NCBI GenBank assembly: GCA_947259315.1
Contig: CAMYLR010000023.1
Location: 1-64,000 of the forward strand
Source: an uncultured Gemmatimonadales bacterium
Lineage (GTDB): Bacteria; Gemmatimonadota; Gemmatimonadetes; JACCXV01; JAHWKZ01
DNA length: 64,000 nucleotides
Reading direction: 5' to 3'
Of this stretch, positions 1 to 64,000 are shown one piece after another. The notes under the pieces are model-generated. The model saw nothing but the letters and a program-made list of their open reading frames with translations. It did not search any database and was not told where the DNA came from. The position numbers and the translations under genes were made by a program. How positions within the stretch are numbered: position 1 is the first letter of the stretch; each line of letters begins with the position of its first letter.

Positions 1-510
1 CCACCGCTCGGCCGGCGGGTCGATCGCTTCCAACTGCTCGCCGACGCCAGTTCCCCTCCGCGTTCCGCCCTGCAAGAAGAAGTGGACGTCGGCGCCCAAC
101 TCGCGTGCGACATCGACAAGCGTGTTCTCGGGGTCGGGCACGGCGAAACGGCGCGCGAGCGCCATCAACACGGCAGCTGCATCACTGGACCCGCCGCCGA
201 GGCCGGCACCAACTGGGATCCGCTTCTCGATCGTGATCGCGACGCGCGGGTCGCGACCGGTGTGCTCAGCGATCAGCCGGGCGGCGTGCGCGGCCAGGTT
301 CTCGTCGCCCTGCGGCACGTGCTCGGCCCACTCCCCCACCACCTCGCACGTCACATCAGAACCTGCCGGCGCAGGCTCTAAGGTTACGGTATCCGCTAGA
401 TCGATCGATTGATAACCGGTGTCTACGGTGTGGTAGCCGTCGTCACGACGGCCGGTGATCTCCAGGTACAGATTGATCTTGGCGGGCGCCTGCCAGATCT
501 CCCTGGACAT
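1..510 (-). CDS. ispE: 4-diphosphocytidyl-2-C-methyl-D-erythritol kinase (IspE), 3' end cut by window edge
   Basis: GHMP-family kinase of the non-mevalonate isoprenoid pathway, phosphorylating CDP-methylerythritol in the cytosol. The first 170 codons are present and the C-terminal part (family length about 290) lies left of the window. Visible are the N-terminal substrate motif APAKINLYLEITGRR (residues 8-22) and the GHMP ATP-binding loop PVGAGLGGGSSDAA (about residues 95-108). The ATG at 510 shares its A with the TGA of the upstream membrane-protein gene (TGATG), so translation is probably coupled. The identification is firm. Confidence 0.93.
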   Translation of the reverse strand, partial: MSREIWQAPAKINLYLEITGRRDDGYHTVDTGYQSIDLADTVTLEPAPAGSDVTCEVVGEWAEHVPQGDENLAAHAARLIAEHTGRDPRVAITIEKRIPVGAGLGGGSSDAAAVLMALARRFAVPDPENTLVDVARELGADVHFFLQGGTRRGTGVGEQLEAIDPPAERW

Positions 511-1565
511 CACAGATCCGAGGCTTCGATCTCGGGCTCGATCACCGTTTCAAACTCGGCTTCGAGCTCCTTGCCCATCTCTTCCTCGGAGTGCTCGATC
601 TCGCGCCACGAGAGCCCTTCGCGGAAGAAGAAGAGAAGGCCCAACAGCGTGACCCCCGCCCACGTCACGGCATGAAACCCGGCCGAGAACGAGAACGCGG
701 TGGTCCGATCGACGGCGAACACCTCGAGGCTTTTGACGATCAGCGCCTGATAGGTACCCACGAAGCCGGGCGCCGAAGGCGCGGCGACGCCTAGCGTAGC
801 GACGCAACTGGTGAAGAACGCCCCGATCCACCCCACGTGTCCTAGCTCGAACGCCTGCAAACCGAACACGTAAACCGACGAGATCAACACCCACTGAACG
901 AACGCAAGGATGAAGCTCAAGACGACCATATCGGGCCGGCGCAGGAGCTGAAACCCGTCGGCGAACGTTACCAGGGCGCGTTCGATCGACTCCTCGAACC
1001 GACCACCGAGCAAGTTGCGCGTCAGCCATCTCGATGCCCGAAGGAACGCCTGCGGGTGGAACGCGAGCACCGCCTGGAAGACCAGAAAACCGACAAAGAT
1101 GTAGAGCGTGATCCGCACTACGGTGTCGACCCAATCGGGAAACGGAAAGCTGAGCGTGAGAAAGAACAGGATCGTGAGCAGCGCGAACCCGTCGAGCATC
1201 CGCTCGACGAACAAACCTCCGAACGCGGTTCCGGTGGGGACCTTCTCGCGACGACTGAGCGCGTAGGCGCGCACGAACTCCCCGATTCGTACCGGCAAGA
1301 CGTTGTTTGCCATCAGCCCGATCGCGGTCGCGCTGGTACACCCCGCCAGTGGCACGGAGCCGTAGGGCTTGAGCAGGATCTTCCAGCGGATGGCGCGCAT
1401 GACGACGTTGATGACGGGGTTGATCACGAAGATGAGCGCGAGGAGGCCAAGATCGGCGCGTCTCAGCGACCAGCCGACCTCGTTCCAGTGGACGCCCCGC
1501 ACTACATAGATGATCGCCGCCACCGAGATGGCGACCCCGATCCACGTCTTCCACTGCTTGGCCAT
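510..1565 (-). CDS. Flippase-like / lysylphosphatidylglycerol synthase TM-domain (UPF0104) membrane protein
   Basis: 351-residue polytopic inner-membrane protein with about eight hydrophobic segments spread over its length and an arginine-containing motif NNVLPVRIGEFVRAY near residue 90, typical of the LPG_synthase_TM (YbhN/AglD2-like) family. No aminoacyl-transferase domain is fused, so it is the membrane module only. Members are proposed to flip or transport lipid intermediates, but the substrate here is unknown. The charged C-terminal tail (EEEMGKELEAEFE) is cytoplasmic by the positive-inside rule. It lies 42 nt after the HD-domain gene and overlaps ispE by one base. No clear Shine-Dalgarno precedes the ATG, so the exact start is moderately certain. 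Confidence 0.75.
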   Translation of the reverse strand: MAKQWKTWIGVAISVAAIIYVVRGVHWNEVGWSLRRADLGLLALIFVINPVINVVMRAIRWKILLKPYGSVPLAGCTSATAIGLMANNVLPVRIGEFVRAYALSRREKVPTGTAFGGLFVERMLDGFALLTILFFLTLSFPFPDWVDTVVRITLYIFVGFLVFQAVLAFHPQAFLRASRWLTRNLLGGRFEESIERALVTFADGFQLLRRPDMVVLSFILAFVQWVLISSVYVFGLQAFELGHVGWIGAFFTSCVATLGVAAPSAPGFVGTYQALIVKSLEVFAVDRTTAFSFSAGFHAVTWAGVTLLGLLFFFREGLSWREIEHSEEEMGKELEAEFETVIEPEIEASDL

Positions 1566-1607
1566 GCTAGCAATACCGTCCGACGGAGCTCAGGAATTCA
1601 AGTGGGA

Positions 1608-2405
1608 CTACATCAGAGGGGTTTCGTTGATCACCAGCTTGTAAACGGCCCCCAGGCGGTCTGCGGCGCGATTCGACAAGATCATCCGCGGCAGGAAGAT
1701 CTCGAAGTACTCCATGACCGGCGAGATCTTGGTATCGATCGCCAACGCCAGCGTGATGGTCGGCTTCGTTTCGGAGGTCTCGCCCTCGTCGTAGTCCGAC
1801 GCGGTGAACTGCGCGATGTCCTGCGGGGTGGCGGTGGGGTTCGAGTTTTGCCCGTTCGAGTCGTTCCCGTTCCCGCGCTCACCCTTCAGCTCCTTGGCTT
1901 CGTGTGGCCCGACGACCTTGAGCGACGAGCGCGTGACCGCGTAGTTGACGCGATCGTGGATGTCGAGATGGATCATCGCCTTGTCGCGGACGCGCGAGCG
2001 GTGGACGTCGGACTTGTCGGCCAGGATCAGCGCCGCGGCGATGTCGCTGACCGGCGCGCCGTCGGTCTCGTGATGGTGACCGATCGCGGTCACGACCTCG
2101 ATCGTCTCCTCGATCGACAACCCGGCGTCGCGCAGCAGCCCGTGGGCGATCGCCGCCCCCGACTGCGCGTGATGATCACGGTTCACGATGTTGCCGATGT
2201 CGTGCAGGTACGCGGCGATCCCGGCCAGCTCGCACTGCCTCTCGGGCCGTTCCAGGGCTTCGACTACCGCCTTGGCGCGCTGCGCCGTGACGCTGGCGTG
2301 ACGCCGGCCGTGCTCGGTGTAACCGATCGACTCGAGAACGCCATCGGCACGATCCAAGTAGTGGGTGACCTCAGCGTTCTCTCGAATGTCGGCTAGCGTT
2401 AGCAT
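1608..2405 (-). CDS. HD-domain phosphohydrolase-like protein
   Basis: 265 residues. An HD-superfamily metal-dependent phosphohydrolase core is visible: H35 in EHGRRHAS, the HD pair at 68-69 (YLHDIGN), H78/H79, a histidine cluster at 110-112 (GHHHE) and D130 (LILADKSD). The last part (about 150-265) has no motif I recognise and carries a low-complexity Gly/Asn/Ser linker ([15 protein letters not shown]). The ATG at 2405 was chosen because GAGAGGAA lies just upstream; a longer reading frame to 2555 lacks support and would run deep into the neighbouring gene. It overlaps the DUF2520 gene by 35 nt. The substrate is unknown; nucleotide or signalling-nucleotide hydrolysis is family-level inference. 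Confidence 0.72.
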   Translation of the reverse strand: MLTLADIRENAEVTHYLDRADGVLESIGYTEHGRRHASVTAQRAKAVVEALERPERQCELAGIAAYLHDIGNIVNRDHHAQSGAAIAHGLLRDAGLSIEETIEVVTAIGHHHETDGAPVSDIAAALILADKSDVHRSRVRDKAMIHLDIHDRVNYAVTRSSLKVVGPHEAKELKGERGNGNDSNGQNSNPTATPQDIAQFTASDYDEGETSETKPTITLALAIDTKISPVMEYFEIFLPRMILSNRAADRLGAVYKLVINETPLM

Positions 2406-3294
2406 GTACTTCCTCTCTCTCGTTCCTATGATCTTCAATGAGCTCGGCCACCTTCTTGTGGCCCTCACCGCGCACGCGATCGGGGACCAATTCCAGCGCG
2501 ATCGCACCCAGTGCACGGTACAGCTGACACACCTTTGGATATGGCGCCAAGGCATCCAGCTGTTCCCGAACGGTTTTGACGTCGCCCCGAGCCACCGGTC
2601 CGGTCAACGCTTGGTCGGGCAACTTCGTGGCCAGATTCGCGTCGGTTTGGCCCGCCAGCGGAGCGATCAAATCACGCGCCGTCTCGGCGTCGATCCCGGC
2701 CTGTAGCAACAGCACCGCCGCGGCCGCATCGAGTGCCACCCGACCGTTGGCGACGAACACGAGCGCCGCATGATACAGCGGCTTGTTCTCCGCCGCGACG
2801 TGTATAAAGCGCAAATCGAGCGTTTCGGTAAACGCTTCGAGCACGGTGACCGCCGCCTCGTCGCCCTCGATCACGACGATCGCACCGGCCAGCGCATCCG
2901 GGTCGCTCTCTGCGCCACGGAGCGTCATCGCCGGGTGCCACGAGCCGCACGCCACCCCGCCCTTGGACAGTGACTGCAAGAGGCTCGCCGGATGGGCGCC
3001 CGCGCAGTGCGCCACGACGGCGGGGCGCGGCCCGGTGGCTCGACCCAGCCGCTCGGCGGTGGCGCAGATCGCGTCGTCGGGCACCGCGATCAGCCACAGA
3101 TCGGCGCGGATTGCCGGCGGCTGCGCGTTGATCGCCACATCGAACCCCTCGGCCAGCGCGGCCCGCCGCGGCTTGAGCGGGTGCGGGTTCCAGAGCCCGA
3201 CGACGTCGACGCCTCGCTTGCGCGCCAGATTGGCGATCGCCAACCCGACGCGACCGGCGCCATAGATGAACACCGACGGTGCCTTTGTCGTCAC
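2371..3294 (-). CDS. Rossmann-like / DUF2520 domain protein
   Basis: 307 residues. The N-terminus has the dinucleotide-binding glycine motif GAGRVG (12-17), followed by a Rossmann-like domain to about residue 120 and a mostly helical C-terminal half with the features of the DUF2520 family (CGSWHPAMTLRG, then NKPLYHAALVFVANG). Such proteins resemble ketopantoate or pyrroline-5-carboxylate reductases, but the physiological substrate is unknown. The GTG start at 3294 overlaps the stop of hflX as GTGA, and the end overlaps the HD-domain gene by 35 nt, so the three genes are probably translated together. Confidence 0.75.
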   Translation of the reverse strand: MTTKAPSVFIYGAGRVGLAIANLARKRGVDVVGLWNPHPLKPRRAALAEGFDVAINAQPPAIRADLWLIAVPDDAICATAERLGRATGPRPAVVAHCAGAHPASLLQSLSKGGVACGSWHPAMTLRGAESDPDALAGAIVVIEGDEAAVTVLEAFTETLDLRFIHVAAENKPLYHAALVFVANGRVALDAAAAVLLLQAGIDAETARDLIAPLAGQTDANLATKLPDQALTGPVARGDVKTVREQLDALAPYPKVCQLYRALGAIALELVPDRVRGEGHKKVAELIEDHRNEREEVHANASRHSRER

Positions 3295-4536
3295 CCAACC
3301 TCCTCGACCCGAAACCCGCTTTGCTCGATCCGAGCCACGACTTCGGGTCGCGTCTCGAGCTCGACCTCGACGACGGAGTCCGTGTAGCGGCGGTCGAGCA
3401 CGTCGCCCAGCTCGTGGAGCCGTGCCAGCGAACGCGTGTCGTTGAGCGGTAACGTAACGATCACGCGCGCCTTTCGCGCCTTGAGAAACTGGGTGAGCGC
3501 GTCGGTCAGCGCTTCCAAGCCGCGCGACTCGATCGCCGAGGCCATGACCGCGTTCGGGTAGTCGGCCACGACCTGCGCCCGCAAGCTCGCCCGTTCGCCC
3601 GCCGGAACGCGATCGAACTTGTTGAAGACGTGGATCATCGGCGCGTCCTCGGCTTCGAGTTCGACCAGCACGTCGCCGACGACGCGCATCTGATCGGCGT
3701 AGTGGGGATCGGAAACGTCGACAACGTGCAACAACAGATCGGCGTGGAGCACCTCTTCGAGCGTGGCCCGGAACGATGCCACCAGGTGGTGCGGCAGGTT
3801 GCGGATAAAACCAACCGTATCGGTCAGCAGGACCTCCTCGTCGTCATCCAGATCGATCCGCCGAGTGGTGGCGTCCAGCGTGGCGAACACCTTGTCCTCG
3901 ACCCGGAGGTGTTCGATTCCACGCGTCGTGACGGCTCTTGCGCTGGAGGCTCCGGCGCTCCTCGATGTGCGTCAGCTTCTCCTTGAGCACACCGATCCGG
4001 TGACGGATCACCCGCCGGTCGACCTCGAGCTGCGTCTCGCCGGGTCCGCGCAAGCCGATGCCGCCGCGGATCCGCGACAAGTGGGTCCACATCCGCCGCA
4101 ACCGCGGCAAGAGGTACTGCAATTGCGCCAACTCGACCTGGAGCTTGGCCTCGTTGGTTCGGGCGTGATCGGCAAAGATGTCGAGGATCAGCTCGGAGCG
4201 ATCGAGCACCCGAACGCCGACCAGGTCTTCCAGGTTCTTCCCCTGCGCCGGCGATAGATCGTTGTCGAACAGCACCAGCTCGGCATCGGCGGCGAGCACC
4301 TCTTCCTTTAGCTCGTTCGCCTTGCCGGCTCCGATGTAGTAGCGCTTGTCCGGCGCTTGACGGCGCTGAACGAGCTCGCCCACGACGGCGCCGCCGGCGG
4401 ATACAGCGAGCGCCCGCAGCTCCTCCAACAATGTCCGCTCCGACCATTGAACGCCGTCCTCGTTGGCGACCGGACCGCCGACCGCTACTAGTACGACGCG
4501 CTCGGCCACGTCGCTTGGTGAAACCTCGTACGTCAA
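3291..4536 (-). pseudogene. hflX: Ribosome-associated GTPase HflX, interrupted by loss of the P-loop segment with a frameshift
   Basis: HflX binds 50S subunits and rescues stalled ribosomes. Codons from the TTG at 4536 to about 3940 encode a normal N-terminal HflX domain (YYIGAGKANEL, LFDNDLSPAQGKNLED, then RIRGGIGLRGPGETQLE and an intact helix ending RRSLQRKSRHDA). The remainder, in another frame from about 3920 to 3291, encodes an intact rest of the G domain and C-terminal domain (VEDKVFATLDATTRR, G3 DTVGF, G4 NKFD). What should lie between, the switch from VALVGYTN through the Walker A GKST, is absent: roughly 59 bp (a length of 3n+2) are missing. Both flanks are well conserved, so this is either a very recent deletion or an assembly error. 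The TTG start overlaps the upstream mscS-type gene as TTGA. Confidence 0.88.
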
Positions 4537-6212
4537 GCTTCCACCTTCTCGGACTTAGGGTGGGCCTTGGGAATCGTCGTTGCGTTTCCGTCCCGTGTCG
4601 CGGCATAGAGCGGCGACAAGATCTCTATCCCCGCTTCCGCACACCGATCCTGAATGTTCTGGTGCAACTCCGAGTACGTGCGCGCCATCCTCTTCGCATT
4701 ATCCGTGTAAGCGTTGAGTTCATACACCACCGAGTAGTCATCAAGGCTCTTCTGAAGCACGAATGGCGTCGGATCCTCCTTAATAAAGTCGGTCTCTGTA
4801 GCCGCCGAGATCAGTGCCTCGTGCACCCTGCGCCAATCAACGTCGTACCCAATCGTCACCGTCGTATGAAGGATAAGCTTGCCCTCGCGCGCACTGTTCG
4901 AATAGTTGATGAGGTGACTTCCCACAACGAGCGAGTTGGGGATCGCGATCTCCTCGTTCTTGTTCGTTCGCACCCGGGTCACAAGCAACGTCTTCTCGAT
5001 CACATCACCAACCGTGTCGGCAATCTTGACCCGATCCCCGACATTGAATGGCCGCATGTAAACCATCACCGTGCCGGCCATCACGTTGGCCACCGCCGAC
5101 GCGGAGCCGAGCGAGATCAGGAGCGCTAGAAACGCCCCCACTCCCTTGAACGCAGTTGACTCGCTTTGTGGCATGTACGGAATCGTGACAATCACTGCGA
5201 GGGCGACGATCAAGATGCGGGTGAGCTTGTACGTTGGCTCGGCCCATTCAGGATGGAAGCCTTGAAACCGAATCCGCTCGTGTTCCAGTCCTTGAAATAC
5301 AAGATGGACGAGCCGAAGCAGGTACCGGGTCGCCAGAATGATGACTGCGATAAACAGGAGGTTCGGCAGGTATGACACGATGGCCGACGTCACGACGTCC
5401 ACCGGCGTCAGGACGTAATCGAGCCAATGAGTGGCGAGCGACCGCGTCCACGGAAAGAAGCTCAGCACGAGCGGCACGTAGAAGTACAGCAGTGCGAGCG
5501 TGATCAGAACTCGCGTCGCCCTGGCCCCAAGCAGCAGCGTCTCGACAACTTGACCCTTTGGCAACAGATCGAGGTTTTGGATCCGCAATGAGGGCAGGCG
5601 CTCGGGGCCGCGTTCGCGAATCGTCGTGTAGAGCCGTCGGAAAAACCGCTGCAGGAACCGGAGCAAAAAGACGAGGATCGCCGTCGCCAGCGCGGTCAGC
5701 CCCACACCCATCAGAATCGCCCGCCAGTTGGTGGCGATGGCCTGTTCGCGGAGCGCCTCATCTACGATACGAGCGTACCGCTCGGCAGCCTCCTGACGCG
5801 TCAGACCGACTGCGGCCGCGTCGCCGGGTGTGACCGTCATAACGACCAAGTCACCGATCATGAGATCTGACGTCTTCTCCCCATGGAAGACAGAGATCTC
5901 ACCCGGTCGGCGTATGGGATCGCGCGTCAGACTCCGGAAACGGCTCTCCAGGGCGCGTACCCGGGCTGCGGGTGGGAATGCACCGATCCGCTCGGCGATG
6001 TAGAACAGCGTGTCCCCGCCGACGACGACCGGCACGCGATCGGCGGCGTCGATGCTGAGTGTGTCCACGGTAGCGCCAAGCGTGTCGACCACAGCGCTCG
6101 TGTCCGATGCCGAGACGTTACTGCCGGTCTGGGAGAGCGCCTGACCCGGCGCCCATGCGATCAGCGTTGCGGCGAGAAGTAGCTCACTACCGCGATTCAG
6201 TGCAGCGATCAT
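4533..6212 (-). CDS. MscS-family mechanosensitive ion channel with periplasmic N-terminal domain
   Basis: 559 residues. A cleavable signal peptide (LLLAATLIAWAPGQALS, about 10-26) is followed by a soluble stretch to about 160, then TM segments near 165-190, 235-255, 285-310, 335-355 and the pore-lining TM near 370-400 (GAFLALLISLGSASAVANVMAG). The MscS beta domain follows (YMRPFNVGDRVKIADTVGDV, then NEEIAIPNSLVVGSHLINYS) and a C-terminal alpha/beta domain. It gates in response to membrane tension during hypo-osmotic shock. The ATG at 6212 overlaps the stop of rarA as ATGA; the same frame stays open upstream inside rarA but that part is antisense noise. The periplasmic domain of about 130 residues is longer than in E. 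coli MscS and has no recognised fold. Confidence 0.87.
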   Translation of the reverse strand: MIAALNRGSELLLAATLIAWAPGQALSQTGSNVSASDTSAVVDTLGATVDTLSIDAADRVPVVVGGDTLFYIAERIGAFPPAARVRALESRFRSLTRDPIRRPGEISVFHGEKTSDLMIGDLVVMTVTPGDAAAVGLTRQEAAERYARIVDEALREQAIATNWRAILMGVGLTALATAILVFLLRFLQRFFRRLYTTIRERGPERLPSLRIQNLDLLPKGQVVETLLLGARATRVLITLALLYFYVPLVLSFFPWTRSLATHWLDYVLTPVDVVTSAIVSYLPNLLFIAVIILATRYLLRLVHLVFQGLEHERIRFQGFHPEWAEPTYKLTRILIVALAVIVTIPYMPQSESTAFKGVGAFLALLISLGSASAVANVMAGTVMVYMRPFNVGDRVKIADTVGDVIEKTLLVTRVRTNKNEEIAIPNSLVVGSHLINYSNSAREGKLILHTTVTIGYDVDWRRVHEALISAATETDFIKEDPTPFVLQKSLDDYSVVYELNAYTDNAKRMARTYSELHQNIQDRCAEAGIEILSPLYAATRDGNATTIPKAHPKSEKVEA

Positions 6213-7492
6213 TCTTGCTCCTCGTCCTTCTTGAAAGGGTTTGGCCCTTCGTAGTAGACGCGGCCGCGCAAGCTGTCGGGGAGATGCTGCTGGTCGACCA
6301 CCGCGCCTTCGTAGTCGTGCGCGTACTGATACCCCGCACCGTAGCCCAGGTCCTTCATAAGCTGAGTCGGGGCGTTTCTCAGGTGTAACGGGACCGGCTC
6401 GCGCTCGGTCTCGCGGGCATCGGCGGCAGCGCGCTGATAACCGCTGTAGATCGCGTTCGACTTGGGGGCGATCGCCAGATAAACCGCCGCTTGGGCCAGC
6501 GCCAACGCGCCCTCGGGCATGCCGATGAAGTGGACCGCCTGCTGGGCGGCGACCGCCTGTGGCAGCGCGCGCGGATCGGCCAACCCGACGTCCTCGGAAG
6601 CGAACCGCACCAGCCTCCGCGCGATGTACAGCGGATCTTCGCCCGCCTCCAACATCCGCGCCAGCCAGTACAACCCCGCGTGCGGATCGGAATCGCGCAG
6701 CGACTTGTGGAGCGCGGAGATGATGTTGTAGTGCTCTTCCCCCGCCTTGTCGTAGCGGAGCGCTTTCTTCTGCAATGCGGCCTCGACCTGGTCGCGGGTG
6801 ATCGTCGCCCCATCGGCCGCCAGCGACGCCGCCAACTCCAGCGTCGACAGCGCCACCCGGGCGTCGCCCTGAGCGGACTCGCAGACGAACTCGCGGGCGG
6901 CGTCGTCGAGTGCCATATCCCGAGCGGCGAGACCGACGTCCGAGTCGTCCATCGCGCGATCGACCAACACCCCGATCTGTTCCGGCGTCAGCGACTCGAG
7001 CGTGTACACGCGGAGTCGCGACAAGAGCGCGGCGTTGATCTCGAACGACGGGTTCTCCGTGGTGGCGCCGATCAACGTGACGACGCCCTTCTCGACGTGG
7101 GGCAGGAACGCGTCCTGCTGCGCCTTGTTGAAACGATGGATCTCGTCGCAGAAGAGGATCGTGCGCTGACCGGTGGTACCGATCGTCTCGCGGGCTTGGG
7201 CGACGATCCGCTTGACGTCGGCGACACCCATCGTGACGGCGCTGAACCACACGAACCGCGACCCGGTGGCCTCGGCGATGATCCACGCCAGCGTCGTTTT
7301 TCCGGTGCCCGGAGGACCCCAGAAGACGAGCGAGTGGATCTCGTCGGCCTCGATCATGCGGCGCAATACCGCGCCCGGTCCGACCAGGTGGTCCTGGCCG
7401 ACAAACTCGTCCAACGATCTGGGGCGCAGTCGATCCGCCAGCGGCGCGGCGGCATCCAACCGCTCGCCAGCCAGCTGCTCGAAGAGGTCCAT
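6209..7492 (-). CDS. rarA: Replication-associated recombination protein A (RarA/MgsA AAA+ ATPase)
   Basis: 427 residues. AAA+ clamp-loader-like ATPase acting at stalled replication forks. Walker A WGPPGTGKTTLAW (about 58-70), Walker B FCDEIHRFNKAQQDAF, sensor 1 GATTENPSFEIN and the arginine-finger region ALLSRLRVYTLE are all present, followed by the MgsA C-terminal tetramerisation domain (HKSLRDSDPHAGLYWLARML, then IGMPEGALALAQAAVYLA). Full length for the family. The ATG at 7492 shares a base with the upstream TAA (TAATG). Identification is firm. Confidence 0.95.
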   Translation of the reverse strand: MDLFEQLAGERLDAAAPLADRLRPRSLDEFVGQDHLVGPGAVLRRMIEADEIHSLVFWGPPGTGKTTLAWIIAEATGSRFVWFSAVTMGVADVKRIVAQARETIGTTGQRTILFCDEIHRFNKAQQDAFLPHVEKGVVTLIGATTENPSFEINAALLSRLRVYTLESLTPEQIGVLVDRAMDDSDVGLAARDMALDDAAREFVCESAQGDARVALSTLELAASLAADGATITRDQVEAALQKKALRYDKAGEEHYNIISALHKSLRDSDPHAGLYWLARMLEAGEDPLYIARRLVRFASEDVGLADPRALPQAVAAQQAVHFIGMPEGALALAQAAVYLAIAPKSNAIYSGYQRAAADARETEREPVPLHLRNAPTQLMKDLGYGAGYQYAHDYEGAVVDQQHLPDSLRGRVYYEGPNPFKKDEEQE

Positions 7493-8373
7493 TAACTGGC
7501 CCGCGCCGTCTCCCTCGCTTTGGGATCGGGTTGGCCACCGGCGAGAACGATGGTGCGATCGAGAAGCCCGGCCAAAGTCTTAGCCGTGGCCCCGCTGGCG
7601 TCCCGATTGAGATCGTAGCGCGCCAACCCCAAGCACCGAATCGGTTGGTCCCCGAGCGCGTTCTCGATCGCCGCCACGAGATCGGCGGGCGTTAACGCGT
7701 TCTCGACCGTCTCGTCCGCCGCGGGTACGCCCTCAGGCTCGAGCACCGAAGCGTCGATGTGCACGTACCAACCGTCGACGTCGGTATCGGCCACGGCTGC
7801 GGTCAACCCCGACAGCGTATCCGGGCCGATGACGCGGATCCCGTCGTCGTCCAACGCTCGGGACTCGTCACCGTCCAGCCTTTGACCGCCGATCACGATC
7901 ACGTTGCGGCCCGACAGCTTGCACGGCTTGACGGCCATGCTGTCGCGCTGTTGGCGACCGGTCATCATCGCCAGCGTCGTCCGGTCGCGCTTTGGACGGC
8001 GGAAGAAACTGGTCGTCGCGTAATCCCCGCGCGGCGAAAACCACAACACGCCGGTGCGCGGTCCAAACCCGTCGACGACCCCCAGCGCGCAACCGTTGAC
8101 GAGGCTAAACACGACCGGGAAACGGCTGCGGTCCCACGCCGACAGCACCGCATCGCCGATCGCGCGCGCGTACGCCTCGGTAATCCGCGCTTCCGCTACC
8201 GGCTTCTCGAAGCCGAAGTCCTCGAGTCGCGCCGTCCACCCCAAGGGGCCCAGAAGATCGGCCAGCGTGCGCAACCCGAGCCCGCCGGGGCGATGATCTC
8301 CGTCGGGCTGTCGCACACCATCGCGCGACGGCATCGGCAGAAACTGCAAATGATCGACAAAACTCTTGCTCAT
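7492..8373 (-). CDS. Arginase/ureohydrolase-fold protein lacking canonical metal ligands
   Basis: 293 residues. The order of segments matches the ureohydrolase (arginase/agmatinase) fold: an N-terminal strand with DHRPGG, a central VFSLVNGCALGVVDGFG helix, a GVLWFSPRGDYATT strand where arginases carry the DAHxD manganese site, and a C-terminal WYVHIDASVLEPEGVPA strand where they carry DxDxxDP. At the first site the sequence is SPRGD rather than DAHGD, and at the second HIDASVLEP rather than the usual DxDxxDP. The binuclear manganese site therefore appears incomplete, so a non-hydrolytic or altered role is likely. It lies 26 nt downstream of mpg and overlaps rarA by one base. Family assignment is moderate; function unknown. 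Confidence 0.6.
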   Translation of the reverse strand: MSKSFVDHLQFLPMPSRDGVRQPDGDHRPGGLGLRTLADLLGPLGWTARLEDFGFEKPVAEARITEAYARAIGDAVLSAWDRSRFPVVFSLVNGCALGVVDGFGPRTGVLWFSPRGDYATTSFFRRPKRDRTTLAMMTGRQQRDSMAVKPCKLSGRNVIVIGGQRLDGDESRALDDDGIRVIGPDTLSGLTAAVADTDVDGWYVHIDASVLEPEGVPAADETVENALTPADLVAAIENALGDQPIRCLGLARYDLNRDASGATAKTLAGLLDRTIVLAGGQPDPKARETARAS

Positions 8374-8399
8374 CGGTATTTCGTCTCCATTCGGTATCG

Positions 8400-9038
8400 T
8401 CAGCTCATTACGGGGCTCGGCTCGGATGCCACTTCATGGTTGAGCCGGGTCCTAGAAACATAAGGCGATTCGGGGTCGAAGCACCGCCACAACCGTTCCG
8501 TGCCGACCTTGATCCCGACCCGCGGGCTCCACGCGATCTCGGCCGGCGGCACCCCGGCTTCGATCCACAACGTATCGCCGGTCAGGTCGAGACGGTTGTG
8601 CTCGAGCGTGAGCCCCAGCGCGTCGCAGAGCTTGCCGGGACCGTTGGCCAGGTCGCGATCGACGACCGGTGTACGACGCCTGGCCCGCGCGAAGCGACGG
8701 CCGCGCATGCGATCCAGCCCTTCGAGCGGCTCCAGCGCACGGATCAAAACCGCCGACGGCAGCCCCTGGGCTCGGGTCACTGCGTTCAAACAATAGTACA
8801 TCCCGTAGATAAGATAGATGTACGCGTGTCCCGGTTGGCCGTAAAGCACTTCGGTGCGCCCGGTGCGACCGGCAGCCGCGTGACACGCCGGGTCGTCCTC
8901 GCCCTGATACGCCTCGACCTCGACGATCCGACCGCTGGTCACGCCGTCGGGTCCAGCGTGGACCAACGTGCACCCCAAGAGCGCCGGTGCGACCTCGAGC
9001 GTGTCGCGAGCGTAATGGTCGCGCCCCAATCGGCTCAC
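8400..9038 (-). CDS. mpg: DNA-3-methyladenine glycosylase (AAG/MPG family)
   Basis: 212 residues. Excises alkylated purines in base-excision repair. Diagnostic segments are LLGCTLV at the N-terminus, the catalytic-glutamate strand IVEVEAYQGEDDPACHA, the intercalating-tyrosine region GHAYIYLIYGMYYCLN, PSAVLIRALEP and a C-terminal beta-barrel ending in SPRVGIKVG. The GTG at 9038 was chosen because it forms a GTGA overlap with the stop of cca and gives the usual family length; the reading frame further upstream is inside cca on the same strand and is spurious. Confidence 0.92.
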   Translation of the reverse strand: MSRLGRDHYARDTLEVAPALLGCTLVHAGPDGVTSGRIVEVEAYQGEDDPACHAAAGRTGRTEVLYGQPGHAYIYLIYGMYYCLNAVTRAQGLPSAVLIRALEPLEGLDRMRGRRFARARRRTPVVDRDLANGPGKLCDALGLTLEHNRLDLTGDTLWIEAGVPPAEIAWSPRVGIKVGTERLWRCFDPESPYVSRTRLNHEVASEPSPVMS

Positions 9039-10408
9039 GTGTGATTCACCGGCTGGAGTCCGGTCTGGTCGCGGACCATCTCCAACAGCGTCTCCCTGGT
9101 GTTGAGCGCCGGTTGCTCGATGACTTGTTCGAGCAACCACTCCAGCGTCTGACCGAACTCGGGCCCCGGCGCGAGCCCCATCGCCGCTAGATCGTTGCCA
9201 TCGATCGCCAGATCCTCGACGCGCAACGCGGTCTGCTGCTTGAGCACCCGGCGCGCGTGATGGTACAGGTCGACGATCGGCGTGGGCGGTCGCTCGGCGC
9301 GTTTGCGATTCCCGCGCCAGTCGGCGAGCTGGAGACGATACAGATCCCACAAGTGCTCCTCGCCTACGCGCCGGATCCAGCGCCGAATCGCAGCGTCCGA
9401 TACGTCCGGCGGGGGCAGGTCCATGTGCACCCGCACCAGATGCGAGGCTCGAGCGACCTCGCGGCGCGAGAACTTGAGCCGCCGCAGCGCCTGCCGGGTC
9501 AACCGCGCGCTCGGCACCTCGTGTTGCGGGAACGTCCAGTCCCCCGTCTCGGGGTGAACCTCGCGCGCCATCGGCTTCCCCAGATCGTGACACAGGGCGA
9601 CCACCCGCAGGAACGGTCGCCGGGGGTGCACGTTGTCGGCCACCAACAGCGTATGCACCCCAACGTCATCCGCGTGGTAGACGTTCTGCTCGACGCCAAA
9701 GCACACCGCCAGCTCGGGGAACAGGAGCGGCACTGCGCCGTACTGGCGCCACAGGCCCATGACCGACGACACGGAGCGACATTCGGCCAGCGTCTTCAAG
9801 AGCTCGTCCCGCACCCGCTCTCCCGAGAGGTGAATGACGCCCGCGGCGTGGCGCCCCAGTGCGCGCTCGGTCTCGGGTTCGATCTCGAGCCCAAACCGCA
9901 CCGCGAACCGAAACGCGCGCAAGACGCGCAGATAATCCTCCGGGAACCGTTGATCGGGTTCGCCGACGGCGCGAAGGACGCCAGTTTCGAGATCGCCGCG
10001 GCCATCGAACGGATCGATAACGGCGTCGCTCTCGAGATCCCAGGCGATCGCATTGATCGTGAAGTCGCGCCGCTCCAGGTCCTCCTCGAGCGTGGCCCCA
10101 AACCGGACCTCGGCGTGTCGCCCGTCGGTCGCGACGTCGGTCCGAAAGGTCGTGACCTCGATCGTCTCGTCCTCGGCTCGCACGCCGACGGTGCCGTGCT
10201 CGACCCCGATCGGGAAGGTGACCGGGAAGAGCGACTGGACGACCTCGGGGTGCGCCGCGGTAGCGACGTCCCAGTCGCCGACCCGCTCGCCACGCAGGCT
10301 GTCGCGCACGGCGCCACCCACGGCGTAGGCCGGGTGACCGGCCCCGACGAGCCGTTCCACGACCGCCCGCAGTCCGCGCGTTGGTTGCAGCAAGGTCGCC
10401 TGCTTCAT
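9035..10408 (-). CDS. cca: CCA-adding / tRNA nucleotidyltransferase with HD domain
   Basis: 457 residues. Class II nucleotidyltransferase that builds or repairs the tRNA 3' CCA end (poly(A) polymerase I relatives cannot be fully excluded). The head domain shows VGGAVRD (30-36), the catalytic DWD (45-47), RRDFTINA near 115 and EDYLRVLRAFRFAVRF; an HD domain follows (VVALCHDLGKP) and a C-terminal RNA-binding tail. The ATG at 10408 was chosen because it precedes the first conserved residues; there is no strong Shine-Dalgarno. It is divergent from rho. Confidence 0.9.
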   Translation of the reverse strand: MKQATLLQPTRGLRAVVERLVGAGHPAYAVGGAVRDSLRGERVGDWDVATAAHPEVVQSLFPVTFPIGVEHGTVGVRAEDETIEVTTFRTDVATDGRHAEVRFGATLEEDLERRDFTINAIAWDLESDAVIDPFDGRGDLETGVLRAVGEPDQRFPEDYLRVLRAFRFAVRFGLEIEPETERALGRHAAGVIHLSGERVRDELLKTLAECRSVSSVMGLWRQYGAVPLLFPELAVCFGVEQNVYHADDVGVHTLLVADNVHPRRPFLRVVALCHDLGKPMAREVHPETGDWTFPQHEVPSARLTRQALRRLKFSRREVARASHLVRVHMDLPPPDVSDAAIRRWIRRVGEEHLWDLYRLQLADWRGNRKRAERPPTPIVDLYHHARRVLKQQTALRVEDLAIDGNDLAAMGLAPGPEFGQTLEWLLEQVIEQPALNTRETLLEMVRDQTGLQPVNHT

Positions 10409-10441
10409 AGAGATAGAAATGTACCGACTCCCGGCGCCGGC

Positions 10442-10470
10442 TTGACACCCCACGCTGGCTGTGGTAATAT
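10442..10470 (+). promoter_or_regulatory. Near-consensus sigma-70 promoter upstream of rho
   Basis: TTGACA at 10442-10447 and TAATAT at 10465-10470 are separated by exactly 17 nt: six of six matches at -35 and five of six at -10. The predicted start near 10477 would give rho a leader of about 100 nt. This is the clearest housekeeping promoter in the window. Confidence 0.75.
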
Positions 10471-10578
10471 GCTCAATCGAGAGCAATTCTACGCCTCGAG
10501 TCCCCGTAATCCTTTTACAACGCAACCGGACACGGCCCAACCGCCGTTCCCTTCGCTCACCGCACAGAGGTAACCCAC

Positions 10579-11840
10579 TTGAATCGTTCCCGTTCCCGCG
10601 CTCCTCGCGCACGACATCACAAGCGCCCGCCGACGCCCGGTCCAAACGCAATCGTTATGGACATCGGCGAAATCAAGTCCAAGTCGATCCCCGAGCTCCA
10701 CGAAATGGCCGAGAAACTCAGCATCCAGAACTTCGCCGGCCTGCGCAAGCAAGACCTGATCTTCAAGATCGAGCAGAACCTGCTCGACAACGAAACCGTT
10801 CTGCGCGGCGAGGGTGTGCTCGAGATCCTACCCGAGGGGTACGGCTTCCTTCGGAGCCCGGATTGGAACTACCTGTACGGGCCCGACGACATCTACGTCT
10901 CGCCGAGTCAGATCAAGCGATTCGATCTCAAGACCGGCGATACGATCCAGGGGCAAGTGCGTCCGCCAAAGGAAGGCGAACGGTACTTGGCGCTGCTCAA
11001 GGTCGAGGCGGTCAACTACACCGATCCCGACAAAGCCAAGCACACCGTCTTTTTCGACAACTTGCGACCGCTCTACCCCGAGCAAGATATCCAGCTCGAG
11101 CGCAAGGACGGCGATCTGTCGATGCGGATCATGGACCTGTTCTCTCCGATCGGGAAGGGCCAACGCGGGCTGATCGTCTCGCCGCCCAAGGCGGGTAAGA
11201 CGATTCTGCTCCAGAAGATCGCCAACTCGATCACCGAGAATGAGCCCGACATCAAGCTGATCGTACTGCTGATCGACGAGCGGCCCGAAGAGGTGACCGA
11301 CATGGAGCGCTCGGTCGACGGTGAGGTCATCGCCTCGACGTTCGATGAGCCAGCCGATCGTCACGTCCAGGTCGCCGACATGGTGATCGAGAAAGCCAAG
11401 CGACTGGTCGAGAACGGTCACGACGTCGTGATCCTGCTCGACTCGATTACGCCCACGCGCTGCACAAGCCCAAGCGGTTCTTTGGCGCCGCGCGCAACAT
11501 CGAGGAGGGCGGCTCGCTGACGATCGTCGCCACGGCGTTGATCGACACCGGCAGCCGGATGGACGAGGTCATCTTCGAGGAGTTCAAGGGCACCGGTAAC
11601 ATGGAGCTGGTGCTCGACCGCTCACTGTCCGATCGCCGGATCTACCCGGCCATCGATATCAACCGGTCGGGAACGCGCCATGAGGAGCTGCTGATCCCCG
11701 AGGATCAGCTGCAGCGGATTTGGCTGCTGCGGAAGTTCTTGAACGATATGAACCCTGCCGAGGCGATGGAGTTTTTGATTGAGAAGATGAAGAGGACAGA
11801 CACGAATACCGAGTTCCTCGCCTCCATGTCCGGAGATTGA
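10579..11840 (+). pseudogene. rho: Transcription termination factor Rho, interrupted by an internal deletion with frameshift
   Basis: Hexameric RNA helicase that ends transcription. The first part encodes a complete RNA-binding domain ([10 protein letters not shown], then [10 protein letters not shown]), Walker [13 protein letters not shown] (about residue 201) and Walker [10 protein letters not shown] (11427-11452). The frame then shifts; from about 11455 another frame continues with [30 protein letters not shown] and a normal C-terminus ending at 11840. The family segment between, RLARAYNT through the Q-loop GKVLSGGVD, is missing: about 67 bp (3n+1) with AC as junction microhomology. The TTG at 10579 has AGAGG 8-9 nt upstream and gives an Arg-rich N-terminal extension; the ATG at 10657, at the start of homology, lacks a Shine-Dalgarno. 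An intact rho would be expected, so an assembly fault is likely. Confidence 0.9.
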
Positions 11841-11854
11841 CGGCCGCTCCTGGA

Positions 11855-11945
11855 GGTGCATCTCTGCGTTGCGCTCGTCGGGCTTCGCTGCGGCGTACCT
11901 ATCAGTACGCCTCGCTTACCCTCCTCCCGCGCCTTGATCTGCACC
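11855..11945 (+). repeat. Palindromic intergenic element, copy 1 (inverted relative to copy 2)
   Basis: Lies between rho and ruvX. The outer arms GGTGCA (11855-11860) and TGCACC (11940-11945) are complementary, and the centre is a perfect 7-bp stem GGCGTAC/GTACGCC (11892-11898, 11905-11911) with a 6-nt loop. Its reverse complement aligns along nearly its whole core with the element at 18204-18327 (shared blocks GATCAAGGCGCG, CGAGGCGTACTGA, GGTACGCCGCAG, GCAACGC). It is probably a structured 3'-end or terminator-like dispersed repeat. Confidence 0.8.
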
Positions 11946-11991
11946 ACCAATAACGGCCTAAAACCAAGACCTGCCGAGAGTAGCGTTGCAA

Positions 11992-12432
11992 ATGGATGAA
12001 CGTGTTTTAGCGATCGACTACGGTGAGCGGCGCGTGGGGATGGCGGTGTCGGACCCGACGTACGGCTACGTGCGCGGGTTGCCGACGATCGACCGCCGCG
12101 AGCTGACTTCATCGCTGTTCGAGGCGATCGCCGACGTGGTGGGCCAGGAGGAGATCGGCCGCATCGTGATCGGCATCCCCTATACGCTCGACGGCACGGA
12201 GGGCAAAGCGGCGCGCCAGGTGCGGAGCTTCGCCGGCGACCTCGCCAACCAGATCGACGTGCCGATCGACGAGTGGGACGAGCGGTTGACGTCCGAAGCC
12301 GCCCGGCGAGCGCTGCGCGAGGCGGGCCACGACGAGCGCGCCATCCGCACCAAGGTCGACCAGCTGAGTGCTGTCCTAATGCTCGAAGGGTACCTGCGTT
12401 TGCGCGCCCATCGGGAGGAAGCATCCGAATGA
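11992..12432 (+). CDS. ruvX: Holliday-junction resolvase-like RuvX / YqgF pre-16S rRNA nuclease
   Basis: 146 residues of RNase H-like fold. VLAIDYGERRVGMAVSD carries the first catalytic aspartate, IVIGIPYTLDG and DERLTSEAA the second conserved region, and VDQLSAVLMLEGYL the third acidic residue. YqgF proteins process the 5' end of 16S rRNA; a recombination role has also been proposed. The ATG at 11992 is preceded by GAGAG; a TTG six nt upstream is an alternative. The TGA overlaps the mltG ATG (ATGA), indicating a two-gene operon. Confidence 0.9.
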   Translation: MDERVLAIDYGERRVGMAVSDPTYGYVRGLPTIDRRELTSSLFEAIADVVGQEEIGRIVIGIPYTLDGTEGKAARQVRSFAGDLANQIDVPIDEWDERLTSEAARRALREAGHDERAIRTKVDQLSAVLMLEGYLRLRAHREEASE

Positions 12433-13433
12433 TCGGTCGGCGCCGGCGGATGGTGGTCATCGGCCTGGCAATCGTTGCGCTCGGTGCGTTGGCGATCGCC
12501 GGAACGTGGGCGCTGTCGGCCAACCGCGCGCCCAGCGCGGCGACCACATCGGTGTTGCTCGATGTCGAGCGCGGGACGACGGTCCGCGCGCTGGGTCACC
12601 AGCTCGCCGATCGCGGCGTCATCCGAAGTCCGTTGCTGTTCGAGCTCCGGCTGCGGGCCCGCGGCGATGCGAACCGCATTCAGGCCGGCACCTACGATCT
12701 GCCGCGCAACGAACCGCTCGACGAGATCATCGACATGTTGATCGAGGGCCGGACGCTGTTGGTCACGGTGACGGTGCCCGAAGGGTTGCGGCTCGAGGAG
12801 ACAGCGGGGGCGGTGGCGCGCGGGCTCGGGATCGATTCGGCGGCGTTCGCCGCCGTCGCGACCGACTCCCTGCTGGCGGATTCGCTCGGGCTGCCGACCG
12901 CCACGCTCGAAGGCTACCTGTTTCCCGAGACGTATCACGTCGATCCGACGACCGGCCCGCGCGAGCTCGCGCTTCACCTGGTGGGCCAATTCAACCAGGT
13001 GTTCACGCCTGCGTGGCGGGCGCGGGCCGACTCGCTCGGTCGCTCGGTGCACGAGATCGTGACGCTGGCCTCGATCGTCGAGGAAGAAGCGCAAGTGGCG
13101 AGCGAGCGCACGGTGATCGCGGGCGTCTTCTGGAACCGATTGGACCGCGGGATGAAGCTCGAAGCCGACCCGACCGTGCAGTACTCGCTCGGCGGCCATC
13201 GCGCGCGCGTCCTGTATCGCGATCTCGAGGTCGATTCGCCGTACAACACGTATCGCAACGTCGGTCTTCCGCCGGGTCCGATCTCGAGTCCCGGCGCAGC
13301 CGCGCTGGAAGCGACGCTATACCCCGATTCGGTGCCGTATCTCTACTTCTTCGCTACCGGCGTCGGCGGGCAACACACCTTCAGCAAAACGTTCGCCGAG
13401 CACAACCGCAAGCGGCGCCAACTCGGCAGGTAG
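12429..13433 (+). CDS. mltG: Endolytic murein transglycosylase MltG (YceG-like)
   Basis: 334 residues. Inner-membrane protein that cleaves nascent glycan strands and so releases peptidoglycan from the synthesis machinery. One N-terminal TM helix (about 8-28) is followed by a LysM-like module (VERGTTVRALGHQLADRGV) and the catalytic YceG domain: ETYHVDP, the catalytic-glutamate motif LASIVEEEA, VFWNRLDRGMKLEADPTVQY and SPYNTYRNVGLPPGPISSPG. Full length for the family. It ends 3 nt from the convergent dehydrogenase gene. Confidence 0.93.
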   Translation: MIGRRRRMVVIGLAIVALGALAIAGTWALSANRAPSAATTSVLLDVERGTTVRALGHQLADRGVIRSPLLFELRLRARGDANRIQAGTYDLPRNEPLDEIIDMLIEGRTLLVTVTVPEGLRLEETAGAVARGLGIDSAAFAAVATDSLLADSLGLPTATLEGYLFPETYHVDPTTGPRELALHLVGQFNQVFTPAWRARADSLGRSVHEIVTLASIVEEEAQVASERTVIAGVFWNRLDRGMKLEADPTVQYSLGGHRARVLYRDLEVDSPYNTYRNVGLPPGPISSPGAAALEATLYPDSVPYLYFFATGVGGQHTFSKTFAEHNRKRRQLGR

Positions 13434-13436
13434 GAC

Positions 13437-13451
13437 CTAGCCCTGGGCTAG
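13437..13451. terminator. Short perfect inverted repeat at convergent gene ends (possible weak terminator)
   Basis: CTAGCCC, one T, GGGCTAG: a 7-bp perfect palindrome containing the stop codon of the minus-strand dehydrogenase and lying 3 nt past the mltG stop. There is no T-run, so termination activity is uncertain. Confidence 0.35.
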
Positions 13452-14492
13452 CAGCGCTTGGACTCGCCGCCGCGAAGCGGCGAACGGTGACTCATCGCGC
13501 TCACCGGCCTCGGCGAAGATCGCTTCGAGCGTCGGGCGGATGTCGTCCACCCGAGCGTTCAACTCCTCGACGTCATCGACGCCGGTGGACATCAAACCGA
13601 ACGCAGTCGCCCCGCCGGCGTTGACGACGTAGTCGGGCGCGTAAAGGATGTTGCGCTCGTGGAGTCGATCGGCATCGTCGGGCTCGCCGAGCTGGGCGTT
13701 GGCCGAGCCGGCCACCACCCGACACGCGAGCTGTGGGATCGTCTCGCGATTGAGCACACCGGTCACCGCGCACGGCGCGAAGACATCACACGGTGTGCTG
13801 AAAACCGCCGCCGGTTCGACGAGCTCACCACCGACTTCGGCCGCCACACGCCGCGCGCGGTCGCCATCGATGTCACTCACCGAGACTCGGGCTCCGACGT
13901 CGGCGAGCATCCGGGCCAACGGATGGCCCACGTCACCCACACCCTGGATCACCACGCTTCGACCGTCGATGTCGTCGCTTCCAAAACTCGCCGCGAGCGC
14001 GGCCTCGATCCCGCGCACGACGCCCCGCGCGGTGAACGGCCCCGGGTCCTGGGTCGCCCCCGTAACCGGGTCGACGCCGTGGACGTAGCGCGTTTCGCCG
14101 GCGATGACTTGCATGTCCTCGGGTGTCGTCCCCAGATCGACGCCGGTTTGAAACGCGCCCTTGAGCGACTCCAGGAGCTGGCCGTAGCTGCGCAGCAATC
14201 CCGCCCGCGCCTCGCCCGACAGCGGCTCGGGAACCGCCAGCACCGCTTTGCCCCCACCGTATGGCAGTCCGATCACCGCCCACTTGGCGGTCATGCCGGC
14301 CGCGAGTCGCATCGCGTCGGTGAGACCGGCGGCCGGTTCCGCGTAGGTGCGCATGCGCGTGCCGCCTACAGCCGAGCCAAGCTTCGTGTTGTGGATGGCG
14401 ATGAAGATCCAGGTCGACGTGACCCGATCGAAGCGGGTTACGACCGCTTCCCCTTCCCACGCTTCGATCCGGTCTTCGATACCGCCCGACAT
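13437..14492 (-). CDS. Glu/Leu/Phe/Val dehydrogenase family protein (leucine dehydrogenase-like)
   Basis: 351 residues. NAD(P)-dependent amino-acid dehydrogenase making the 2-oxo acid and ammonia. Seen are HNTKLGSAVGGTRMR, the catalytic lysine loop GLPYGGGKAVL (about 74-84), DLGTTPEDM, the Rossmann motif QGVGDVG near 196 and NAGGATAFG near the C-terminus. The length and GGTRMR motif favour the branched-chain (leucine/valine) subgroup over hexameric glutamate dehydrogenase; substrate preference is inference. It is 25 nt downstream of the DUF3352 gene. Confidence 0.88.
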   Translation of the reverse strand: MSGGIEDRIEAWEGEAVVTRFDRVTSTWIFIAIHNTKLGSAVGGTRMRTYAEPAAGLTDAMRLAAGMTAKWAVIGLPYGGGKAVLAVPEPLSGEARAGLLRSYGQLLESLKGAFQTGVDLGTTPEDMQVIAGETRYVHGVDPVTGATQDPGPFTARGVVRGIEAALAASFGSDDIDGRSVVIQGVGDVGHPLARMLADVGARVSVSDIDGDRARRVAAEVGGELVEPAAVFSTPCDVFAPCAVTGVLNRETIPQLACRVVAGSANAQLGEPDDADRLHERNILYAPDYVVNAGGATAFGLMSTGVDDVEELNARVDDIRPTLEAIFAEAGERDESPFAASRRRVQALLAQG

Positions 14493-14517
14493 GCGCCAGA
14501 GACGCCCGTTGACGCCG

Positions 14518-16302
14518 CTACTGCACCTCTAGCAGTACATGGCCGCGGAAACCTTCCTCCTCGGCCTCGTTGTAGAACCCCATCCGGGGCACGTTCTTGA
14601 ACGCTCTCAGAACCTGCCGGCCGGTGGACGTCGAGTCGGCGACCGCGCCGCCGGCCATCGGGCCAAACGTCTCCAACAGGCTCTCGACCTCGGTCAGCGT
14701 GCGCTCGAGATCGATGTAGCCGATCCCGCTTACGTCCTCAACATAGAAGTCACCCAACGCCTGGTACGGGGGGCTGGCGGGCAGCGCTTCAGCTTGTCCG
14801 TTCTGTGCATCCAACATCCGCTTGACGAGTCCGTTGCTCGAACCGATGATCGCGAACTCGTCGGTCACGACGTACGCCACCTGGGCGACCGGCGTTGGCG
14901 CGTAGCGGATCGTGTTGCCCGCGTAATCCTCGCTTTGCCATACGACGGGGATCGAGGCCCGGGCGCGAGCGGCGTCCGCTAGCAACGTCTCGAGCTTGGC
15001 GAACAACGTCCGTGCGCGAACCGCGTCTTTGGAGGTGAACACGATCGACACTTCAGGCAACGGGAAGAACCCGGTGCGATCGACACCGGTGATCGACAGC
15101 GATGCTTCATCGTCGAACCAGGAGAGAATGTCTTCCTCGATGCTGATCCCGACGTTGTTCTCGAACTCCGCGATCTTGTTCGCCACCGCCTCGTTGGCGC
15201 GTAACGAATCGGGCTTCCCGACCACGTCCATCTGAACGCGAGTCGCATCGATCGCGAAGCTCAGCAGCTCCTCGTAGACCGCGTCCGGAACGATCGTATT
15301 GAGCGCAAAATAGAGCAGCGTGGCGGTGGGCTGGAGGTCGAGCGTTCGGGCCGGCTCAGACGAGGTCTCCATGATGCGCGCGAAACCGCGTCGGGGTCCC
15401 GGATCGAGTAGCGTGTACGTGGTAGATCGGATGCCCGCGTCTGTCCAGTAGGCGCCGCCGGCGAAGGCCCGCGCATAGTTGAAGTTCTCAAACGCTGTCG
15501 TCGCGGCGCGGACCCGTTCGGCCTCCCCGGGGTCCATGTCAGCCTGCTCCTCGGCGGCGCGAATCGCGGTCTCCTGCATCGCCCGCTGGTCGATGAACAC
15601 GACGATATCCGAGGCCGGCAGCTTGCCGAGCACGGTCATGTAGTCCTGGTTGTCGCCCATCGTCGACCCTGCGCCCCGATTGGCGGTCAGGTCGAGCGTT
15701 TCCTTGAGACGGCTCTCGGTGGTGCTCATGACGAGCCGTTCGTCAACCAGCGTGTGGAAAAAGACGTCTTCTTGTTCTGGGCTGGTCGCAACGCGAACGG
15801 TCGCTCCCTCGTAGTCGATATCGCGGAACGTCGCTCCCTCTTCCTCGGTTACCTGCTGCTCGACGGCCGCTAAGATCTCCCTGACCCGACCATCGTCCTG
15901 GACCTCGGCGATGAGCGCCAGGTCCCCGCGGTCCTCGGACAATTGGCCGTAGTAACCGAGATCGAACTTGCGGCCAAACACCGACAGGACGGTCGTCTCG
16001 TCGAGCGGCAACCCGGTCTCCTCCAAGAACTTGCTCTGCATCTCGGCCAACCCGTCGGCGGCACCCTCGATCGCGGTCAGCTCGGCGTAGAGCTGGGTTG
16101 TCTTGAGGCGCGACCAGAACCCCTCGAGGTCGTGGCCGGAGACGACTACCTGCGCGCCCGCGGGGAGCGCCATCGCTACCGCTTTCGTCTCCACGCCGGC
16201 GGGTACGTCGGTCTCGACCGCGCCCTCTTTGCCGCAAGTCATTCCGATGACGCACAGCGCGAGAATGACCGCCAGCCGATCACGCGACCGGTTCCAAATC
16301 AT
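14518..16302 (-). CDS. DUF3352-like lipoprotein
   Basis: 594 residues. The signal peptide LAVILALCVIGMTC ends at a lipobox cysteine (residue 23), so it is probably lipid-anchored. The body has alternating strands and helices with DUF3352-like segments (ALPAGAQVVVSGHDLEGFW near 45, DIVVFIDQRAM, LSITGVDRTGFFPLPEV, FAIIGSSNGLVKRMLDA). No catalytic motif is visible and the function is unknown. The ATG at 16302 is supported by AAAGGAGC a few nt upstream; the frame further upstream lacks a signal peptide. Possibly co-transcribed with the dehydrogenase. Confidence 0.78.
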   Translation of the reverse strand: MIWNRSRDRLAVILALCVIGMTCGKEGAVETDVPAGVETKAVAMALPAGAQVVVSGHDLEGFWSRLKTTQLYAELTAIEGAADGLAEMQSKFLEETGLPLDETTVLSVFGRKFDLGYYGQLSEDRGDLALIAEVQDDGRVREILAAVEQQVTEEEGATFRDIDYEGATVRVATSPEQEDVFFHTLVDERLVMSTTESRLKETLDLTANRGAGSTMGDNQDYMTVLGKLPASDIVVFIDQRAMQETAIRAAEEQADMDPGEAERVRAATTAFENFNYARAFAGGAYWTDAGIRSTTYTLLDPGPRRGFARIMETSSEPARTLDLQPTATLLYFALNTIVPDAVYEELLSFAIDATRVQMDVVGKPDSLRANEAVANKIAEFENNVGISIEEDILSWFDDEASLSITGVDRTGFFPLPEVSIVFTSKDAVRARTLFAKLETLLADAARARASIPVVWQSEDYAGNTIRYAPTPVAQVAYVVTDEFAIIGSSNGLVKRMLDAQNGQAEALPASPPYQALGDFYVEDVSGIGYIDLERTLTEVESLLETFGPMAGGAVADSTSTGRQVLRAFKNVPRMGFYNEAEEEGFRGHVLLEVQ

Positions 16303-16379
16303 GCTATGAGCTCCTTTCAACGATCGTCCGATATCAGAAGGGGATTGGCTCGAAAGCTTAGGAATGCCGCGCGCGACTG

Positions 16380-17348
16380 TCAATCGAGAACCGGCGCCAA
16401 AGGCAGCAGGACTTCGTTTGCTCCGGTTACTGAGAGACCTGGTTCTGGTCCTCCACCGATTACGAACAATCGGCCGTCGACGACCGCCGCTCCCAAGCCG
16501 TGTCGGGCGGTCAGAAGCGGTTCCATCGACAGCCAACGTCGCGACCGGGGATCGTACGCCTCGTTGGCATCAAAGGTGGTCGCGGTCGACTCTCCGCCGA
16601 GCACGTGGATGCGGCCGCCGTACACGACGGAGGCGATTCCGCCACGCGGCGTCGGCATCGAGGGCAACGTCTCCCACCGCATCGCGCTGGCGTCGAAGGC
16701 CTCGAGTGCACCCAGGTTCGTCGACAGGCCGCCGACGCGACCCCCGGCGACGTACACGATCCCGTCCGAGGCCGCCGCGGTCAGGTGCTCGCGCGGAGTC
16801 GGGAGCGGTGGCAGCGGCTCCCAACGACCCACGTCGGGGTCGTAGCGCTCGACGTTGCGAACCGCCGTCTCGTCGGTAGTCCGGCCGCCGATCGCATAGA
16901 CGACGTCACCGATCGCGGTAGCGGCCAGCGCGCCCCGCGCGCGTGGCAGCGGCTCTACCCGCCGCCAAACCTCTTCGCCTGGAGTGAGCACGTAGACGCT
17001 GGCTACTGGCCGGAATGGGACGCCGCGATGGCCACCGACCGCGTACAGTCGCCCACCGGCTGCGGTGACGGCGACGTGATGGAGCGGCTCTGGCAATGCG
17101 GGCCCGGCGGTCCACATATCGGTCGCCGGATCGTAGACATCGACCTGAGCCGACCCCTCGCGTTCCAGCGTGAGGCCCCCGACGACGTAGATCTTCCCCG
17201 CCACCGCGGCCACACCGACCTCGGTCCTGGGGAGCGGCAAAGGAGCCATCGATCGCCAGGGGGTCGTCGGAACCTCGACCTTGGGGGGCGGGGATCCGCA
17301 CCCCAGGGCCACGATCGCCAACCACGCCGTCATTCGACCCCGGCTCAT
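16380..17348 (-). CDS. Kelch-repeat beta-propeller lipoprotein
   Basis: 322 residues. A short signal peptide ends at a lipobox cysteine (AIVALGC, about residue 17). The rest consists of about six Kelch blades of the form IYVVGG...YDP...W...PLP (clear at IYVVGGLT, LYAVGGHR, VYAIGGRT, VYVAGGRV, IHVLGGES, LFVIGGGP), predicting a single propeller on the outer face of a membrane. Ligand unknown; possibly sialic acid- or carbohydrate-related by family analogy only. Divergent from the GIN-domain gene. Confidence 0.85.
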   Translation of the reverse strand: MSRGRMTAWLAIVALGCGSPPPKVEVPTTPWRSMAPLPLPRTEVGVAAVAGKIYVVGGLTLEREGSAQVDVYDPATDMWTAGPALPEPLHHVAVTAAGGRLYAVGGHRGVPFRPVASVYVLTPGEEVWRRVEPLPRARGALAATAIGDVVYAIGGRTTDETAVRNVERYDPDVGRWEPLPPLPTPREHLTAAASDGIVYVAGGRVGGLSTNLGALEAFDASAMRWETLPSMPTPRGGIASVVYGGRIHVLGGESTATTFDANEAYDPRSRRWLSMEPLLTARHGLGAAVVDGRLFVIGGGPEPGLSVTGANEVLLPLAPVLD

Positions 17349-17468
17349 GGGTCTAACGTAACCCGGTGAGCCGCCGTTGACCGGGGCTTGAGAGGCGAAA
17401 CCCGGAGCCGGCCGGCGTCGTAGGGAGTAGCAGAGCTCATCACGTGATCACACCATGCGGAGGTACCG

Positions 17469-18185
17469 ATGCGAAGCCTAGCCCTCGCACCCCTCGTGGC
17501 GATCGTCTCGTTCGCCGGGTGCGGCATTTCGGTGAACTGGGACGGACCCGCCGTCGCCGGTTCGGGAAACATCGTCAGCAAGTACCGTACAGTGGCCGAG
17601 TTCGACCGTATCGAAGTCGGCGGCAACTTCGACGTCGAGGTGGAAGTCGGCGAGGCGCAATCGATCCGGTTGACCGGCGACGACAACCTGCTCCCGCAGG
17701 TCGAAACCAAAGTCCGCCACGGCGAGCTCGAGATCGATTACGACGGCTCGTATCGCTCGCGTGACGACATCAAGATCGCAATCACCGTCCCGCGTCTGTC
17801 GGCGATCCACTCGAGCGGAAGCTCCGACGTCAACGTCACGGGCGTTCGCAGCTCCACGTTTGATGCTGCCGTATCGGGATCGAGCGAACTCTGGGTTGAA
17901 GGCGACTTTGGCGACCTCGAGGCGAATGTCTCCGGATCCGGAGAGATCACGATGGCCGGCACCGCCAATGACATCGACGCCAACGTCTCGGGCTCGGGCG
18001 AACTCGACCTGTTTAGCGTCCCCGCGAGCACAGCAGACGTGACGGTGACCGGGAGCGGTGAAGTCGGATTGGATGTCTCGGAGAAGCTGAGCGCCACCGT
18101 CACCGGTAGCGGCGACGTCGAGTACACCGGCGACCCCAGCGTCACCTCACGGATAACAGGGTCCGGGTCGGTGCGCGGAACCTAA
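17469..18185 (+). CDS. Head-GIN domain (DUF2807) lipoprotein
   Basis: 238 residues. The signal peptide LAPLVAIVSFAGC ends in a lipobox cysteine. The body is a right-handed beta-helix of short repeats with the hallmark VSGSGE / GSGEV steps (about 150-235), preceded by the entry motif FDRIEVGGNFDVEVEVG. Probably an outer-membrane or periplasmic scaffold; function unknown. GGAGG sits 5 nt before the ATG. It ends just before the palindromic element shared with the convergent iscS end. Confidence 0.88.
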   Translation: MRSLALAPLVAIVSFAGCGISVNWDGPAVAGSGNIVSKYRTVAEFDRIEVGGNFDVEVEVGEAQSIRLTGDDNLLPQVETKVRHGELEIDYDGSYRSRDDIKIAITVPRLSAIHSSGSSDVNVTGVRSSTFDAAVSGSSELWVEGDFGDLEANVSGSGEITMAGTANDIDANVSGSGELDLFSVPASTADVTVTGSGEVGLDVSEKLSATVTGSGDVEYTGDPSVTSRITGSGSVRGT

Positions 18186-18203
18186 CGCTCCACTCCTTTT
18201 CCG

Positions 18204-18327
18204 ATAGGCTTCACAGGGAAGCTCAGATCAAGGCGCGCGACGAGGGATGACCGAGGCGTACTGAAAGGTACGCCGCAGGGCGGCACGAGGAGTGCAACGC
18301 GGATATGTGCTTTCTTGTGAAGCCTAT
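18204..18327 (+). repeat. Palindromic intergenic element, copy 2, spanning convergent gene ends
   Basis: A perfect 12-bp outer inverted repeat ATAGGCTTCACA (18204-18215) / TGTGAAGCCTAT (18316-18327) encloses a core with the central stem GGCGTAC (18255-18261) / GTACGCC (18268-18274). The core is homologous to copy 1 at 11855-11945 in inverse orientation, while the outer arms have an unrelated sequence. The right arm contains the TAG stop of iscS, so it may work as a bidirectional terminator for the GIN-domain gene and iscS. Confidence 0.82.
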
Positions 18328-19499
18328 AAGGTGGAGAGGGCGCGGAGGTGGTTGACGGTCTCTGCCAAACGCCCAACCGCAAACTCAATCTCCTCCTCGG
18401 TCGTCCACCGCCCCAACCCAAAGCGCAGCGTACCGCGGCCGTCTTCGTCGCCCCAGCCGAGCGCCTTGATGACGTGTGACGTGCTGGCCGTGTCCGATTT
18501 GCACGCCGAGCCGCTGGAGACGGCGACGTCATCCAATGAAAGCAGTAACGCTTCCCCGTCGATGTGAGGAATCGTGACGCTCAGGTTGTTGGGTAGCCGG
18601 TGCTCCCGATCGCCGTTGACGACGAGACCCTCGATCTCTTCCATGAGCCGGCTCTCCAATCGATCGCGAAGCGCTGACACGCGCTGACTCTCTTCCTCGC
18701 GCTCCTGAACCGCCAACTCGAGTGCGGCCGCCATGCCGACGATACCGGGCACGTTGTGTGTCCCCGACCGGACCCCGCGCTCGTGCCCGCCACCGATGAT
18801 ACACGGCTTGAGCTTGATGCGTCGCGGGCTCTCGCGCTGGTAGAGTGCACCAATGCCCTTGGGGCCGTAGAACTTGTGCGCCGACAGCGAAAGCATGTCG
18901 ACATCCAGCTCGTTAACGTCGACCGGGACTTTTCCGATCGCTTGCGTCGCATCGGTGTGCACCCAAGCGCCGATCTCGTGCGCGCGGCGCGCGATCTCGC
19001 CGATCGGATGGATGTTCCCGATCTCGTTGCTGGCCAGCATCAGTGAAACCAGAACTGTATTCTCGGTGAGCGCCGCCGATAGCGCGTCGATATCGATCCG
19101 GCCGCGCTCGTCCACCGACAGCATCGTGACGTCGAAGCCCTCTTCGTCCAACCGTTCCATAGGGCAAATCACGGACTTGTGCTCGGTTACGCAGCTCACG
19201 ACGTGATTACCGTCGCCCGCCTCTCGTCTTGCGCACGCCGCGCCGGTTACCGCCAGGTTGTTCGATTCGGTCGAGCCACCGGTAAAGACGATCTCGGAAG
19301 CCTTGGCACCCAGCAGCTCGGCTATTCTGCGACGCGAATCCTCGACCAACTCCTCAGCCGCTCGTCCAAAGACGTGACCCCGGCTCGACGAGTTGCCAAA
19401 GTTCTCGGTAAAACAGGGTAGCATCGCCTTTACGACCCGCGGATCGCACGGCGTAGTGGAGTGGTAATCGAGGTAAACAGGACGCCTCACGCTACTCAT
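18324..19499 (-). CDS. iscS: Cysteine desulfurase (IscS/NifS family)
   Basis: 391 residues. PLP enzyme that mobilises sulfur from cysteine for Fe-S clusters, thiamine and tRNA thiolation. YLDYHSTTP at the N-terminus, the PLP-lysine motif LSAHKFYGPKGIGALY (about 200-215), GGGHERGVRSGT and the active-site cysteine loop SSGSACKSDTASTSHV are present. The ATG at 19499 follows AAGGGA and overlaps the end of rnhB by 8 nt; no iscU/iscR neighbour is seen. It could supply sulfur to the thiS-thiG pathway encoded 10 kb away, which is inference. Confidence 0.93.
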   Translation of the reverse strand: MSSVRRPVYLDYHSTTPCDPRVVKAMLPCFTENFGNSSSRGHVFGRAAEELVEDSRRRIAELLGAKASEIVFTGGSTESNNLAVTGAACARREAGDGNHVVSCVTEHKSVICPMERLDEEGFDVTMLSVDERGRIDIDALSAALTENTVLVSLMLASNEIGNIHPIGEIARRAHEIGAWVHTDATQAIGKVPVDVNELDVDMLSLSAHKFYGPKGIGALYQRESPRRIKLKPCIIGGGHERGVRSGTHNVPGIVGMAAALELAVQEREEESQRVSALRDRLESRLMEEIEGLVVNGDREHRLPNNLSVTIPHIDGEALLLSLDDVAVSSGSACKSDTASTSHVIKALGWGDEDGRGTLRFGLGRWTTEEEIEFAVGRLAETVNHLRALSTL

Positions 19500-20412
19500 T
19501 CCCTTGCAAGAAAAGGACCTTCTCTCGTCGTGATTCGAGCAGCCTCTGAAGAAGCCGTTCCTCCGAGGCGTGAAGCGATGCGCGGGCGGCGTCCAGCGCA
19601 AACTCGGCGGCTTCTAGAGTCGAGGTCGTATCGGCTTTCGCCAGCTGTGCTTCGATGTCGCGGTACAGTGGACCCATGGCGTCGGCCTCGGCCCAGACCC
19701 GTGGAAAAGATAACCGATGGATCGGCGTGACGCCGTGTTCTCTAAGCGCCCGAATGTGCTCCGGGGTCATGTACCCCTTGTGGCGCGCGAACCCGTACTC
19801 GGGCCAGCGCCGATCGGCCTCGATTAGCAACCGATCGCGGGCCACCTTGGCGATGATCGACGCCGCGGCGATCGACCGCACGCGGCCATCGCCACCCACG
19901 ATCGCCCGATGCGGCACCGGAAACGCCCGCGGGGGCCGTCCGTCCAGAAGTGCCAGGTCGACTTGACGATCGAGCTGCTCGAGCGCCAACCGCATCGCCA
20001 TCAAGCTCGCTTGGTAGATGTTGATCCGATCGATCATCCGCTCGCTGACTGCGCCCACGCCCACCGCGGTCGCGTCCGCGCGGATCGCGCGGTCGAGACG
20101 CTCCCGTTGACCCGGGTCGAGACGCTTGGAATCATCGAGCCCGTCGACGATCCAGTCCTCCGGTAGCACCACCGCAGCGGCCACCACCGGCCCCGCGATC
20201 GGCGAGACGCCGGCCTCATCGACCCCGGCAACCACGCTCCGGTCGCCAGCGAGCTCGCGTTCGGTCTCGACCAGCTTGGTGAGCCGGTGGCGCTCACGCT
20301 CACGGGCCCGGATGACCGCCAGGTACCGCCGCCCGAGCGCTTGCACGCCTGCGCGGGGGTCATCGAGCAGATAGCGAACCGTGCACCGTCCAACCGCACG
20401 CCGGCGGGACAA
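19492..20412 (-). CDS. rnhB: Ribonuclease HII with N-terminal extension and altered GRG motif
   Basis: 306 residues. Removes misincorporated ribonucleotides and R-loop or primer RNA. Acidic catalytic residues are in VAGVDEAG, LALLDGR and SIIAKVARD. An N-terminal helical extension of about 60 residues (DDPRAGVQALGRRYL) resembles that of Firmicutes RNase HII, and there is a C-terminal tail of about 60 residues. Unusually, the substrate-sensing motif that normally reads DEAGRGPLAGP is DEAGVSPIAGP here, so the conserved Arg-Gly is lost. The start is uncertain: TTG at 20412 without a good Shine-Dalgarno. It lies 76 nt after rplS and overlaps iscS by 8 nt. Confidence 0.88.
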   Translation of the reverse strand: MSRRRAVGRCTVRYLLDDPRAGVQALGRRYLAVIRARERERHRLTKLVETERELAGDRSVVAGVDEAGVSPIAGPVVAAAVVLPEDWIVDGLDDSKRLDPGQRERLDRAIRADATAVGVGAVSERMIDRINIYQASLMAMRLALEQLDRQVDLALLDGRPPRAFPVPHRAIVGGDGRVRSIAAASIIAKVARDRLLIEADRRWPEYGFARHKGYMTPEHIRALREHGVTPIHRLSFPRVWAEADAMGPLYRDIEAQLAKADTTSTLEAAEFALDAARASLHASEERLLQRLLESRREKVLFLQGNE

Positions 20413-20488
20413 TGTGTCAGAGATTTCAGTTACGGAGAGTTGAGAGAGCCGGTCCTCGAGGCGGGTCAGGGTCGGAGCCGGCTGTACG

Positions 20489-20833
20489 CTAGCGTCGTCG
20501 CCGTTCGCGGATGCGAGCGGCCTTGCCGGACAGCTCGCGCAAATAGTAGAGCTTGGCTCGGCGGACGCGCCCTTCGCGAATGACGTTGATCTCGGTCACG
20601 ACAGGTGAGTTGAGTGGAAAAATGCGCTCGACACCGACTCCGTTCGAGACCTTGCGAACGGTAAAGGTCTCGCTCGGACCATCGCCCTTACGACGAATCA
20701 CTACGCCTTCGAACGCTTGGAGGCGCTCTTTCTGACCCTCAACCACGCGCACATTTACGCGCACCGTGTCGCCGGGTCGAAAGTCGGGAATGTCCTCCCG
20801 CTTTGGCTCTAATCCGAGGTCGAGATTCATCAT
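20489..20833 (-). CDS. rplS: 50S ribosomal protein bL19
   Basis: 114 residues. Typical bL19: [50 protein letters not shown] and the basic tail [18 protein letters not shown]. Located at the 30S-50S interface. It belongs to the classic rpsP-rimM-trmD-rplS order. Two tandem ATGs (20833 and 20830) follow AAGG; either may be used. Confidence 0.96.
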
Positions 20834-20864
20834 CCTTATAGTATACTGCTCACCACTTTGACCG

Positions 20865-21581
20865 TCACTCACTTTTTGCTTGTTCGGCCGTGTCACTATC
20901 CTCTTCACCACTTGTCCGCCGCACCAGATCGGGGCGTCGCTCGCGCGTAATCCGCTCAGCGGCCTCACGTCGCCATCGGGCCACCGCGGCGTGGTCGCCC
21001 GAGCGCAATACCTCGGGCACATCGAGCCCGCGAAACGTTGCCGGCCGAGTATACGATGGCGGTCCCAGCGCCCAGTCGTCGTGAAACGAGTCGCCCTGCG
21101 CACTGTCGAAGTCGCCCAACACGCCGGGCAACAGCCGGACCACGGAGTCGATAACCGCCAGCGCCGCGATCTCGCCACCCGACAACACGAAGTCACCGAG
21201 TGAGATCTCGTCGGTCACCAGCGTTTCACGAACCCGCTCGTCGACATCCTTGTAGTGCCCACACAGAAACGTCAGCTCCGGTGCGACCGCCAGCTTGACC
21301 GCCACCTGATGCGTGAACGGCCGGCCGCGAGCCGACAGCAGAATGAACGGATCCGGCTCTTCGAGCGCTTCGTACGCGTGGAAAACCGGCTCCGGCTTGA
21401 GCACCATGCCGCCGCCGCCGCCGTACGGGTAATCATCGACCTGCTCACCTTCGGGCACGAACTCCCGCAGATCGATCACCTCGTACGAGAACGACCCCTT
21501 CGAGCGCGCCCGACCCGTGATCGACTGCTTGAGCGGCTGGGTGAAGTAGTCCGGAAACAGGGTCACGATGTTGACGTGCAC
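20865..21581 (-). CDS. trmD: tRNA (guanine-N1-)-methyltransferase TrmD
   Basis: 238 residues. Makes m1G37 in tRNAs using S-adenosylmethionine, preventing frameshifting. Trefoil-knot motifs are [39 protein letters not shown] and [21 protein letters not shown]. The GTG at 21581 is chosen because GGGAGGAG lies about 8 nt upstream, overlapping the end of rimM; the gap to rimM is 2 nt. The Lys/Glu/Ala/Asp-rich C-terminal tail is variable in the family. Confidence 0.95.
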
Positions 21582-21583
21582 GA

Positions 21584-22087
21584 TTACAGCTCCTCCCACC
21601 CTTCGGGCGGGCTCACGACGATCGTCGTCGCATCGACGTGACGAACGAAGGCCTCTACAAACGGCAAGAACCGACGCTGACCGCCGGGCTCGCCGATCTC
21701 CAACAACACCGGTCCCTCGGACTCGATCACCGATATCACATCGCCAAACGAGCGACCGGTTTCATCCTTCACCTCGCACCCCACCAACGCGTGCAGAAAA
21801 AACTCGTCCTCGGCTTGCGCCTGGACCGCTTCGTCGTGCGGTATCAGCAGGTAATAACCGCTCCGCTGCTCGGCGTGCGTGCGGTCATCGATCCGATCGA
21901 GCTTGAGTAACCAGCGTTGCTTGTGACGCCGGCTGGCCACGATCGACACCGACACGCCGTCCGCATCCGCGTCGGGCGCCAGTACGAGGGTGCGCCCGAC
22001 GGCGAACCGCTCTTCGTGCTCGGTCATCGGTTCGACCTGGACCTCGCCCTTGATCCCGTGGGCTTTCACGATCCGGCCCACCACCAC
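21584..22087 (-). CDS. rimM: 16S rRNA processing protein RimM
   Basis: 167 residues. Assists maturation of the 30S head together with uS19. An N-terminal RimM beta-barrel (VVGRIVKAHGIKGEVQVEP) and a C-terminal PRC-barrel (LVGCEVKDETGRSFGDVISVIE, then FLPFVEAFVRHVD) are visible. The GTG at 22087 has GGAG 6 nt upstream and begins 22 nt after rpsP. Confidence 0.94.
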   Translation of the reverse strand: MVVGRIVKAHGIKGEVQVEPMTEHEERFAVGRTLVLAPDADADGVSVSIVASRRHKQRWLLKLDRIDDRTHAEQRSGYYLLIPHDEAVQAQAEDEFFLHALVGCEVKDETGRSFGDVISVIESEGPVLLEIGEPGGQRRFLPFVEAFVRHVDATTIVVSPPEGWEEL

Positions 22088-22109
22088 CAGCGTCTCCGGC
22101 GTCGTCAGG

Positions 22110-22553
22110 CTACCCCTCCGTTGTCTGCTCTGCGTCGTCCGCGATCTCGGTAGCCGGCTCGACGACGGGTTCGGGTGCTGGCGCCGGTTCGGGTGCTGGT
22201 ACCGGTTCGGATGGGGGTTCGGGTTCGAGCGTTGGCGCGGGCTCAGGCGCCGGCGCCGCTACAGGCTCTGGCCGCGGCGCTTCCACCGGCCACTCGCCGG
22301 TTTTGAATCGCTGCCAAACGCCGACCTGGGCGAGCAGCGAGCGAGCGCTGTCGCTCGGCTTGGCGCCCATCTCCAACCACTCCAGCGCTTTGTCGCGGTC
22401 GATGTTGATATCGGCCGGGTCAACGCGCGGATTGTACGTCCCGATCGTGTCCAGGAACCGACCGTCACGGGGGCTCCTGGAATCCGCCACCACGAGGCGA
22501 TAATGAGGTTGCTTCTTGGCGCCCATGCGCCGCAATCGAATGCGTACTGCCAC
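22110..22553 (-). CDS. rpsP: 30S ribosomal protein bS16 with long Pro/Ala/Glu-rich C-terminal tail
   Basis: 147 residues. The first 85 or so are canonical bS16 ([51 protein letters not shown]). The following 55-60 residues are an acidic Ala-Pro-Glu repeat (units like PAPEPAP and EPVVEPA), probably extended and solvent-exposed. The GTG start is preceded by an excellent AAAGGAGGT that overlaps the end of ffh (3-nt gap). Confidence 0.95.
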
Positions 22554-22556
22554 CCG

Positions 22557-23870
22557 TTACCTCCTTTGACGCTGAGATCCCAGCGTCGTCTTGAGTGTCT
22601 TCATCATCTTGTTCATCTCGCCAAACTGCTTCATGAGCTGGTTGACCTCTTGAACCGAAGTGCCGCTGCCGTTCGCGATCCGCTTCCGACGGCTGCCATC
22701 GAGCAGCTTCGGGTTGCGCCGCTCAGCCGGTGTCATCGACAGGATGATCGCCTCGATGCGCTTTAGTCGGCTCGGGTCGACATCGACATCCCGCAGCTGC
22801 TTACCGACGCCGGGGATCATCCCGATCAACCCCTGCAGGGGTCCCATCCGCTCCAACTGCCGCAACGCGGTGAGGAAGTCTTCCAGATCGAGTTTTCCGC
22901 GGCCGACCTTTTTCTCGAGTTGGCTAGCGTCCTCGACATCGATCGCTTCCTGGGCTTTCTCGACCAGCGATACGACGTCGCCACGATCGAGGATCCGCCC
23001 TGCCATGCGGTCGGGATGAAACGGTTCCAGGCCGTCGGTTCGCTCCCCGACGCCGATGAACTTGATCGGCAAACCGGTCACCGCATGGATCGATAGCGCC
23101 GCACCGCCACGCGCATCGCCGTCGAGCTTGGTCAGAATCACGCCCGTCAGCGGCAGCCTGGCGCCAAACGTTTCGGCGATCTGCACTGCGTCGTGACCGG
23201 TCATCCCGTCGGCGACCAGGAGCAGCTCGTGAGGCGTGACCATCTGGACGACACGATCGAGCTCATCCATCATCGCGTCGTCGATGTGCAGCCGACCTGC
23301 GGTATCGACGATGACGACGTTGCGCTTGTCGGCCCGCGCTCGCTCGACGCCCGCCTGGGCCAAGCGCTCAACCTGAGTCTCGTTGCGATCCGATACCACC
23401 GGCAAATCGAGCTGGCGCGCCAACGTCTCGAGCTGATCGATCGCCGCCGGTCGGTAGACATCGGCCGCCACCAGTAGCGGTCGCCGCCCGCGCTTCGCCA
23501 TGCGGTGGGCGAGCTTGGCCGCGGTCGTCGTCTTGCCGGATCCTTGCAACCCGACCAGGGCGATCACCGTGGGCGGTTGCCGTGACTCTTCGAGCGGCGC
23601 GTTGGCGCCGCCCAATAGATCGACCAACTCGTCGTGCACGATCTTGATGACTTGCTGTGCCGGAGTGACCGACCGGGTGATCTCTTTTCCGCGGGCGCGC
23701 TCGGCTACCCGGGCGCAGAAATCCTTAGCCACCCGGTAGTGGACATCGGCCTCGAGGAGCGCGCGTCGGACCTCGCGCATCCCCTCGGTGATGACCTCTT
23801 CGTCGAGAACTCCGCGGCTCCGAAAGCGCGCCAGCGCGCCATCGAGTTTGGCACTCAGCTCGTCGAACAT
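22557..23870 (-). CDS. ffh: Signal recognition particle protein Ffh (SRP54)
   Basis: 437 residues. GTPase that targets nascent membrane proteins with SRP RNA and FtsY. N domain (1-85), G domain with GLQGSGKTTTAAKLA (about 108), DTAGRLHIDD and TKLDGDARGG, and a methionine-rich M domain carrying MGPLQGLIGMIPG and SGTSVQEVNQLMKQF. Full length. It heads the ffh-rpsP-rimM-trmD-rplS run. The 111-nt gap to the upstream antiporter gene holds a small GC hairpin but no clear promoter. Confidence 0.96.
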   Translation of the reverse strand: MFDELSAKLDGALARFRSRGVLDEEVITEGMREVRRALLEADVHYRVAKDFCARVAERARGKEITRSVTPAQQVIKIVHDELVDLLGGANAPLEESRQPPTVIALVGLQGSGKTTTAAKLAHRMAKRGRRPLLVAADVYRPAAIDQLETLARQLDLPVVSDRNETQVERLAQAGVERARADKRNVVIVDTAGRLHIDDAMMDELDRVVQMVTPHELLLVADGMTGHDAVQIAETFGARLPLTGVILTKLDGDARGGAALSIHAVTGLPIKFIGVGERTDGLEPFHPDRMAGRILDRGDVVSLVEKAQEAIDVEDASQLEKKVGRGKLDLEDFLTALRQLERMGPLQGLIGMIPGVGKQLRDVDVDPSRLKRIEAIILSMTPAERRNPKLLDGSRRKRIANGSGTSVQEVNQLMKQFGEMNKMMKTLKTTLGSQRQRR

Positions 23871-23981
23871 CGTTTCCCGTGATAAAACGGTCGCGGATCG
23901 TGCGCCGGCGTTCGGCGCCGCCCTCGTAGTCCGGGCCGTCCCGGAGAACGAAGGAAAGCGAATAGGCGAACCAATCTAGCC

Positions 23982-25520
23982 CTAGATCAGAATCGCAGCC
24001 ACCAGAATGTAGAGCAGGCCGCCGAGCGTCGCGGCGGCTATCGCCAGCGGGAGTTGGGTCAAGACGTGATCCATCAAATCACAACCGGTGGCCAGCGACG
24101 ACAGGATGGTGGTATCCGAGATCGGCGAGCATTGGTCGCCGAACACGCTCCCACCGGTGACCGCGCCAAAGCAGAGCGCCAGGTAGGTGGGGTCCGGTTG
24201 TACCGCCCACGCTAGCGGTATCGCGACCGGGAAGATGACCGCGTAGGTCCCCCACGACGTTCCGGTCGAGAACGCGACGACCATGCAGAGAAAGAGCAAC
24301 GCCGCGGGCAAGATGACCGGCGGAACCGCGCCAAACGTCTCGACGATGTAGGGTGCCGTACCGACCGCATCGGCGACCGACTTGAGCGTTACCGCGAGCG
24401 CCAGCACCACCGCCCCGATCGTGACGCCGCGCCAACCCGATAGCAGTCCTTCGATCACGGCGTGAAGCCGCATCCCCTTGATGAGCGCTACCGCCACGCC
24501 GACCAGAACCGCCAACACGAACGCCTCGGCGATCGGCAACGACAGCGCCGACGACTCTCGCTGGCCGAGCACGAAGTAGCTGATTACAAACGGGCCGATC
24601 GCCACGCCGAGCAGTGTCCCGATCGGCGCGAAGAAGTCGATCAGTCCGGGGTGGTAGTCGTAGGGCGGATCGATGCGCGTCAAATCGTCGGCCGCCATCG
24701 GAGTGGCACCGGGTCGATCGAGCACCCCCGTCTCGCGCGCTCGCTGGCGCGCGGTTGCCATTCGACGCCCGGTAAGCCGGCCCATTTTGTCACCCGCGAA
24801 CAGCAGGGTGAACAAGATCGCGAAGATCGCATAGAAGTTGAACGGCAGCGCACGGAAGAAGAACGCGATCGCATCAGACTGAGTGGCCAGCACCGGGACG
24901 CTACCGGCGACCAGCCCGCCGACGTAGATCGGCCACACGTTGAACGGGATCAGCGTCGCCGCCGGCGACGCCGTCGAGTCGACGACATAAGCCAGCTCCT
25001 CGTGGGCCACCCGGTGCCGGTCGGAGACCGGGCGCACGGTCGTCCCGGTCAACACCGTGCTGATCGTGCCACCTTGATGGAAGACGAGTCCCATGACCCA
25101 GGCAAAAAGCTTGGCCGACCGCGGTCCAGTCGCGACCCGCTTGCCAGCCCATGATGCGAACCGCTGAGCGCCACCGGTTTTGGTCCACAACCCGATCAGC
25201 CCGCCCAACGACCACAGATACACGAGCAGAATGAGCGCGTAGTTCTCCGATCCGACCGATGGGATGAGGAACCCTTGGACGATGTTGAGCTCGCCGCTGA
25301 TGACGCCGCCCAGCACGATGCCGACAAACAAGGCCGTAATGACCTCGCGCAACGCGAAGGCGAGCACCAGCGTGACCAGCGGGGGGACGACCGACCACGC
25401 GCCGTAGTGCACTCCATTGGTGGGAAACCGACCGGTGAGAGTGACACCGATCGCGACGAGCGCGACCCCAAGCAGTAAGACCCGCCACCGAAACCCACGG
25501 CCGGACCGTTTATCCGTCAC
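23982..25520 (-). CDS. NhaC-family Na+/H+ antiporter-like transporter
   Basis: 512 residues with 11-12 hydrophobic segments. Segments typical of the NhaC/YfcC-related superfamily are LVTLVLAFALREVITALFVGI (two TMs), GLVFHQGGTISTVLTGTTVRP, AFSTGTSWGTYAVIFPVAIP and FGAVTGGSVFGDQCSPISDTT. An inner-membrane exchanger of Na+ or of organic acids is expected; the exact substrate cannot be read. The GTG start is 10 nt after rpe without a strong Shine-Dalgarno, so coupling is likely. Confidence 0.82.
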   Translation of the reverse strand: MTDKRSGRGFRWRVLLLGVALVAIGVTLTGRFPTNGVHYGAWSVVPPLVTLVLAFALREVITALFVGIVLGGVISGELNIVQGFLIPSVGSENYALILLVYLWSLGGLIGLWTKTGGAQRFASWAGKRVATGPRSAKLFAWVMGLVFHQGGTISTVLTGTTVRPVSDRHRVAHEELAYVVDSTASPAATLIPFNVWPIYVGGLVAGSVPVLATQSDAIAFFFRALPFNFYAIFAILFTLLFAGDKMGRLTGRRMATARQRARETGVLDRPGATPMAADDLTRIDPPYDYHPGLIDFFAPIGTLLGVAIGPFVISYFVLGQRESSALSLPIAEAFVLAVLVGVAVALIKGMRLHAVIEGLLSGWRGVTIGAVVLALAVTLKSVADAVGTAPYIVETFGAVPPVILPAALLFLCMVVAFSTGTSWGTYAVIFPVAIPLAWAVQPDPTYLALCFGAVTGGSVFGDQCSPISDTTILSSLATGCDLMDHVLTQLPLAIAAATLGGLLYILVAAILI

Positions 25521-25530
25521 GCCGGGGGCG

Positions 25531-26199
25531 TCAATCGACTGTCGCTTGACGTAGCGCGCGCGTACGCGCCGCCGGGTCGTCGCCGCCGTAAACGCCAGAG
25601 CCGCTGACGAGCACGTCGGCTCCCGCTCGCACGACGTCGGCCGCGTTGTCGGCGGTTATGCCGCCATCGACCTCGAGCCACGGGCGGCTGTCCTCGGGCA
25701 ACCGATCGATCCGCTGGCGAGCGATCCGCAGCCGGTCCAACGACTCGGAGATGAACCGCTGTCCTGACCAACCGGGATTGACGCTCATGACGAGCAACAA
25801 GTCGAACGCTCCCCACACCGCGTCGACCGCGCTCAGCGGCGTACCCGGGTTGATCGCCACACCCGCTTTGACACCCAACTCGCGAACGCGTTGAAGCTGG
25901 CGGTGGAGGTGGGTCGTGGCCTCGGCGTGAACGGTCAAGATGTCGGCACCGGCGTCGACATATTCGTCGAAGTACTGCTCCGGTCGTTCAACCATCAGGT
26001 GAACATCGATCGGGACGTCGACCGTCCGTTCGGCGGTCTTTATCATCGCCGCGCCGAACGTCAAGTTGGGGACGAAGTGGCCGTCCATGACATCGACGTG
26101 GATCCAATCGGCCCCGCCCTCGACGACGGCGACGATCTCATCCGCCAACCGATCAAAGTCCGCAGCCAGCACGGACGGTGCGATCATGACCCCGCTCAC
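25531..26199 (-). CDS. rpe: Ribulose-phosphate 3-epimerase
   Basis: 222 residues. TIM-barrel epimerase of the pentose-phosphate pathway. MIAPSVLAADF, the metal-site segment WIHVDVMDGHFVPNLTFG, DVHLMVERPEQY, VMSVNPGWSGQRF and LEVDGGITADNA are all canonical. GTG at 26199 overlaps the stop of the PASTA gene (GTGA); an internal ATG four codons later is an alternative start. Confidence 0.95.
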   Translation of the reverse strand: MSGVMIAPSVLAADFDRLADEIVAVVEGGADWIHVDVMDGHFVPNLTFGAAMIKTAERTVDVPIDVHLMVERPEQYFDEYVDAGADILTVHAEATTHLHRQLQRVRELGVKAGVAINPGTPLSAVDAVWGAFDLLLVMSVNPGWSGQRFISESLDRLRIARQRIDRLPEDSRPWLEVDGGITADNAADVVRAGADVLVSGSGVYGGDDPAARTRALRQATVD

Positions 26200-26960
26200 G
26201 GATCCACCCGACCGAGCTCGAGCCGCGCCGCCGAGCCGGTGTGGACGTGTTGGCCCGGCCGCGGCTGTTGACCGGTTACGACGGTCGGTCCCGCGACACC
26301 CTGTTGGTCGGGACTCGATGAGCCCACTTGGCCGACCGTGATCCCGTAGGCGAGCAGCGTGTCACGAGCGGCCCTCAACCCCAGACCGCGGACGTCGGGC
26401 ATCTCGACCAGCGTGCCACCCTGGCTTATGACCATCGTGACCTCGACGCCGGGTTCGATTTCAGTACCCGCCGGTGGCACCGTCTCGACGATCGTCCCCC
26501 ACGGGTGCAACTCGCTCGGTCTTTGTCGAGTGGGTGTGATCGCGAGACCGAGTCGGGACAAGATCTCCTCCCCCAGCTCGGGCTCGACGCCGGCCAGATC
26601 GGGCAGCACGGTTGGCTCAGTGCCGCGACTGACGAGCACCCACACCGTATCACCGCGGGGACGATAGAAACCCGGCGGCGGCAGCTGGTAGAGCACCCGA
26701 CCTGCTTCGACATCAGCGCTCCGGCGCTCGCCACCCGGTGTGACGACGTACCCCTCGGCCTCGGCTTTGTCACGCGCCCGATCGAGCTCCATTTGACCCA
26801 GGTTCGGCACCCGGTTGATGCGACCCTGAACCAGAGTGTCAGGCAAAAAGAAGAGTTGCGCCGCGATGTAACCGACCAATAGTGCGCCGATCACGGTCGC
26901 CACGATCGCCAGCGGGATCTGCCAGGTTGCGCTCCCGACGCGGGGTGGCAGCGCGCTCAC
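26196..26960 (-). CDS. Membrane-anchored PASTA-domain protein without kinase
   Basis: 254 residues. One TM helix (about 13-38, IPLAIVATVIGALLVGYIAA) is followed by three PASTA modules (about 50-115, 117-183 and 184-250; e.g. VPNLGQMELDRARDKAEAEGY, LPDLAGVEPELGEEIL, MPDVRGLGLRAARDTLL). PASTA modules usually sense peptidoglycan fragments or lipid II in PknB-type kinases; here the kinase domain is absent. It lies between rsmB and rpe with GTGA overlaps at both ends, where other bacteria carry stk/prpC genes. Confidence 0.85.
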   Translation of the reverse strand: MSALPPRVGSATWQIPLAIVATVIGALLVGYIAAQLFFLPDTLVQGRINRVPNLGQMELDRARDKAEAEGYVVTPGGERRSADVEAGRVLYQLPPPGFYRPRGDTVWVLVSRGTEPTVLPDLAGVEPELGEEILSRLGLAITPTRQRPSELHPWGTIVETVPPAGTEIEPGVEVTMVISQGGTLVEMPDVRGLGLRAARDTLLAYGITVGQVGSSSPDQQGVAGPTVVTGQQPRPGQHVHTGSAARLELGRVDP

Positions 26961-28297
26961 GCCGCCTCGCGCACCAGTCGAGCAGCGAAGAAGCCATCCA
27001 GGTCGCCGCTCCAGGGTCGGGTAATCATATAGTTGCCGTCGCGATAGTGAGCGGGCACAGCCCCGCCCACCGGAACGCTTCGGAACTCTTGGCGATCGGA
27101 GAGAAACGTGGTTACCACTCGATCGTTCTCCTCGGGTTCGAGCGAGCAGGTAGCGTAAACGAGCGTGCCGCCAGGCGCGACTCGATCAGCGAGCTGCGAC
27201 AAGAGCTCGCGTTGAAACGCTGCAAACGTCGTCACGTCTTCGGGCGAGCGCCGCCATCGCGCGTCCACCCGCCGACGCAACACGCCGGTACCGCTGCACG
27301 GAACGTCGGCGATCACCAGTGAAAACTGCGCCTCGGTCGGCACCGAGCGCGCGTCGGCGGCCACGAGCCACGGCTCGGTCAGCCCTAGACGGTGAACGTT
27401 CTCGCGAACCCGCCGCAACCTCGCGACATCGATGTCGATCGCCAACGCGCGAACCGTCGGTGCTTTGGCCAACAGTCCGCACAGCTTGGTCCCGGGTGCT
27501 GCACACGCGTCGAGCACGCGGTCGTGGGGCCCCGCATCGACCATATCCGTGACCCACTGCGAACCCGCGTCCTGGATCCAGAACCACCCATCGACCCAAC
27601 CCGGCAAGGCGGTCGGCGGCGTGCCGCGACCGACGACCAGGGCGTCCGGTTTGTCGGGGTGCGGGTGGGCCTCGATACCGGCTTCGATCAACCGCTCGAG
27701 GACCGTCCCGGTCGTTGCCCGCCGCACGTTTACCGCCAAGTGCAGATTCGGTGGCCGATTGTTGCTCTCGAGCAGCGCCTCGGCCGTCTCCGCACCGTAC
27801 GCTTCGATCCACCGAGCCACCATCCATTTGGGATGACTGTATTTGACCGCCAAATAGAAGACTCGGTCGTTCGGGTCCGGCAGCGGCAGTTCCTGACGTT
27901 GCCGATCGACGTTTCTAAGAACCGCGTTGACGAGCCCCGACGCCCACCGCGCTCCACCGTTCGGGAGCGCGTGGTTCACCAGCTCGACGCTCTCGTCGAC
28001 CGCCGACCAGACCGGCACGCGATCCAGAAACACGATCTGGTAGGCTCCCAACTCGAGGATCGATACGACGTCGGGCGGGAGCGTGTCGATCCCGCGCTTC
28101 AGCAACGCATCCAGATGGTAGTCGAGCCGGTCGCGCCATCGGATCGCGCCGTACGCCAGCTCCATCGTGAACGCCCGCTGACGATCGTCAAGCCCGGCAG
28201 CGCGTCGCTCGAAACTCTCGTCTGCGCGTTTCCCGTTTCGCACATCGCGTAGGATCTCGAGCGCCCGCCGCCGCTCAACGCTGGGGCGCGCACCCAT
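26957..28297 (-). CDS. rsmB: 16S rRNA (cytosine(967)-C(5))-methyltransferase RsmB
   Basis: 446 residues. An N-terminal NusB-like RNA-binding domain (1-140, AYGAIRWRDRLDYHLDALL) precedes a Rossmann methyltransferase domain with the SAM motif LDACAAPGTKLCGLLA, the first conserved cysteine in IADVPCSGTGVLRRR and the catalytic cysteine in YATCSLEPEEND. ATG at 28297 directly abuts the thiG stop. Full length. Confidence 0.94.
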   Translation of the reverse strand: MGARPSVERRRALEILRDVRNGKRADESFERRAAGLDDRQRAFTMELAYGAIRWRDRLDYHLDALLKRGIDTLPPDVVSILELGAYQIVFLDRVPVWSAVDESVELVNHALPNGGARWASGLVNAVLRNVDRQRQELPLPDPNDRVFYLAVKYSHPKWMVARWIEAYGAETAEALLESNNRPPNLHLAVNVRRATTGTVLERLIEAGIEAHPHPDKPDALVVGRGTPPTALPGWVDGWFWIQDAGSQWVTDMVDAGPHDRVLDACAAPGTKLCGLLAKAPTVRALAIDIDVARLRRVRENVHRLGLTEPWLVAADARSVPTEAQFSLVIADVPCSGTGVLRRRVDARWRRSPEDVTTFAAFQRELLSQLADRVAPGGTLVYATCSLEPEENDRVVTTFLSDRQEFRSVPVGGAVPAHYRDGNYMITRPWSGDLDGFFAARLVREAA

Positions 28298-29125
28298 TCA
28301 GTCGCCGACCCGGCCCTCCGTCGGACTCGACGCGCTGGCCCACTGGCGACGGGGCATCCGACCGGCTTCGAATGCCAACCGCCCGGCTTCGACCGCGTGC
28401 CGCATCGCGGTGGCCATCAACACCGGATCGTCGGCCGTGGCGATAGCCGTATTCATGAGGATGCCGTCGACGCCGAGCTCCATCGCGACCGCCGCGTCCG
28501 ACGCCGTCCCAACACCGGCATCGACGATGACCGGAACCGAAACCGCTTCCAGTATGAACTGGATGTTGAGCGGATTGGTCACCCCGAGACCGGAACCGAT
28601 CGGCGAGGCGAGCGGCATGACCGCCGCCGCGCCCGCTTCTTCGAGGCGCCGCGCGATCACGACGTCATCGTTTGTGTACGGCAACACGGTGAACCCCTCG
28701 TCGACGAGGGTTCGAGTCGCCGCCACGAGCCCTTCGACGTCGGGGTACAACGTCCGCTCGTCCCCGATGACCTCGAGCTTGATAAAATCGCTCAGCCCCG
28801 CGGCCCGACCGAGGCGAGCGACACGTATGGCGTCGTCCGCTGAGTAGCAGCCAGCGGTATTCGGAAGGATCAGGACCTTGTCTGGATCGAGATAGTGGAG
28901 CAGGCTGGCTTCGTCCGACGCGTCGAGCTTGACGCGTCGCACCGCAACCGTAATGACCTCGGCGCCCGACGCCTCGAGACACCGAACCATCGTTTCGGGA
29001 GAGTCGTACTTGCCGCTGCCGATGATGAGCCGGGAACGGAACGTTCGTCCACCCAGCTGCCACCCGGTCGGCAGATCTGCCACCGCGTCGCTCGGCATCG
29101 ATTGTGTCGTGGTCGCCTCGGTCAT
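28298..29125 (-). CDS. thiG: Thiazole synthase ThiG
   Basis: 275 residues. TIM-barrel enzyme that condenses deoxyxylulose phosphate, dehydroglycine and ThiS-thiocarboxylate to the thiamine thiazole. [13 protein letters not shown], the lysine strand [40 protein letters not shown] and [12 protein letters not shown] are diagnostic. Strong AAAGGAGG before the ATG. It directly follows thiS (15-nt gap); thiC, thiF and thiO/H are not in this window. Confidence 0.96.
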
Positions 29126-29140
29126 ATCACCCTCCTTTGC

Positions 29141-29371
29141 TCAGCCACCGCCCACGAAGTGAACGACCTCGAGCGTGTCACCTGCCGATAGCGCTGTCAC
29201 GCCAAACCGATCTCGGGGCAAGATGACACCGTTGGCTTCGACCACGACGGTATCGGGATCGATCTCATGAGCGGTAAGAAACATCTCAACGGTCGCCCCG
29301 TCGGCGACGAGCCGCGGTTCGCCGTTGACGACGATCTCGACCGTGTTGTTGGCGACAGTCGGGTTTGACAC
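29141..29371 (-). CDS. thiS: Sulfur carrier protein ThiS
   Basis: 76 residues of ubiquitin-like fold: EIVVNGEPRLVADGATVEMFL, NGVILPRDRF and the C-terminal Gly-Gly-Gly that is adenylated and thiocarboxylated. The GTG at 29371 lies 4 nt after the thiE stop and gives the expected small size; the longer frame upstream overlaps thiE and is spurious. No good Shine-Dalgarno, consistent with coupled translation. Confidence 0.92.
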   Translation of the reverse strand: MSNPTVANNTVEIVVNGEPRLVADGATVEMFLTAHEIDPDTVVVEANGVILPRDRFGVTALSAGDTLEVVHFVGGG

Positions 29372-29375
29372 GTGG

Positions 29376-30041
29376 CTAATGTAACGTCTCGGTGGGGTTC
29401 TGACCGATGGCAGCGAGGAATTCTCGCACCGCCCGACCAGGATCGGAGGCTGCCCAAAGGGCCCGGATCGCGACGACCCCGGACGCGCCGGCGACGGCGA
29501 CTTCGGACGCACGGTTAGGGGTTATCCCGCCGACCGCGAGCCGTGGCAGTGGCACCAGACTCTCGGCTTCGAGTGTCGACTGGATCTCTTCGAGCAGTTC
29601 GACGCCCACCGGCTCCGCGTCGGGGTGACTCCGGGTCGCGTAGATCGCACCCACGACCAGATGGTCGGCGCCGTCTCGGGCAGCGGTGATCGCCGCCTCC
29701 GCCGAGTGCACCGATCGGCCGACACGGGTTGTCGGGTCAACGACCCGGCGCGCGCCGGCGATCGACAGGCCGCACTCGGGCAACTGCACACCGTCGGCGT
29801 GGAATGCGCGCGTCAAATCGGCCCGGTCACCGATCCAGAGCTCGGCCCCGCGACGATCGGTGCGCTCACGAACCTCCGCGATTAGCTCCGAGAACGCGCG
29901 GTCGTCGAGCGCTCGCGATCGCAGCCAGACAGCCGGCAGTCCGGCTTCGAGCATCGTCTCGAGCGTGGTTGCGAAATCGGGTCGCTCCAGTCGTCGATCG
30001 TCGGTCGCGGCGACCAACGCGGGGAGCGGGTCTTCACGCAT
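29376..30041 (-). CDS. thiE: Thiamine phosphate synthase ThiE
   Basis: 221 residues. Joins HMP-PP and thiazole phosphate. TIM-barrel segments: WIGDRADLTRAFHADGVQLPE, VGRSVHSAEAA, DHLVVGAIYATRSHPD and LAVGGITPNRASEVAVAGASGVVAIRAL. Somewhat divergent (the usual ND of INDR is GD here), so a TenI-like regulator relative is possible. The ATG at 30041 overlaps fmt by 8 nt. Confidence 0.86.
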   Translation of the reverse strand: MREDPLPALVAATDDRRLERPDFATTLETMLEAGLPAVWLRSRALDDRAFSELIAEVRERTDRRGAELWIGDRADLTRAFHADGVQLPECGLSIAGARRVVDPTTRVGRSVHSAEAAITAARDGADHLVVGAIYATRSHPDAEPVGVELLEEIQSTLEAESLVPLPRLAVGGITPNRASEVAVAGASGVVAIRALWAASDPGRAVREFLAAIGQNPTETLH

Positions 30042-30969
30042 CCTCACCCAGCCGCTCACCGGCGGCCAGCATCCGGCCCCGAGCCCAGTCCGCGCCAGAC
30101 ATCCGTTCTCTACCCGCCGGTTGCACGACATCGAGCACGACCAGTCCGTCACCCGCGACAACGACCGGCTCGGGGTCGACACCCACCACCGCGCCCGACG
30201 GCGCACTCTCAGCCCCGGCGATCGGTCGCAGCCGGAACACCTTGAGTCGCTCGCCACGCCACGTCGTCCACGCGCCCGGCCAAGGGTCGTAGGCCCGTAC
30301 CGCGCGCTCGAGCGACGTGACGCCGGCGGACCAATCGAGGTGCGCCTCCTCGGCCGCGACTTTGATGGCGTACGAGGCCAGCGTGTCGTCCTGCGGCGTT
30401 TCCGTCAGGGTATCGGACTCGAGGCGACCCAGCGCGTCGATCATCAGCGTCGCGCCGAGGGTTGCCAAACGCTCGGTGACCGAACCCGCCGAGTCGTCGG
30501 CGTGAATCGGCTCCTCGGCCTGAAGACAGATCGGGCCGGTGTCGAGCCCGGCCTCCATGCGCATGATCGTGATGCCGGTCGAATCGCAGCCGTCGAGTAT
30601 GGCGCGAGTAACCGGGGCCGCGCCGCGATAGGCGGGTAAGAGCGACGCGTGCACGTTGAACGCCCCGCGAGCCGGCAGCGCAAGCACCTCGGGGCGCAAG
30701 ATCTCGCCGTACGCGGCTACCACGAACACGTCTGGCTCGGCATCGGTCAAGCGAGCGACAAAACTCTCGCCGCGTGGTTTGTCAGGCTTGAGCAGCGGGA
30801 TGTCGGCGGTCGCGGCGACTTGTGCGACTGGGGTGGGCGACGTGCTTCCACCGCGGCCGCGACGACGGTCGGGTTGCGTCACGACCGCCGCCACCGAGTG
30901 AGGGCTGTCGATCAACGCTTTCAACGTGGGTACCGCGAATCGGGGGCTGCCCCAGAAGACGACCTGCAC
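30034..30969 (-). CDS. fmt: Methionyl-tRNA formyltransferase
   Basis: 311 residues. Formylates initiator Met-tRNA with 10-formyl-THF. N-terminal GART-type domain: VVFWGSPRFAVPTL, VVTQPDRRRGRG, FVVAAYGEILRPEVL, NVHASLLPAYRGAAPV and MEAGLDTGPI; the OB-fold C-terminal domain follows (about 205-311). GTG start at 30969, 11 nt after def. Full length. Confidence 0.95.
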   Translation of the reverse strand: MQVVFWGSPRFAVPTLKALIDSPHSVAAVVTQPDRRRGRGGSTSPTPVAQVAATADIPLLKPDKPRGESFVARLTDAEPDVFVVAAYGEILRPEVLALPARGAFNVHASLLPAYRGAAPVTRAILDGCDSTGITIMRMEAGLDTGPICLQAEEPIHADDSAGSVTERLATLGATLMIDALGRLESDTLTETPQDDTLASYAIKVAAEEAHLDWSAGVTSLERAVRAYDPWPGAWTTWRGERLKVFRLRPIAGAESAPSGAVVGVDPEPVVVAGDGLVVLDVVQPAGRERMSGADWARGRMLAAGERLGEDA

Positions 30970-30980
30970 GAACTCGCCCG

Positions 30981-31508
30981 CTACCCCGGGCCGACCGGAA
31001 GGCCCTTTTCCGCCATCGCGCTCTTGAACTCACGCACCGCGAGGTCACGACGGAGCGTGCCCAGGTGATCGATGAACAGGATCCCATCCAGGTGATCGAG
31101 CTCGTGTTGGAGAACGCGCGACAAGAGATCGACACCAAAGACTCTGTGTGGCTCGCCGTGACGGTCCTGGTACTCGACCTCAATCTCGGCTGATCTCTCG
31201 ATCGTCTCGACGACGCCTGGGATCGACAAACACCCCTCTTCGCTGTCGACCGTCCCGGACTTCGATACGACGACCGGGTTGACCAGCTCGAGGACCTCGG
31301 TTCCGTCGCGCGCCTCGCTCACGTCGACGACCGTGGCGCGCCGTGTGTCACCAACCTGAGGTGCTGCGAGCCCAACCCCGGCATTTTCGTACATCGTCTC
31401 CACGAGGTCGTCGAGCAACGTTCCGAGCCCGGCGTCGAACCGCTCCACGGGCTCGGTTCTCTGCCGCAACACACCATCTCCGAGATAACGGAGCTCGCAA
31501 ACCGCCAT
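30981..31508 (-). CDS. def: Peptide deformylase
   Basis: 175 residues. Fe2+/Zn2+ hydrolase removing N-formyl groups from nascent proteins. All three signature motifs are present: GVGLAAPQ, EGCLS and QHELDHLDG. ATG at 31508 overlaps the yajC stop as TAATG, and def pairs with fmt as usual. Confidence 0.96.
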   Translation of the reverse strand: MAVCELRYLGDGVLRQRTEPVERFDAGLGTLLDDLVETMYENAGVGLAAPQVGDTRRATVVDVSEARDGTEVLELVNPVVVSKSGTVDSEEGCLSIPGVVETIERSAEIEVEYQDRHGEPHRVFGVDLLSRVLQHELDHLDGILFIDHLGTLRRDLAVREFKSAMAEKGLPVGPG

Positions 31509-31843
31509 TACGACGTTTCCGGTTCGGCCGGCTTACTTAGCACGCGCACGACTTTGCTGCGTTCAACGTCGACCTTGACTCCATCGGTGACCTTTAGCGA
31601 GACCTTTTCTTCGTTGAGCGACATGATGCGGCCGTAGAGACCACCCACCGTAACCACTTCGTCGCCCTTTTTCAGGCCTTTTACGAGCGCGCCGTGTCGC
31701 TGCTGCTCCTTCTGTTGCGGGCGGATGAGCAGGAACCACAGAATCGCGACCATCGCCGCGATCGGCAACAGCGAAACGAAGAACCCCTCGGCTCCGCCCT
31801 GGCCGCCGGGCGATCCCATGAGCACGGGTATCACATAATGCAT
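31508..31843 (-). CDS. yajC: Preprotein translocase accessory subunit YajC
   Basis: 111 residues. One TM helix (SLLPIAAMVAILWFLLI, about 25-41) is followed by the hallmark RPQQKEQQRH and a small beta domain (GDEVVTVGGLYGRI). Partner of SecDF. The ATG at 31843 follows GGAGGCGC and overlaps the tgt end by 13 nt. secD and secF are not next to it here. Confidence 0.92.
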   Translation of the reverse strand: MHYVIPVLMGSPGGQGGAEGFFVSLLPIAAMVAILWFLLIRPQQKEQQRHGALVKGLKKGDEVVTVGGLYGRIMSLNEEKVSLKVTDGVKVDVERSKVVRVLSKPAEPETS

Positions 31844-32979
31844 TGCGCCTCCATTGCTGATGCGAGCAAGTATCGATCGCTCCACGCACTCGACCACTGT
31901 TCAAAATCTCCGGCTTCGATCGCACGCCGGGCCTGCTCCACGAGATCGATCAGGAACGCCACGTTGTGGTATGAAAGAAGCCGCGGACCCAGCATCTCGT
32001 CGGATCGAAATAGGTGTCGGATATAGCCCCGGCTCCACGTCGTGCAAACCGTGCAATCGCAAGCTTCGTCGAGCGGGCGATCGTCGGCGGCAAAACGCGC
32101 GTTCTCGATATTGATCCGGCCGTCGCGTGTGTACGCCGCGCCGGTGCGTCCGTGACGCGTGGGAGCGACACAATCGAACAGGTCGACGCCGCGACCGATC
32201 GCCGTTACAACATCCTCCGGGAAACCGACTCCCATCAAGTACCTCGGCTTGTCCGCCGGTAACTCGGGCACGGTTACGTCGAGCATCTCGTACATGAGCG
32301 GTTTTGACTCGCCAACCGACAGCCCGCCGATCGCGAACCCATCGAAATCGAGTGACGTCATCGCGCGTGCGTTCTGGCGCCGCAGCCCACCGTCTACCGA
32401 CCCCTGCACGATGCCGTACAGGAACCGGCGGTGCACCCACGGCTCACCCTCCAGCGCGCGGTGAGCGGTCAAGCACCGCTCCGCCCAGCGCAGCGTCCGC
32501 TCGGCCGCGACCTGCGCTTCGTTGGGCTCGCACGGATACGGTGCGCACTCGTCGAACGCCATCACGATGTCGGCGCCGAGCTTGGCTTCGAGCTCCATCA
32601 CACTCTCGGGTGTAAAGCGGTGAGTGGTACCGTCGAGGTGTGAGCGGAACGTGACCCCGTCGTCGTCGATCTGTCTGAGGGCCGCCAGGCTGAACACCTG
32701 ATACCCGCCGCTATCGGTCAGAATCGGCCCGTCCCACCCCATGAACCCGTGCAGCCCGCCCAGCTCGACAACGATATCTGCTCCCGGTCGCAGATGAAGG
32801 TGGTACGCGTTGGCGAGCACGATCTCGACCCCGAGCTCCCTGAGATCGCTGGGCGTGAGCGCCTTGACGGTGGCCAGCGTCCCGACCGGCATAAAGGCCG
32901 GCGTGCGGACGACGCCGTGATCGGTGTGAAGCACCCCCGTACGCGCACGACCGTCGAGAGCGCCCGCTTTCCAGTGCAT
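31831..32979 (-). CDS. tgt: tRNA-guanine transglycosylase Tgt
   Basis: 382 residues. Exchanges G34 for preQ1 in queuosine tRNAs. TPAFMPVGTLATVKAL, the nucleophile-side segment LTDSGGYQVFSL, MAFDECAPYP, LDLFDCVAPTRHGRTG (catalytic Asp in DCV) and the zinc site CDCTVC...H (YHN) are intact. The ATG at 32979 gives the standard N-terminus. It follows the beta-CASP gene by 16 nt. Confidence 0.95.
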   Translation of the reverse strand: MHWKAGALDGRARTGVLHTDHGVVRTPAFMPVGTLATVKALTPSDLRELGVEIVLANAYHLHLRPGADIVVELGGLHGFMGWDGPILTDSGGYQVFSLAALRQIDDDGVTFRSHLDGTTHRFTPESVMELEAKLGADIVMAFDECAPYPCEPNEAQVAAERTLRWAERCLTAHRALEGEPWVHRRFLYGIVQGSVDGGLRRQNARAMTSLDFDGFAIGGLSVGESKPLMYEMLDVTVPELPADKPRYLMGVGFPEDVVTAIGRGVDLFDCVAPTRHGRTGAAYTRDGRINIENARFAADDRPLDEACDCTVCTTWSRGYIRHLFRSDEMLGPRLLSYHNVAFLIDLVEQARRAIEAGDFEQWSSAWSDRYLLASAMEAQCIM

Positions 32980-32995
32980 GACCTGAAGATACCCG

Positions 32996-34333
32996 CTACT
33001 CGGCGGCCCGTCCGTTGGACTCGAGGTCGACGCGATCCCCTGGATCGGGCACCGACGCGCGCCAGCCCAGCTCGTCGCCGAGACGGGTGACCAGCGCCGC
33101 CGCTGCGTCGGGTTCGCCGTGCACGGCGTAAGCGGCCTGGGGCGGCCGGGTCGTTGTGCCAAGCCACTGCATCAGCTCGTTGCCTCCGGCGTGCGCCGAC
33201 ATGCCGTGCAACGTCTCGACGGTCGCGCGCACCGGAACCTCGTCATGGAAGATGTAGACAGTACGATCGCCGGAAGCGAGCTGATGGCCGCGCGTCCCGT
33301 GCGCCTGGTAGCCGACCATGAGCACCGTCGTCCGCGGATCCGGCAACCGCTTTCGCATGTGGTGCAGCACGCGACCACCGGTCACCATGCCGCTGGCCGA
33401 GATGATGATGATCGGCTCGTCGATCTCATTGATCGCCTTCGATTGCTTGCGGCTGCGAGCAAGGCGAAAGTCCGTGCAGCGCAGCGGTGTGTCCTCGGCG
33501 ATCACGCGCTCCCATGTCTTGTCATCGAACTCCTCGCGGTGACGGCTGTAGATATCCACTGCGTCGAGCGCCATCGGGCTGTCGACGAACGTCGGCAAGC
33601 AAGGGATCCGATTGGCGCGCTCGAGCTCGTTCAGCTGAACCATCAGCGCCTGGGTGCGGCCGATGGCAAACGCCGGCACGATCAGCGCTCCCCCGCGCTC
33701 TACCGCCGCCAGCACGACGCGTTCGAGTTGGTCGGCGACCGGCTCGTGATCGTGGACGCGATCGCCATAGGTCGATTCCGTGACCACGTAGTCGGCGTCA
33801 CCGATCGGATCCGGATCGGGGAGGATCGGCACCCCGAACCGCCCGATGTCACCCGAGAAGACGATCCTCGACCGGTCACCGTTCTCCTCGATGTCGAAGG
33901 CGACGAATGCAGCCCCAATGATGTGGCCGGCGCGATGGTACGTCGCGGTCAGGCCGTCACCGAGATCGATCGGCTCACCGTGCATGATCGACGTAGCGCG
34001 TTTGGCGGCGGCACGGCCCTCGTCAGCCGTGTACAGCGGCAGCGCCGGCTTGTGCGACGTGATTCCCTTGCGATTGCGGTAGCGCGCCTCCTCCTCCTGC
34101 AGCCCGCCCGAGTCTTCGAGCAGCACGCGGAGCAGATCGACGGTCGCCGGGGTCGCGTCGCCGAGCTGCATATCGACGCCCCGACGGGCCGCTACTGGAT
34201 CGTTTCGCTGACGCAGTTTCTTCGACCCCTGAAAGAGACCGCAGTCGATCAGGATCCGACGTCCAGCGGCCTCCAACAAGTGCTTGGAGCCGGTCACGAC
34301 CTTGGCCGCACCGATAAACTCGATCGTCGCCAT
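32996..34333 (-). CDS. Beta-CASP metallo-beta-lactamase-fold RNA hydrolase lacking the HxHxDH motif
   Basis: 445 residues, related to the CPSF/YSH1-like bacterial exonuclease/endoribonuclease group (TTHA0252-like). Present are FIGAAKVVTGSKHLLE, DCGLFQGSKKLRQRN, AGHIIGAAF, SGDIGRFGVPIL, beta-CASP motif A VTESTYGDR, SASGMVTGGRVLHHM, SAHAGGNELMQW (motif B) and VHGEPDAA (motif C). Between RQRN (near residue 50) and ATPATVDLL the family normally has the strand ending LTHAHIDH, the main zinc-binding motif. Here only about 15 residues separate these flanks, an apparent in-frame loss of roughly 28-32 residues. If real, the protein could not bind two metals normally. The start is 11 nt after queA. Confidence 0.85.
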   Translation of the reverse strand: MATIEFIGAAKVVTGSKHLLEAAGRRILIDCGLFQGSKKLRQRNDPVAARRGVDMQLGDATPATVDLLRVLLEDSGGLQEEEARYRNRKGITSHKPALPLYTADEGRAAAKRATSIMHGEPIDLGDGLTATYHRAGHIIGAAFVAFDIEENGDRSRIVFSGDIGRFGVPILPDPDPIGDADYVVTESTYGDRVHDHEPVADQLERVVLAAVERGGALIVPAFAIGRTQALMVQLNELERANRIPCLPTFVDSPMALDAVDIYSRHREEFDDKTWERVIAEDTPLRCTDFRLARSRKQSKAINEIDEPIIIISASGMVTGGRVLHHMRKRLPDPRTTVLMVGYQAHGTRGHQLASGDRTVYIFHDEVPVRATVETLHGMSAHAGGNELMQWLGTTTRPPQAAYAVHGEPDAAAALVTRLGDELGWRASVPDPGDRVDLESNGRAAE

Positions 34334-34344
34334 GGACGCGGAAA

Positions 34345-35388
34345 CTATACGATCAGCATCGCGTCGCCGTAGGAGTAAAACCGGTAACCGGATTCGACGG
34401 CGTGACGGTAGGCGTCGAGGATGAGCTCGGTGCCGGCGAACGCGGCTACCAAGAGCAGCAACGTCGACCGCGGCAGGTGAAAGTTGGTGACCAGCGCGTC
34501 GACGGATCGAAACTCGTGGCCGGGCCGGATGTAGAGGTCGGTCCAACCTTGATGGGTCGCCGATTCGAGCGCTCGGACGGTGGTCGTCCCGACCGCCACC
34601 ACGCGGTTGCCGCGTTGGCGAGCTCGCGCCACAGCGTCAGCGGTCGCTTGGGGCACAGCGACCCACTCGGAATCCATCGTGTGATCCTCCGCGCGTTCGG
34701 CGGTCACCGGTCGAAACGTGCCCGGCCCGACGTGAAGCGTGAGCGTCGCGCGTTCGATGCCGCGCTCCTCGAGCCGAGCCAGCAACTCGGGGGTGAAGTG
34801 GAGCCCGGCGGTCGGCGCGGCGATCGCACCGCGGCGGGCCGCGTAAACGGTCTGATACCGTTCGCGATCACTCGACTCGTCATCGCGATCGATGTATGGT
34901 GGCAACGGCACGTGCCCGTGCGCGAGAATCCACTCCCAAGGTGGCCCGGGGAGATCGAGCTCGAGCTCGCGCGCGCCAGACTCCTCACGGGTGCCGGTGA
35001 TCTCAACCACCGCATCGGGTGCCGGAGTGCCATCGTGCGACAAAAGCGTCAACCGCTCGCCGGGCCGAGCCTTTTTCGCCGGTCTTGCGAGCGCCTCCCA
35101 CACTTGGCCCGACGCTCGCTCGGGATCCCCGTCATCCAGCGGCCGGGCTAACAGCAGTTCGACCACAGCGCCCGAGCTTCGGCGTGCGAACAACCGCGCC
35201 GGAAAGACGCGCGTGTCGTTGACGACCAATACGTCACCCGGAGCAAGCGCCTCGACCAAGTCCGGGAATTCGGCGTCACGCCAGCTCCCGGTTTGTCGAT
35301 CGACGATCAACAACCGGCTTTGTTCGCGACGTTGTGTTGGGTACTGCGCGATTCGGTCGGCCGGCAACTCGTAGTCGAAGGCGTCCAT
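34345..35388 (-). CDS. queA: S-adenosylmethionine:tRNA ribosyltransferase-isomerase QueA
   Basis: 347 residues. Adds the cyclopentane-epoxide moiety in queuosine biosynthesis. FDYELPADRIAQYP, VLVVNDTRVFPARLFARR, YQTVYAARRGAIAAPTAGLHFT, HVGPGTFRPV and LVTNFHLPRSTLLLLVAAFAG are diagnostic. The ATG at 35388 (MDAFDYELP) has GAGGG about 10 nt upstream; an in-frame ATG at 35412 would add eight residues. It sits with tgt in a queuosine pair split by the beta-CASP gene. Confidence 0.94.
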   Translation of the reverse strand: MDAFDYELPADRIAQYPTQRREQSRLLIVDRQTGSWRDAEFPDLVEALAPGDVLVVNDTRVFPARLFARRSSGAVVELLLARPLDDGDPERASGQVWEALARPAKKARPGERLTLLSHDGTPAPDAVVEITGTREESGARELELDLPGPPWEWILAHGHVPLPPYIDRDDESSDRERYQTVYAARRGAIAAPTAGLHFTPELLARLEERGIERATLTLHVGPGTFRPVTAERAEDHTMDSEWVAVPQATADAVARARQRGNRVVAVGTTTVRALESATHQGWTDLYIRPGHEFRSVDALVTNFHLPRSTLLLLVAAFAGTELILDAYRHAVESGYRFYSYGDAMLIV

Positions 35389-35427
35389 TGACACTGCACC
35401 GCCCTCAGACATCGACGCGACCGTTTG

Positions 35428-35640
35428 CTAACGCACCAGGAAGTTGATCAACAACGTGAGGACGATCGAAACGACGAGCGATGTGGCGAGCGGGATGTAG
35501 ATCGTTGTTTCTTCGCGCCGGATCAGGATGTCGCCGGGGAGCTTTCCCGCTCCGGGGATCTTGGGTCCCAGCAGAAACAGGACCCCAAGAACGATACATA
35601 CCAGGCCGAACAGGATCAGGAGTCGTGCGAGCTCGCCCAC
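35428..35640 (-). CDS. DUF2905 small two-TM membrane protein
   Basis: 70 residues: TM helix 1 (LARLLILFGLVCIVLGVLFLL), a conserved loop IPGAGKLPGDILIRREETTIYIPLAT and TM helix 2. This matches DUF2905, commonly found between ruvB and queA; function unknown. GTG start at 35640, overlapping the upstream hypothetical gene by 25 nt. Its position marks the old ruvB-queA junction. Confidence 0.85.
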   Translation of the reverse strand: MGELARLLILFGLVCIVLGVLFLLGPKIPGAGKLPGDILIRREETTIYIPLATSLVVSIVLTLLINFLVR

Positions 35641-35987
35641 TCCGGATCTCCCTCGGCCAATCGACCGATCTGGCGTACACGATCAACCGACACGACGAGA
35701 TCGCGACGGCCACTGTCCAGTTCGCGCCATCGCGCGACGTACTCCATGACCTGCCGCTGAACATCCGGCGTCGGACCGCGCTCGGTCTCGAGAAACTTTT
35801 GGCACACCGCCCCCAGATCGATCTCGAACCGTCGCTCGAGGCGGCGTATCGTGCGACAAAGTCTGAGCTTCGCGATGTCACCGATGATCTCTAGTTGCTG
35901 CGCCATCCGGGCCGGTGAGTTGTCGTGGACACGGTACCGTTCGGCCGCTGTCTCGGCTTGATCGGAGGTCAGAACGATGAAGTGCAT
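35616..35987 (-). CDS. Hypothetical protein
   Basis: 123 residues from the ATG at 35987 (a GTG at 36029 is possible). Predicted soluble and helical, with charged segments (AQQLEIIGDIAKLRLCRTIRRLERRFEI) and no family I recognise. It overlaps the DUF2905 gene by 25 nt and is divergent from arsR. Support comes only from the open frame and its operon-like position, so the call is tentative. Confidence 0.45.
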   Translation of the reverse strand: MHFIVLTSDQAETAAERYRVHDNSPARMAQQLEIIGDIAKLRLCRTIRRLERRFEIDLGAVCQKFLETERGPTPDVQRQVMEYVARWRELDSGRRDLVVSVDRVRQIGRLAEGDPEWASSHDS

Positions 35988-36037
35988 AGGTCGGTCGGCA
36001 ATATACCGCTGAAAAAAGAATGTCCTCACCGGAGGTG

Positions 36038-36066
36038 GACTTGTTTGGTTATTTGGCTAAAATACC
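36038..36066 (+). promoter_or_regulatory. AT-rich probable promoter/operator in front of arsR
   Basis: The stretch around TTGTTTGGTTATTTGGCTAA is the AT-richest patch between the divergent genes and directly precedes the arsR ATG at 36071. It contains TTTGG twice, 9 nt apart, and a TAAAAT that could act as a -10. ArsR proteins usually repress their own promoter, so this is the expected operator; the exact elements cannot be fixed. Confidence 0.35.
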
Positions 36067-36070
36067 ACGC

Positions 36071-36403
36071 ATGCGAAGGCTCGAAGGGAACACCAAACGC
36101 AGGCTGGAGGCGCAGGCCCGAGTGATCAAGGCGTTGGCCCACCCGACGCGCCTGTTTCTCGTCGAGGAGCTCTGCCGGGAGGAACGCTGTGTCTGCGAAC
36201 TGGCTGAGATGGTCGGCGCGGACGTTTCGACAGTTTCCAAACACCTGGCCGTCCTCCGCGAAGCTGGGATCGTGCGGGACGAAAAGCGAGGCAAACAGGT
36301 CTTCTACCGTCTGCGCATGGACTGCGCGCTCGATTTCGCTTCTTGTGCAAGCGTGATCCTCAAAGAGACGTCTCGCCGTCAGCTGGAGGCGATAACGAAT
36401 TGA
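36071..36403 (+). CDS. arsR: ArsR-family metalloregulatory repressor
   Basis: 110 residues of winged-helix fold. VIKALAHPTRLFLVEELC is followed by the metal-binding loop ERCVCELAE (the ELCVCDL type that binds As(III) through cysteines in the recognition helix), DVSTVSKHLAVLREAGIV and GKQVFYRLRMDC. Two further cysteines occur near the C-terminus (MDCALDFASC). It should release DNA when arsenite binds and so derepress acr3, which starts 10 nt downstream. The ATG at 36071 marks the start of homology; an ATG at 36020 would add 17 residues. Confidence 0.9.
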   Translation: MRRLEGNTKRRLEAQARVIKALAHPTRLFLVEELCREERCVCELAEMVGADVSTVSKHLAVLREAGIVRDEKRGKQVFYRLRMDCALDFASCASVILKETSRRQLEAITN

Positions 36404-36412
36404 GGTCGTGTC

Positions 36413-37519
36413 ATGAGTGAAGGCGTCGCACGCCGGCTCTCGTTGTTGGATCGCTACCTGACGGTCTGGATCTTCCTGGCGATAGCGGTGGGGGTCGGCC
36501 TCGGGTATTTGATCCCGGAAGTCGAGTCCTTCATCGACCGCTTTCAGGTCGGCACCACCAACATCCCCATCGCGGTCGGCCTGATCCTGATGATGTATCC
36601 GCCGCTCGCCAAGGTCCGCTACGAGGCGCTGGGGAATGTTTTCCGGCACAAGCGGGTGTTGGCCCTGTCGCTCTTTCAGAACTGGGTCGTCGGACCGATC
36701 GTGATGTTCGCGCTGGCGATGATGTTCCTGGCCGACCTGCCAGAGTACGCGGTGGGGTTGATCCTCGTAGGTCTCGCCCGCTGCATCGCCATGGTTCTCG
36801 TTTGGAACGACCTGGCGCGTGGTGATCGCGACCTCGTCGGCGGCCTGGTCGCGCTCAACGCCATCTTCCAAGTGCTCTTCTACGGCTTTTACGCCTACGT
36901 CTTCATCACTCTCTTGCCGCCGTTGTTTGGTATGGAAGGGAGGATCGTCGACGTCACGATCGGAGAGATCGCGCAGAGCGTCCTCATCTATCTGGGGATT
37001 CCCTTTCTCGCTGGGGTGTTGACCCGGCTGATGCTCGTCAAGCGGAAGGGACGCGAGTGGTACGAGCGGGTCTTTATTCCGAGAATCAGCCCGGTAACGC
37101 TGGTGGCGCTGCTGTTCACGATCGTGGTGATGTTCTCGCTCAAGGGCAATTTCATCGTCCAGCTGCCGCTCGATGCGGTGCGGATAGCGATTCCGCTCGC
37201 TATCTACTTTGTATTCATGTTTCTGGTCACTTTCTTTGCGGGTCGGAGCCGCCGCATCCGGGCCGGCTACGCGGAGAACGCTACCATCTCGCTCACCGCT
37301 GCGAGCAACGACTTCGAGTTGGCGATCGCGGTCGCGGTGGCGGTCTTTGGTGTCGGGTCGGGCGTTGCTTTCGCTACCGTGATCGGGCCGCTGGTCGAGG
37401 TCCCGGTTCTGATCGGGTTGGTGAACGTCGCGCTCTACTTCGAGCGCCGTTACTACGGTGTGGCACCCGAGCCAGCTCCGGAACTGGCTCGCGACCTAAC
37501 CGACGCTTCCCGGATCTGA
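36413..37519 (+). CDS. acr3: ACR3-type arsenite efflux permease
   Basis: 368 residues with about ten TM helices. [21 protein letters not shown] at the N-terminus and the signature [19 protein letters not shown] with the essential cysteine in TM4, then [12 protein letters not shown], are diagnostic for Acr3 (BASS superfamily). It expels As(OH)3 and possibly antimonite using proton motive force. Co-transcribed with arsR. Its 3' end overlaps the convergent cyclase gene by 24 nt. No arsC or arsM is visible nearby. Confidence 0.93.
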
Positions 37520-40147
37520 GAGCGCGAGCTGGCTGGCGGCTTCGAGGTCCATCGCGAGTCCTTCCGTCCACGCGGCGTCGAACGGCTGGTTGCCGAGCGC
37601 GCTCTTCGTGGCTGCCACATGGCGGTCAAACAGATCACGATCGACGTCGTCGAGGACCGCGCCCATCGGCTTTCGCAAAGCCTCCGCGGCCCCAAATAGA
37701 CGCGCGGCGCGCAGGTGGTCGTTTTCCGTGGAAGCGACCTGAGCGAGGCCGACCAATCCGTACATCTTCGTCAGCCGGTTATCGAACCGAAGCGCCAGAG
37801 TTAGTCCCTCGCTGTAATGCTCGCGTGCCCGACCCGTATTGCCCAATTCGAGCTCAGCCTGGCCCAAGTTGAAATGCAACACATCCTCGGCGGTGACGTT
37901 GCCCTGCGCACGCGAGACCTCGAGTCCCTCGAGGTAGAGCGACCGGGCGTGCTCGAAATCGCCCTGCGCCCGGTAGGCTTCGGCCAAGTTCCCGAGCAAC
38001 AGCGATACCGCACGGTGGGCCCATGCAGCGTCAAAATCGCGGGCGATCGCGAGAGCGCGCTCGTGCCGCTCGATCGCTGCATCGAGCGTGTCCTCAGTGA
38101 CGTCGATCCGTCCTTGGGCAGCCAACGCGCGGACCATGATCACCGGATCGTTCTCGGCCTCGCCAAGCGCTAGCGCCTGGTCCGCGACCTTTCGCGAGCG
38201 CTCCAGTGAACCATGAAAAAACAGCAGCGAGCTCAGTCCGTACAACGCCTTTCCGCGGTCGCGCGCATCCGTTTGAGCCTCGGCGTTGACCGCTCGCGTA
38301 GCCCATTCGATCCCTTCGGTCAGCGCCCCGGCGCGACGCCAATAGCGCCAAAGCGTGCTCACCATCCGCAGCGCCGACGCCGACTCTTCCCCTCGGAGAC
38401 TCCACTCGAGTGCGGCGCGCAGATTGTCGTTGTCCGCTCGCAGGCGATCCATCCAATCCGCCGAGTCGGGACCACTCAACCCATCCTCGGCGCGTTCGGT
38501 GAGCTCTTCGAACCAACTCAGGTGACGATCGTGAACCGCGTTCGCATCGCCCGTTTCCGCCAGTCGTTGCGCAGCGTAGTCGCGGGTCGTCTCGAGCATC
38601 CGGTAACGCGACTCTCCAGCCGGTTCTCGCTCGACGAGCACCAGCGACTTGTCGACCAGCGCACCCAGTGAATCGATCACGTTGGCCGCCGGCCCGCAGA
38701 CACTCTCGGCGGCGCGCAAGGTCCAACCACTGGCAAACACGGACAGGCTGCGAAACAGCGCTTGCTCGTCCGGTTCCAAGAGCTCGTAGCTCCACTCTAT
38801 CGTCGCCTCCAACGTGTCGTGTCTGGCGCCTTTCGCTCTCGAGCCGCTCCGCAAGAGCCGAAACCGATCGTCGAGACGATCCGCGATCTCATCGACCGAT
38901 AGCACAGCGATGCGGGCGGCCGCGAGCTCGATCGCCAGCGGGATCCCATCCAACCCGTGGCACAGCCTGGCTACGGTAGCCGCGTTTTGTTCGTTGATCG
39001 TGAAGTCGCTGCGTGCCAACCGCGCGCGATCGACAAACAGCTGTACAGCATCGAACGCGTGAGCGGCCTCAGCGACGGCGGTCGACGGCAGCTGATCCGG
39101 ATTCGGGGTGTCGAGCACCGGCACCTGCCATACTTGCTCGCCTTCGAGTCCCAGGCTCTCACGACTGGTAGCCAGAATTCGAACACCCGGGCTGGAGTGA
39201 AGCAACAACGCAGCCAGCTCCGCGCATGCATCCCGGGCGTGCTCACAGTTGTCGAGAAGCAACAACACGTGCTTCGATCGCAGCCCGTCAGTCAGCGTAT
39301 CGAGCAGCGGTCGCCCACCGGCCTCCCGGATTCCGACCGCTGAAGCGACCGCTTGTGGAACTCGCGCCGGGTCGGTTACCGCACCCAGCTCAACCAACCA
39401 AACGCCGTCCTCGAACTGATCCAACAGCCCGCGTGCCACTCGAGTTGCGAGTCGCGTCTTACCGGTACCGCCAAGCCCGGTGAGCGTCACCATGCGATGC
39501 CGTTCGAGCAGCGCGTTGACCGTCTCGATCGCACGTTCGCGATCGACAAAGCGTGTCAGCCGATGGGGCAGATTGTGCCGGGGCTGGTCGGATGACTCGA
39601 GCGGGGGAAAGTCGCCCTGCAGGCTGGCGTGCAGGAGCTGGAACACACGCTCCTGTCGCTCAACATCGCGCAGCTGGTGCTCACCGAGATCGAGGAACCC
39701 GGCCCCCTCGGGCGCGTGCTCCCCGATCAAATCGCGGGTGGGTCCGGAAACCAAGACCTGGCCGCCGTGTCCGATCGAGACCAGCCGGGCGATCCGGTTC
39801 AAATCGCGACCGAAGTAGTCTCCATCGCGGTGTTCGGGTTGACCGGTGTGGAGCGCCATCCGCACGCGGAGCTCGCTACCCGCCTGAACGGAGGTTTCGA
39901 GTCCCCGCTGAGCCTCGAGCGCGGCGGCCAATGCGTCAGACGGTGTCGAGAACGCGGTGCAAAAAGCGTCGCCGATCGTCTTGAAGATGTGCCCGGAATG
40001 GGTTTCGATCGCACGTCGCAACAAAGCATCGTGATCGGCGAGCGCCTTCTCCATGCCGACAGGGTCTTGCTCCCAAAGCCGGGTGCTGCCCTCGATGTCG
40101 GTAAAGAGGAAGGTGACGGTTCCGGTCGGCGGAGACGTGTGCACCAT
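37496..40147 (-). CDS. Class III adenylate/guanylate cyclase - NTPase - TPR fusion regulator
   Basis: 883 residues. An N-terminal class III cyclase domain (1-175) has both metal aspartates (D17 in FTDIEGST, D60 in KTIGDAF) and the transition-state Asn/Arg (DLNRIARL), so it looks catalytically competent. An NB-ARC/SWACOS-like STAND ATPase follows, with Walker A GLGGTGKT (about 225), Walker [10 protein letters not shown] and [13 protein letters not shown]. Several helical TPR-like repeats fill about 560-860. There is no HTH DNA-binding domain, so output is probably cyclic nucleotide made in response to a ligand or partner read by the TPR/STAND part. It lies 28 nt downstream of ruvB and may be read through from that operon. 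Confidence 0.85.
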
Positions 40148-40175
40148 CGATTTGAGTCAGACTCGGGTTGGCTGC

Positions 40176-41249
40176 TCAGCTATCGAACAGGTGTTCCTGC
40201 GGGTTGTCGGCGCTGGGTGGCGAACCCGCGATCCCGAGGTGTGTGTAGGCGCGGGCGGTCGCCACTCGACCCCGCGGCGTGCGATGCAAGAACCCACTCT
40301 GGATCAAGAACGGCTCGTGCACTTCCTCGAGCGTGTCGGCGTCCTCGCCGACGGCTACCGCCAGCGAGTTCACGCCCACCGGACCGCCGCCAAACTTGTC
40401 GATCAGTGCGGTCAAGATCCGGGTGTCCATCTCGTCGAGGCCGACGTCGTCGACATCGAGCGCCTCCAGCGCGGCACCCGCGATCTCGCCGGTAATCCGA
40501 CCATCACCCTTTACGAGTGCAAAGTCACGGCTCCACTTGAGCAGACGATTGGCGACCCGCGCCGTACCCCTCGAGCGCTCAGCGATGACGCCGATGCCGT
40601 CCGCATCGATCGCGACGTCGAGGATTCGGCCCGATCGCTCGACGATCTGCGCCAACTCGTCCGAGGTGTAGAAATCGAGTCGCGCGGCGTGTTCGAACCG
40701 GGAACGTAGCGGACCGGTCAACAGTCCACGTTTGGTAGTCGCGCCGACCAGCGTGAAGTGCTCGAGCGGCAGCGATACCGATCGCGCCGCCGGTCCGGAA
40801 TCGATCAAGATGTCAAGTTGAAACTCTTCCATGGCCGGGTACAAGTACTCCTCGACGACCGTTCGCAGACGATGGATCTCGTCGATGAACAAGACGTCGC
40901 CGCGCTCGAGACCGGTCAACAATCCGGCCAGATCGCCCGGTTTCTCGAGCACCGGGCCGCTAGTGACGCGGATCTTGCCGCCCAGCTCGTGGGCCAGGAT
41001 ATGGGCCAGCGTCGTCTTGCCGAGCCCCGGCGGACCGGAGAACAAGCAGTGACCGAGCGGTTCCCCGCGTTGCTTGGCGGCTTCGATCGAGATCGCCAGG
41101 TTTTGTTTGAGCTTCTCCTGTCCCGCGAACTCGGCCAACGTGCGCGGGCGGAGCGTCTGCTCGAACACTTCCTCCTCGGGCGCCGCCGGCTCGGGGCGCG
41201 TGGCGCTCCCCGTCAGGTACGATCGAAACGGCTTGTCGGTTTCTGTCAT
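40176..41249 (-). CDS. ruvB: Holliday junction branch-migration ATPase RuvB
   Basis: 357 residues. [18 protein letters not shown], Walker [15 protein letters not shown], Walker [27 protein letters not shown] (arginine finger) and the winged-helix C-terminus [18 protein letters not shown] are complete. Hexameric motor acting with RuvA and RuvC. 3 nt after ruvA. Confidence 0.97.
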
Positions 41250-41252
41250 CGG

Positions 41253-41846
41253 CTACTCGTTTATCGTGGTCAACGCGTGACGGGTGATCTCGGGTGCCTC
41301 CGCATCGGGGTGATCGTTGAGCGTGTGCTGCACCGCTCGCTCGGCAGCTGAGCGCCGAATCCCGAGTGCGATCAACGCCTTGACCGCATCTTCACCCTCG
41401 GTCGTCAGCTCGATCGGCTCCTCGTCCACCTCCGACTCGGCCAGATCGGCGACCTTGTCCTTGAGCTCGAGCACCATTCGCTCGGCGGTTTTCTTTCCCA
41501 CACCACTGATGCCGGTCAGCGTCGCCAGGTCCTGGCGCCGAACGGCGGTCACGAACCGCTCCGGGGTCAGCCGGGACAGCACGTGGAGCGCGAGCCGCGG
41601 ACCGATGCCGCTAACGGTGATCAGCGTCTCGAAGAGGCGCCGCTCGCGCGTGGTGGCAAAACCGTACAGTGTTAGCTCCTCGGCGCGCACGTGCAGATAG
41701 GTGACGACGCGCGCTGTTTCGCCCTCGGCGGGCATAGCTTCGTACGTCGACAACGGGATCGCCACCCGGTACCCGACTCCACCGACATCGACGATCAACT
41801 CGTCGATCGCCTTGCTCACGAGCTCCCCGTTCAACGATCCGATCAT
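41253..41846 (-). CDS. ruvA: Holliday junction DNA-binding protein RuvA
   Basis: 197 residues. OB-fold N-terminus (MIGSLNGELV, then DVGGVGYRV), helix-hairpin-helix pair (VSGIGPRLALHVLS, ISGVGKKTAERMVLELKDK) and the C-terminal RuvB-binding three-helix domain (EDAVKALIALGIRRSAAERAV). ATG at 41846 overlaps the ruvC stop (ATGA). Confidence 0.96.
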   Translation of the reverse strand: MIGSLNGELVSKAIDELIVDVGGVGYRVAIPLSTYEAMPAEGETARVVTYLHVRAEELTLYGFATTRERRLFETLITVSGIGPRLALHVLSRLTPERFVTAVRRQDLATLTGISGVGKKTAERMVLELKDKVADLAESEVDEEPIELTTEGEDAVKALIALGIRRSAAERAVQHTLNDHPDAEAPEITRHALTTINE

Positions 41847-42331
41847 GTCGACTTCACCGCTGGGACGGCGTCCCGATGAAGGTGGCACAGTGCCACCGCC
41901 AGACTATCGGTGGCGTCGGGCGGCAGCTCCGCCTCGCCCAACCCTAACAATGAGCACACCATGTACGCGACCTGACTCTTGCTGGCACCGCCATTGCCGA
42001 CAACCGATCGCTTGACCTGACGCGGCGCATACTCGTGGATTGGCAGGTTCGCGCGCCTAGCGGCCAGCAGCAACACACCGCGCGTCTGACTCATAACCGC
42101 CAACGCCTTGACGTTTTGACCCAGGAACGCGTTTTCGATCGCGATCGCGGCCGGCGAGAACTCTTCGACCAACGCTCGAAAACCGTCGTCGATCGCGACC
42201 AATCGGTCGGGGAGCGATCCCTTACCGCCGCGGATCGTACCGCAGTCGATGCAGACCGTGGATCCGGATCGCTGCTCGATCACGCCGTAACCGGTTACCG
42301 TGCTGCCCGGGTCGATGCCCAGAACGCGCAC
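41843..42331 (-). CDS. ruvC: Holliday junction resolvase RuvC
   Basis: 162 residues, RNase H fold with the four acidic catalytic residues in VLGIDPGS, AIENAFLG and DATDSLAVALCH. Also AVMSQTRGVLLLAA and YAPRQVKRSVVGNGGASKSQV. GTG start at 42331 preceded by GGGGAGG; 13 nt after yebC. Confidence 0.96.
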   Translation of the reverse strand: MRVLGIDPGSTVTGYGVIEQRSGSTVCIDCGTIRGGKGSLPDRLVAIDDGFRALVEEFSPAAIAIENAFLGQNVKALAVMSQTRGVLLLAARRANLPIHEYAPRQVKRSVVGNGGASKSQVAYMVCSLLGLGEAELPPDATDSLAVALCHLHRDAVPAVKST

Positions 42332-42344
42332 TGCCTGCCTCCCC

Positions 42345-43091
42345 TCAACTGGCGCGGGCCAGAATCTCCTCGTCGATGTCGAAGTTGGCCGCCACGCGCT
42401 GGATATCGTCGTCGTCCTCGAGAGCGTCGAGGAGCTTGAGAAGCCTCTCGGCGTCACCGCCCTCGACGGCGACGGCGCTCTTGGCGATCATCGTCAGCTC
42501 GGCTTCCTCGCTCTCGACCCCGGCGTCGCGCAAAGCCTCCTGCACCGCGTGCAGATCACTAAACGAGGTCATCACGCGGTAGTAGTCGCCATCGGAGATA
42601 ACGTCTTCGGCGCCGGCTTCGATCGCCGGCAGGAAGACCGACTCTTCGTCGAACTTGGACGCATCGATCAAGATCTGGCCCTTCTGATCGAACATCCACG
42701 CCACCGAACCATCCTTCCCGAGGTTGCCCCCGTACTTGGTCAGTATGTGACGCACCGAGGCAACGGTCCGTTTTTCGTTATCAGTCAGAGCCTCGATAAA
42801 GATCGCCACCCCGCCAGGCCCGTAAGCCTCGTAGGTGACGGGCACGTAGTTGACGCCGGGAAGCTCACCTGTGCCACGTTTGATCGCCCGATCGATGTTG
42901 TCGGCGGGCATGTTCTGCGCCTTGGCGTTCTCGACCGCAGTGCGCAGGCGAGGGTTCATGCCGGTATCACCCCCGCCATCCCGTGCCGCGACGGTGATTT
43001 CCTTGATCAGCCTGGAAAAGATCTTGCCGCGCTTGGCGTCGGCGGCGGCCTTCTTGCGCTTGATCGTCGACCATTTCGAGTGACCGGACAT
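42345..43091 (-). CDS. yebC: YebC/PmpR-family protein (TACO1-like translation or transcription factor)
   Basis: 248 residues. SGHSKWSTIKRKKAAADAKR at the N-terminus, NMPADNIDRAIKRG, YEAYGPGGVAIFIE and GNLGKDGSVAWMF are hallmark YebC segments. Recent work links the family to resolving ribosome stalls at polyprolines; older work to gene regulation. It leads the ruvCAB operon, as in many bacteria. An in-frame ATG at 43097 is an alternative start. Confidence 0.94.
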   Translation of the reverse strand: MSGHSKWSTIKRKKAAADAKRGKIFSRLIKEITVAARDGGGDTGMNPRLRTAVENAKAQNMPADNIDRAIKRGTGELPGVNYVPVTYEAYGPGGVAIFIEALTDNEKRTVASVRHILTKYGGNLGKDGSVAWMFDQKGQILIDASKFDEESVFLPAIEAGAEDVISDGDYYRVMTSFSDLHAVQEALRDAGVESEEAELTMIAKSAVAVEGGDAERLLKLLDALEDDDDIQRVAANFDIDEEILARAS

Positions 43092-43181
43092 GATCATCAA
43101 TATACGGAGGAATCCCGGGTTGTCGCCGGTGGGATCACCCCAACCATTGCGGCAGAACACCATCGGACGAAAGATTCCGGT

Positions 43182-43781
43182 ATGCGATCGACTCTCCTGG
43201 CACTCATCGCACTCTCCCCGACCACGCCGCTCATCGCCCAAGAAGCAGACTCCCTCGTCGCCCGCCCGGTGGCCCCGGTCGTTCGCAAGAACGTCTGCCC
43301 GTTCGAATGCTGCGTGTACCGAGAGTGGACGGCGATCGGTGAGATACCGGTGTACGCAACGGAAGGCGACACGACTGCGGTCGCGTTCACGATCGTGGAT
43401 GGCGAGCCGTTCACCGCGATCGAGGGCAACGTGCACCTCGATCGATTGGGGCTCGTGGCGGTACATCGAGCAGTAACCGACACCATCTATGACACCTACC
43501 ACTACGAATCGGGAGACACGCTCGTCGTGCTCGACTACCTGGGTGAAGGGTTTTTCACCGCCTGGCTGAGTGGGCGGATGGCGGAAGTCGAGGCGTTTTG
43601 GATGTTCGAAGACCCCGACGAACATGGGACCGTTGACGATCCTGGAGCCGACGGTCCGGCATGGACCGTTGTCGCCGAACCCGATCCCCATTGGTGGGTT
43701 CGCGTTCAGACTATGGACGATCGTAACGGCTGGATCTACATGAACGCGTCTCGGGTGACGAACGCCGACGCGTGCGGCTAG
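43182..43781 (+). CDS. Secreted hypothetical protein with probable SH3-like fold
   Basis: 199 residues. Signal peptide LLALIALSPTTPLIAQ (cleavage near 20). The mature part starts with a cysteine-containing motif NVCPFECCVYREW and has many short strands ending in VQTMDDRNGWIYMNASR, which resembles a bacterial SH3-like module. Function unknown. It is divergent from yebC and 48 nt upstream of the GcvT-like gene. Confidence 0.7.
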   Translation: MRSTLLALIALSPTTPLIAQEADSLVARPVAPVVRKNVCPFECCVYREWTAIGEIPVYATEGDTTAVAFTIVDGEPFTAIEGNVHLDRLGLVAVHRAVTDTIYDTYHYESGDTLVVLDYLGEGFFTAWLSGRMAEVEAFWMFEDPDEHGTVDDPGADGPAWTVVAEPDPHWWVRVQTMDDRNGWIYMNASRVTNADACG

Positions 43782-43829
43782 AGTCTATCAAGCGATAGGA
43801 ACGAGCCCTCGCCAACCAGCGGGTCACGG

Positions 43830-45017
43830 ATGCTCAGAACGACGCCCTTCCACCCCCGCACGGGTCCGTTGTGCCAAGCGAAGAATTGGCGCCGCTGGGC
43901 CGGCTACGTGGCTGCCAGCTCGTATGAGCTCACCCACGAACGTGAATACCACGCGATCCGCAGCGCGGCGGCCCTGATCGATGTGTCCCCCCTCTACAAA
44001 TATTCGGTGCGCGGACCGGATGCCGGGCGGCTGCTAAACCGCGTCGTTACACGCGACGTCGACAAGTGTGCGGTCAATCAGGTGATGTACACCCCGTGGT
44101 GTGACGAGGACGGAAAGGTGATCGACGACGGCACGTTGTCGCGACTGGGCGAAGAGACGTTTCGACTGACCGCCGCCGAGCCGAACTTGCGCTGGCTCCG
44201 CGACAACGCGCTCGGCCTAAACGTGACGATCGACGACGTCACCGACTCGATCGCGGCCGTGGCGTTGCAGGGGCCCAACTCACGCGAGATCCTCAAGCAC
44301 GCTTCGGATGCCGAACTGGACGACCTTCGGTTCTTCCGATTGACACCGGCGCGAGTTCAAGAGGTTCCGGTGACGATCTCACGCACCGGATACACCGGCG
44401 ATCTGGGCTACGAGGTCTGGGTCGACGCGGAGCGGGCGGTGTCACTCTGGGACGCGCTCATGGCGGCCGGTGAACCGTACGGAATCACCCCTGCCGGTAT
44501 GCTGGCGCTCGACGTCTCGAGAATCGAAGCTGGCCTGCTGTTGAATCAAGTCGATTACATCCCGGCCAATAAGGCGCTTCTCGAGACGCGCAAGTCGTCG
44601 CCGTTCGAACTCAGCCTGGGGTGGACGGTCGCACTCGGCAAGGATCAATTCGTCGGCCGAGCATCGCTGGTCGAGGAACAGCGCCGAGGTCCGGCGTCGC
44701 ACCTGAGGGGGCTAGAAATCGAGTGGGAGTCGCTGGAGGAGATATACGCCGAGTTTGGCCTCCCGCCCGAGCTTCCGACGATCGCCTGGCGAACGAGCGT
44801 GCCGGTGTACTCGAACAGCAAGCAGATCGGCTACGCAACCAGCGGAGCCTGGTCGCCGACGCTCAAGAGGTACATCGCGCTGGCACACTTGCGTGCCCAA
44901 CACGCGGAACTGGGCACCAAGCTGGCGATGGAGGTTACCGCCGAGCATCAGCGCAAATCGGCGCTAGCAAGGGTCGTAACGACGCCGTTCTTCGACCCCG
45001 AACGGAAGCGCGCCTGA
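43830..45017 (+). CDS. GcvT-like (aminomethyltransferase-family) folate-binding protein
   Basis: 395 residues. A complete GcvT/DmdA/YgfZ-type architecture: the N-terminal folate-binding domain (SAAALIDVSPLYKYSVRGPDAGRLLNRVVTRDVDK, quoted by its ends only as SAAALIDV and VVTRDVDK), WCDEDGKVIDDGTLSRL, VALQGPNSREIL, SRTGYTGDLGYEVW and the C-terminal barrel. In the glycine cleavage system this fold transfers a methylene group to THF; here there is no gcvH, gcvP or gcvL nearby. Instead its TGA overlaps the ATG of an FAD oxidoreductase (TGATG), followed by a second one, pointing to a folate-linked demethylase of some kind. Confidence 0.82.
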   Translation: MLRTTPFHPRTGPLCQAKNWRRWAGYVAASSYELTHEREYHAIRSAAALIDVSPLYKYSVRGPDAGRLLNRVVTRDVDKCAVNQVMYTPWCDEDGKVIDDGTLSRLGEETFRLTAAEPNLRWLRDNALGLNVTIDDVTDSIAAVALQGPNSREILKHASDAELDDLRFFRLTPARVQEVPVTISRTGYTGDLGYEVWVDAERAVSLWDALMAAGEPYGITPAGMLALDVSRIEAGLLLNQVDYIPANKALLETRKSSPFELSLGWTVALGKDQFVGRASLVEEQRRGPASHLRGLEIEWESLEEIYAEFGLPPELPTIAWRTSVPVYSNSKQIGYATSGAWSPTLKRYIALAHLRAQHAELGTKLAMEVTAEHQRKSALARVVTTPFFDPERKRA

Positions 45018-46597
45018 TGGCTGCGAATCGTTACGACGCAGTGGTAATCGGCGGTGGCCACAATGGCCTGGTCGCAGCGGCCTACCTCGCCCGGGCCGGG
45101 AAGAAAGTGCTGGTTCTCGAGCGGCGTCACCTGGTCGGCGGCTCCGCCGTCACCGAAGAGATCTACCCAGGCTTCAAGTACTCGGTCTGCTCTTACGTGG
45201 TGAGCCTGCTCCGTCCCGAGATCATCCGCGAGCTGGACCTCTCCGCACACGGGCTCGACCTCCTCCCGCTCGAGAGCACCGTTACGCCGCTGCCAAACGG
45301 CGACTACTTAGCCCGATGGGCGGATCACGATCAGACCCGTCGCGAGCTCTACCGCCACTCACCCAGAGACGCCGAAGCGTACGATGAGTTTGGCACGCTG
45401 ATGTACCACCTCGCGTTTGCGGTCAAGCCGATCCTTTCGATGGTGCCGCCCGATCCCACGTCGTTGAGCCCTGCTGATCTGCGATCGCTGCTGAAACTCG
45501 CCAATCACTTTCGCGGGCTCGGCGAAGAGAAGCTGTACCCGCTAATCAAGCTCATGACGATGAGCTCGGCCGATTATCTCGATGAGTGGTTCGAAACCGA
45601 AGCACTGAAAGCGACGATGTCCGCCAGCGGCGTCATCGGCACTTTCCTCGGACCACGCTCACCGGGAACCGCATACGTGCTGCTGCACCACTACATGGGC
45701 GAGATCGATGGCGCTTTTCGGGCGTGGGGTTTCGCGAAGGGCGGGACCGGCAGCGTGAGCGAGGCGATCGCCAGTGCGGCGCGAGGGTTGGGTGCCGAGA
45801 TTCGCACCGAGGCGTCGGTTGCGCGGGTCATCATCGAGAACGGTCGAGCGGCCGGTGTCGCGCTCGAATCGGGCGAGGAGATCCGGGCCAACGTCGTCGT
45901 ATCCGGAGTCGACCCCAGGCTCACGTTTCTCGGCCTGATCGAACCCGACGAGCTGCCGAGCGAGTTTGTCCAGGCGATCAAACGATTCAGGATTCGCGGA
46001 TCGTCGGGCAAGGTGAACCTCGCGTTGGACGCGCTCCCGAACCTGGCTTGCCTCCCCGGCGTCGGGCCCCACCTGCGCGGCGCGGTCTCGATCAGCCCCA
46101 GCATCGAGTACCTGGAACGAGCCTATGACGACGCCAAGTACGGAAGCTTCTCACGCCATCCCTACATGGACATCGTCCTCCCATCGATGATCGATCCCGA
46201 CATGGCGCCACCGGGCAAGCACGTGATGTCGATCTTTGTCCAGTACGCGCCATACGAGTTGAATGGCGGTTGGAACGACGCGCAGCGCGAAGAGTTTGGC
46301 GATGCCGTGATCGACACGCTGTCGGAGTACATGCCGAACCTGAAAGAGATCATCCTCCATCGCCAAGTTCTGACGCCGTGGGACATGGAACGCGATTTTG
46401 GCTTGACCGAGGGCAACATCTTCCACGGCGAGCTCTCGCTGCACCAGCTGTTCTTCATGCGGCCGGCAGCGCCGTGGACGGATTACCACACTCCGATCAA
46501 GGATTTCTATCAGTGTGGATCGGGCACCCATCCCGGTGGCGGGATATCGGGAGCCTCGGGGCGGCTGGCCGCACTGACGATGCTCGAGGATATGTGA
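45017..46597 (+). CDS. FAD-dependent amine-oxidase/phytoene-desaturase-like oxidoreductase (PYROXD2-like), paralogue A
   Basis: 526 residues. N-terminal FAD-binding Rossmann motif VVIGGGHNGLVAAAYLARAG (about 9-28), VLERRHLVGGSAVTEE, a large substrate/cap domain and the C-terminal FAD motif CGSGTHPGGGISG. Strongly similar over its entire length to the next gene (shared YLERAYDDAKYG, KHVMSI, FGLTEGNI and QLFFMRP), so the pair arose by tandem duplication. Substrate unknown; carotenoid desaturation is unlikely because no crt genes are present. Translationally coupled to the GcvT-like gene. Confidence 0.85.
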   Translation: MAANRYDAVVIGGGHNGLVAAAYLARAGKKVLVLERRHLVGGSAVTEEIYPGFKYSVCSYVVSLLRPEIIRELDLSAHGLDLLPLESTVTPLPNGDYLARWADHDQTRRELYRHSPRDAEAYDEFGTLMYHLAFAVKPILSMVPPDPTSLSPADLRSLLKLANHFRGLGEEKLYPLIKLMTMSSADYLDEWFETEALKATMSASGVIGTFLGPRSPGTAYVLLHHYMGEIDGAFRAWGFAKGGTGSVSEAIASAARGLGAEIRTEASVARVIIENGRAAGVALESGEEIRANVVVSGVDPRLTFLGLIEPDELPSEFVQAIKRFRIRGSSGKVNLALDALPNLACLPGVGPHLRGAVSISPSIEYLERAYDDAKYGSFSRHPYMDIVLPSMIDPDMAPPGKHVMSIFVQYAPYELNGGWNDAQREEFGDAVIDTLSEYMPNLKEIILHRQVLTPWDMERDFGLTEGNIFHGELSLHQLFFMRPAAPWTDYHTPIKDFYQCGSGTHPGGGISGASGRLAALTMLEDM

Positions 46598-46598
46598 C

Positions 46599-48188
46599 GT
46601 GAGCCGACCCTACGACGCGATCGTCATCGGTGCCGGGCACAATGGGCTCACGACCGCGGCGCGCCTAGCCAAGGCGGGCTTACGCGTACTGGCGCTGGAG
46701 GGACGGGACACGGTCGGCGGCGCTCTGGTGACTGAGGAGATCCACCCCGGCTTCAAGGTCGATGCCGCATGCCACCAGATCGGGGCTTTACACCCCGGCG
46801 TGGTCGGCGATCTCGATCAAGCGCTCGGGGTCACACCCGACATCGTGCGTTCTGACCCGGTCGTATTCGCGCCGCTCATCGATGGTCATCCGCTGCTCCT
46901 GTGGCGTGACCCGATAGCCACCGCCGAGGCGATCGCGACGTTCTCGAAGCGTGACGCCGAGAGCTGGAGTGCGTTTGTCGAGTTGATCAGCAAGGCTGCC
47001 GGTTTGCTCGAGGCGGCCTACGAAAGGACCCCACCCGATCTCTTATCGGTTGATGCGAGTGATCTGTGGTCGCTGGTGCGCCTCGGAGGTCGGGCCCGCC
47101 GGCTCGGGAAGCGCGACATGATGGAGGTGGCTCGGCTCCTCACCATGACCGCCGTCGAGTTGCTCGACGAGTGGTTCGAGAACGATCTGCTCAAAGGAAC
47201 GCTCGGTGCCACTGGTGTCACGGGCATGTTTCAGGGCCCGATGGCGGCCGGGACGGCGTACATGCTGCTCCACAATCACGTCGGGACGGAGAACGGTACC
47301 GTCCGGTCGGCGGACCGAGTGCGAGGCGGGGTTGGTGTTCTGTCACACGCATTGCGCGATCTGGCACGGTCGTGTGGCGTGGAGATCAGGACCAACGCAC
47401 GCGTCACTCGGATCACCGTCAAGGACGGTCGAGCGATTGGTGTGGTGCTCGCGAACGGCGACGAGTTGGAAGCCGAGCGCGTCATCTCGAACGCTGACCC
47501 GCGACGCACGTTTCTGGATCTCGTCGACCCGCTCGATCTCGCCCCGCGATTCGTCCGTCAGGTTCAGAACATCAAGTACCGGGGCGCCTGTGCCAAAGTG
47601 AACTTGGCACTCGATACGCTTCCGAGCTTCGCCGTTAGCGATCCGGCCCTCCTCGGCGGTGTCGTGTCGATCAGCCCAAGCCTCGACTATCTGGAGCGCG
47701 CCTACGACGACGCCAAGTACGGAGACATCTCCCGTGAGCCGTATCTGGAGGCGGTCATCCCCTCGCTGGCCGACCCATCATTGGCTCCTGACGGAAAACA
47801 CGTCATGTCGATCCTCGTCCAGTACGCGCCCTATCATCTCAACGATGGCACGTGGGATGAGTCGAGAACCTCCGAGCTCGGCGATCGGGTAGTGAAAACA
47901 TTGGCTCAGTACGCGCCCAACCTCGAACAGATCGTGCTCGCTCGGCACGTCTTGAGCCCGCGCGACCTCGAAACGGATTTCGGCTTGACCGAGGGGAACA
48001 TCTATCACGGCGAGATGACGCTCGATCAGCTCTTCTTCATGCGTCCGGTCCCAGGCTGGGCCCGCTACCGCACGCCGATCGAGAATCTCTATTTGTGTGG
48101 CGCCGGAACGCACCCGGGTGGTGGCGTCACCGGCCGGCCCGGCTACAACGCCGCCCGCGAAATCTTAAAGGATGTAAAACGCGGCTAG
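46599..48188 (+). CDS. FAD-dependent amine-oxidase/phytoene-desaturase-like oxidoreductase (PYROXD2-like), paralogue B
   Basis: 529 residues. IVIGAGHNGLTTAARLAKAG (FAD motif), LEGRDTVGGALVTEE and the C-terminal CGAGTHPGGGVTG. The GTG start is one base after the stop of paralogue A. The N-terminal third and cap differ more between the paralogues than the C-terminal third, suggesting distinct substrates or a heterodimer. The stop codon abuts a nested inverted-repeat terminator shared with the convergent EF-G gene. Confidence 0.85.
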   Translation: MSRPYDAIVIGAGHNGLTTAARLAKAGLRVLALEGRDTVGGALVTEEIHPGFKVDAACHQIGALHPGVVGDLDQALGVTPDIVRSDPVVFAPLIDGHPLLLWRDPIATAEAIATFSKRDAESWSAFVELISKAAGLLEAAYERTPPDLLSVDASDLWSLVRLGGRARRLGKRDMMEVARLLTMTAVELLDEWFENDLLKGTLGATGVTGMFQGPMAAGTAYMLLHNHVGTENGTVRSADRVRGGVGVLSHALRDLARSCGVEIRTNARVTRITVKDGRAIGVVLANGDELEAERVISNADPRRTFLDLVDPLDLAPRFVRQVQNIKYRGACAKVNLALDTLPSFAVSDPALLGGVVSISPSLDYLERAYDDAKYGDISREPYLEAVIPSLADPSLAPDGKHVMSILVQYAPYHLNDGTWDESRTSELGDRVVKTLAQYAPNLEQIVLARHVLSPRDLETDFGLTEGNIYHGEMTLDQLFFMRPVPGWARYRTPIENLYLCGAGTHPGGGVTGRPGYNAAREILKDVKRG

Positions 48189-48264
48189 GGATTGGTGGCG
48201 AACTTGCCGGAGGGATCCGTCCTCAGCGGCGAATCCCTCCGGCAGACCTTAGTGCCTAATCCCT
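48187..48264. terminator. Nested inverted repeats, probable bidirectional terminator
   Basis: Inner stem GCCGGAGGGAT (48206-48216) with ATCCCTCCGGC (48233-48243), 11 perfect pairs and a 16-nt loop. Outer stem AGGGATT (48187-48193) with AATCCCT (48258-48264). The structure overlaps the end of the plus-strand oxidoreductase stop and contains the minus-strand EF-G stop at 48249-48251. No T-run. Confidence 0.6.
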
Positions 48265-50351
48265 GCCCCCTCGCGCTCCTTCTCCGCCTCCGCGATCACC
48301 TTCTGCGCGATATCGTGCGGCACCTCTTCGTACCCGTGGAAGGCACGCGCGTGATCTCCCCGACCCTGGGTGATCGATCTCAGACTCGTCGAGTAGCGGT
48401 ACAGCTCGGCTTGCGGAACGTGAGCGCTGATCTTCTGTTTTCCGTTCCCGCTCGGTTCCATTCCCAGCACCCGCCCGCGGCGCTGATTCAGATCGCCGAT
48501 CACGTCACCCAGGTACTCGTCCGGCGTCACAACCGTCACTTCCATGATCGGCTCGAGCAAGACAGCGTCGCAGTGTCCGATTGCGTTCTGGAACGCCATC
48601 GAGCCGGCGACCTTGAACGCCATCTCGCTTGAATCAACCGAGTGGTGTGAGCCATCGATCAACTCGACCTGGAGGTCGACCACCGGGTAGCCGGCTAGCA
48701 CGCCCTTGCTCATCGTCTCTTGGATCCCCTTGTTCACCGCCGGGATGAACTTGTTGGGAATGACGCCGCCAGTTATCTGATCCACGAACTCGTACCCCTC
48801 GCCGCGGCCCTTCGGGATCAGCCGCACCTTGCAGTCGCCGAACTGACCCCGGCCGCCGGTCTGCTTCTTGTAACGTCCCTGCGCCTCGCCTCGCCGCTTG
48901 ATCGTTTCACGGTAGGCGATCTTTGGCTGCAGCATCTTCGCTTCGACGTGGAATTTGCGCTTCATGCGTTCGAGCACGACCTGCAGGTGCAGCTCACCCA
49001 TCCCGCGGATGATCGTCTGACCGAGCTCCGGATTGTAGGCGTGGATGAACGTCGGATCTTCCTCGTGGAGCTTCGACAGCGCGCTCCCGATCTTCTCCTC
49101 CTCGCCTTCATGCATCGGTTCGATCGCCACGGATATGACCGGTTTCGGAAAATCGATGCCGCGAAGAAGAACCTGGTCGTTGCGGCTGCAGAACGAGTCC
49201 CCGGTGTGTGAATCCTTGAGCTTGGGAACGACTCCGATGTCGCCGCTGTTGATACTTTTGACCTCGGTTCGATCACGGCCTTGCATGACACCGACGTGCG
49301 CCAATCGCTCGTCGTGTTGTTGCGTCGAGTTGTAGACGTCCTGACCGCTCTTGACCTGGCCGCTGAAGACGCGGAAGTAGGACAGCTCGCCGACATGCGG
49401 CTCGGTCGTAGTCTTGAAGACGAGCGCCGACAACGGCGCACTGTTCTCGCGGGCCACGAACACCTTCTCGCTGTCGCCCGGACGCGTGGCCCGAATCTCC
49501 GGACGCTCGGCCGGGCTCGGGCATAGCTCCACGACCTCTTTGAGCAGCGAACGTACGCCCTTGAGCTGCTCGGGCGCGCCGCAGAAAACCGGGAACAGCT
49601 CCCCTCTCGCCATCCCCGCTTTCATCGCTCCTATTACCTCGTCACGATTGAACTCCTCGCCTTCCAGATAGCGCTCGATCAACGTGTCGTCGGTCTCGGC
49701 AACCGTCTCGACCAATTCCCGTCGGTAGCGATCGTAGTCGGCGCGCACTTCATCCGGGATCTCCCCGACTTTTCGCTTCCCGGTCGCGCCATCCTCGTAG
49801 AGGTGCGCGTTTTCGTTGAACAAATTGCAGATGCCATGAAAATCGGTGCCCTGTCCGATCGGGATCTCGACCGGAATAGCACGTGGGGACAACCCATCGC
49901 GAATCTGTCGATAGACCTTCTCGAAATCGGCGTGCTCTTTGTCCATCATGTTGATGAAGATCAACCGCGGCAGCTTCTCGGCTTCGGCGTACTCCCACAC
50001 GCGCTCGGTACCGACCTCAACGCCAGCGACCGCGTTGACCACCAGGCACGCGCTATCGGCCACTCGCAAACCGGACACGACCTCACCGGCGAAATCGAGA
50101 TAACCGGGCGTGTCGATCAGGTTGACCTTGGTATCCATGAACTCGGCGTAAGCCATCGCCAGGCTGACCGATATCTGATGCTCCGTCTCGTCGGGCGTGA
50201 AATCGGTCAGCGAAGTGCCATCCTCGACCGAACCCATGCGAGAGCACGAGCCGGCCAACCACGCCATCGCGTTTACCAGCGTGGTTTTGCCCGACGCGCC
50301 GTGTCCAATCACGGCGAGATTCCTTATGTGAGCGCTATCGTAGACGTCCAC
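48249..50351 (-). CDS. Elongation factor G paralogue (EF-G2-like)
   Basis: 700 residues, full five-domain EF-G. The P-loop is GHGASGKTT (17-25) rather than the AHIDAGKTT of canonical EF-G; the switch I region DFTPDETEHQISVSLAMA and G3 LIDTPGYLDFAGEV follow. G4 reads NMMDKEHADF where NKMD is usual. Domain IV is GRGQFGDCKVRLIPKGRGEG and domain V ends ITQGRGDHARAFHGYEEVP. This pattern is that of secondary EF-G copies, so the canonical fusA next to rpsL/tuf is expected elsewhere. The GTG start is preceded by AAAGGAGA. Confidence 0.88.
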   Translation of the reverse strand: MDVYDSAHIRNLAVIGHGASGKTTLVNAMAWLAGSCSRMGSVEDGTSLTDFTPDETEHQISVSLAMAYAEFMDTKVNLIDTPGYLDFAGEVVSGLRVADSACLVVNAVAGVEVGTERVWEYAEAEKLPRLIFINMMDKEHADFEKVYRQIRDGLSPRAIPVEIPIGQGTDFHGICNLFNENAHLYEDGATGKRKVGEIPDEVRADYDRYRRELVETVAETDDTLIERYLEGEEFNRDEVIGAMKAGMARGELFPVFCGAPEQLKGVRSLLKEVVELCPSPAERPEIRATRPGDSEKVFVARENSAPLSALVFKTTTEPHVGELSYFRVFSGQVKSGQDVYNSTQQHDERLAHVGVMQGRDRTEVKSINSGDIGVVPKLKDSHTGDSFCSRNDQVLLRGIDFPKPVISVAIEPMHEGEEEKIGSALSKLHEEDPTFIHAYNPELGQTIIRGMGELHLQVVLERMKRKFHVEAKMLQPKIAYRETIKRRGEAQGRYKKQTGGRGQFGDCKVRLIPKGRGEGYEFVDQITGGVIPNKFIPAVNKGIQETMSKGVLAGYPVVDLQVELIDGSHHSVDSSEMAFKVAGSMAFQNAIGHCDAVLLEPIMEVTVVTPDEYLGDVIGDLNQRRGRVLGMEPSGNGKQKISAHVPQAELYRYSTSLRSITQGRGDHARAFHGYEEVPHDIAQKVIAEAEKEREGAGIRH

Positions 50352-50381
50352 AACATCTCCTTTCTCTATGTTATCGCGTGC

Positions 50382-52418
50382 CTACATCTCCTCGGCTCGC
50401 CGAAGATCCTCTGTCACCTCGCCACCGGAATGCGCGCGTTCGGCGACATACCAGAGCAACCCCGCCAACCCACCAAACACGATCAACGAGACGGCCGTGC
50501 CGGCGCCCTCGGTGACACCGGTAACCGCGGTCTGGAAGGCGCTGATCAGCGCCGATTGCTCACCGAAGAACACCAGGCCGGCGATGATGACGCCGACGAG
50601 AGCGGCCCCGGCGATCAACCCCGACGCGAACAGCACCCCGTTTTCCCGCTTCTCCCGCAAGACATCGATCCGGGCGGCGTGACGCTTCTCGATCGCCAAT
50701 CGGACGATCCCACCGACCAAGATCGGCGACATGAGCGAGAGCGGCAGGTAGAGACCTACCGCCACCACCAGCGACGGCAACCCAACCATCTCGAACATCG
50801 CCGCCAAAAATATCCCCGCCACGACGAGCGCCCACGGCAAGTCGGCGTTGACCACGCCGTCGATCACCAGCGCCATCAGCGTCGCCTGTGGGGCGGGCAG
50901 CTCTTCCGAGCCGATCCCGATCCCGCCATGCAGCACCATCAAGACTGAACCCATTACGGTGGCCGCCGTCAGCACGCCGATCATCTCGCCGATCTGCTGA
51001 CGCCGCGGCGTCGCCCCGATCAGGAAGCCGGTCTTGAGGTCCTGTGACGTGTCACCGGCGATCGCCGCACTGATCGCGATGATCGCACCGACGAGCAGGA
51101 TCGCCATGCGTGGATCAACGACCGTGTTCTCGGTCCGGCCCAGCGCGACAAAGAGCAACGCAGTCAGCAGCAACGTGGCGATCGTCATGCCGCTGACCGG
51201 ATTGGACGAGGTGCCGACCAGTCCGACGATGCGCGACGAGACGGTGACAAAGAAGAACGAGAAGATGACCATCAGGATCGCCCCGAGCGCTCCGGCGGGC
51301 GCGAACGAAGCCGGCAGAAGAGCCAGGATCAGGGCGATCCCAAGCGCTCCGGCGATTACGGTCGTGAACGGGAGGTCCCTCTCGGTGCGCTTAATCGAAC
51401 CCTGGTCGGTGCTCTCACGGATCCCGCGCATGCCCATGCGGAAAGAGCCGACGATCGTCGGCAACGCCCGTACGAGCGTGATGATGCCGCCAAACGCGAC
51501 CGCGCCCGCACCGACGTACCGGATGTAGCGGTTCCAAATTTCGCCCGGTTCCATGTCGCGAATCAACGCTTCGGTCTCGGGATAGAGCGGTGCGCCGGCG
51601 GACGCCCCGAAAGTCGCAATCAGTGGAATCAGGACGAGCCACGAAACGGCGCTGCCCATGAACAGGATCGCGGAGATCCGTGGTCCGATGATGTAACCGA
51701 CTCCGAGTAGCTCGGGGGTGGCGTCGATGCCGAACTCGGCTTTGGGATAGCCACGGATCCGAAACGCCGGGTCACCGCGCCAAAGCGAGAGCGCGTTGTT
51801 GTTCACGAAATACTGATAGATCGCCCCCACACCGAGGCCGGCAAACAGAAGCCGCGCCTTGGCGCCACCGGTGTCGCCGGCGGCCAGCACCTCGGCGCAC
51901 GCCGTCCCCTCCGGGTAGGGCAGCCTGCCGTGCTCGTCGCGGATCAAGTAACGGCGCAGCGGGATCATGAACAGAACGCCCAGTAACCCGCCGAGCGCAG
52001 CCAGCGTAAAGATCAGCAATTGGCTGGGTGACAATCCGAAGATGAAAAGCGCGGGCAGCGTGAAGATCACTCCAGCCGCCAGCGACTCCCCCGCCGAACC
52101 GACGGTCTGGACCATGTTGCCCTCGAGGATCGTACCGCCCTTGAGCGCGCGGAAGAACGCCACGCCCATGACCGCCGCCGGGATCGACGCGCTCACGGTC
52201 AGACCGACCTTGAGACCCAGATACGCGTTGGCGGCGCCAAACACGACGCCGACGCCGATGCCGATGATCACCGCGCGCAGCGTGAACTCGCGCAGTGTGG
52301 CTTCGGCCGGCACATACGGTCGGTAATCGCTGCCGGGGATCTCCTCGTAAGCCTCGGGCGGCAAGCCCTTGCCTTGACGGGTCGTTGATTCCGGCTTCGT
52401 GACGACGTCTTCGCTCAT
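50382..52418 (-). CDS. OPT-family oligopeptide/metal-chelate transporter
   Basis: 678 residues with about 14-16 TM helices. FGAANAYLGLKVGLTVSASIP, LPYPEGTACAEVLAAGD, GVGYIIGPRISAILFMGSAVSW and GDTSQDLKTGFLIGATPRRQQIGE are diagnostic of prokaryotic OPT transporters. Expected to import small peptides or metal-siderophore complexes using protons. The ATG overlaps the stop of the lipoprotein gene (ATGA); 30 nt before the EF-G paralogue. Confidence 0.92.
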   Translation of the reverse strand: MSEDVVTKPESTTRQGKGLPPEAYEEIPGSDYRPYVPAEATLREFTLRAVIIGIGVGVVFGAANAYLGLKVGLTVSASIPAAVMGVAFFRALKGGTILEGNMVQTVGSAGESLAAGVIFTLPALFIFGLSPSQLLIFTLAALGGLLGVLFMIPLRRYLIRDEHGRLPYPEGTACAEVLAAGDTGGAKARLLFAGLGVGAIYQYFVNNNALSLWRGDPAFRIRGYPKAEFGIDATPELLGVGYIIGPRISAILFMGSAVSWLVLIPLIATFGASAGAPLYPETEALIRDMEPGEIWNRYIRYVGAGAVAFGGIITLVRALPTIVGSFRMGMRGIRESTDQGSIKRTERDLPFTTVIAGALGIALILALLPASFAPAGALGAILMVIFSFFFVTVSSRIVGLVGTSSNPVSGMTIATLLLTALLFVALGRTENTVVDPRMAILLVGAIIAISAAIAGDTSQDLKTGFLIGATPRRQQIGEMIGVLTAATVMGSVLMVLHGGIGIGSEELPAPQATLMALVIDGVVNADLPWALVVAGIFLAAMFEMVGLPSLVVAVGLYLPLSLMSPILVGGIVRLAIEKRHAARIDVLREKRENGVLFASGLIAGAALVGVIIAGLVFFGEQSALISAFQTAVTGVTEGAGTAVSLIVFGGLAGLLWYVAERAHSGGEVTEDLRRAEEM

Positions 52419-53605
52419 CGAGCCTCCCCGGATTGGGGTCTGTTGGAGCTGGAGCGGATGGTTGCCGCTCGCTTCCGAAGATGATCCACCTGGACGAGGA
52501 TGTCGTCGATCGGCGGCGGCGCAGCGTTAGCGCCGGCCCAACGGTACCGAATCCGGCCGGACTCGTCCACGACCAGGATCTGGGGCGTACCGCCACCCCC
52601 AAAGTCGGCGCGGGCTTGATCCCTGTCAGGGGGGACGAGGATCGCGAACGACTGTGGCGGGCCGGCGGCGGCGGGATCACCCCCCAACCACACCCCGACT
52701 AGCGCCCCATCGCGGCGCCGCATCGCGGTCGCCAGTTCTCCGAGCCGGGTGGCGTAGCCCGGGCAACCGGTGCACGCCGCGTCCCAAAGCGCAAGCACCA
52801 GCGGGCGACCGATCAGAGCTCCGGTCGCAAGCGGCGGGCCGGTACGCCGCGGGTAAGCGATATCGGGCAGCGGGTCGCGGAGCGGTCGAGCCACCAGCAG
52901 TTGCTGGCGCTCGTCTTCGATCCGGGCACGCTCTGCCGCGCGCAGATCGTCGAGCCCCCGCAGCGAGCCGTGACGCCTCCGATACACCGTCTCGAGCGGC
53001 AGCGTGGCGCGCTCTCCAACACCGCGAACCTCGGCATCGAGGAACGCGTCGATCGCGTCATTCCACAGCCGGCGGGCGGCGTACACGCGTCCGAGGTGTA
53101 AGAAGTGCTCGGCGTAGCCGGTCGTCGTGCCACGGCTGTTGATCTCGGCAACCGCCGACACGAGGGCGGCCTCCGCCTGCCTCAGGTCCTGCTGACGGAA
53201 AGCGACCCATCCGAGCGAGTCCAACAGCCGTCCGCGGTAGGCGCGAAAATACCGGCCGGATGTCTCACCCTCTGGCAATAACTCTCGGTCCTCGAATTCG
53301 AGTCGGGCCAACCATTGCTGTATTTGTGTTTCGAGCGCGGGTAGCTCGCTTGATGGCAATGAATCAGCGGCGGCGGCGAAAACGTTCGACAAGCTGTCGA
53401 GATCGGGTGGCAAACGAACCGGTTCGGCGGGAACGACTTCAGGCTCGGGCTGGGGCCGGACACCAAAACACCCCACGCCGATCGCCATGCAGACAATCCC
53501 CAACGCGATCCACCCCCTCACAAGCCCGCTTGTCGGTCCACGTGGAGTCAGCAAGCTTTGGCGGTCATGCACACGGCGACGTCCATAGTCAGATCGCGAT
53601 TTCAT
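52415..53605 (-). CDS. Lipoprotein with TPR-like region and thioredoxin fold (TlpA-like)
   Basis: 396 residues. A long basic N-terminus precedes a hydrophobic segment ending in a lipobox cysteine (CMAIGVGC). Helical TPR-like region about 75-220 (SLGWVAFRQQDLRQAEAALVSAV, FLHLGRVYAARRLWNDAIDAFL), then a thioredoxin-like domain with the CxxC pair in WDAACTGCPGYATR and the strand PQILVVDESGRIRYRW. Probably periplasmic thiol-disulfide chemistry or scaffolding. The start is uncertain: ATG at 53605 lacks a Shine-Dalgarno, and a GTG near 53523 would give a normal-length signal peptide. Confidence 0.72.
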   Translation of the reverse strand: MKSRSDYGRRRVHDRQSLLTPRGPTSGLVRGWIALGIVCMAIGVGCFGVRPQPEPEVVPAEPVRLPPDLDSLSNVFAAAADSLPSSELPALETQIQQWLARLEFEDRELLPEGETSGRYFRAYRGRLLDSLGWVAFRQQDLRQAEAALVSAVAEINSRGTTTGYAEHFLHLGRVYAARRLWNDAIDAFLDAEVRGVGERATLPLETVYRRRHGSLRGLDDLRAAERARIEDERQQLLVARPLRDPLPDIAYPRRTGPPLATGALIGRPLVLALWDAACTGCPGYATRLGELATAMRRRDGALVGVWLGGDPAAAGPPQSFAILVPPDRDQARADFGGGGTPQILVVDESGRIRYRWAGANAAPPPIDDILVQVDHLRKRAATIRSSSNRPQSGEAR

Positions 53606-53649
53606 CGAGGGACGGTGACGATAGCCGAGCCCACCGCCGGCGGCCAAAC

Positions 53650-54573
53650 GTGAGACGCAAGACGACACTAATCCTGCTCGCGGCGCTGCTCGTGCTGGTG
53701 GTCGCGCTCTGGCGCTATAGCACCCGCGATTATCGACCTGTGTTCAGTCGCGCCGCTGGGGAGCTCATTCAGGTCCGCGATTCGACCGGCTTCGGCCGCG
53801 CCGAAGACGGCAAGCAGTTGACCGAGGTTACGTTGGTCAGCGACACCGGTCTCGAGGTGCGGGTACGTGTTCGCGCTACCGGCGAACGCACCGGTACGCG
53901 CTACCCGGCTGCGCTGATGGTTGGTGGGATGAGGACCGGTCGCGAGACGGTCGATGTCCCCCTCGAGACTGAGAACTTGGTCCTGGCCAGCGTTGACTAC
54001 CCATACGACGGCCCGATTTGGCCTGAGGGATGGCAGTGGGTGCGGTATCTCATTCCGCTTCGGCGCGGGTTTCTGGAGACGCCCCCGGCGTTGCTTCTGG
54101 CGGCGCAATACCTGTACACCCGAGATGACGTCGACCCCGAGCGGGTGTCGATTATCGGTGTCAGCCTTGGGGTCCCGTTCGCGGCCGCTACGGCAGCGAC
54201 CGACCGCCGGCTAGCAGGTGCCGCGCTGCTGCACGGCGGTGCCGACATTCGCCGCATGGCGTACTACGCCTATGCCGATGAAGGACCCGCCTGGGTGATG
54301 AACGGTTTGGCGCTCGTGACGGCGTGGATGGTGGCGCCGCTCGAGCCCACCAAGTACGCCGGTGAAATCGCGCCGCGCCCGACGTTGGTCGTGAACGCCA
54401 CCGACGACAAGCGCGTCGACCCGCAGAGCGGCGATCGGCTACAACAGGCGGTGCGCCAGCCAAAACGGGTCATCTGGCACGAAAGCGGTCATGTTCACCG
54501 CACTCAAACGGAGATCGTGGTCGAGCTCATGGAGATGACGCTCGACTGGATGGACGCCAACGGGCTGAGATGA
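53650..54573 (+). CDS. Membrane-anchored alpha/beta hydrolase
   Basis: 307 residues. N-terminal hydrophobic anchor (LILLAALLVLVVALW, 6-20). Alpha/beta-hydrolase core: nucleophile elbow IGVSLG (GxSxG, near 175), acid in NATDDKRVD and histidine in ESGHVH. Function unknown; esterase or dienelactone-hydrolase-like. GTG start at 53650, divergent from the lipoprotein gene with only 44 nt between. Confidence 0.78.
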   Translation: MRRKTTLILLAALLVLVVALWRYSTRDYRPVFSRAAGELIQVRDSTGFGRAEDGKQLTEVTLVSDTGLEVRVRVRATGERTGTRYPAALMVGGMRTGRETVDVPLETENLVLASVDYPYDGPIWPEGWQWVRYLIPLRRGFLETPPALLLAAQYLYTRDDVDPERVSIIGVSLGVPFAAATAATDRRLAGAALLHGGADIRRMAYYAYADEGPAWVMNGLALVTAWMVAPLEPTKYAGEIAPRPTLVVNATDDKRVDPQSGDRLQQAVRQPKRVIWHESGHVHRTQTEIVVELMEMTLDWMDANGLR

Positions 54574-54712
54574 GGCCCATTTGACGCAGGTTGACGCCAG
54601 ACCGGGTAGACGGCGACATTCATTACCCGTTCAGGCGCCCCCCCTGTGTGTTCCTGGACGACCGGCTCGACGACGACTCTTTTTTCGAACCCGGACCCCG
54701 GAGGTCTCCCGC

Positions 54713-55048
54713 ATGCGGTTTTTGAAGCTCTTTCCCGTTTTTGCGTTTGTTGCGCTGTTAACGGTCGGCGCCTGTCAGCAGGCTCAGGACGCAGCCGACA
54801 GCGCCACCGACGCCATGGACGACGCGGCCGCTGAGGTCGAAGGCATGGCCGATGAGGGCATGGACGAGATGGAAGGCATGGCGGACGAAGCCATGGACGA
54901 GATGGAAGGCATGGCGGACGAAGCCATGGACGAGATGGAAGGCATGGCCGACGACGCCATGGACGCGGCCAATCCGTGCAATCCGTGCGCGGGCAATCCG
55001 TGCAGCCCGGACGCGACTAACCCCTGTGCGGGCGACGACTCGCCCTAA
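54713..55048 (+). CDS. Small lipoprotein with tandem Met/Asp/Glu repeats and Asn-Pro-Cys tail
   Basis: 111 residues. Signal peptide LLTVGAC with lipobox cysteine near 21; then an Ala/Asp-rich helix, three and a half copies of an 11-residue unit GMADEAMDEME, and a C-terminal cysteine-rich tail with four NPC motifs (NPCNPCAGNPCSP, then NPCAGDD). The amphipathic acidic helix and clustered cysteines suggest metal binding or a structural spacer; function unknown. GGAGGT lies 8 nt before the ATG. Followed by a strong terminator, so it is probably monocistronic. Confidence 0.82.
   Translation: MRFLKLFPVFAFVALLTVGACQQAQDAADSATDAMDDAAAEVEGMADEGMDEMEGMADEAMDEMEGMADEAMDEMEGMADDAMDAANPCNPCAGNPCSPDATNPCAGDDSP
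54842..54967 (+). repeat. 33-bp tandem repeat inside the small lipoprotein gene
   Basis: Three complete 33-nt units (54842-54874, 54875-54907, 54908-54940) and a 27-nt partial unit. Units 2 and 3 are identical to the base while unit 1 and the partial unit differ at a few bases, indicating recent unit duplication. In-frame, so copy number can vary without disrupting the protein. Confidence 0.9.
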
Positions 55049-55080
55049 CGCGGAGGCGCGCGATTATCGCGTAACGTTCG

Positions 55081-55115
55081 AGCGGCCGTCCTTTTCGGGA
55101 CGGCCGCTTTTTTTT
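55081..55115 (+). terminator. Strong intrinsic (Rho-independent) terminator
   Basis: 11-bp perfect stem AGCGGCCGTCC / GGACGGCCGCT with loop TTTTCG, followed by an uninterrupted run of T residues to 55115. It lies 32 nt past the small lipoprotein gene and 26 nt before acs. Confidence 0.93.
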
Positions 55116-55141
55116 GGTAGCTCAAAACGAGATCGAGGGCA

Positions 55142-57090
<1,949 letters not shown>

Positions 57091-57094
<4 letters not shown>

Positions 57095-58146
57095 CCGCCG
57101 CGGCGCGAAGCCAACACTTCGAGCGCCGCGTCGATCACCGCTGCGGGCTCCGGGTCGGTGAAGGGATCGAGACCGGCCCGGGTCCGCCGCGGCCAATGGC
57201 GAGCCTCGGCGCCAGCGACGGCCACTCCCGGCAGGTGTTCCGCCGGGCCGTGAACAGCGGCGCTCGAGCGTCCAAAGACCGCTACCACGGGTGTTCCGAC
57301 CAACCCCGCGAGGTGCATCGGGCCGGTATCCATCCCGATGAACAAGTCACACCGGGAGAGCAGGTATGTGAGCTCCCGAATCGTCGTCGGCGGGATCAGG
57401 TGCGCGTCGCCGAGTGCGTCGGCGAGCGCCTGGGCCTCTTGTTCTTCCGCTGGGCCCCAGCCGATCAGCAACGTGCCGCCGGAGCGCTGTTTGATTTCGC
57501 GCAGCGCCGCTTCCAGCCGAGCCGGGTCCCACCGCTTGTGGCTGCCACTGACGCTCGACCCGGGATACGCCAACAACCAGGGTCGCGTTCGGTCACGGAT
57601 CGTCTCGAGGAACTCATCAATGCGCGACCTCTCCTCGGAATCAAACTCAGGGCGGGCGGCGACGACATCCGGCACGTCGAGCCACTCCACCAGCGAGCGG
57701 TGTCGAAGATGGCGGTTGACGTCTTTCGCCGCCGGGTAGCGCAGACCGTGATACCAAAGCCAGGCGAGGTTACGCGCGTGACCGGGACCCCAACCGACGC
57801 GCACCCCTCGGCCACCCGCCGCGACCGCCCACACCGCCCCCTTCAACATCCCCTGGAAGTCGAGCACGAGATCGTAACCCCGCGCGCGCATACGCGACCG
57901 TAATTGCCACGGATCACGCGACAGTATCTCTCGCCAGCGTCTGAACGGGACGACAAAGAGCTCGTCGATCTGGGGGTGACCGCGGAGCACATCGGCGGCC
58001 TTCGACTGCACCACCCAGTCGATCTCGGCGTCGGGAAACTTCTGCCGCAGGCCGTTCAGCATCGGCAGCACGCGCGCCACGTCACCGATCGAGCCCAGCC
58101 GGACGATCAGGATGCGGCGCGGATCCGCGGGTAGCGCACGAAGCAT
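57091..58146 (-). CDS. Family 9 glycosyltransferase (heptosyltransferase-like)
   Basis: 351 residues. [20 protein letters not shown] at the N-terminus, [42 protein letters not shown] and the ADP-sugar-binding [24 protein letters not shown] are diagnostic of GT9 (WaaC/WaaF/RfaF). Usually adds heptose to lipid A-Kdo in LPS core assembly; the acceptor here is not determinable. ATG at 58146 precedes the conserved start. Divergent from pdxS by 58 nt. Confidence 0.88.
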
Positions 58147-58204
58147 GGCGGGAAGGTACTTGGCACTCTGAAGGACGTGTATCTTTGTGGCCAGGAGGCA
58201 CTGC

Positions 58205-59095
58205 ATGAACCAGCGCGAAACGGGAACGATCGAGGTCAAACGCGGTCTCGCCCAGATGCTCAAGGGCGGAGTCATCATGGACGTGACCACGGTCGACATG
58301 GCGAAGGTCGCCGAGCAGGCCGGCGCGGTCGCGGTGATGGCGCTCGAGCGTGTCCCGTCGGACATCCGCGCCGGCGGTGGCGTGGCTCGAATGGCCCCAG
58401 TCAGCAAGATCAAGGAGATCGTTGCCGGGGTGTCGATCCCGGTCATGGCCAAGTGCCGCATCGGTCATTTTGTCGAAGCGCAGATCGAGGAAGCGTTGGG
58501 CGTCGACTACCTCGACGAATCCGAGGTGCTAACGCCCGCCGACGAGGCGCACCACATCGACAAGCACGAGTTCACGATCCCGTTCGTGTGTGGGGCGCGC
58601 GACCTGGGTGAGGCGTTGCGCCGGATCGGTGAAGGCGCGGCGATGATCCGCACCAAGGGCGAGCCCGGCACTGGCAACATCGTCGAAGCGGTGCGGCACC
58701 TGCGGATGATCCGGGCGCAGATCAGAGACCTTGCGACGCGTCCGGCCGAGGAGCTGCTGGTAGCCGCCAAGGAACTGCGCGCACCACTCGATCTGGTGGA
58801 GGAGACCGCGCGGACCGAGCGGTTGCCGGTGGTCAACTTCGCCGCCGGCGGGGTCGCCATCCCTGCTGACGCCGCGCTCATGATGCAACTCGGCGCCGAC
58901 GGAGTATTCGTTGGCTCGGGCATCTTCAAGTCCGAGAACCCAGCTGCTTTCGCGCGCGCGATCGTGCTCGCGACCACGCACTACGATGATCCCGACATCC
59001 TGGCCCGCGTCTCCGAAGAGCTGGGCACCGACGCGGCGATGGTGGGGCTCGAGCGACTGACCGAAGAAGAGCTCATGCAGATCCGCTCGACTTGA
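58205..59095 (+). CDS. pdxS: Pyridoxal 5'-phosphate synthase lyase subunit PdxS
   Basis: 296 residues. TIM-barrel that makes PLP from ribose 5-phosphate, glyceraldehyde 3-phosphate and ammonia. [17 protein letters not shown] with the first catalytic Asp, [14 protein letters not shown] with the Schiff-base lysine, [11 protein letters not shown] with the second lysine, and [34 protein letters not shown] about 6 nt before the ATG at 58205. Overlaps pdxT (TTGA). Confidence 0.97.
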
Positions 59096-59688
59096 GCGCC
59101 CGCCCCACGATCGGCGTGCTCGGCGTGCAGGGCGACGTTTCCGAGCACATGGCGGCGGTCGAGCGAGCCGGTGGTACCGCACGCAAGGTCAAGCGTCCCG
59201 ATGAATTAACTGACGTCGCCGGCCTCATACTCCCTGGCGGCGAGTCGACGACCCACCGTCGATTGCTCGACTACGAAGATCTGCTATCGGCGATCACCGA
59301 TCGTTACCGCGACGGGATGGCGGTCTTTGGCACGTGCGCTGGGGCGATCCTGTTGGCGACCGAGGTTCTCGGCGCGCCGACGCCCCACCTCTCGCTGGTC
59401 GACATCACCGTACGGCGAAACGCGTTCGGCCGTCAGCGCGAATCGTTCGTCACCGATCTCGACGTCGCCGGGTTGGACGGCGGGCCGCTGAGAGCGGTGT
59501 TCATCCGCGCACCGATCATCGAGCGGGTCGGTCCCGGGATCGACGTGCTGGCGACCGTCGATGGCGAGATCGTCCTGGCCGAGAGCGACCGCGCGTTGGT
59601 CGCCGCCTTCCACCCCGAGCTCACCGCCGACGATCGATTGCACAAGCGCTTCCTGGAGAAGACGGCCACGGCCGAGGTGGCACGCTAG
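59092..59688 (+). CDS. pdxT: Pyridoxal 5'-phosphate synthase glutaminase subunit PdxT
   Basis: 198 residues. Class I glutaminase feeding ammonia to Pdx[23 protein letters not shown], the nucleophile motif [10 protein letters not shown], and the His-Glu pair in [11 protein letters not shown] start at 59092 overlapping the pdxS stop. Full length. Confidence 0.96.
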
Positions 59689-59705
59689 CGGCTCCGGCTG
59701 AGGGG

Positions 59706-59905
59706 CCACTACCTACCGTCCCAGGGGCTTCTTCCCCACAGACAGCTGACAGTCAGCCGGTTACGATTAGACACGAGTGGGTCGAACCGATTCCGGGCGC
59801 TTGGAACCCTCGTGGTCACCCTGGCGAGACCACACCCCGGCCGGTCTCTCAGCCAATTACGACGCCGCACTCGACACCATGTGCCCCACCGTGGGGATGC
59901 GAATT
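59706..59905. other. Non-coding spacer with two small hairpins before the Icmt-like gene
   Basis: About 200 nt without a supportable gene. Contains GTGGTC/GACCAC (near 59812-59835, 10-nt loop) and CCCCAC/GTGGGG (59884-59896), the latter covering the GGGG that would serve as Shine-Dalgarno for the ATG at 59906. Possible translational control or chance; no riboswitch class is recognised. Confidence 0.35.
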
Positions 59906-60454
59906 ATGCTGACTTACTTGCTCGCTTTGACGCTGCCAGTTGCAGCAACTGCGCTGCTATATGCCCGATACGAGTATCGCAAGCGAGGCAAATTGACGTT
60001 TCTTGGGCTGGCGCTGCTTTGTGCGATGTTATTCGTCCCGAATCTGGTGATTGAATTCGCGACTACGTATGCGATGCCAACCACATTGCTGGACGGCATG
60101 GGTGTCATGGTTGGTATTGTCGGTATCGTCTTGTGCCTGCGTGGCGTCATCGCGTTTCGCTCGCTGCCCAAGGTTCTCTGTTTAGATCCAGGCGAGCTTG
60201 CGGAGGCCGGACCATACCGTTGGAGCAGGAACCCGCAATACGTCGGCTGGTTTCTGTTCCTACTGGGTTTCGCTCTCAATGACTGGTCGATATGGTGTCT
60301 TGGAGCGTTGCTCGTTGTTCTGATCAGCTTGCACTTTCTTGTATTGATAGAAGAAGAGCATCTGCGCCGTATTTTTGGCTCACAATACGTCGAGTTCTGC
60401 CGTCGAACGCCACGCTATCTGGGTTGGGGGCCTTTAAGGTTGACGAGCTCATGA
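59906..60454 (+). CDS. Isoprenylcysteine carboxyl methyltransferase (ICMT)-like membrane protein
   Basis: 182 residues, four to five TM helices. The C-terminal signature RWSRNPQYVGWFLFLLGFAL, then EEEHLRRIFGSQYVEFCRRTPRYL (SAM-binding H/E/R residues), matches the ICMT/PEMT-like family of membrane methyltransferases; bacterial substrates are mostly unknown. The ATG at 59906 has GGGGA about 8 nt upstream; ATGs at 59897 and 59879 are alternatives. Codon use is visibly more AT-rich than in neighbouring genes, hinting at transfer. Confidence 0.75.
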   Translation: MLTYLLALTLPVAATALLYARYEYRKRGKLTFLGLALLCAMLFVPNLVIEFATTYAMPTTLLDGMGVMVGIVGIVLCLRGVIAFRSLPKVLCLDPGELAEAGPYRWSRNPQYVGWFLFLLGFALNDWSIWCLGALLVVLISLHFLVLIEEEHLRRIFGSQYVEFCRRTPRYLGWGPLRLTSS

Positions 60455-60754
60455 ACGTTTTCTTCTATGGTCTTTTCATGGATGAAAACCTGCTCGCCGA
60501 GAAAGGAATTACTGCAAGCAATCCGGTCGTCGGATTCGTCTGTATGCGGACAGTAGTGTCGCGGACTTGTACCAGAATCGGTCACCATCGAATTCGCGGA
60601 CGGAAGTAACGCCGAAGCCAGTTGCTACAACCTACCCGACAACAAGGTCACCGGGACCAATAAGATTTATGCAGATTCGTTACTCAAACTGGCAACCCGA
60701 TTGAATTTGCCTGCGCCGTACCTAGACCAAATCAGGCAGGCGGGACGGCCGTAG
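60451..60754 (+). pseudogene. Gamma-glutamylcyclotransferase-like gene, internally deleted and frameshifted
   Basis: The ATG overlaps the previous TGA (ATGA). The N-terminus MNVFFYGLFMDENLLAEKG and GFV are typical of a small gamma-glutamylcyclotransferase-like family of about 130 residues. The middle, normally DGFxLRIGERATL and following strands, is missing (about 35 residues). The end is readable only in other frames: LYADSSVAD near 60542-60567, then after an apparent 1-nt loss VPESVTIEFADGSNAEASCYN and YLDQIRQAG to the TAG at 60752. As it stands, the gene is non-functional. Confidence 0.8.
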
Positions 60755-60783
60755 CAACAAATTCGAACCCTTCAGCGTTCACC

Positions 60784-60813
60784 CCGCCCCCCCGGGAGCA
60801 AACCGGGGGGCGG
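60784..60813. terminator. GC-rich hairpin between convergent units
   Basis: CCGCCCCCCCGG pairs with CCGGGGGGCGG (one bulged C) around a GAGCAAA loop. It lies 30 nt after the cyclotransferase remnant and 19 nt before the end of the minus-strand esterase-like gene. A short T-rich tract is absent, so efficiency is uncertain. Confidence 0.6.
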
Positions 60814-60831
60814 ATCCTCATCACTCAAGCT

Positions 60832-61878
60832 TCAGCAGACCTCGCCAGCCAGGAACCAGCATCGCGTCTGCGCGCTTGTCTTAAGGAACTCGAGCAGCAT
60901 CGCGCCGACCTTTTGCTCACCTAGTGGCGAGGGATGTGTACCGTCGCCGACAAAGTCGTCGCGCACCCAGATCAAGCCGTCGGAGCGCGGGTTCTCGCCG
61001 TCAGCCCACAGATACGGCCCCCACGCCAACCACGGCGCACCGAAGTCGAGGCTCAGATCGCCAGCCTCGGAATCGATGACCCCGGTTCGCGATTGCATGA
61101 TCTGGGCTTCGATGAGCCACTTGACCGAAAAGCCGGTCTCAAACGCGTACGGCTCGGGGTTGAGCGTGGTGGTGGCGTAGCCAGCGTACGTGCGGCTCGA
61201 GACAAAAACTTGTTGCAGGTTGGGATAGTGAGCCATGAGCGCACGGATGATGTCGCCCAAGCTCGCTTCGAGCTGCAACGCATCCGCATCGGCGGCCGGT
61301 AAAGAAACCGTCGGCCGCGGGTTGGCCTGCTTGATCCACGCGATTTGAACCTGAGCTTCGGTTAGCCCCAATGGCGCCAGCCGCTGATCGCGTACGCGAT
61401 CGTAGACCGGGTCGTCGGGCGAGTCCCACTCGGTGGCGGGGTGGCCGCCGACCGCGCCGTCGACCAACACCAGGTGCTCGTGCTCGACCGTCGGGTCGGC
61501 CATCGCTTGCCCGACAAAGCTCCACGGCGCACAGTCGGTAACGCGTCCCCTGCAAAACTCACGGGTCGTGTTCGACATGCCGACTGACAGCAATGCGTAC
61601 ACGCCATCGGGGTCGGGATCACCATCCTCGCCCAGTGGTTGGATCTGCGCGGCTCGGTTCTTCCCCACCGCGGCGTGGTCGCTCGGTATCGTGTTCGCGC
61701 CACCCGGATAGAGCCCACCGAGAAACCCTTGGTACGTCGCCCCTGTTAGCTCGGTCAGCGGTGCGACAACATCAACGTCGGGTAGATCACCCGGCGACGG
61801 CGCGTCCGACACCTCCGGCGTCGTGACACCGTTGCACGCAAACACCAAGACGATTCCGAAGACCACGAGAACGCGCAT
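60832..61878 (-). CDS. Lipoprotein with SGNH/GDSL-like esterase features
   Basis: 348 residues. Signal peptide with lipobox cysteine (IVLVFAC, near 15). LLSVGMSNTTREF resembles the block I serine region of carbohydrate esterases, LVLVDGAVGGHPATEW a Gly block, VFVSSRTYAGYA an Asn/Ser block, and DDFVGDGTHPSPLGEQKVG matches the DxxH C-terminal dyad. So a secreted acetyl-esterase is plausible; the substrate is unknown. GGAGGTGGG precedes the ATG. Confidence 0.7.
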   Translation of the reverse strand: MRVLVVFGIVLVFACNGVTTPEVSDAPSPGDLPDVDVVAPLTELTGATYQGFLGGLYPGGANTIPSDHAAVGKNRAAQIQPLGEDGDPDPDGVYALLSVGMSNTTREFCRGRVTDCAPWSFVGQAMADPTVEHEHLVLVDGAVGGHPATEWDSPDDPVYDRVRDQRLAPLGLTEAQVQIAWIKQANPRPTVSLPAADADALQLEASLGDIIRALMAHYPNLQQVFVSSRTYAGYATTTLNPEPYAFETGFSVKWLIEAQIMQSRTGVIDSEAGDLSLDFGAPWLAWGPYLWADGENPRSDGLIWVRDDFVGDGTHPSPLGEQKVGAMLLEFLKTSAQTRCWFLAGEVC

Positions 61879-61940
61879 CCCACCTCCGACACGAAGAAGT
61901 CACGTCGCTTGTGGTTGGGACGCGCGCCGGCGGTCCGGCG

Positions 61941-62849
61941 TTAAGCGTCCTCGCGGGTCAGGCTGGCGTGGATCATGGCGCTCCACTGCGGCGCGGTGAT
62001 GAAGACGTCGCCCCATCCGGGGTAGTCGTCGAAAGTCTCCTCGGCCTGGATCTCTTCGAGGCTCTTTCCGGTCTCGATGTGAGCGCGCACGATCGCCGTC
62101 GTCTCGGTCAGCATGGTGTGGAAGCGACGCAAGTCCTCGATGTCTCCGACCGGTCCATGCCCGGGGATGATGCGGACGTTCTCCGGGATCCGATCGAGCA
62201 CCGCGCTCACGTTCCCGGTGAACTGCAGGACGTCGCCACCGCTGCCGAGATCGATAAACGGGAACATGCCGTTGAAGAAGAGATCCCCCATGTGGACGAC
62301 GTTCGACTGCGAGAACCACACCACGATGTCGCCATCGGTGTGACCTCCCGGTAGGTGGATCGCACGGATCTCCTCGCCGTTGAAGTGGATCGACAGCGAG
62401 TCGGTAAACGTCACCACCGGCAACCCCTCGGCGGGCAGCGGGCCGTAGGTCATGCCGAGGACTTCCTGCTGCGTGGAGAGCCGATGACGAACGTTGTGAT
62501 GCGCCACGATCGGCGCCGAACCGCCCCAATCCTGGTTGGCCCCGGTGTGATCCGGATGCCAATGAGTATTGAGCAGAAACTTCACCTTGCCCTCGCCTAG
62601 CTCGCCCAACGCCCCACGTACGCGTTCGGTCAACGGTGCCATCAGGTCATCGACGATCAGCATGCCGTCGTCGCCCACCGACACACCGATGTTTCCACCG
62701 GGACCGAACAACGCGTAGACGTTGCCTGCGACCTCGCGGGTCTCGATCACCGCGCTCGCCATGTCCTGGCCAAGCAAGGTCTGGACTCCAACGAGAGATG
62801 AGAGTACAAGCAGCACCGTTCCAACCGACAAACGCGAAGAACTCATCAT
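61941..62849 (-). CDS. Secreted metallo-beta-lactamase-fold hydrolase
   Basis: 302 residues. Signal peptide LLVLSSLVGVQTLLGQ. MBL motif LLNTHWHPDHTGANQ (HxHxDH), HLPGGHTDGDIVVW, VVHMGDLFF and IPGHGPVGD supply all zinc ligands, of the B1/B2 quinoprotein-relay-like SoxH type. Substrate unknown; resembles hydrolases of Gemmatimonadota and Bacteroidota annotated as cyclase or MBL-fold proteins rather than true beta-lactamases. ATG at 62849 overlaps the SDR stop (ATGA); a second ATG at 62846 follows GGGGAGG. Confidence 0.86.
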   Translation of the reverse strand: MMSSSRLSVGTVLLVLSSLVGVQTLLGQDMASAVIETREVAGNVYALFGPGGNIGVSVGDDGMLIVDDLMAPLTERVRGALGELGEGKVKFLLNTHWHPDHTGANQDWGGSAPIVAHHNVRHRLSTQQEVLGMTYGPLPAEGLPVVTFTDSLSIHFNGEEIRAIHLPGGHTDGDIVVWFSQSNVVHMGDLFFNGMFPFIDLGSGGDVLQFTGNVSAVLDRIPENVRIIPGHGPVGDIEDLRRFHTMLTETTAIVRAHIETGKSLEEIQAEETFDDYPGWGDVFITAPQWSAMIHASLTREDA

Positions 62850-63718
62850 GCCTCCCCTTCAGGTTTGGTCCCAGTTTCGCCCTCGATGCCCATCTGGCGT
62901 CGATAGTACTCGGGGAACCGCAACATCTTGGCGATCAACTTTGGCGACAAGGCGTCCGCCCATGGCACGAGCCGCGCCGCCCGGTACGGATACACCTCGA
63001 ACCGTGGGCGCTCCAAACAATCGACGATCGCGTGCGCGACCTGGTCGGCGGTCTGGCGCGGTCCACTCGGAAGCGCCGAGCCGAGCTTCCTCTCGCGGTC
63101 CGGGCTCTTGCGGATCGACTCGAAAAACTCTGTATCGGTGCCGACGGGATACACGACCGAGACATCGATCCCGACCGTCTCAGCCTCCACGCGAAGTCCA
63201 TCAGCCATCACCGATTGAGCCGCCTTTGTCGCGCTGTACAGCGAGTTGGCCGGCAACCCGTGCTGTGCCAACACCGACGAGACGATGATGATGTGTCCCT
63301 GTCGCTGGACCTCGAACACTGGCCACGCCGCCTGGATCGCCCACACCGTGCCCAACACGTTGACGTCAAAGATCTCGCGTGCCTGCTCGGGAGGTGTGGT
63401 GGCGACCGGCGCAACGATGCCAAAACCGGCGTTGGCGATGATCGCGTCGAGGCTCCCCCAGCGGCGCGTAACCGCGGTCACGAGCCCGGCCACCGCGTCG
63501 CGATCGCGGACATCGCCGACGACCGTCTCGACCTCCCCACCTTGCTCGCGAATCTCTTTGGCGAGCTTCTCGAGCCGCACCTCACGACGAGCGAAGAGCC
63601 CCACCCGCATCCCTCTACGGGCGCACGCCACGGCGGTCGCCGCACCGATGCCGCTCGACGCGCCGGTGATCGCAACTACCCGATCGGCGAGATCTCTGCC
63701 CAAGAGCACCCCACTCAA
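62846..63718 (-). CDS. Short-chain dehydrogenase/reductase
   Basis: 290 residues. NAD(P)-binding TGASSGIG (near 19-26), IIANAGFG, VSSVLAQHG with catalytic Ser and the YxxxK pair in YSATKAA. The C-terminus (MLRFPEYYRRQMG) is unlike classical SDRs and may attach to the membrane. The annotated TTG at 63718 is weak; a TTG at 63703 or GTG at 63709 could be used. Coupled with the following MBL gene. Confidence 0.85.
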   Translation of the reverse strand: MSGVLLGRDLADRVVAITGASSGIGAATAVACARRGMRVGLFARREVRLEKLAKEIREQGGEVETVVGDVRDRDAVAGLVTAVTRRWGSLDAIIANAGFGIVAPVATTPPEQAREIFDVNVLGTVWAIQAAWPVFEVQRQGHIIIVSSVLAQHGLPANSLYSATKAAQSVMADGLRVEAETVGIDVSVVYPVGTDTEFFESIRKSPDRERKLGSALPSGPRQTADQVAHAIVDCLERPRFEVYPYRAARLVPWADALSPKLIAKMLRFPEYYRRQMGIEGETGTKPEGEA

Positions 63719-63874
63719 GGTTTTTCACGCGAAAAAGATGGATCGGAACGTAGCGCCCGGCGGGTCGCCAGGCACCCGTCCGGTTGACGGCTTCGGCCCG
63801 TTCGCGGAGCTTTTGGGGCATCCACATCGCGCATGCCGTGATTTTCTTGATTCCCGACCGTGAGGACGAAACCG

Positions 63875-64000
63875 ATGGCAAATCCCACGATGACCGCCGA
63901 CCCGGCGGCACCGTCGACGCTGGCCGAGCGGCTGGCGGATTTCCAGCCCGAGACGTACTACGATTTCAACGATCCGGATGCCGCGGCGCAGATGCGGGCG
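63875..64000 (+). CDS. N-terminal fragment of an unidentified protein, continuing past the window
   Basis: ATG at 63875 preceded by GAGGA 8 nt upstream; 42 codons run to the edge (LAERLADFQPETYYDFNDPD). It is divergent from the SDR across about 156 nt in which no clear promoter was found. Not recognised from this short part. Confidence 0.6.
   Translation, partial: MANPTMTADPAAPSTLAERLADFQPETYYDFNDPDAAAQMRA

Follow-up and report, generated by a model that had tools for sequence, protein, structure and literature searches.

Short motif-removing losses in a metagenome-assembled Gemmatimonadota genome are most probably local assembly errors

In this study we asked why four genes on one stretch of bacterial DNA each lack a short internal block that carries a recognisable motif: have these bases been lost in the cell or in the assembly? 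The stretch, referred to here as the window, comprises the first 64,000 nucleotides of one contig (C23:1-64000) of a metagenome-assembled Gemmatimonadota genome of 2.40 Mb in 33 contigs. We compared the window with G001, the nearest relative within the genus (~85% identical at DNA level), as well as with three genomes of the same family and up to 60 relatives from the class. Rfam and tRNA scans of the whole window were empty. A preliminary description had proposed that rho, hflX, a beta-CASP hydrolase gene and a gamma-glutamylcyclotransferase-like gene each lost one block centred on their best-conserved nucleotides, either through collapse of community-shared sequence during assembly or through an excision mechanism specific to this genome. 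Judged from the assembled sequence, the losses are very probably local assembly or scaffold-join errors.

The transcription terminator gene rho (10579..11840, plus strand), recognised by its Pfam domains Rho_N, Rho_RNA_bind and ATP-synt_ab, is broken at 11450|11451 (junction 11450..11451), where alignment to relatives places 67 absent bp. The missing length is identical in comparisons with G001, G002 and G003, and in a search of 40 relatives the matches break off and resume at the same point of the query, where the relatives have additional sequence of similar length. The missing bases held the Q-loop. Because 67 is not divisible by three the gene is frameshifted: the upstream frame runs to a stop at 11520, and the true C-terminal frame ends at 11840. 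Both parts are still under constraint, with dN/dS values of 0.06 before the junction and 0.04 after it. A second rho-like gene lies elsewhere in the same genome (C6:182839-183612) and is 67% identical to the broken one; a second, weaker rho match is also found in G002 and in many class relatives. In the window we further noted a dispersed repeat of ~80 bp, REP- or MITE-like and matching both strands, at 11859-11945 and again at 18221-18300. At each of these two sites ~100 bp are absent from G001, and dozens of copies of the repeat occur in G002.

A similar picture is seen in the GTPase gene hflX (3291..4536, minus strand), where 59 bp are absent at 3915|3916 (junction 3914..3916), again with identical length against G001, G002, G003 and G004. 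These bases held the P-loop. The Pfam MMR_HSR1 match on the C part of the gene starts only at profile position 31. As 59 is not a multiple of three, this gene is frameshifted too, the N part lying in one frame and the C part in another. For the part before the junction dN/dS is 0.11-0.23 and for the part after it 0.24-0.34; a DNA search of the same genome found no further hflX copy.

The two other genes of the window do not fit the description of one simple loss per gene, even though an internal block with the named motif is gone from all four. In the beta-CASP / metallo-beta-lactamase RNase-like gene (32996..34333, minus strand), identified through its G001 orthologue and a distant relative, the lesion replaces one sequence by another: for the 118 nt of G001 there are 43 nt here, a net change of -75 that stays in frame. 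The HAHIDH segment, an instance of HxHxDH, has thereby disappeared, and the 43 nt standing in its place are unrelated in sequence. The G001 orthologue and the distant relative (44% identical) both carry HAHIDH at the same spacing. On the plus strand the filler, at 34157..34202 (~45 nt), reads with its flanks GRVAELHIDAPTGRYWI. We found no other copy of it in the same genome, no exact 39-mer of it in GTDB genome contigs and no significant match among plasmids; an inverted match of 10 nt between filler and lost block has a P of about 0.05. The gene, too, is constrained, with a dN/dS of 0.02 before the lesion and 0.11 after it. The AIG2_2 / gamma-glutamylcyclotransferase-like gene (60442..60754, plus strand) lacks ~106 bp directly before 60540 and carries in addition a separate 1-bp frameshift near 60561-60570, ~20-30 bp downstream of the junction. 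Its C part gives a weak Pfam AIG2_2 match, below the curated cut-off, and the missing IGxRATL segment is present in homologues from six class genomes.

Are such losses confined to the window? We screened ~1.8 Mb of the assembly (~75% of the genome) against E. coli K-12 proteins and retained only frame-changing events with conserved flanks, so that in-frame losses elsewhere may have escaped. The screen yielded a fifth seamless loss, in murD at C11:135706, of 47 bp against E. coli and ~52 bp against G002. The missing stretch is present in G002 and G003, dN/dS is 0.29-0.33 before the junction and 0.23-0.24 after it, and a DNA search of the same genome found no further murD copy. The murD gene is essential in bacteria that make peptidoglycan, and its loss would for this reason be hard for a living cell to carry. 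Of the E. coli ORFs, ~170 had homologues here, universal genes being numerous among them, and a seamless frameshifting loss was seen only in rho, hflX and murD. At four losses in the 64-kb window against one in the other ~0.4 Mb of homology-covered sequence, the rate is higher inside the window than elsewhere, which counts against the assembly reading, although the window was chosen for its losses. Applying the same detection to ~240 kb of G002 gave no comparable seamless loss, so that the losses here exceed what chance would give. An initial in-frame screen against G002 returned many events that proved spurious (antisense or low-complexity) and was dropped. Between two convergent genes of the window, at 48190-48239, G001 has ~87 bp more, which may be natural or another loss.

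The same assembly also contains marked gaps of similar size. Its runs of N measure 20, 32, 35, 41, 42, 52, 58 and 139 bp, and three of them lie inside ddl, sucC and a gspF-like gene, where their lengths deviate from the homologues by about -10, +31 and +32 bases; such disagreement is expected if gap sizes were estimated inexactly. Within homology-covered coding sequence, seamless frameshifting losses are about as frequent as N-gaps (three each). None of the four junctions in the window contains an N, a point that counts against the assembly reading.

Taken together, these observations support the assembly explanation of the preliminary description in its broad form. The bases are missing from this assembly only, and the relatives keep the stretches in the comparisons made for hflX, rho, the beta-CASP gene and murD. 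In these same four genes the coding sequence flanking the lesion on either side is under purifying selection (dN/dS 0.02-0.34 overall), one of the genes hit is essential, and the losses resemble the N-gaps in size. We infer the following course, in which the wrong join as the cause and the assembler step responsible are both deduced. Short stretches, from tens of bases to ~110, would have been left unassembled at several places. A positive estimate of the gap size would have led to a run of N; at the lesion sites the ends would instead have been fused with nothing or only a stray tail between them, and real bases dropped. The second frameshift in the AIG2-like gene and the unrelated filler in the beta-CASP gene would be expected if the contig ends were of poor quality. 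The genes hflX, rho, murD and the beta-CASP gene are therefore probably intact in the organism.

A narrower version of an assembly fault, as originally proposed, is that sequence blocks which many members of the community have in common were collapsed in the assembly graph, with the most conserved nucleotides dropped preferentially. It would account for the recognisable motif in each lost block of the four window genes, and the blocks of rho and hflX do exceed the medians of their own genes in conservation (sliding-window DNA identity, 19-24 relatives). However, they rank just 23.8% (rho) and 25.6% (hflX) from the top of the gene, and the murD block lies near its gene median while the more conserved P-loop of that gene (TGTNGKTTT) is intact, so that the losses are not centred on the best-conserved nucleotides. 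Moreover, words of 27 nt or more shared with class relatives, which in this test took the place of the actual community, are absent from every lost block, whereas retained parts of rho do contain such words. It also speaks against preferential loss of shared sequence that only rho, hflX and murD were hit seamlessly and out of frame among the ~170 ORFs with homologues. We consider this collapse improbable. The apparent motif targeting is better explained by ascertainment, because a reader without tools spots losses only where a recognisable motif vanishes. Hairpins or GC extremes causing a coverage dropout were considered as well and rejected, the lost blocks being spread across the background range.

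It might also be possible that the deletions are real and recent, the genes being young pseudogenes in a lineage that is losing genes. The rho paralogue could make the loss of one rho tolerable, many bacteria can do without hflX and the AIG2-like gene, and the latter carries two lesions. Yet a second lesion was seen in that gene only, the four genes tested remain constrained on both sides, murD is hit as well, and the lesions fall into one narrow size class that matches the N-gaps of the assembly. This reading we regard as distinctly unlikely. Even less credence can be given to a process of the lineage by which real cells lose blocks of 50-110 bp from genes that otherwise function, the products being either rescued or dispensable. 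Last, a genome-specific mechanism excising short blocks at conserved motifs can practically be set aside. The only hint of it is that several losses which remove motifs cluster in one window. Inspection of the junctions revealed neither a shared sequence nor a terminal repeat, hairpin or GC signature, the lost lengths are unequal (47-52, 59, 67 and ~106 bp, and 118 nt exchanged for 43), the blocks are not maximally conserved, and an essential gene is affected.

A frameshift or a missing domain in this genome should not be taken for a biological feature. Unlike N-gaps, short seamless losses are unmarked in the sequence; they are compatible with a high completeness score, which for this genome is 95.8% despite them, and can mimic the loss of a motif. 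Pseudogenes of reductive evolution offer one comparison, since there, too, genes that can still be recognised carry frameshifts and internal deletions; they differ from the present case, in which both sides are constrained, an essential gene is affected and lesion sizes are narrow. Local assembly errors of the kind suspected here have been described by Chen et al. 2020 (PMC7111523), who suspect IDBA-UD to be prone to them and who corrected 13 local errors in a single genome of 1.13 Mb. According to these authors, errors left uncorrected lead to incomplete or incorrect gene and protein sequences in databases (PMC7111523). Their criterion is that no read supports the consensus, whereas the present case was judged from assembled sequence alone. 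In other respects the present case is like the errors they report in metagenome-assembled genomes, with short wrong consensus stretches or joins lying in good sequence and giving incomplete or incorrect proteins (PMC7111523). The losses likewise resemble the scaffolding gaps of metagenome-assembled genomes, with N-gaps in the same assembly and intact versions of the genes in relatives.
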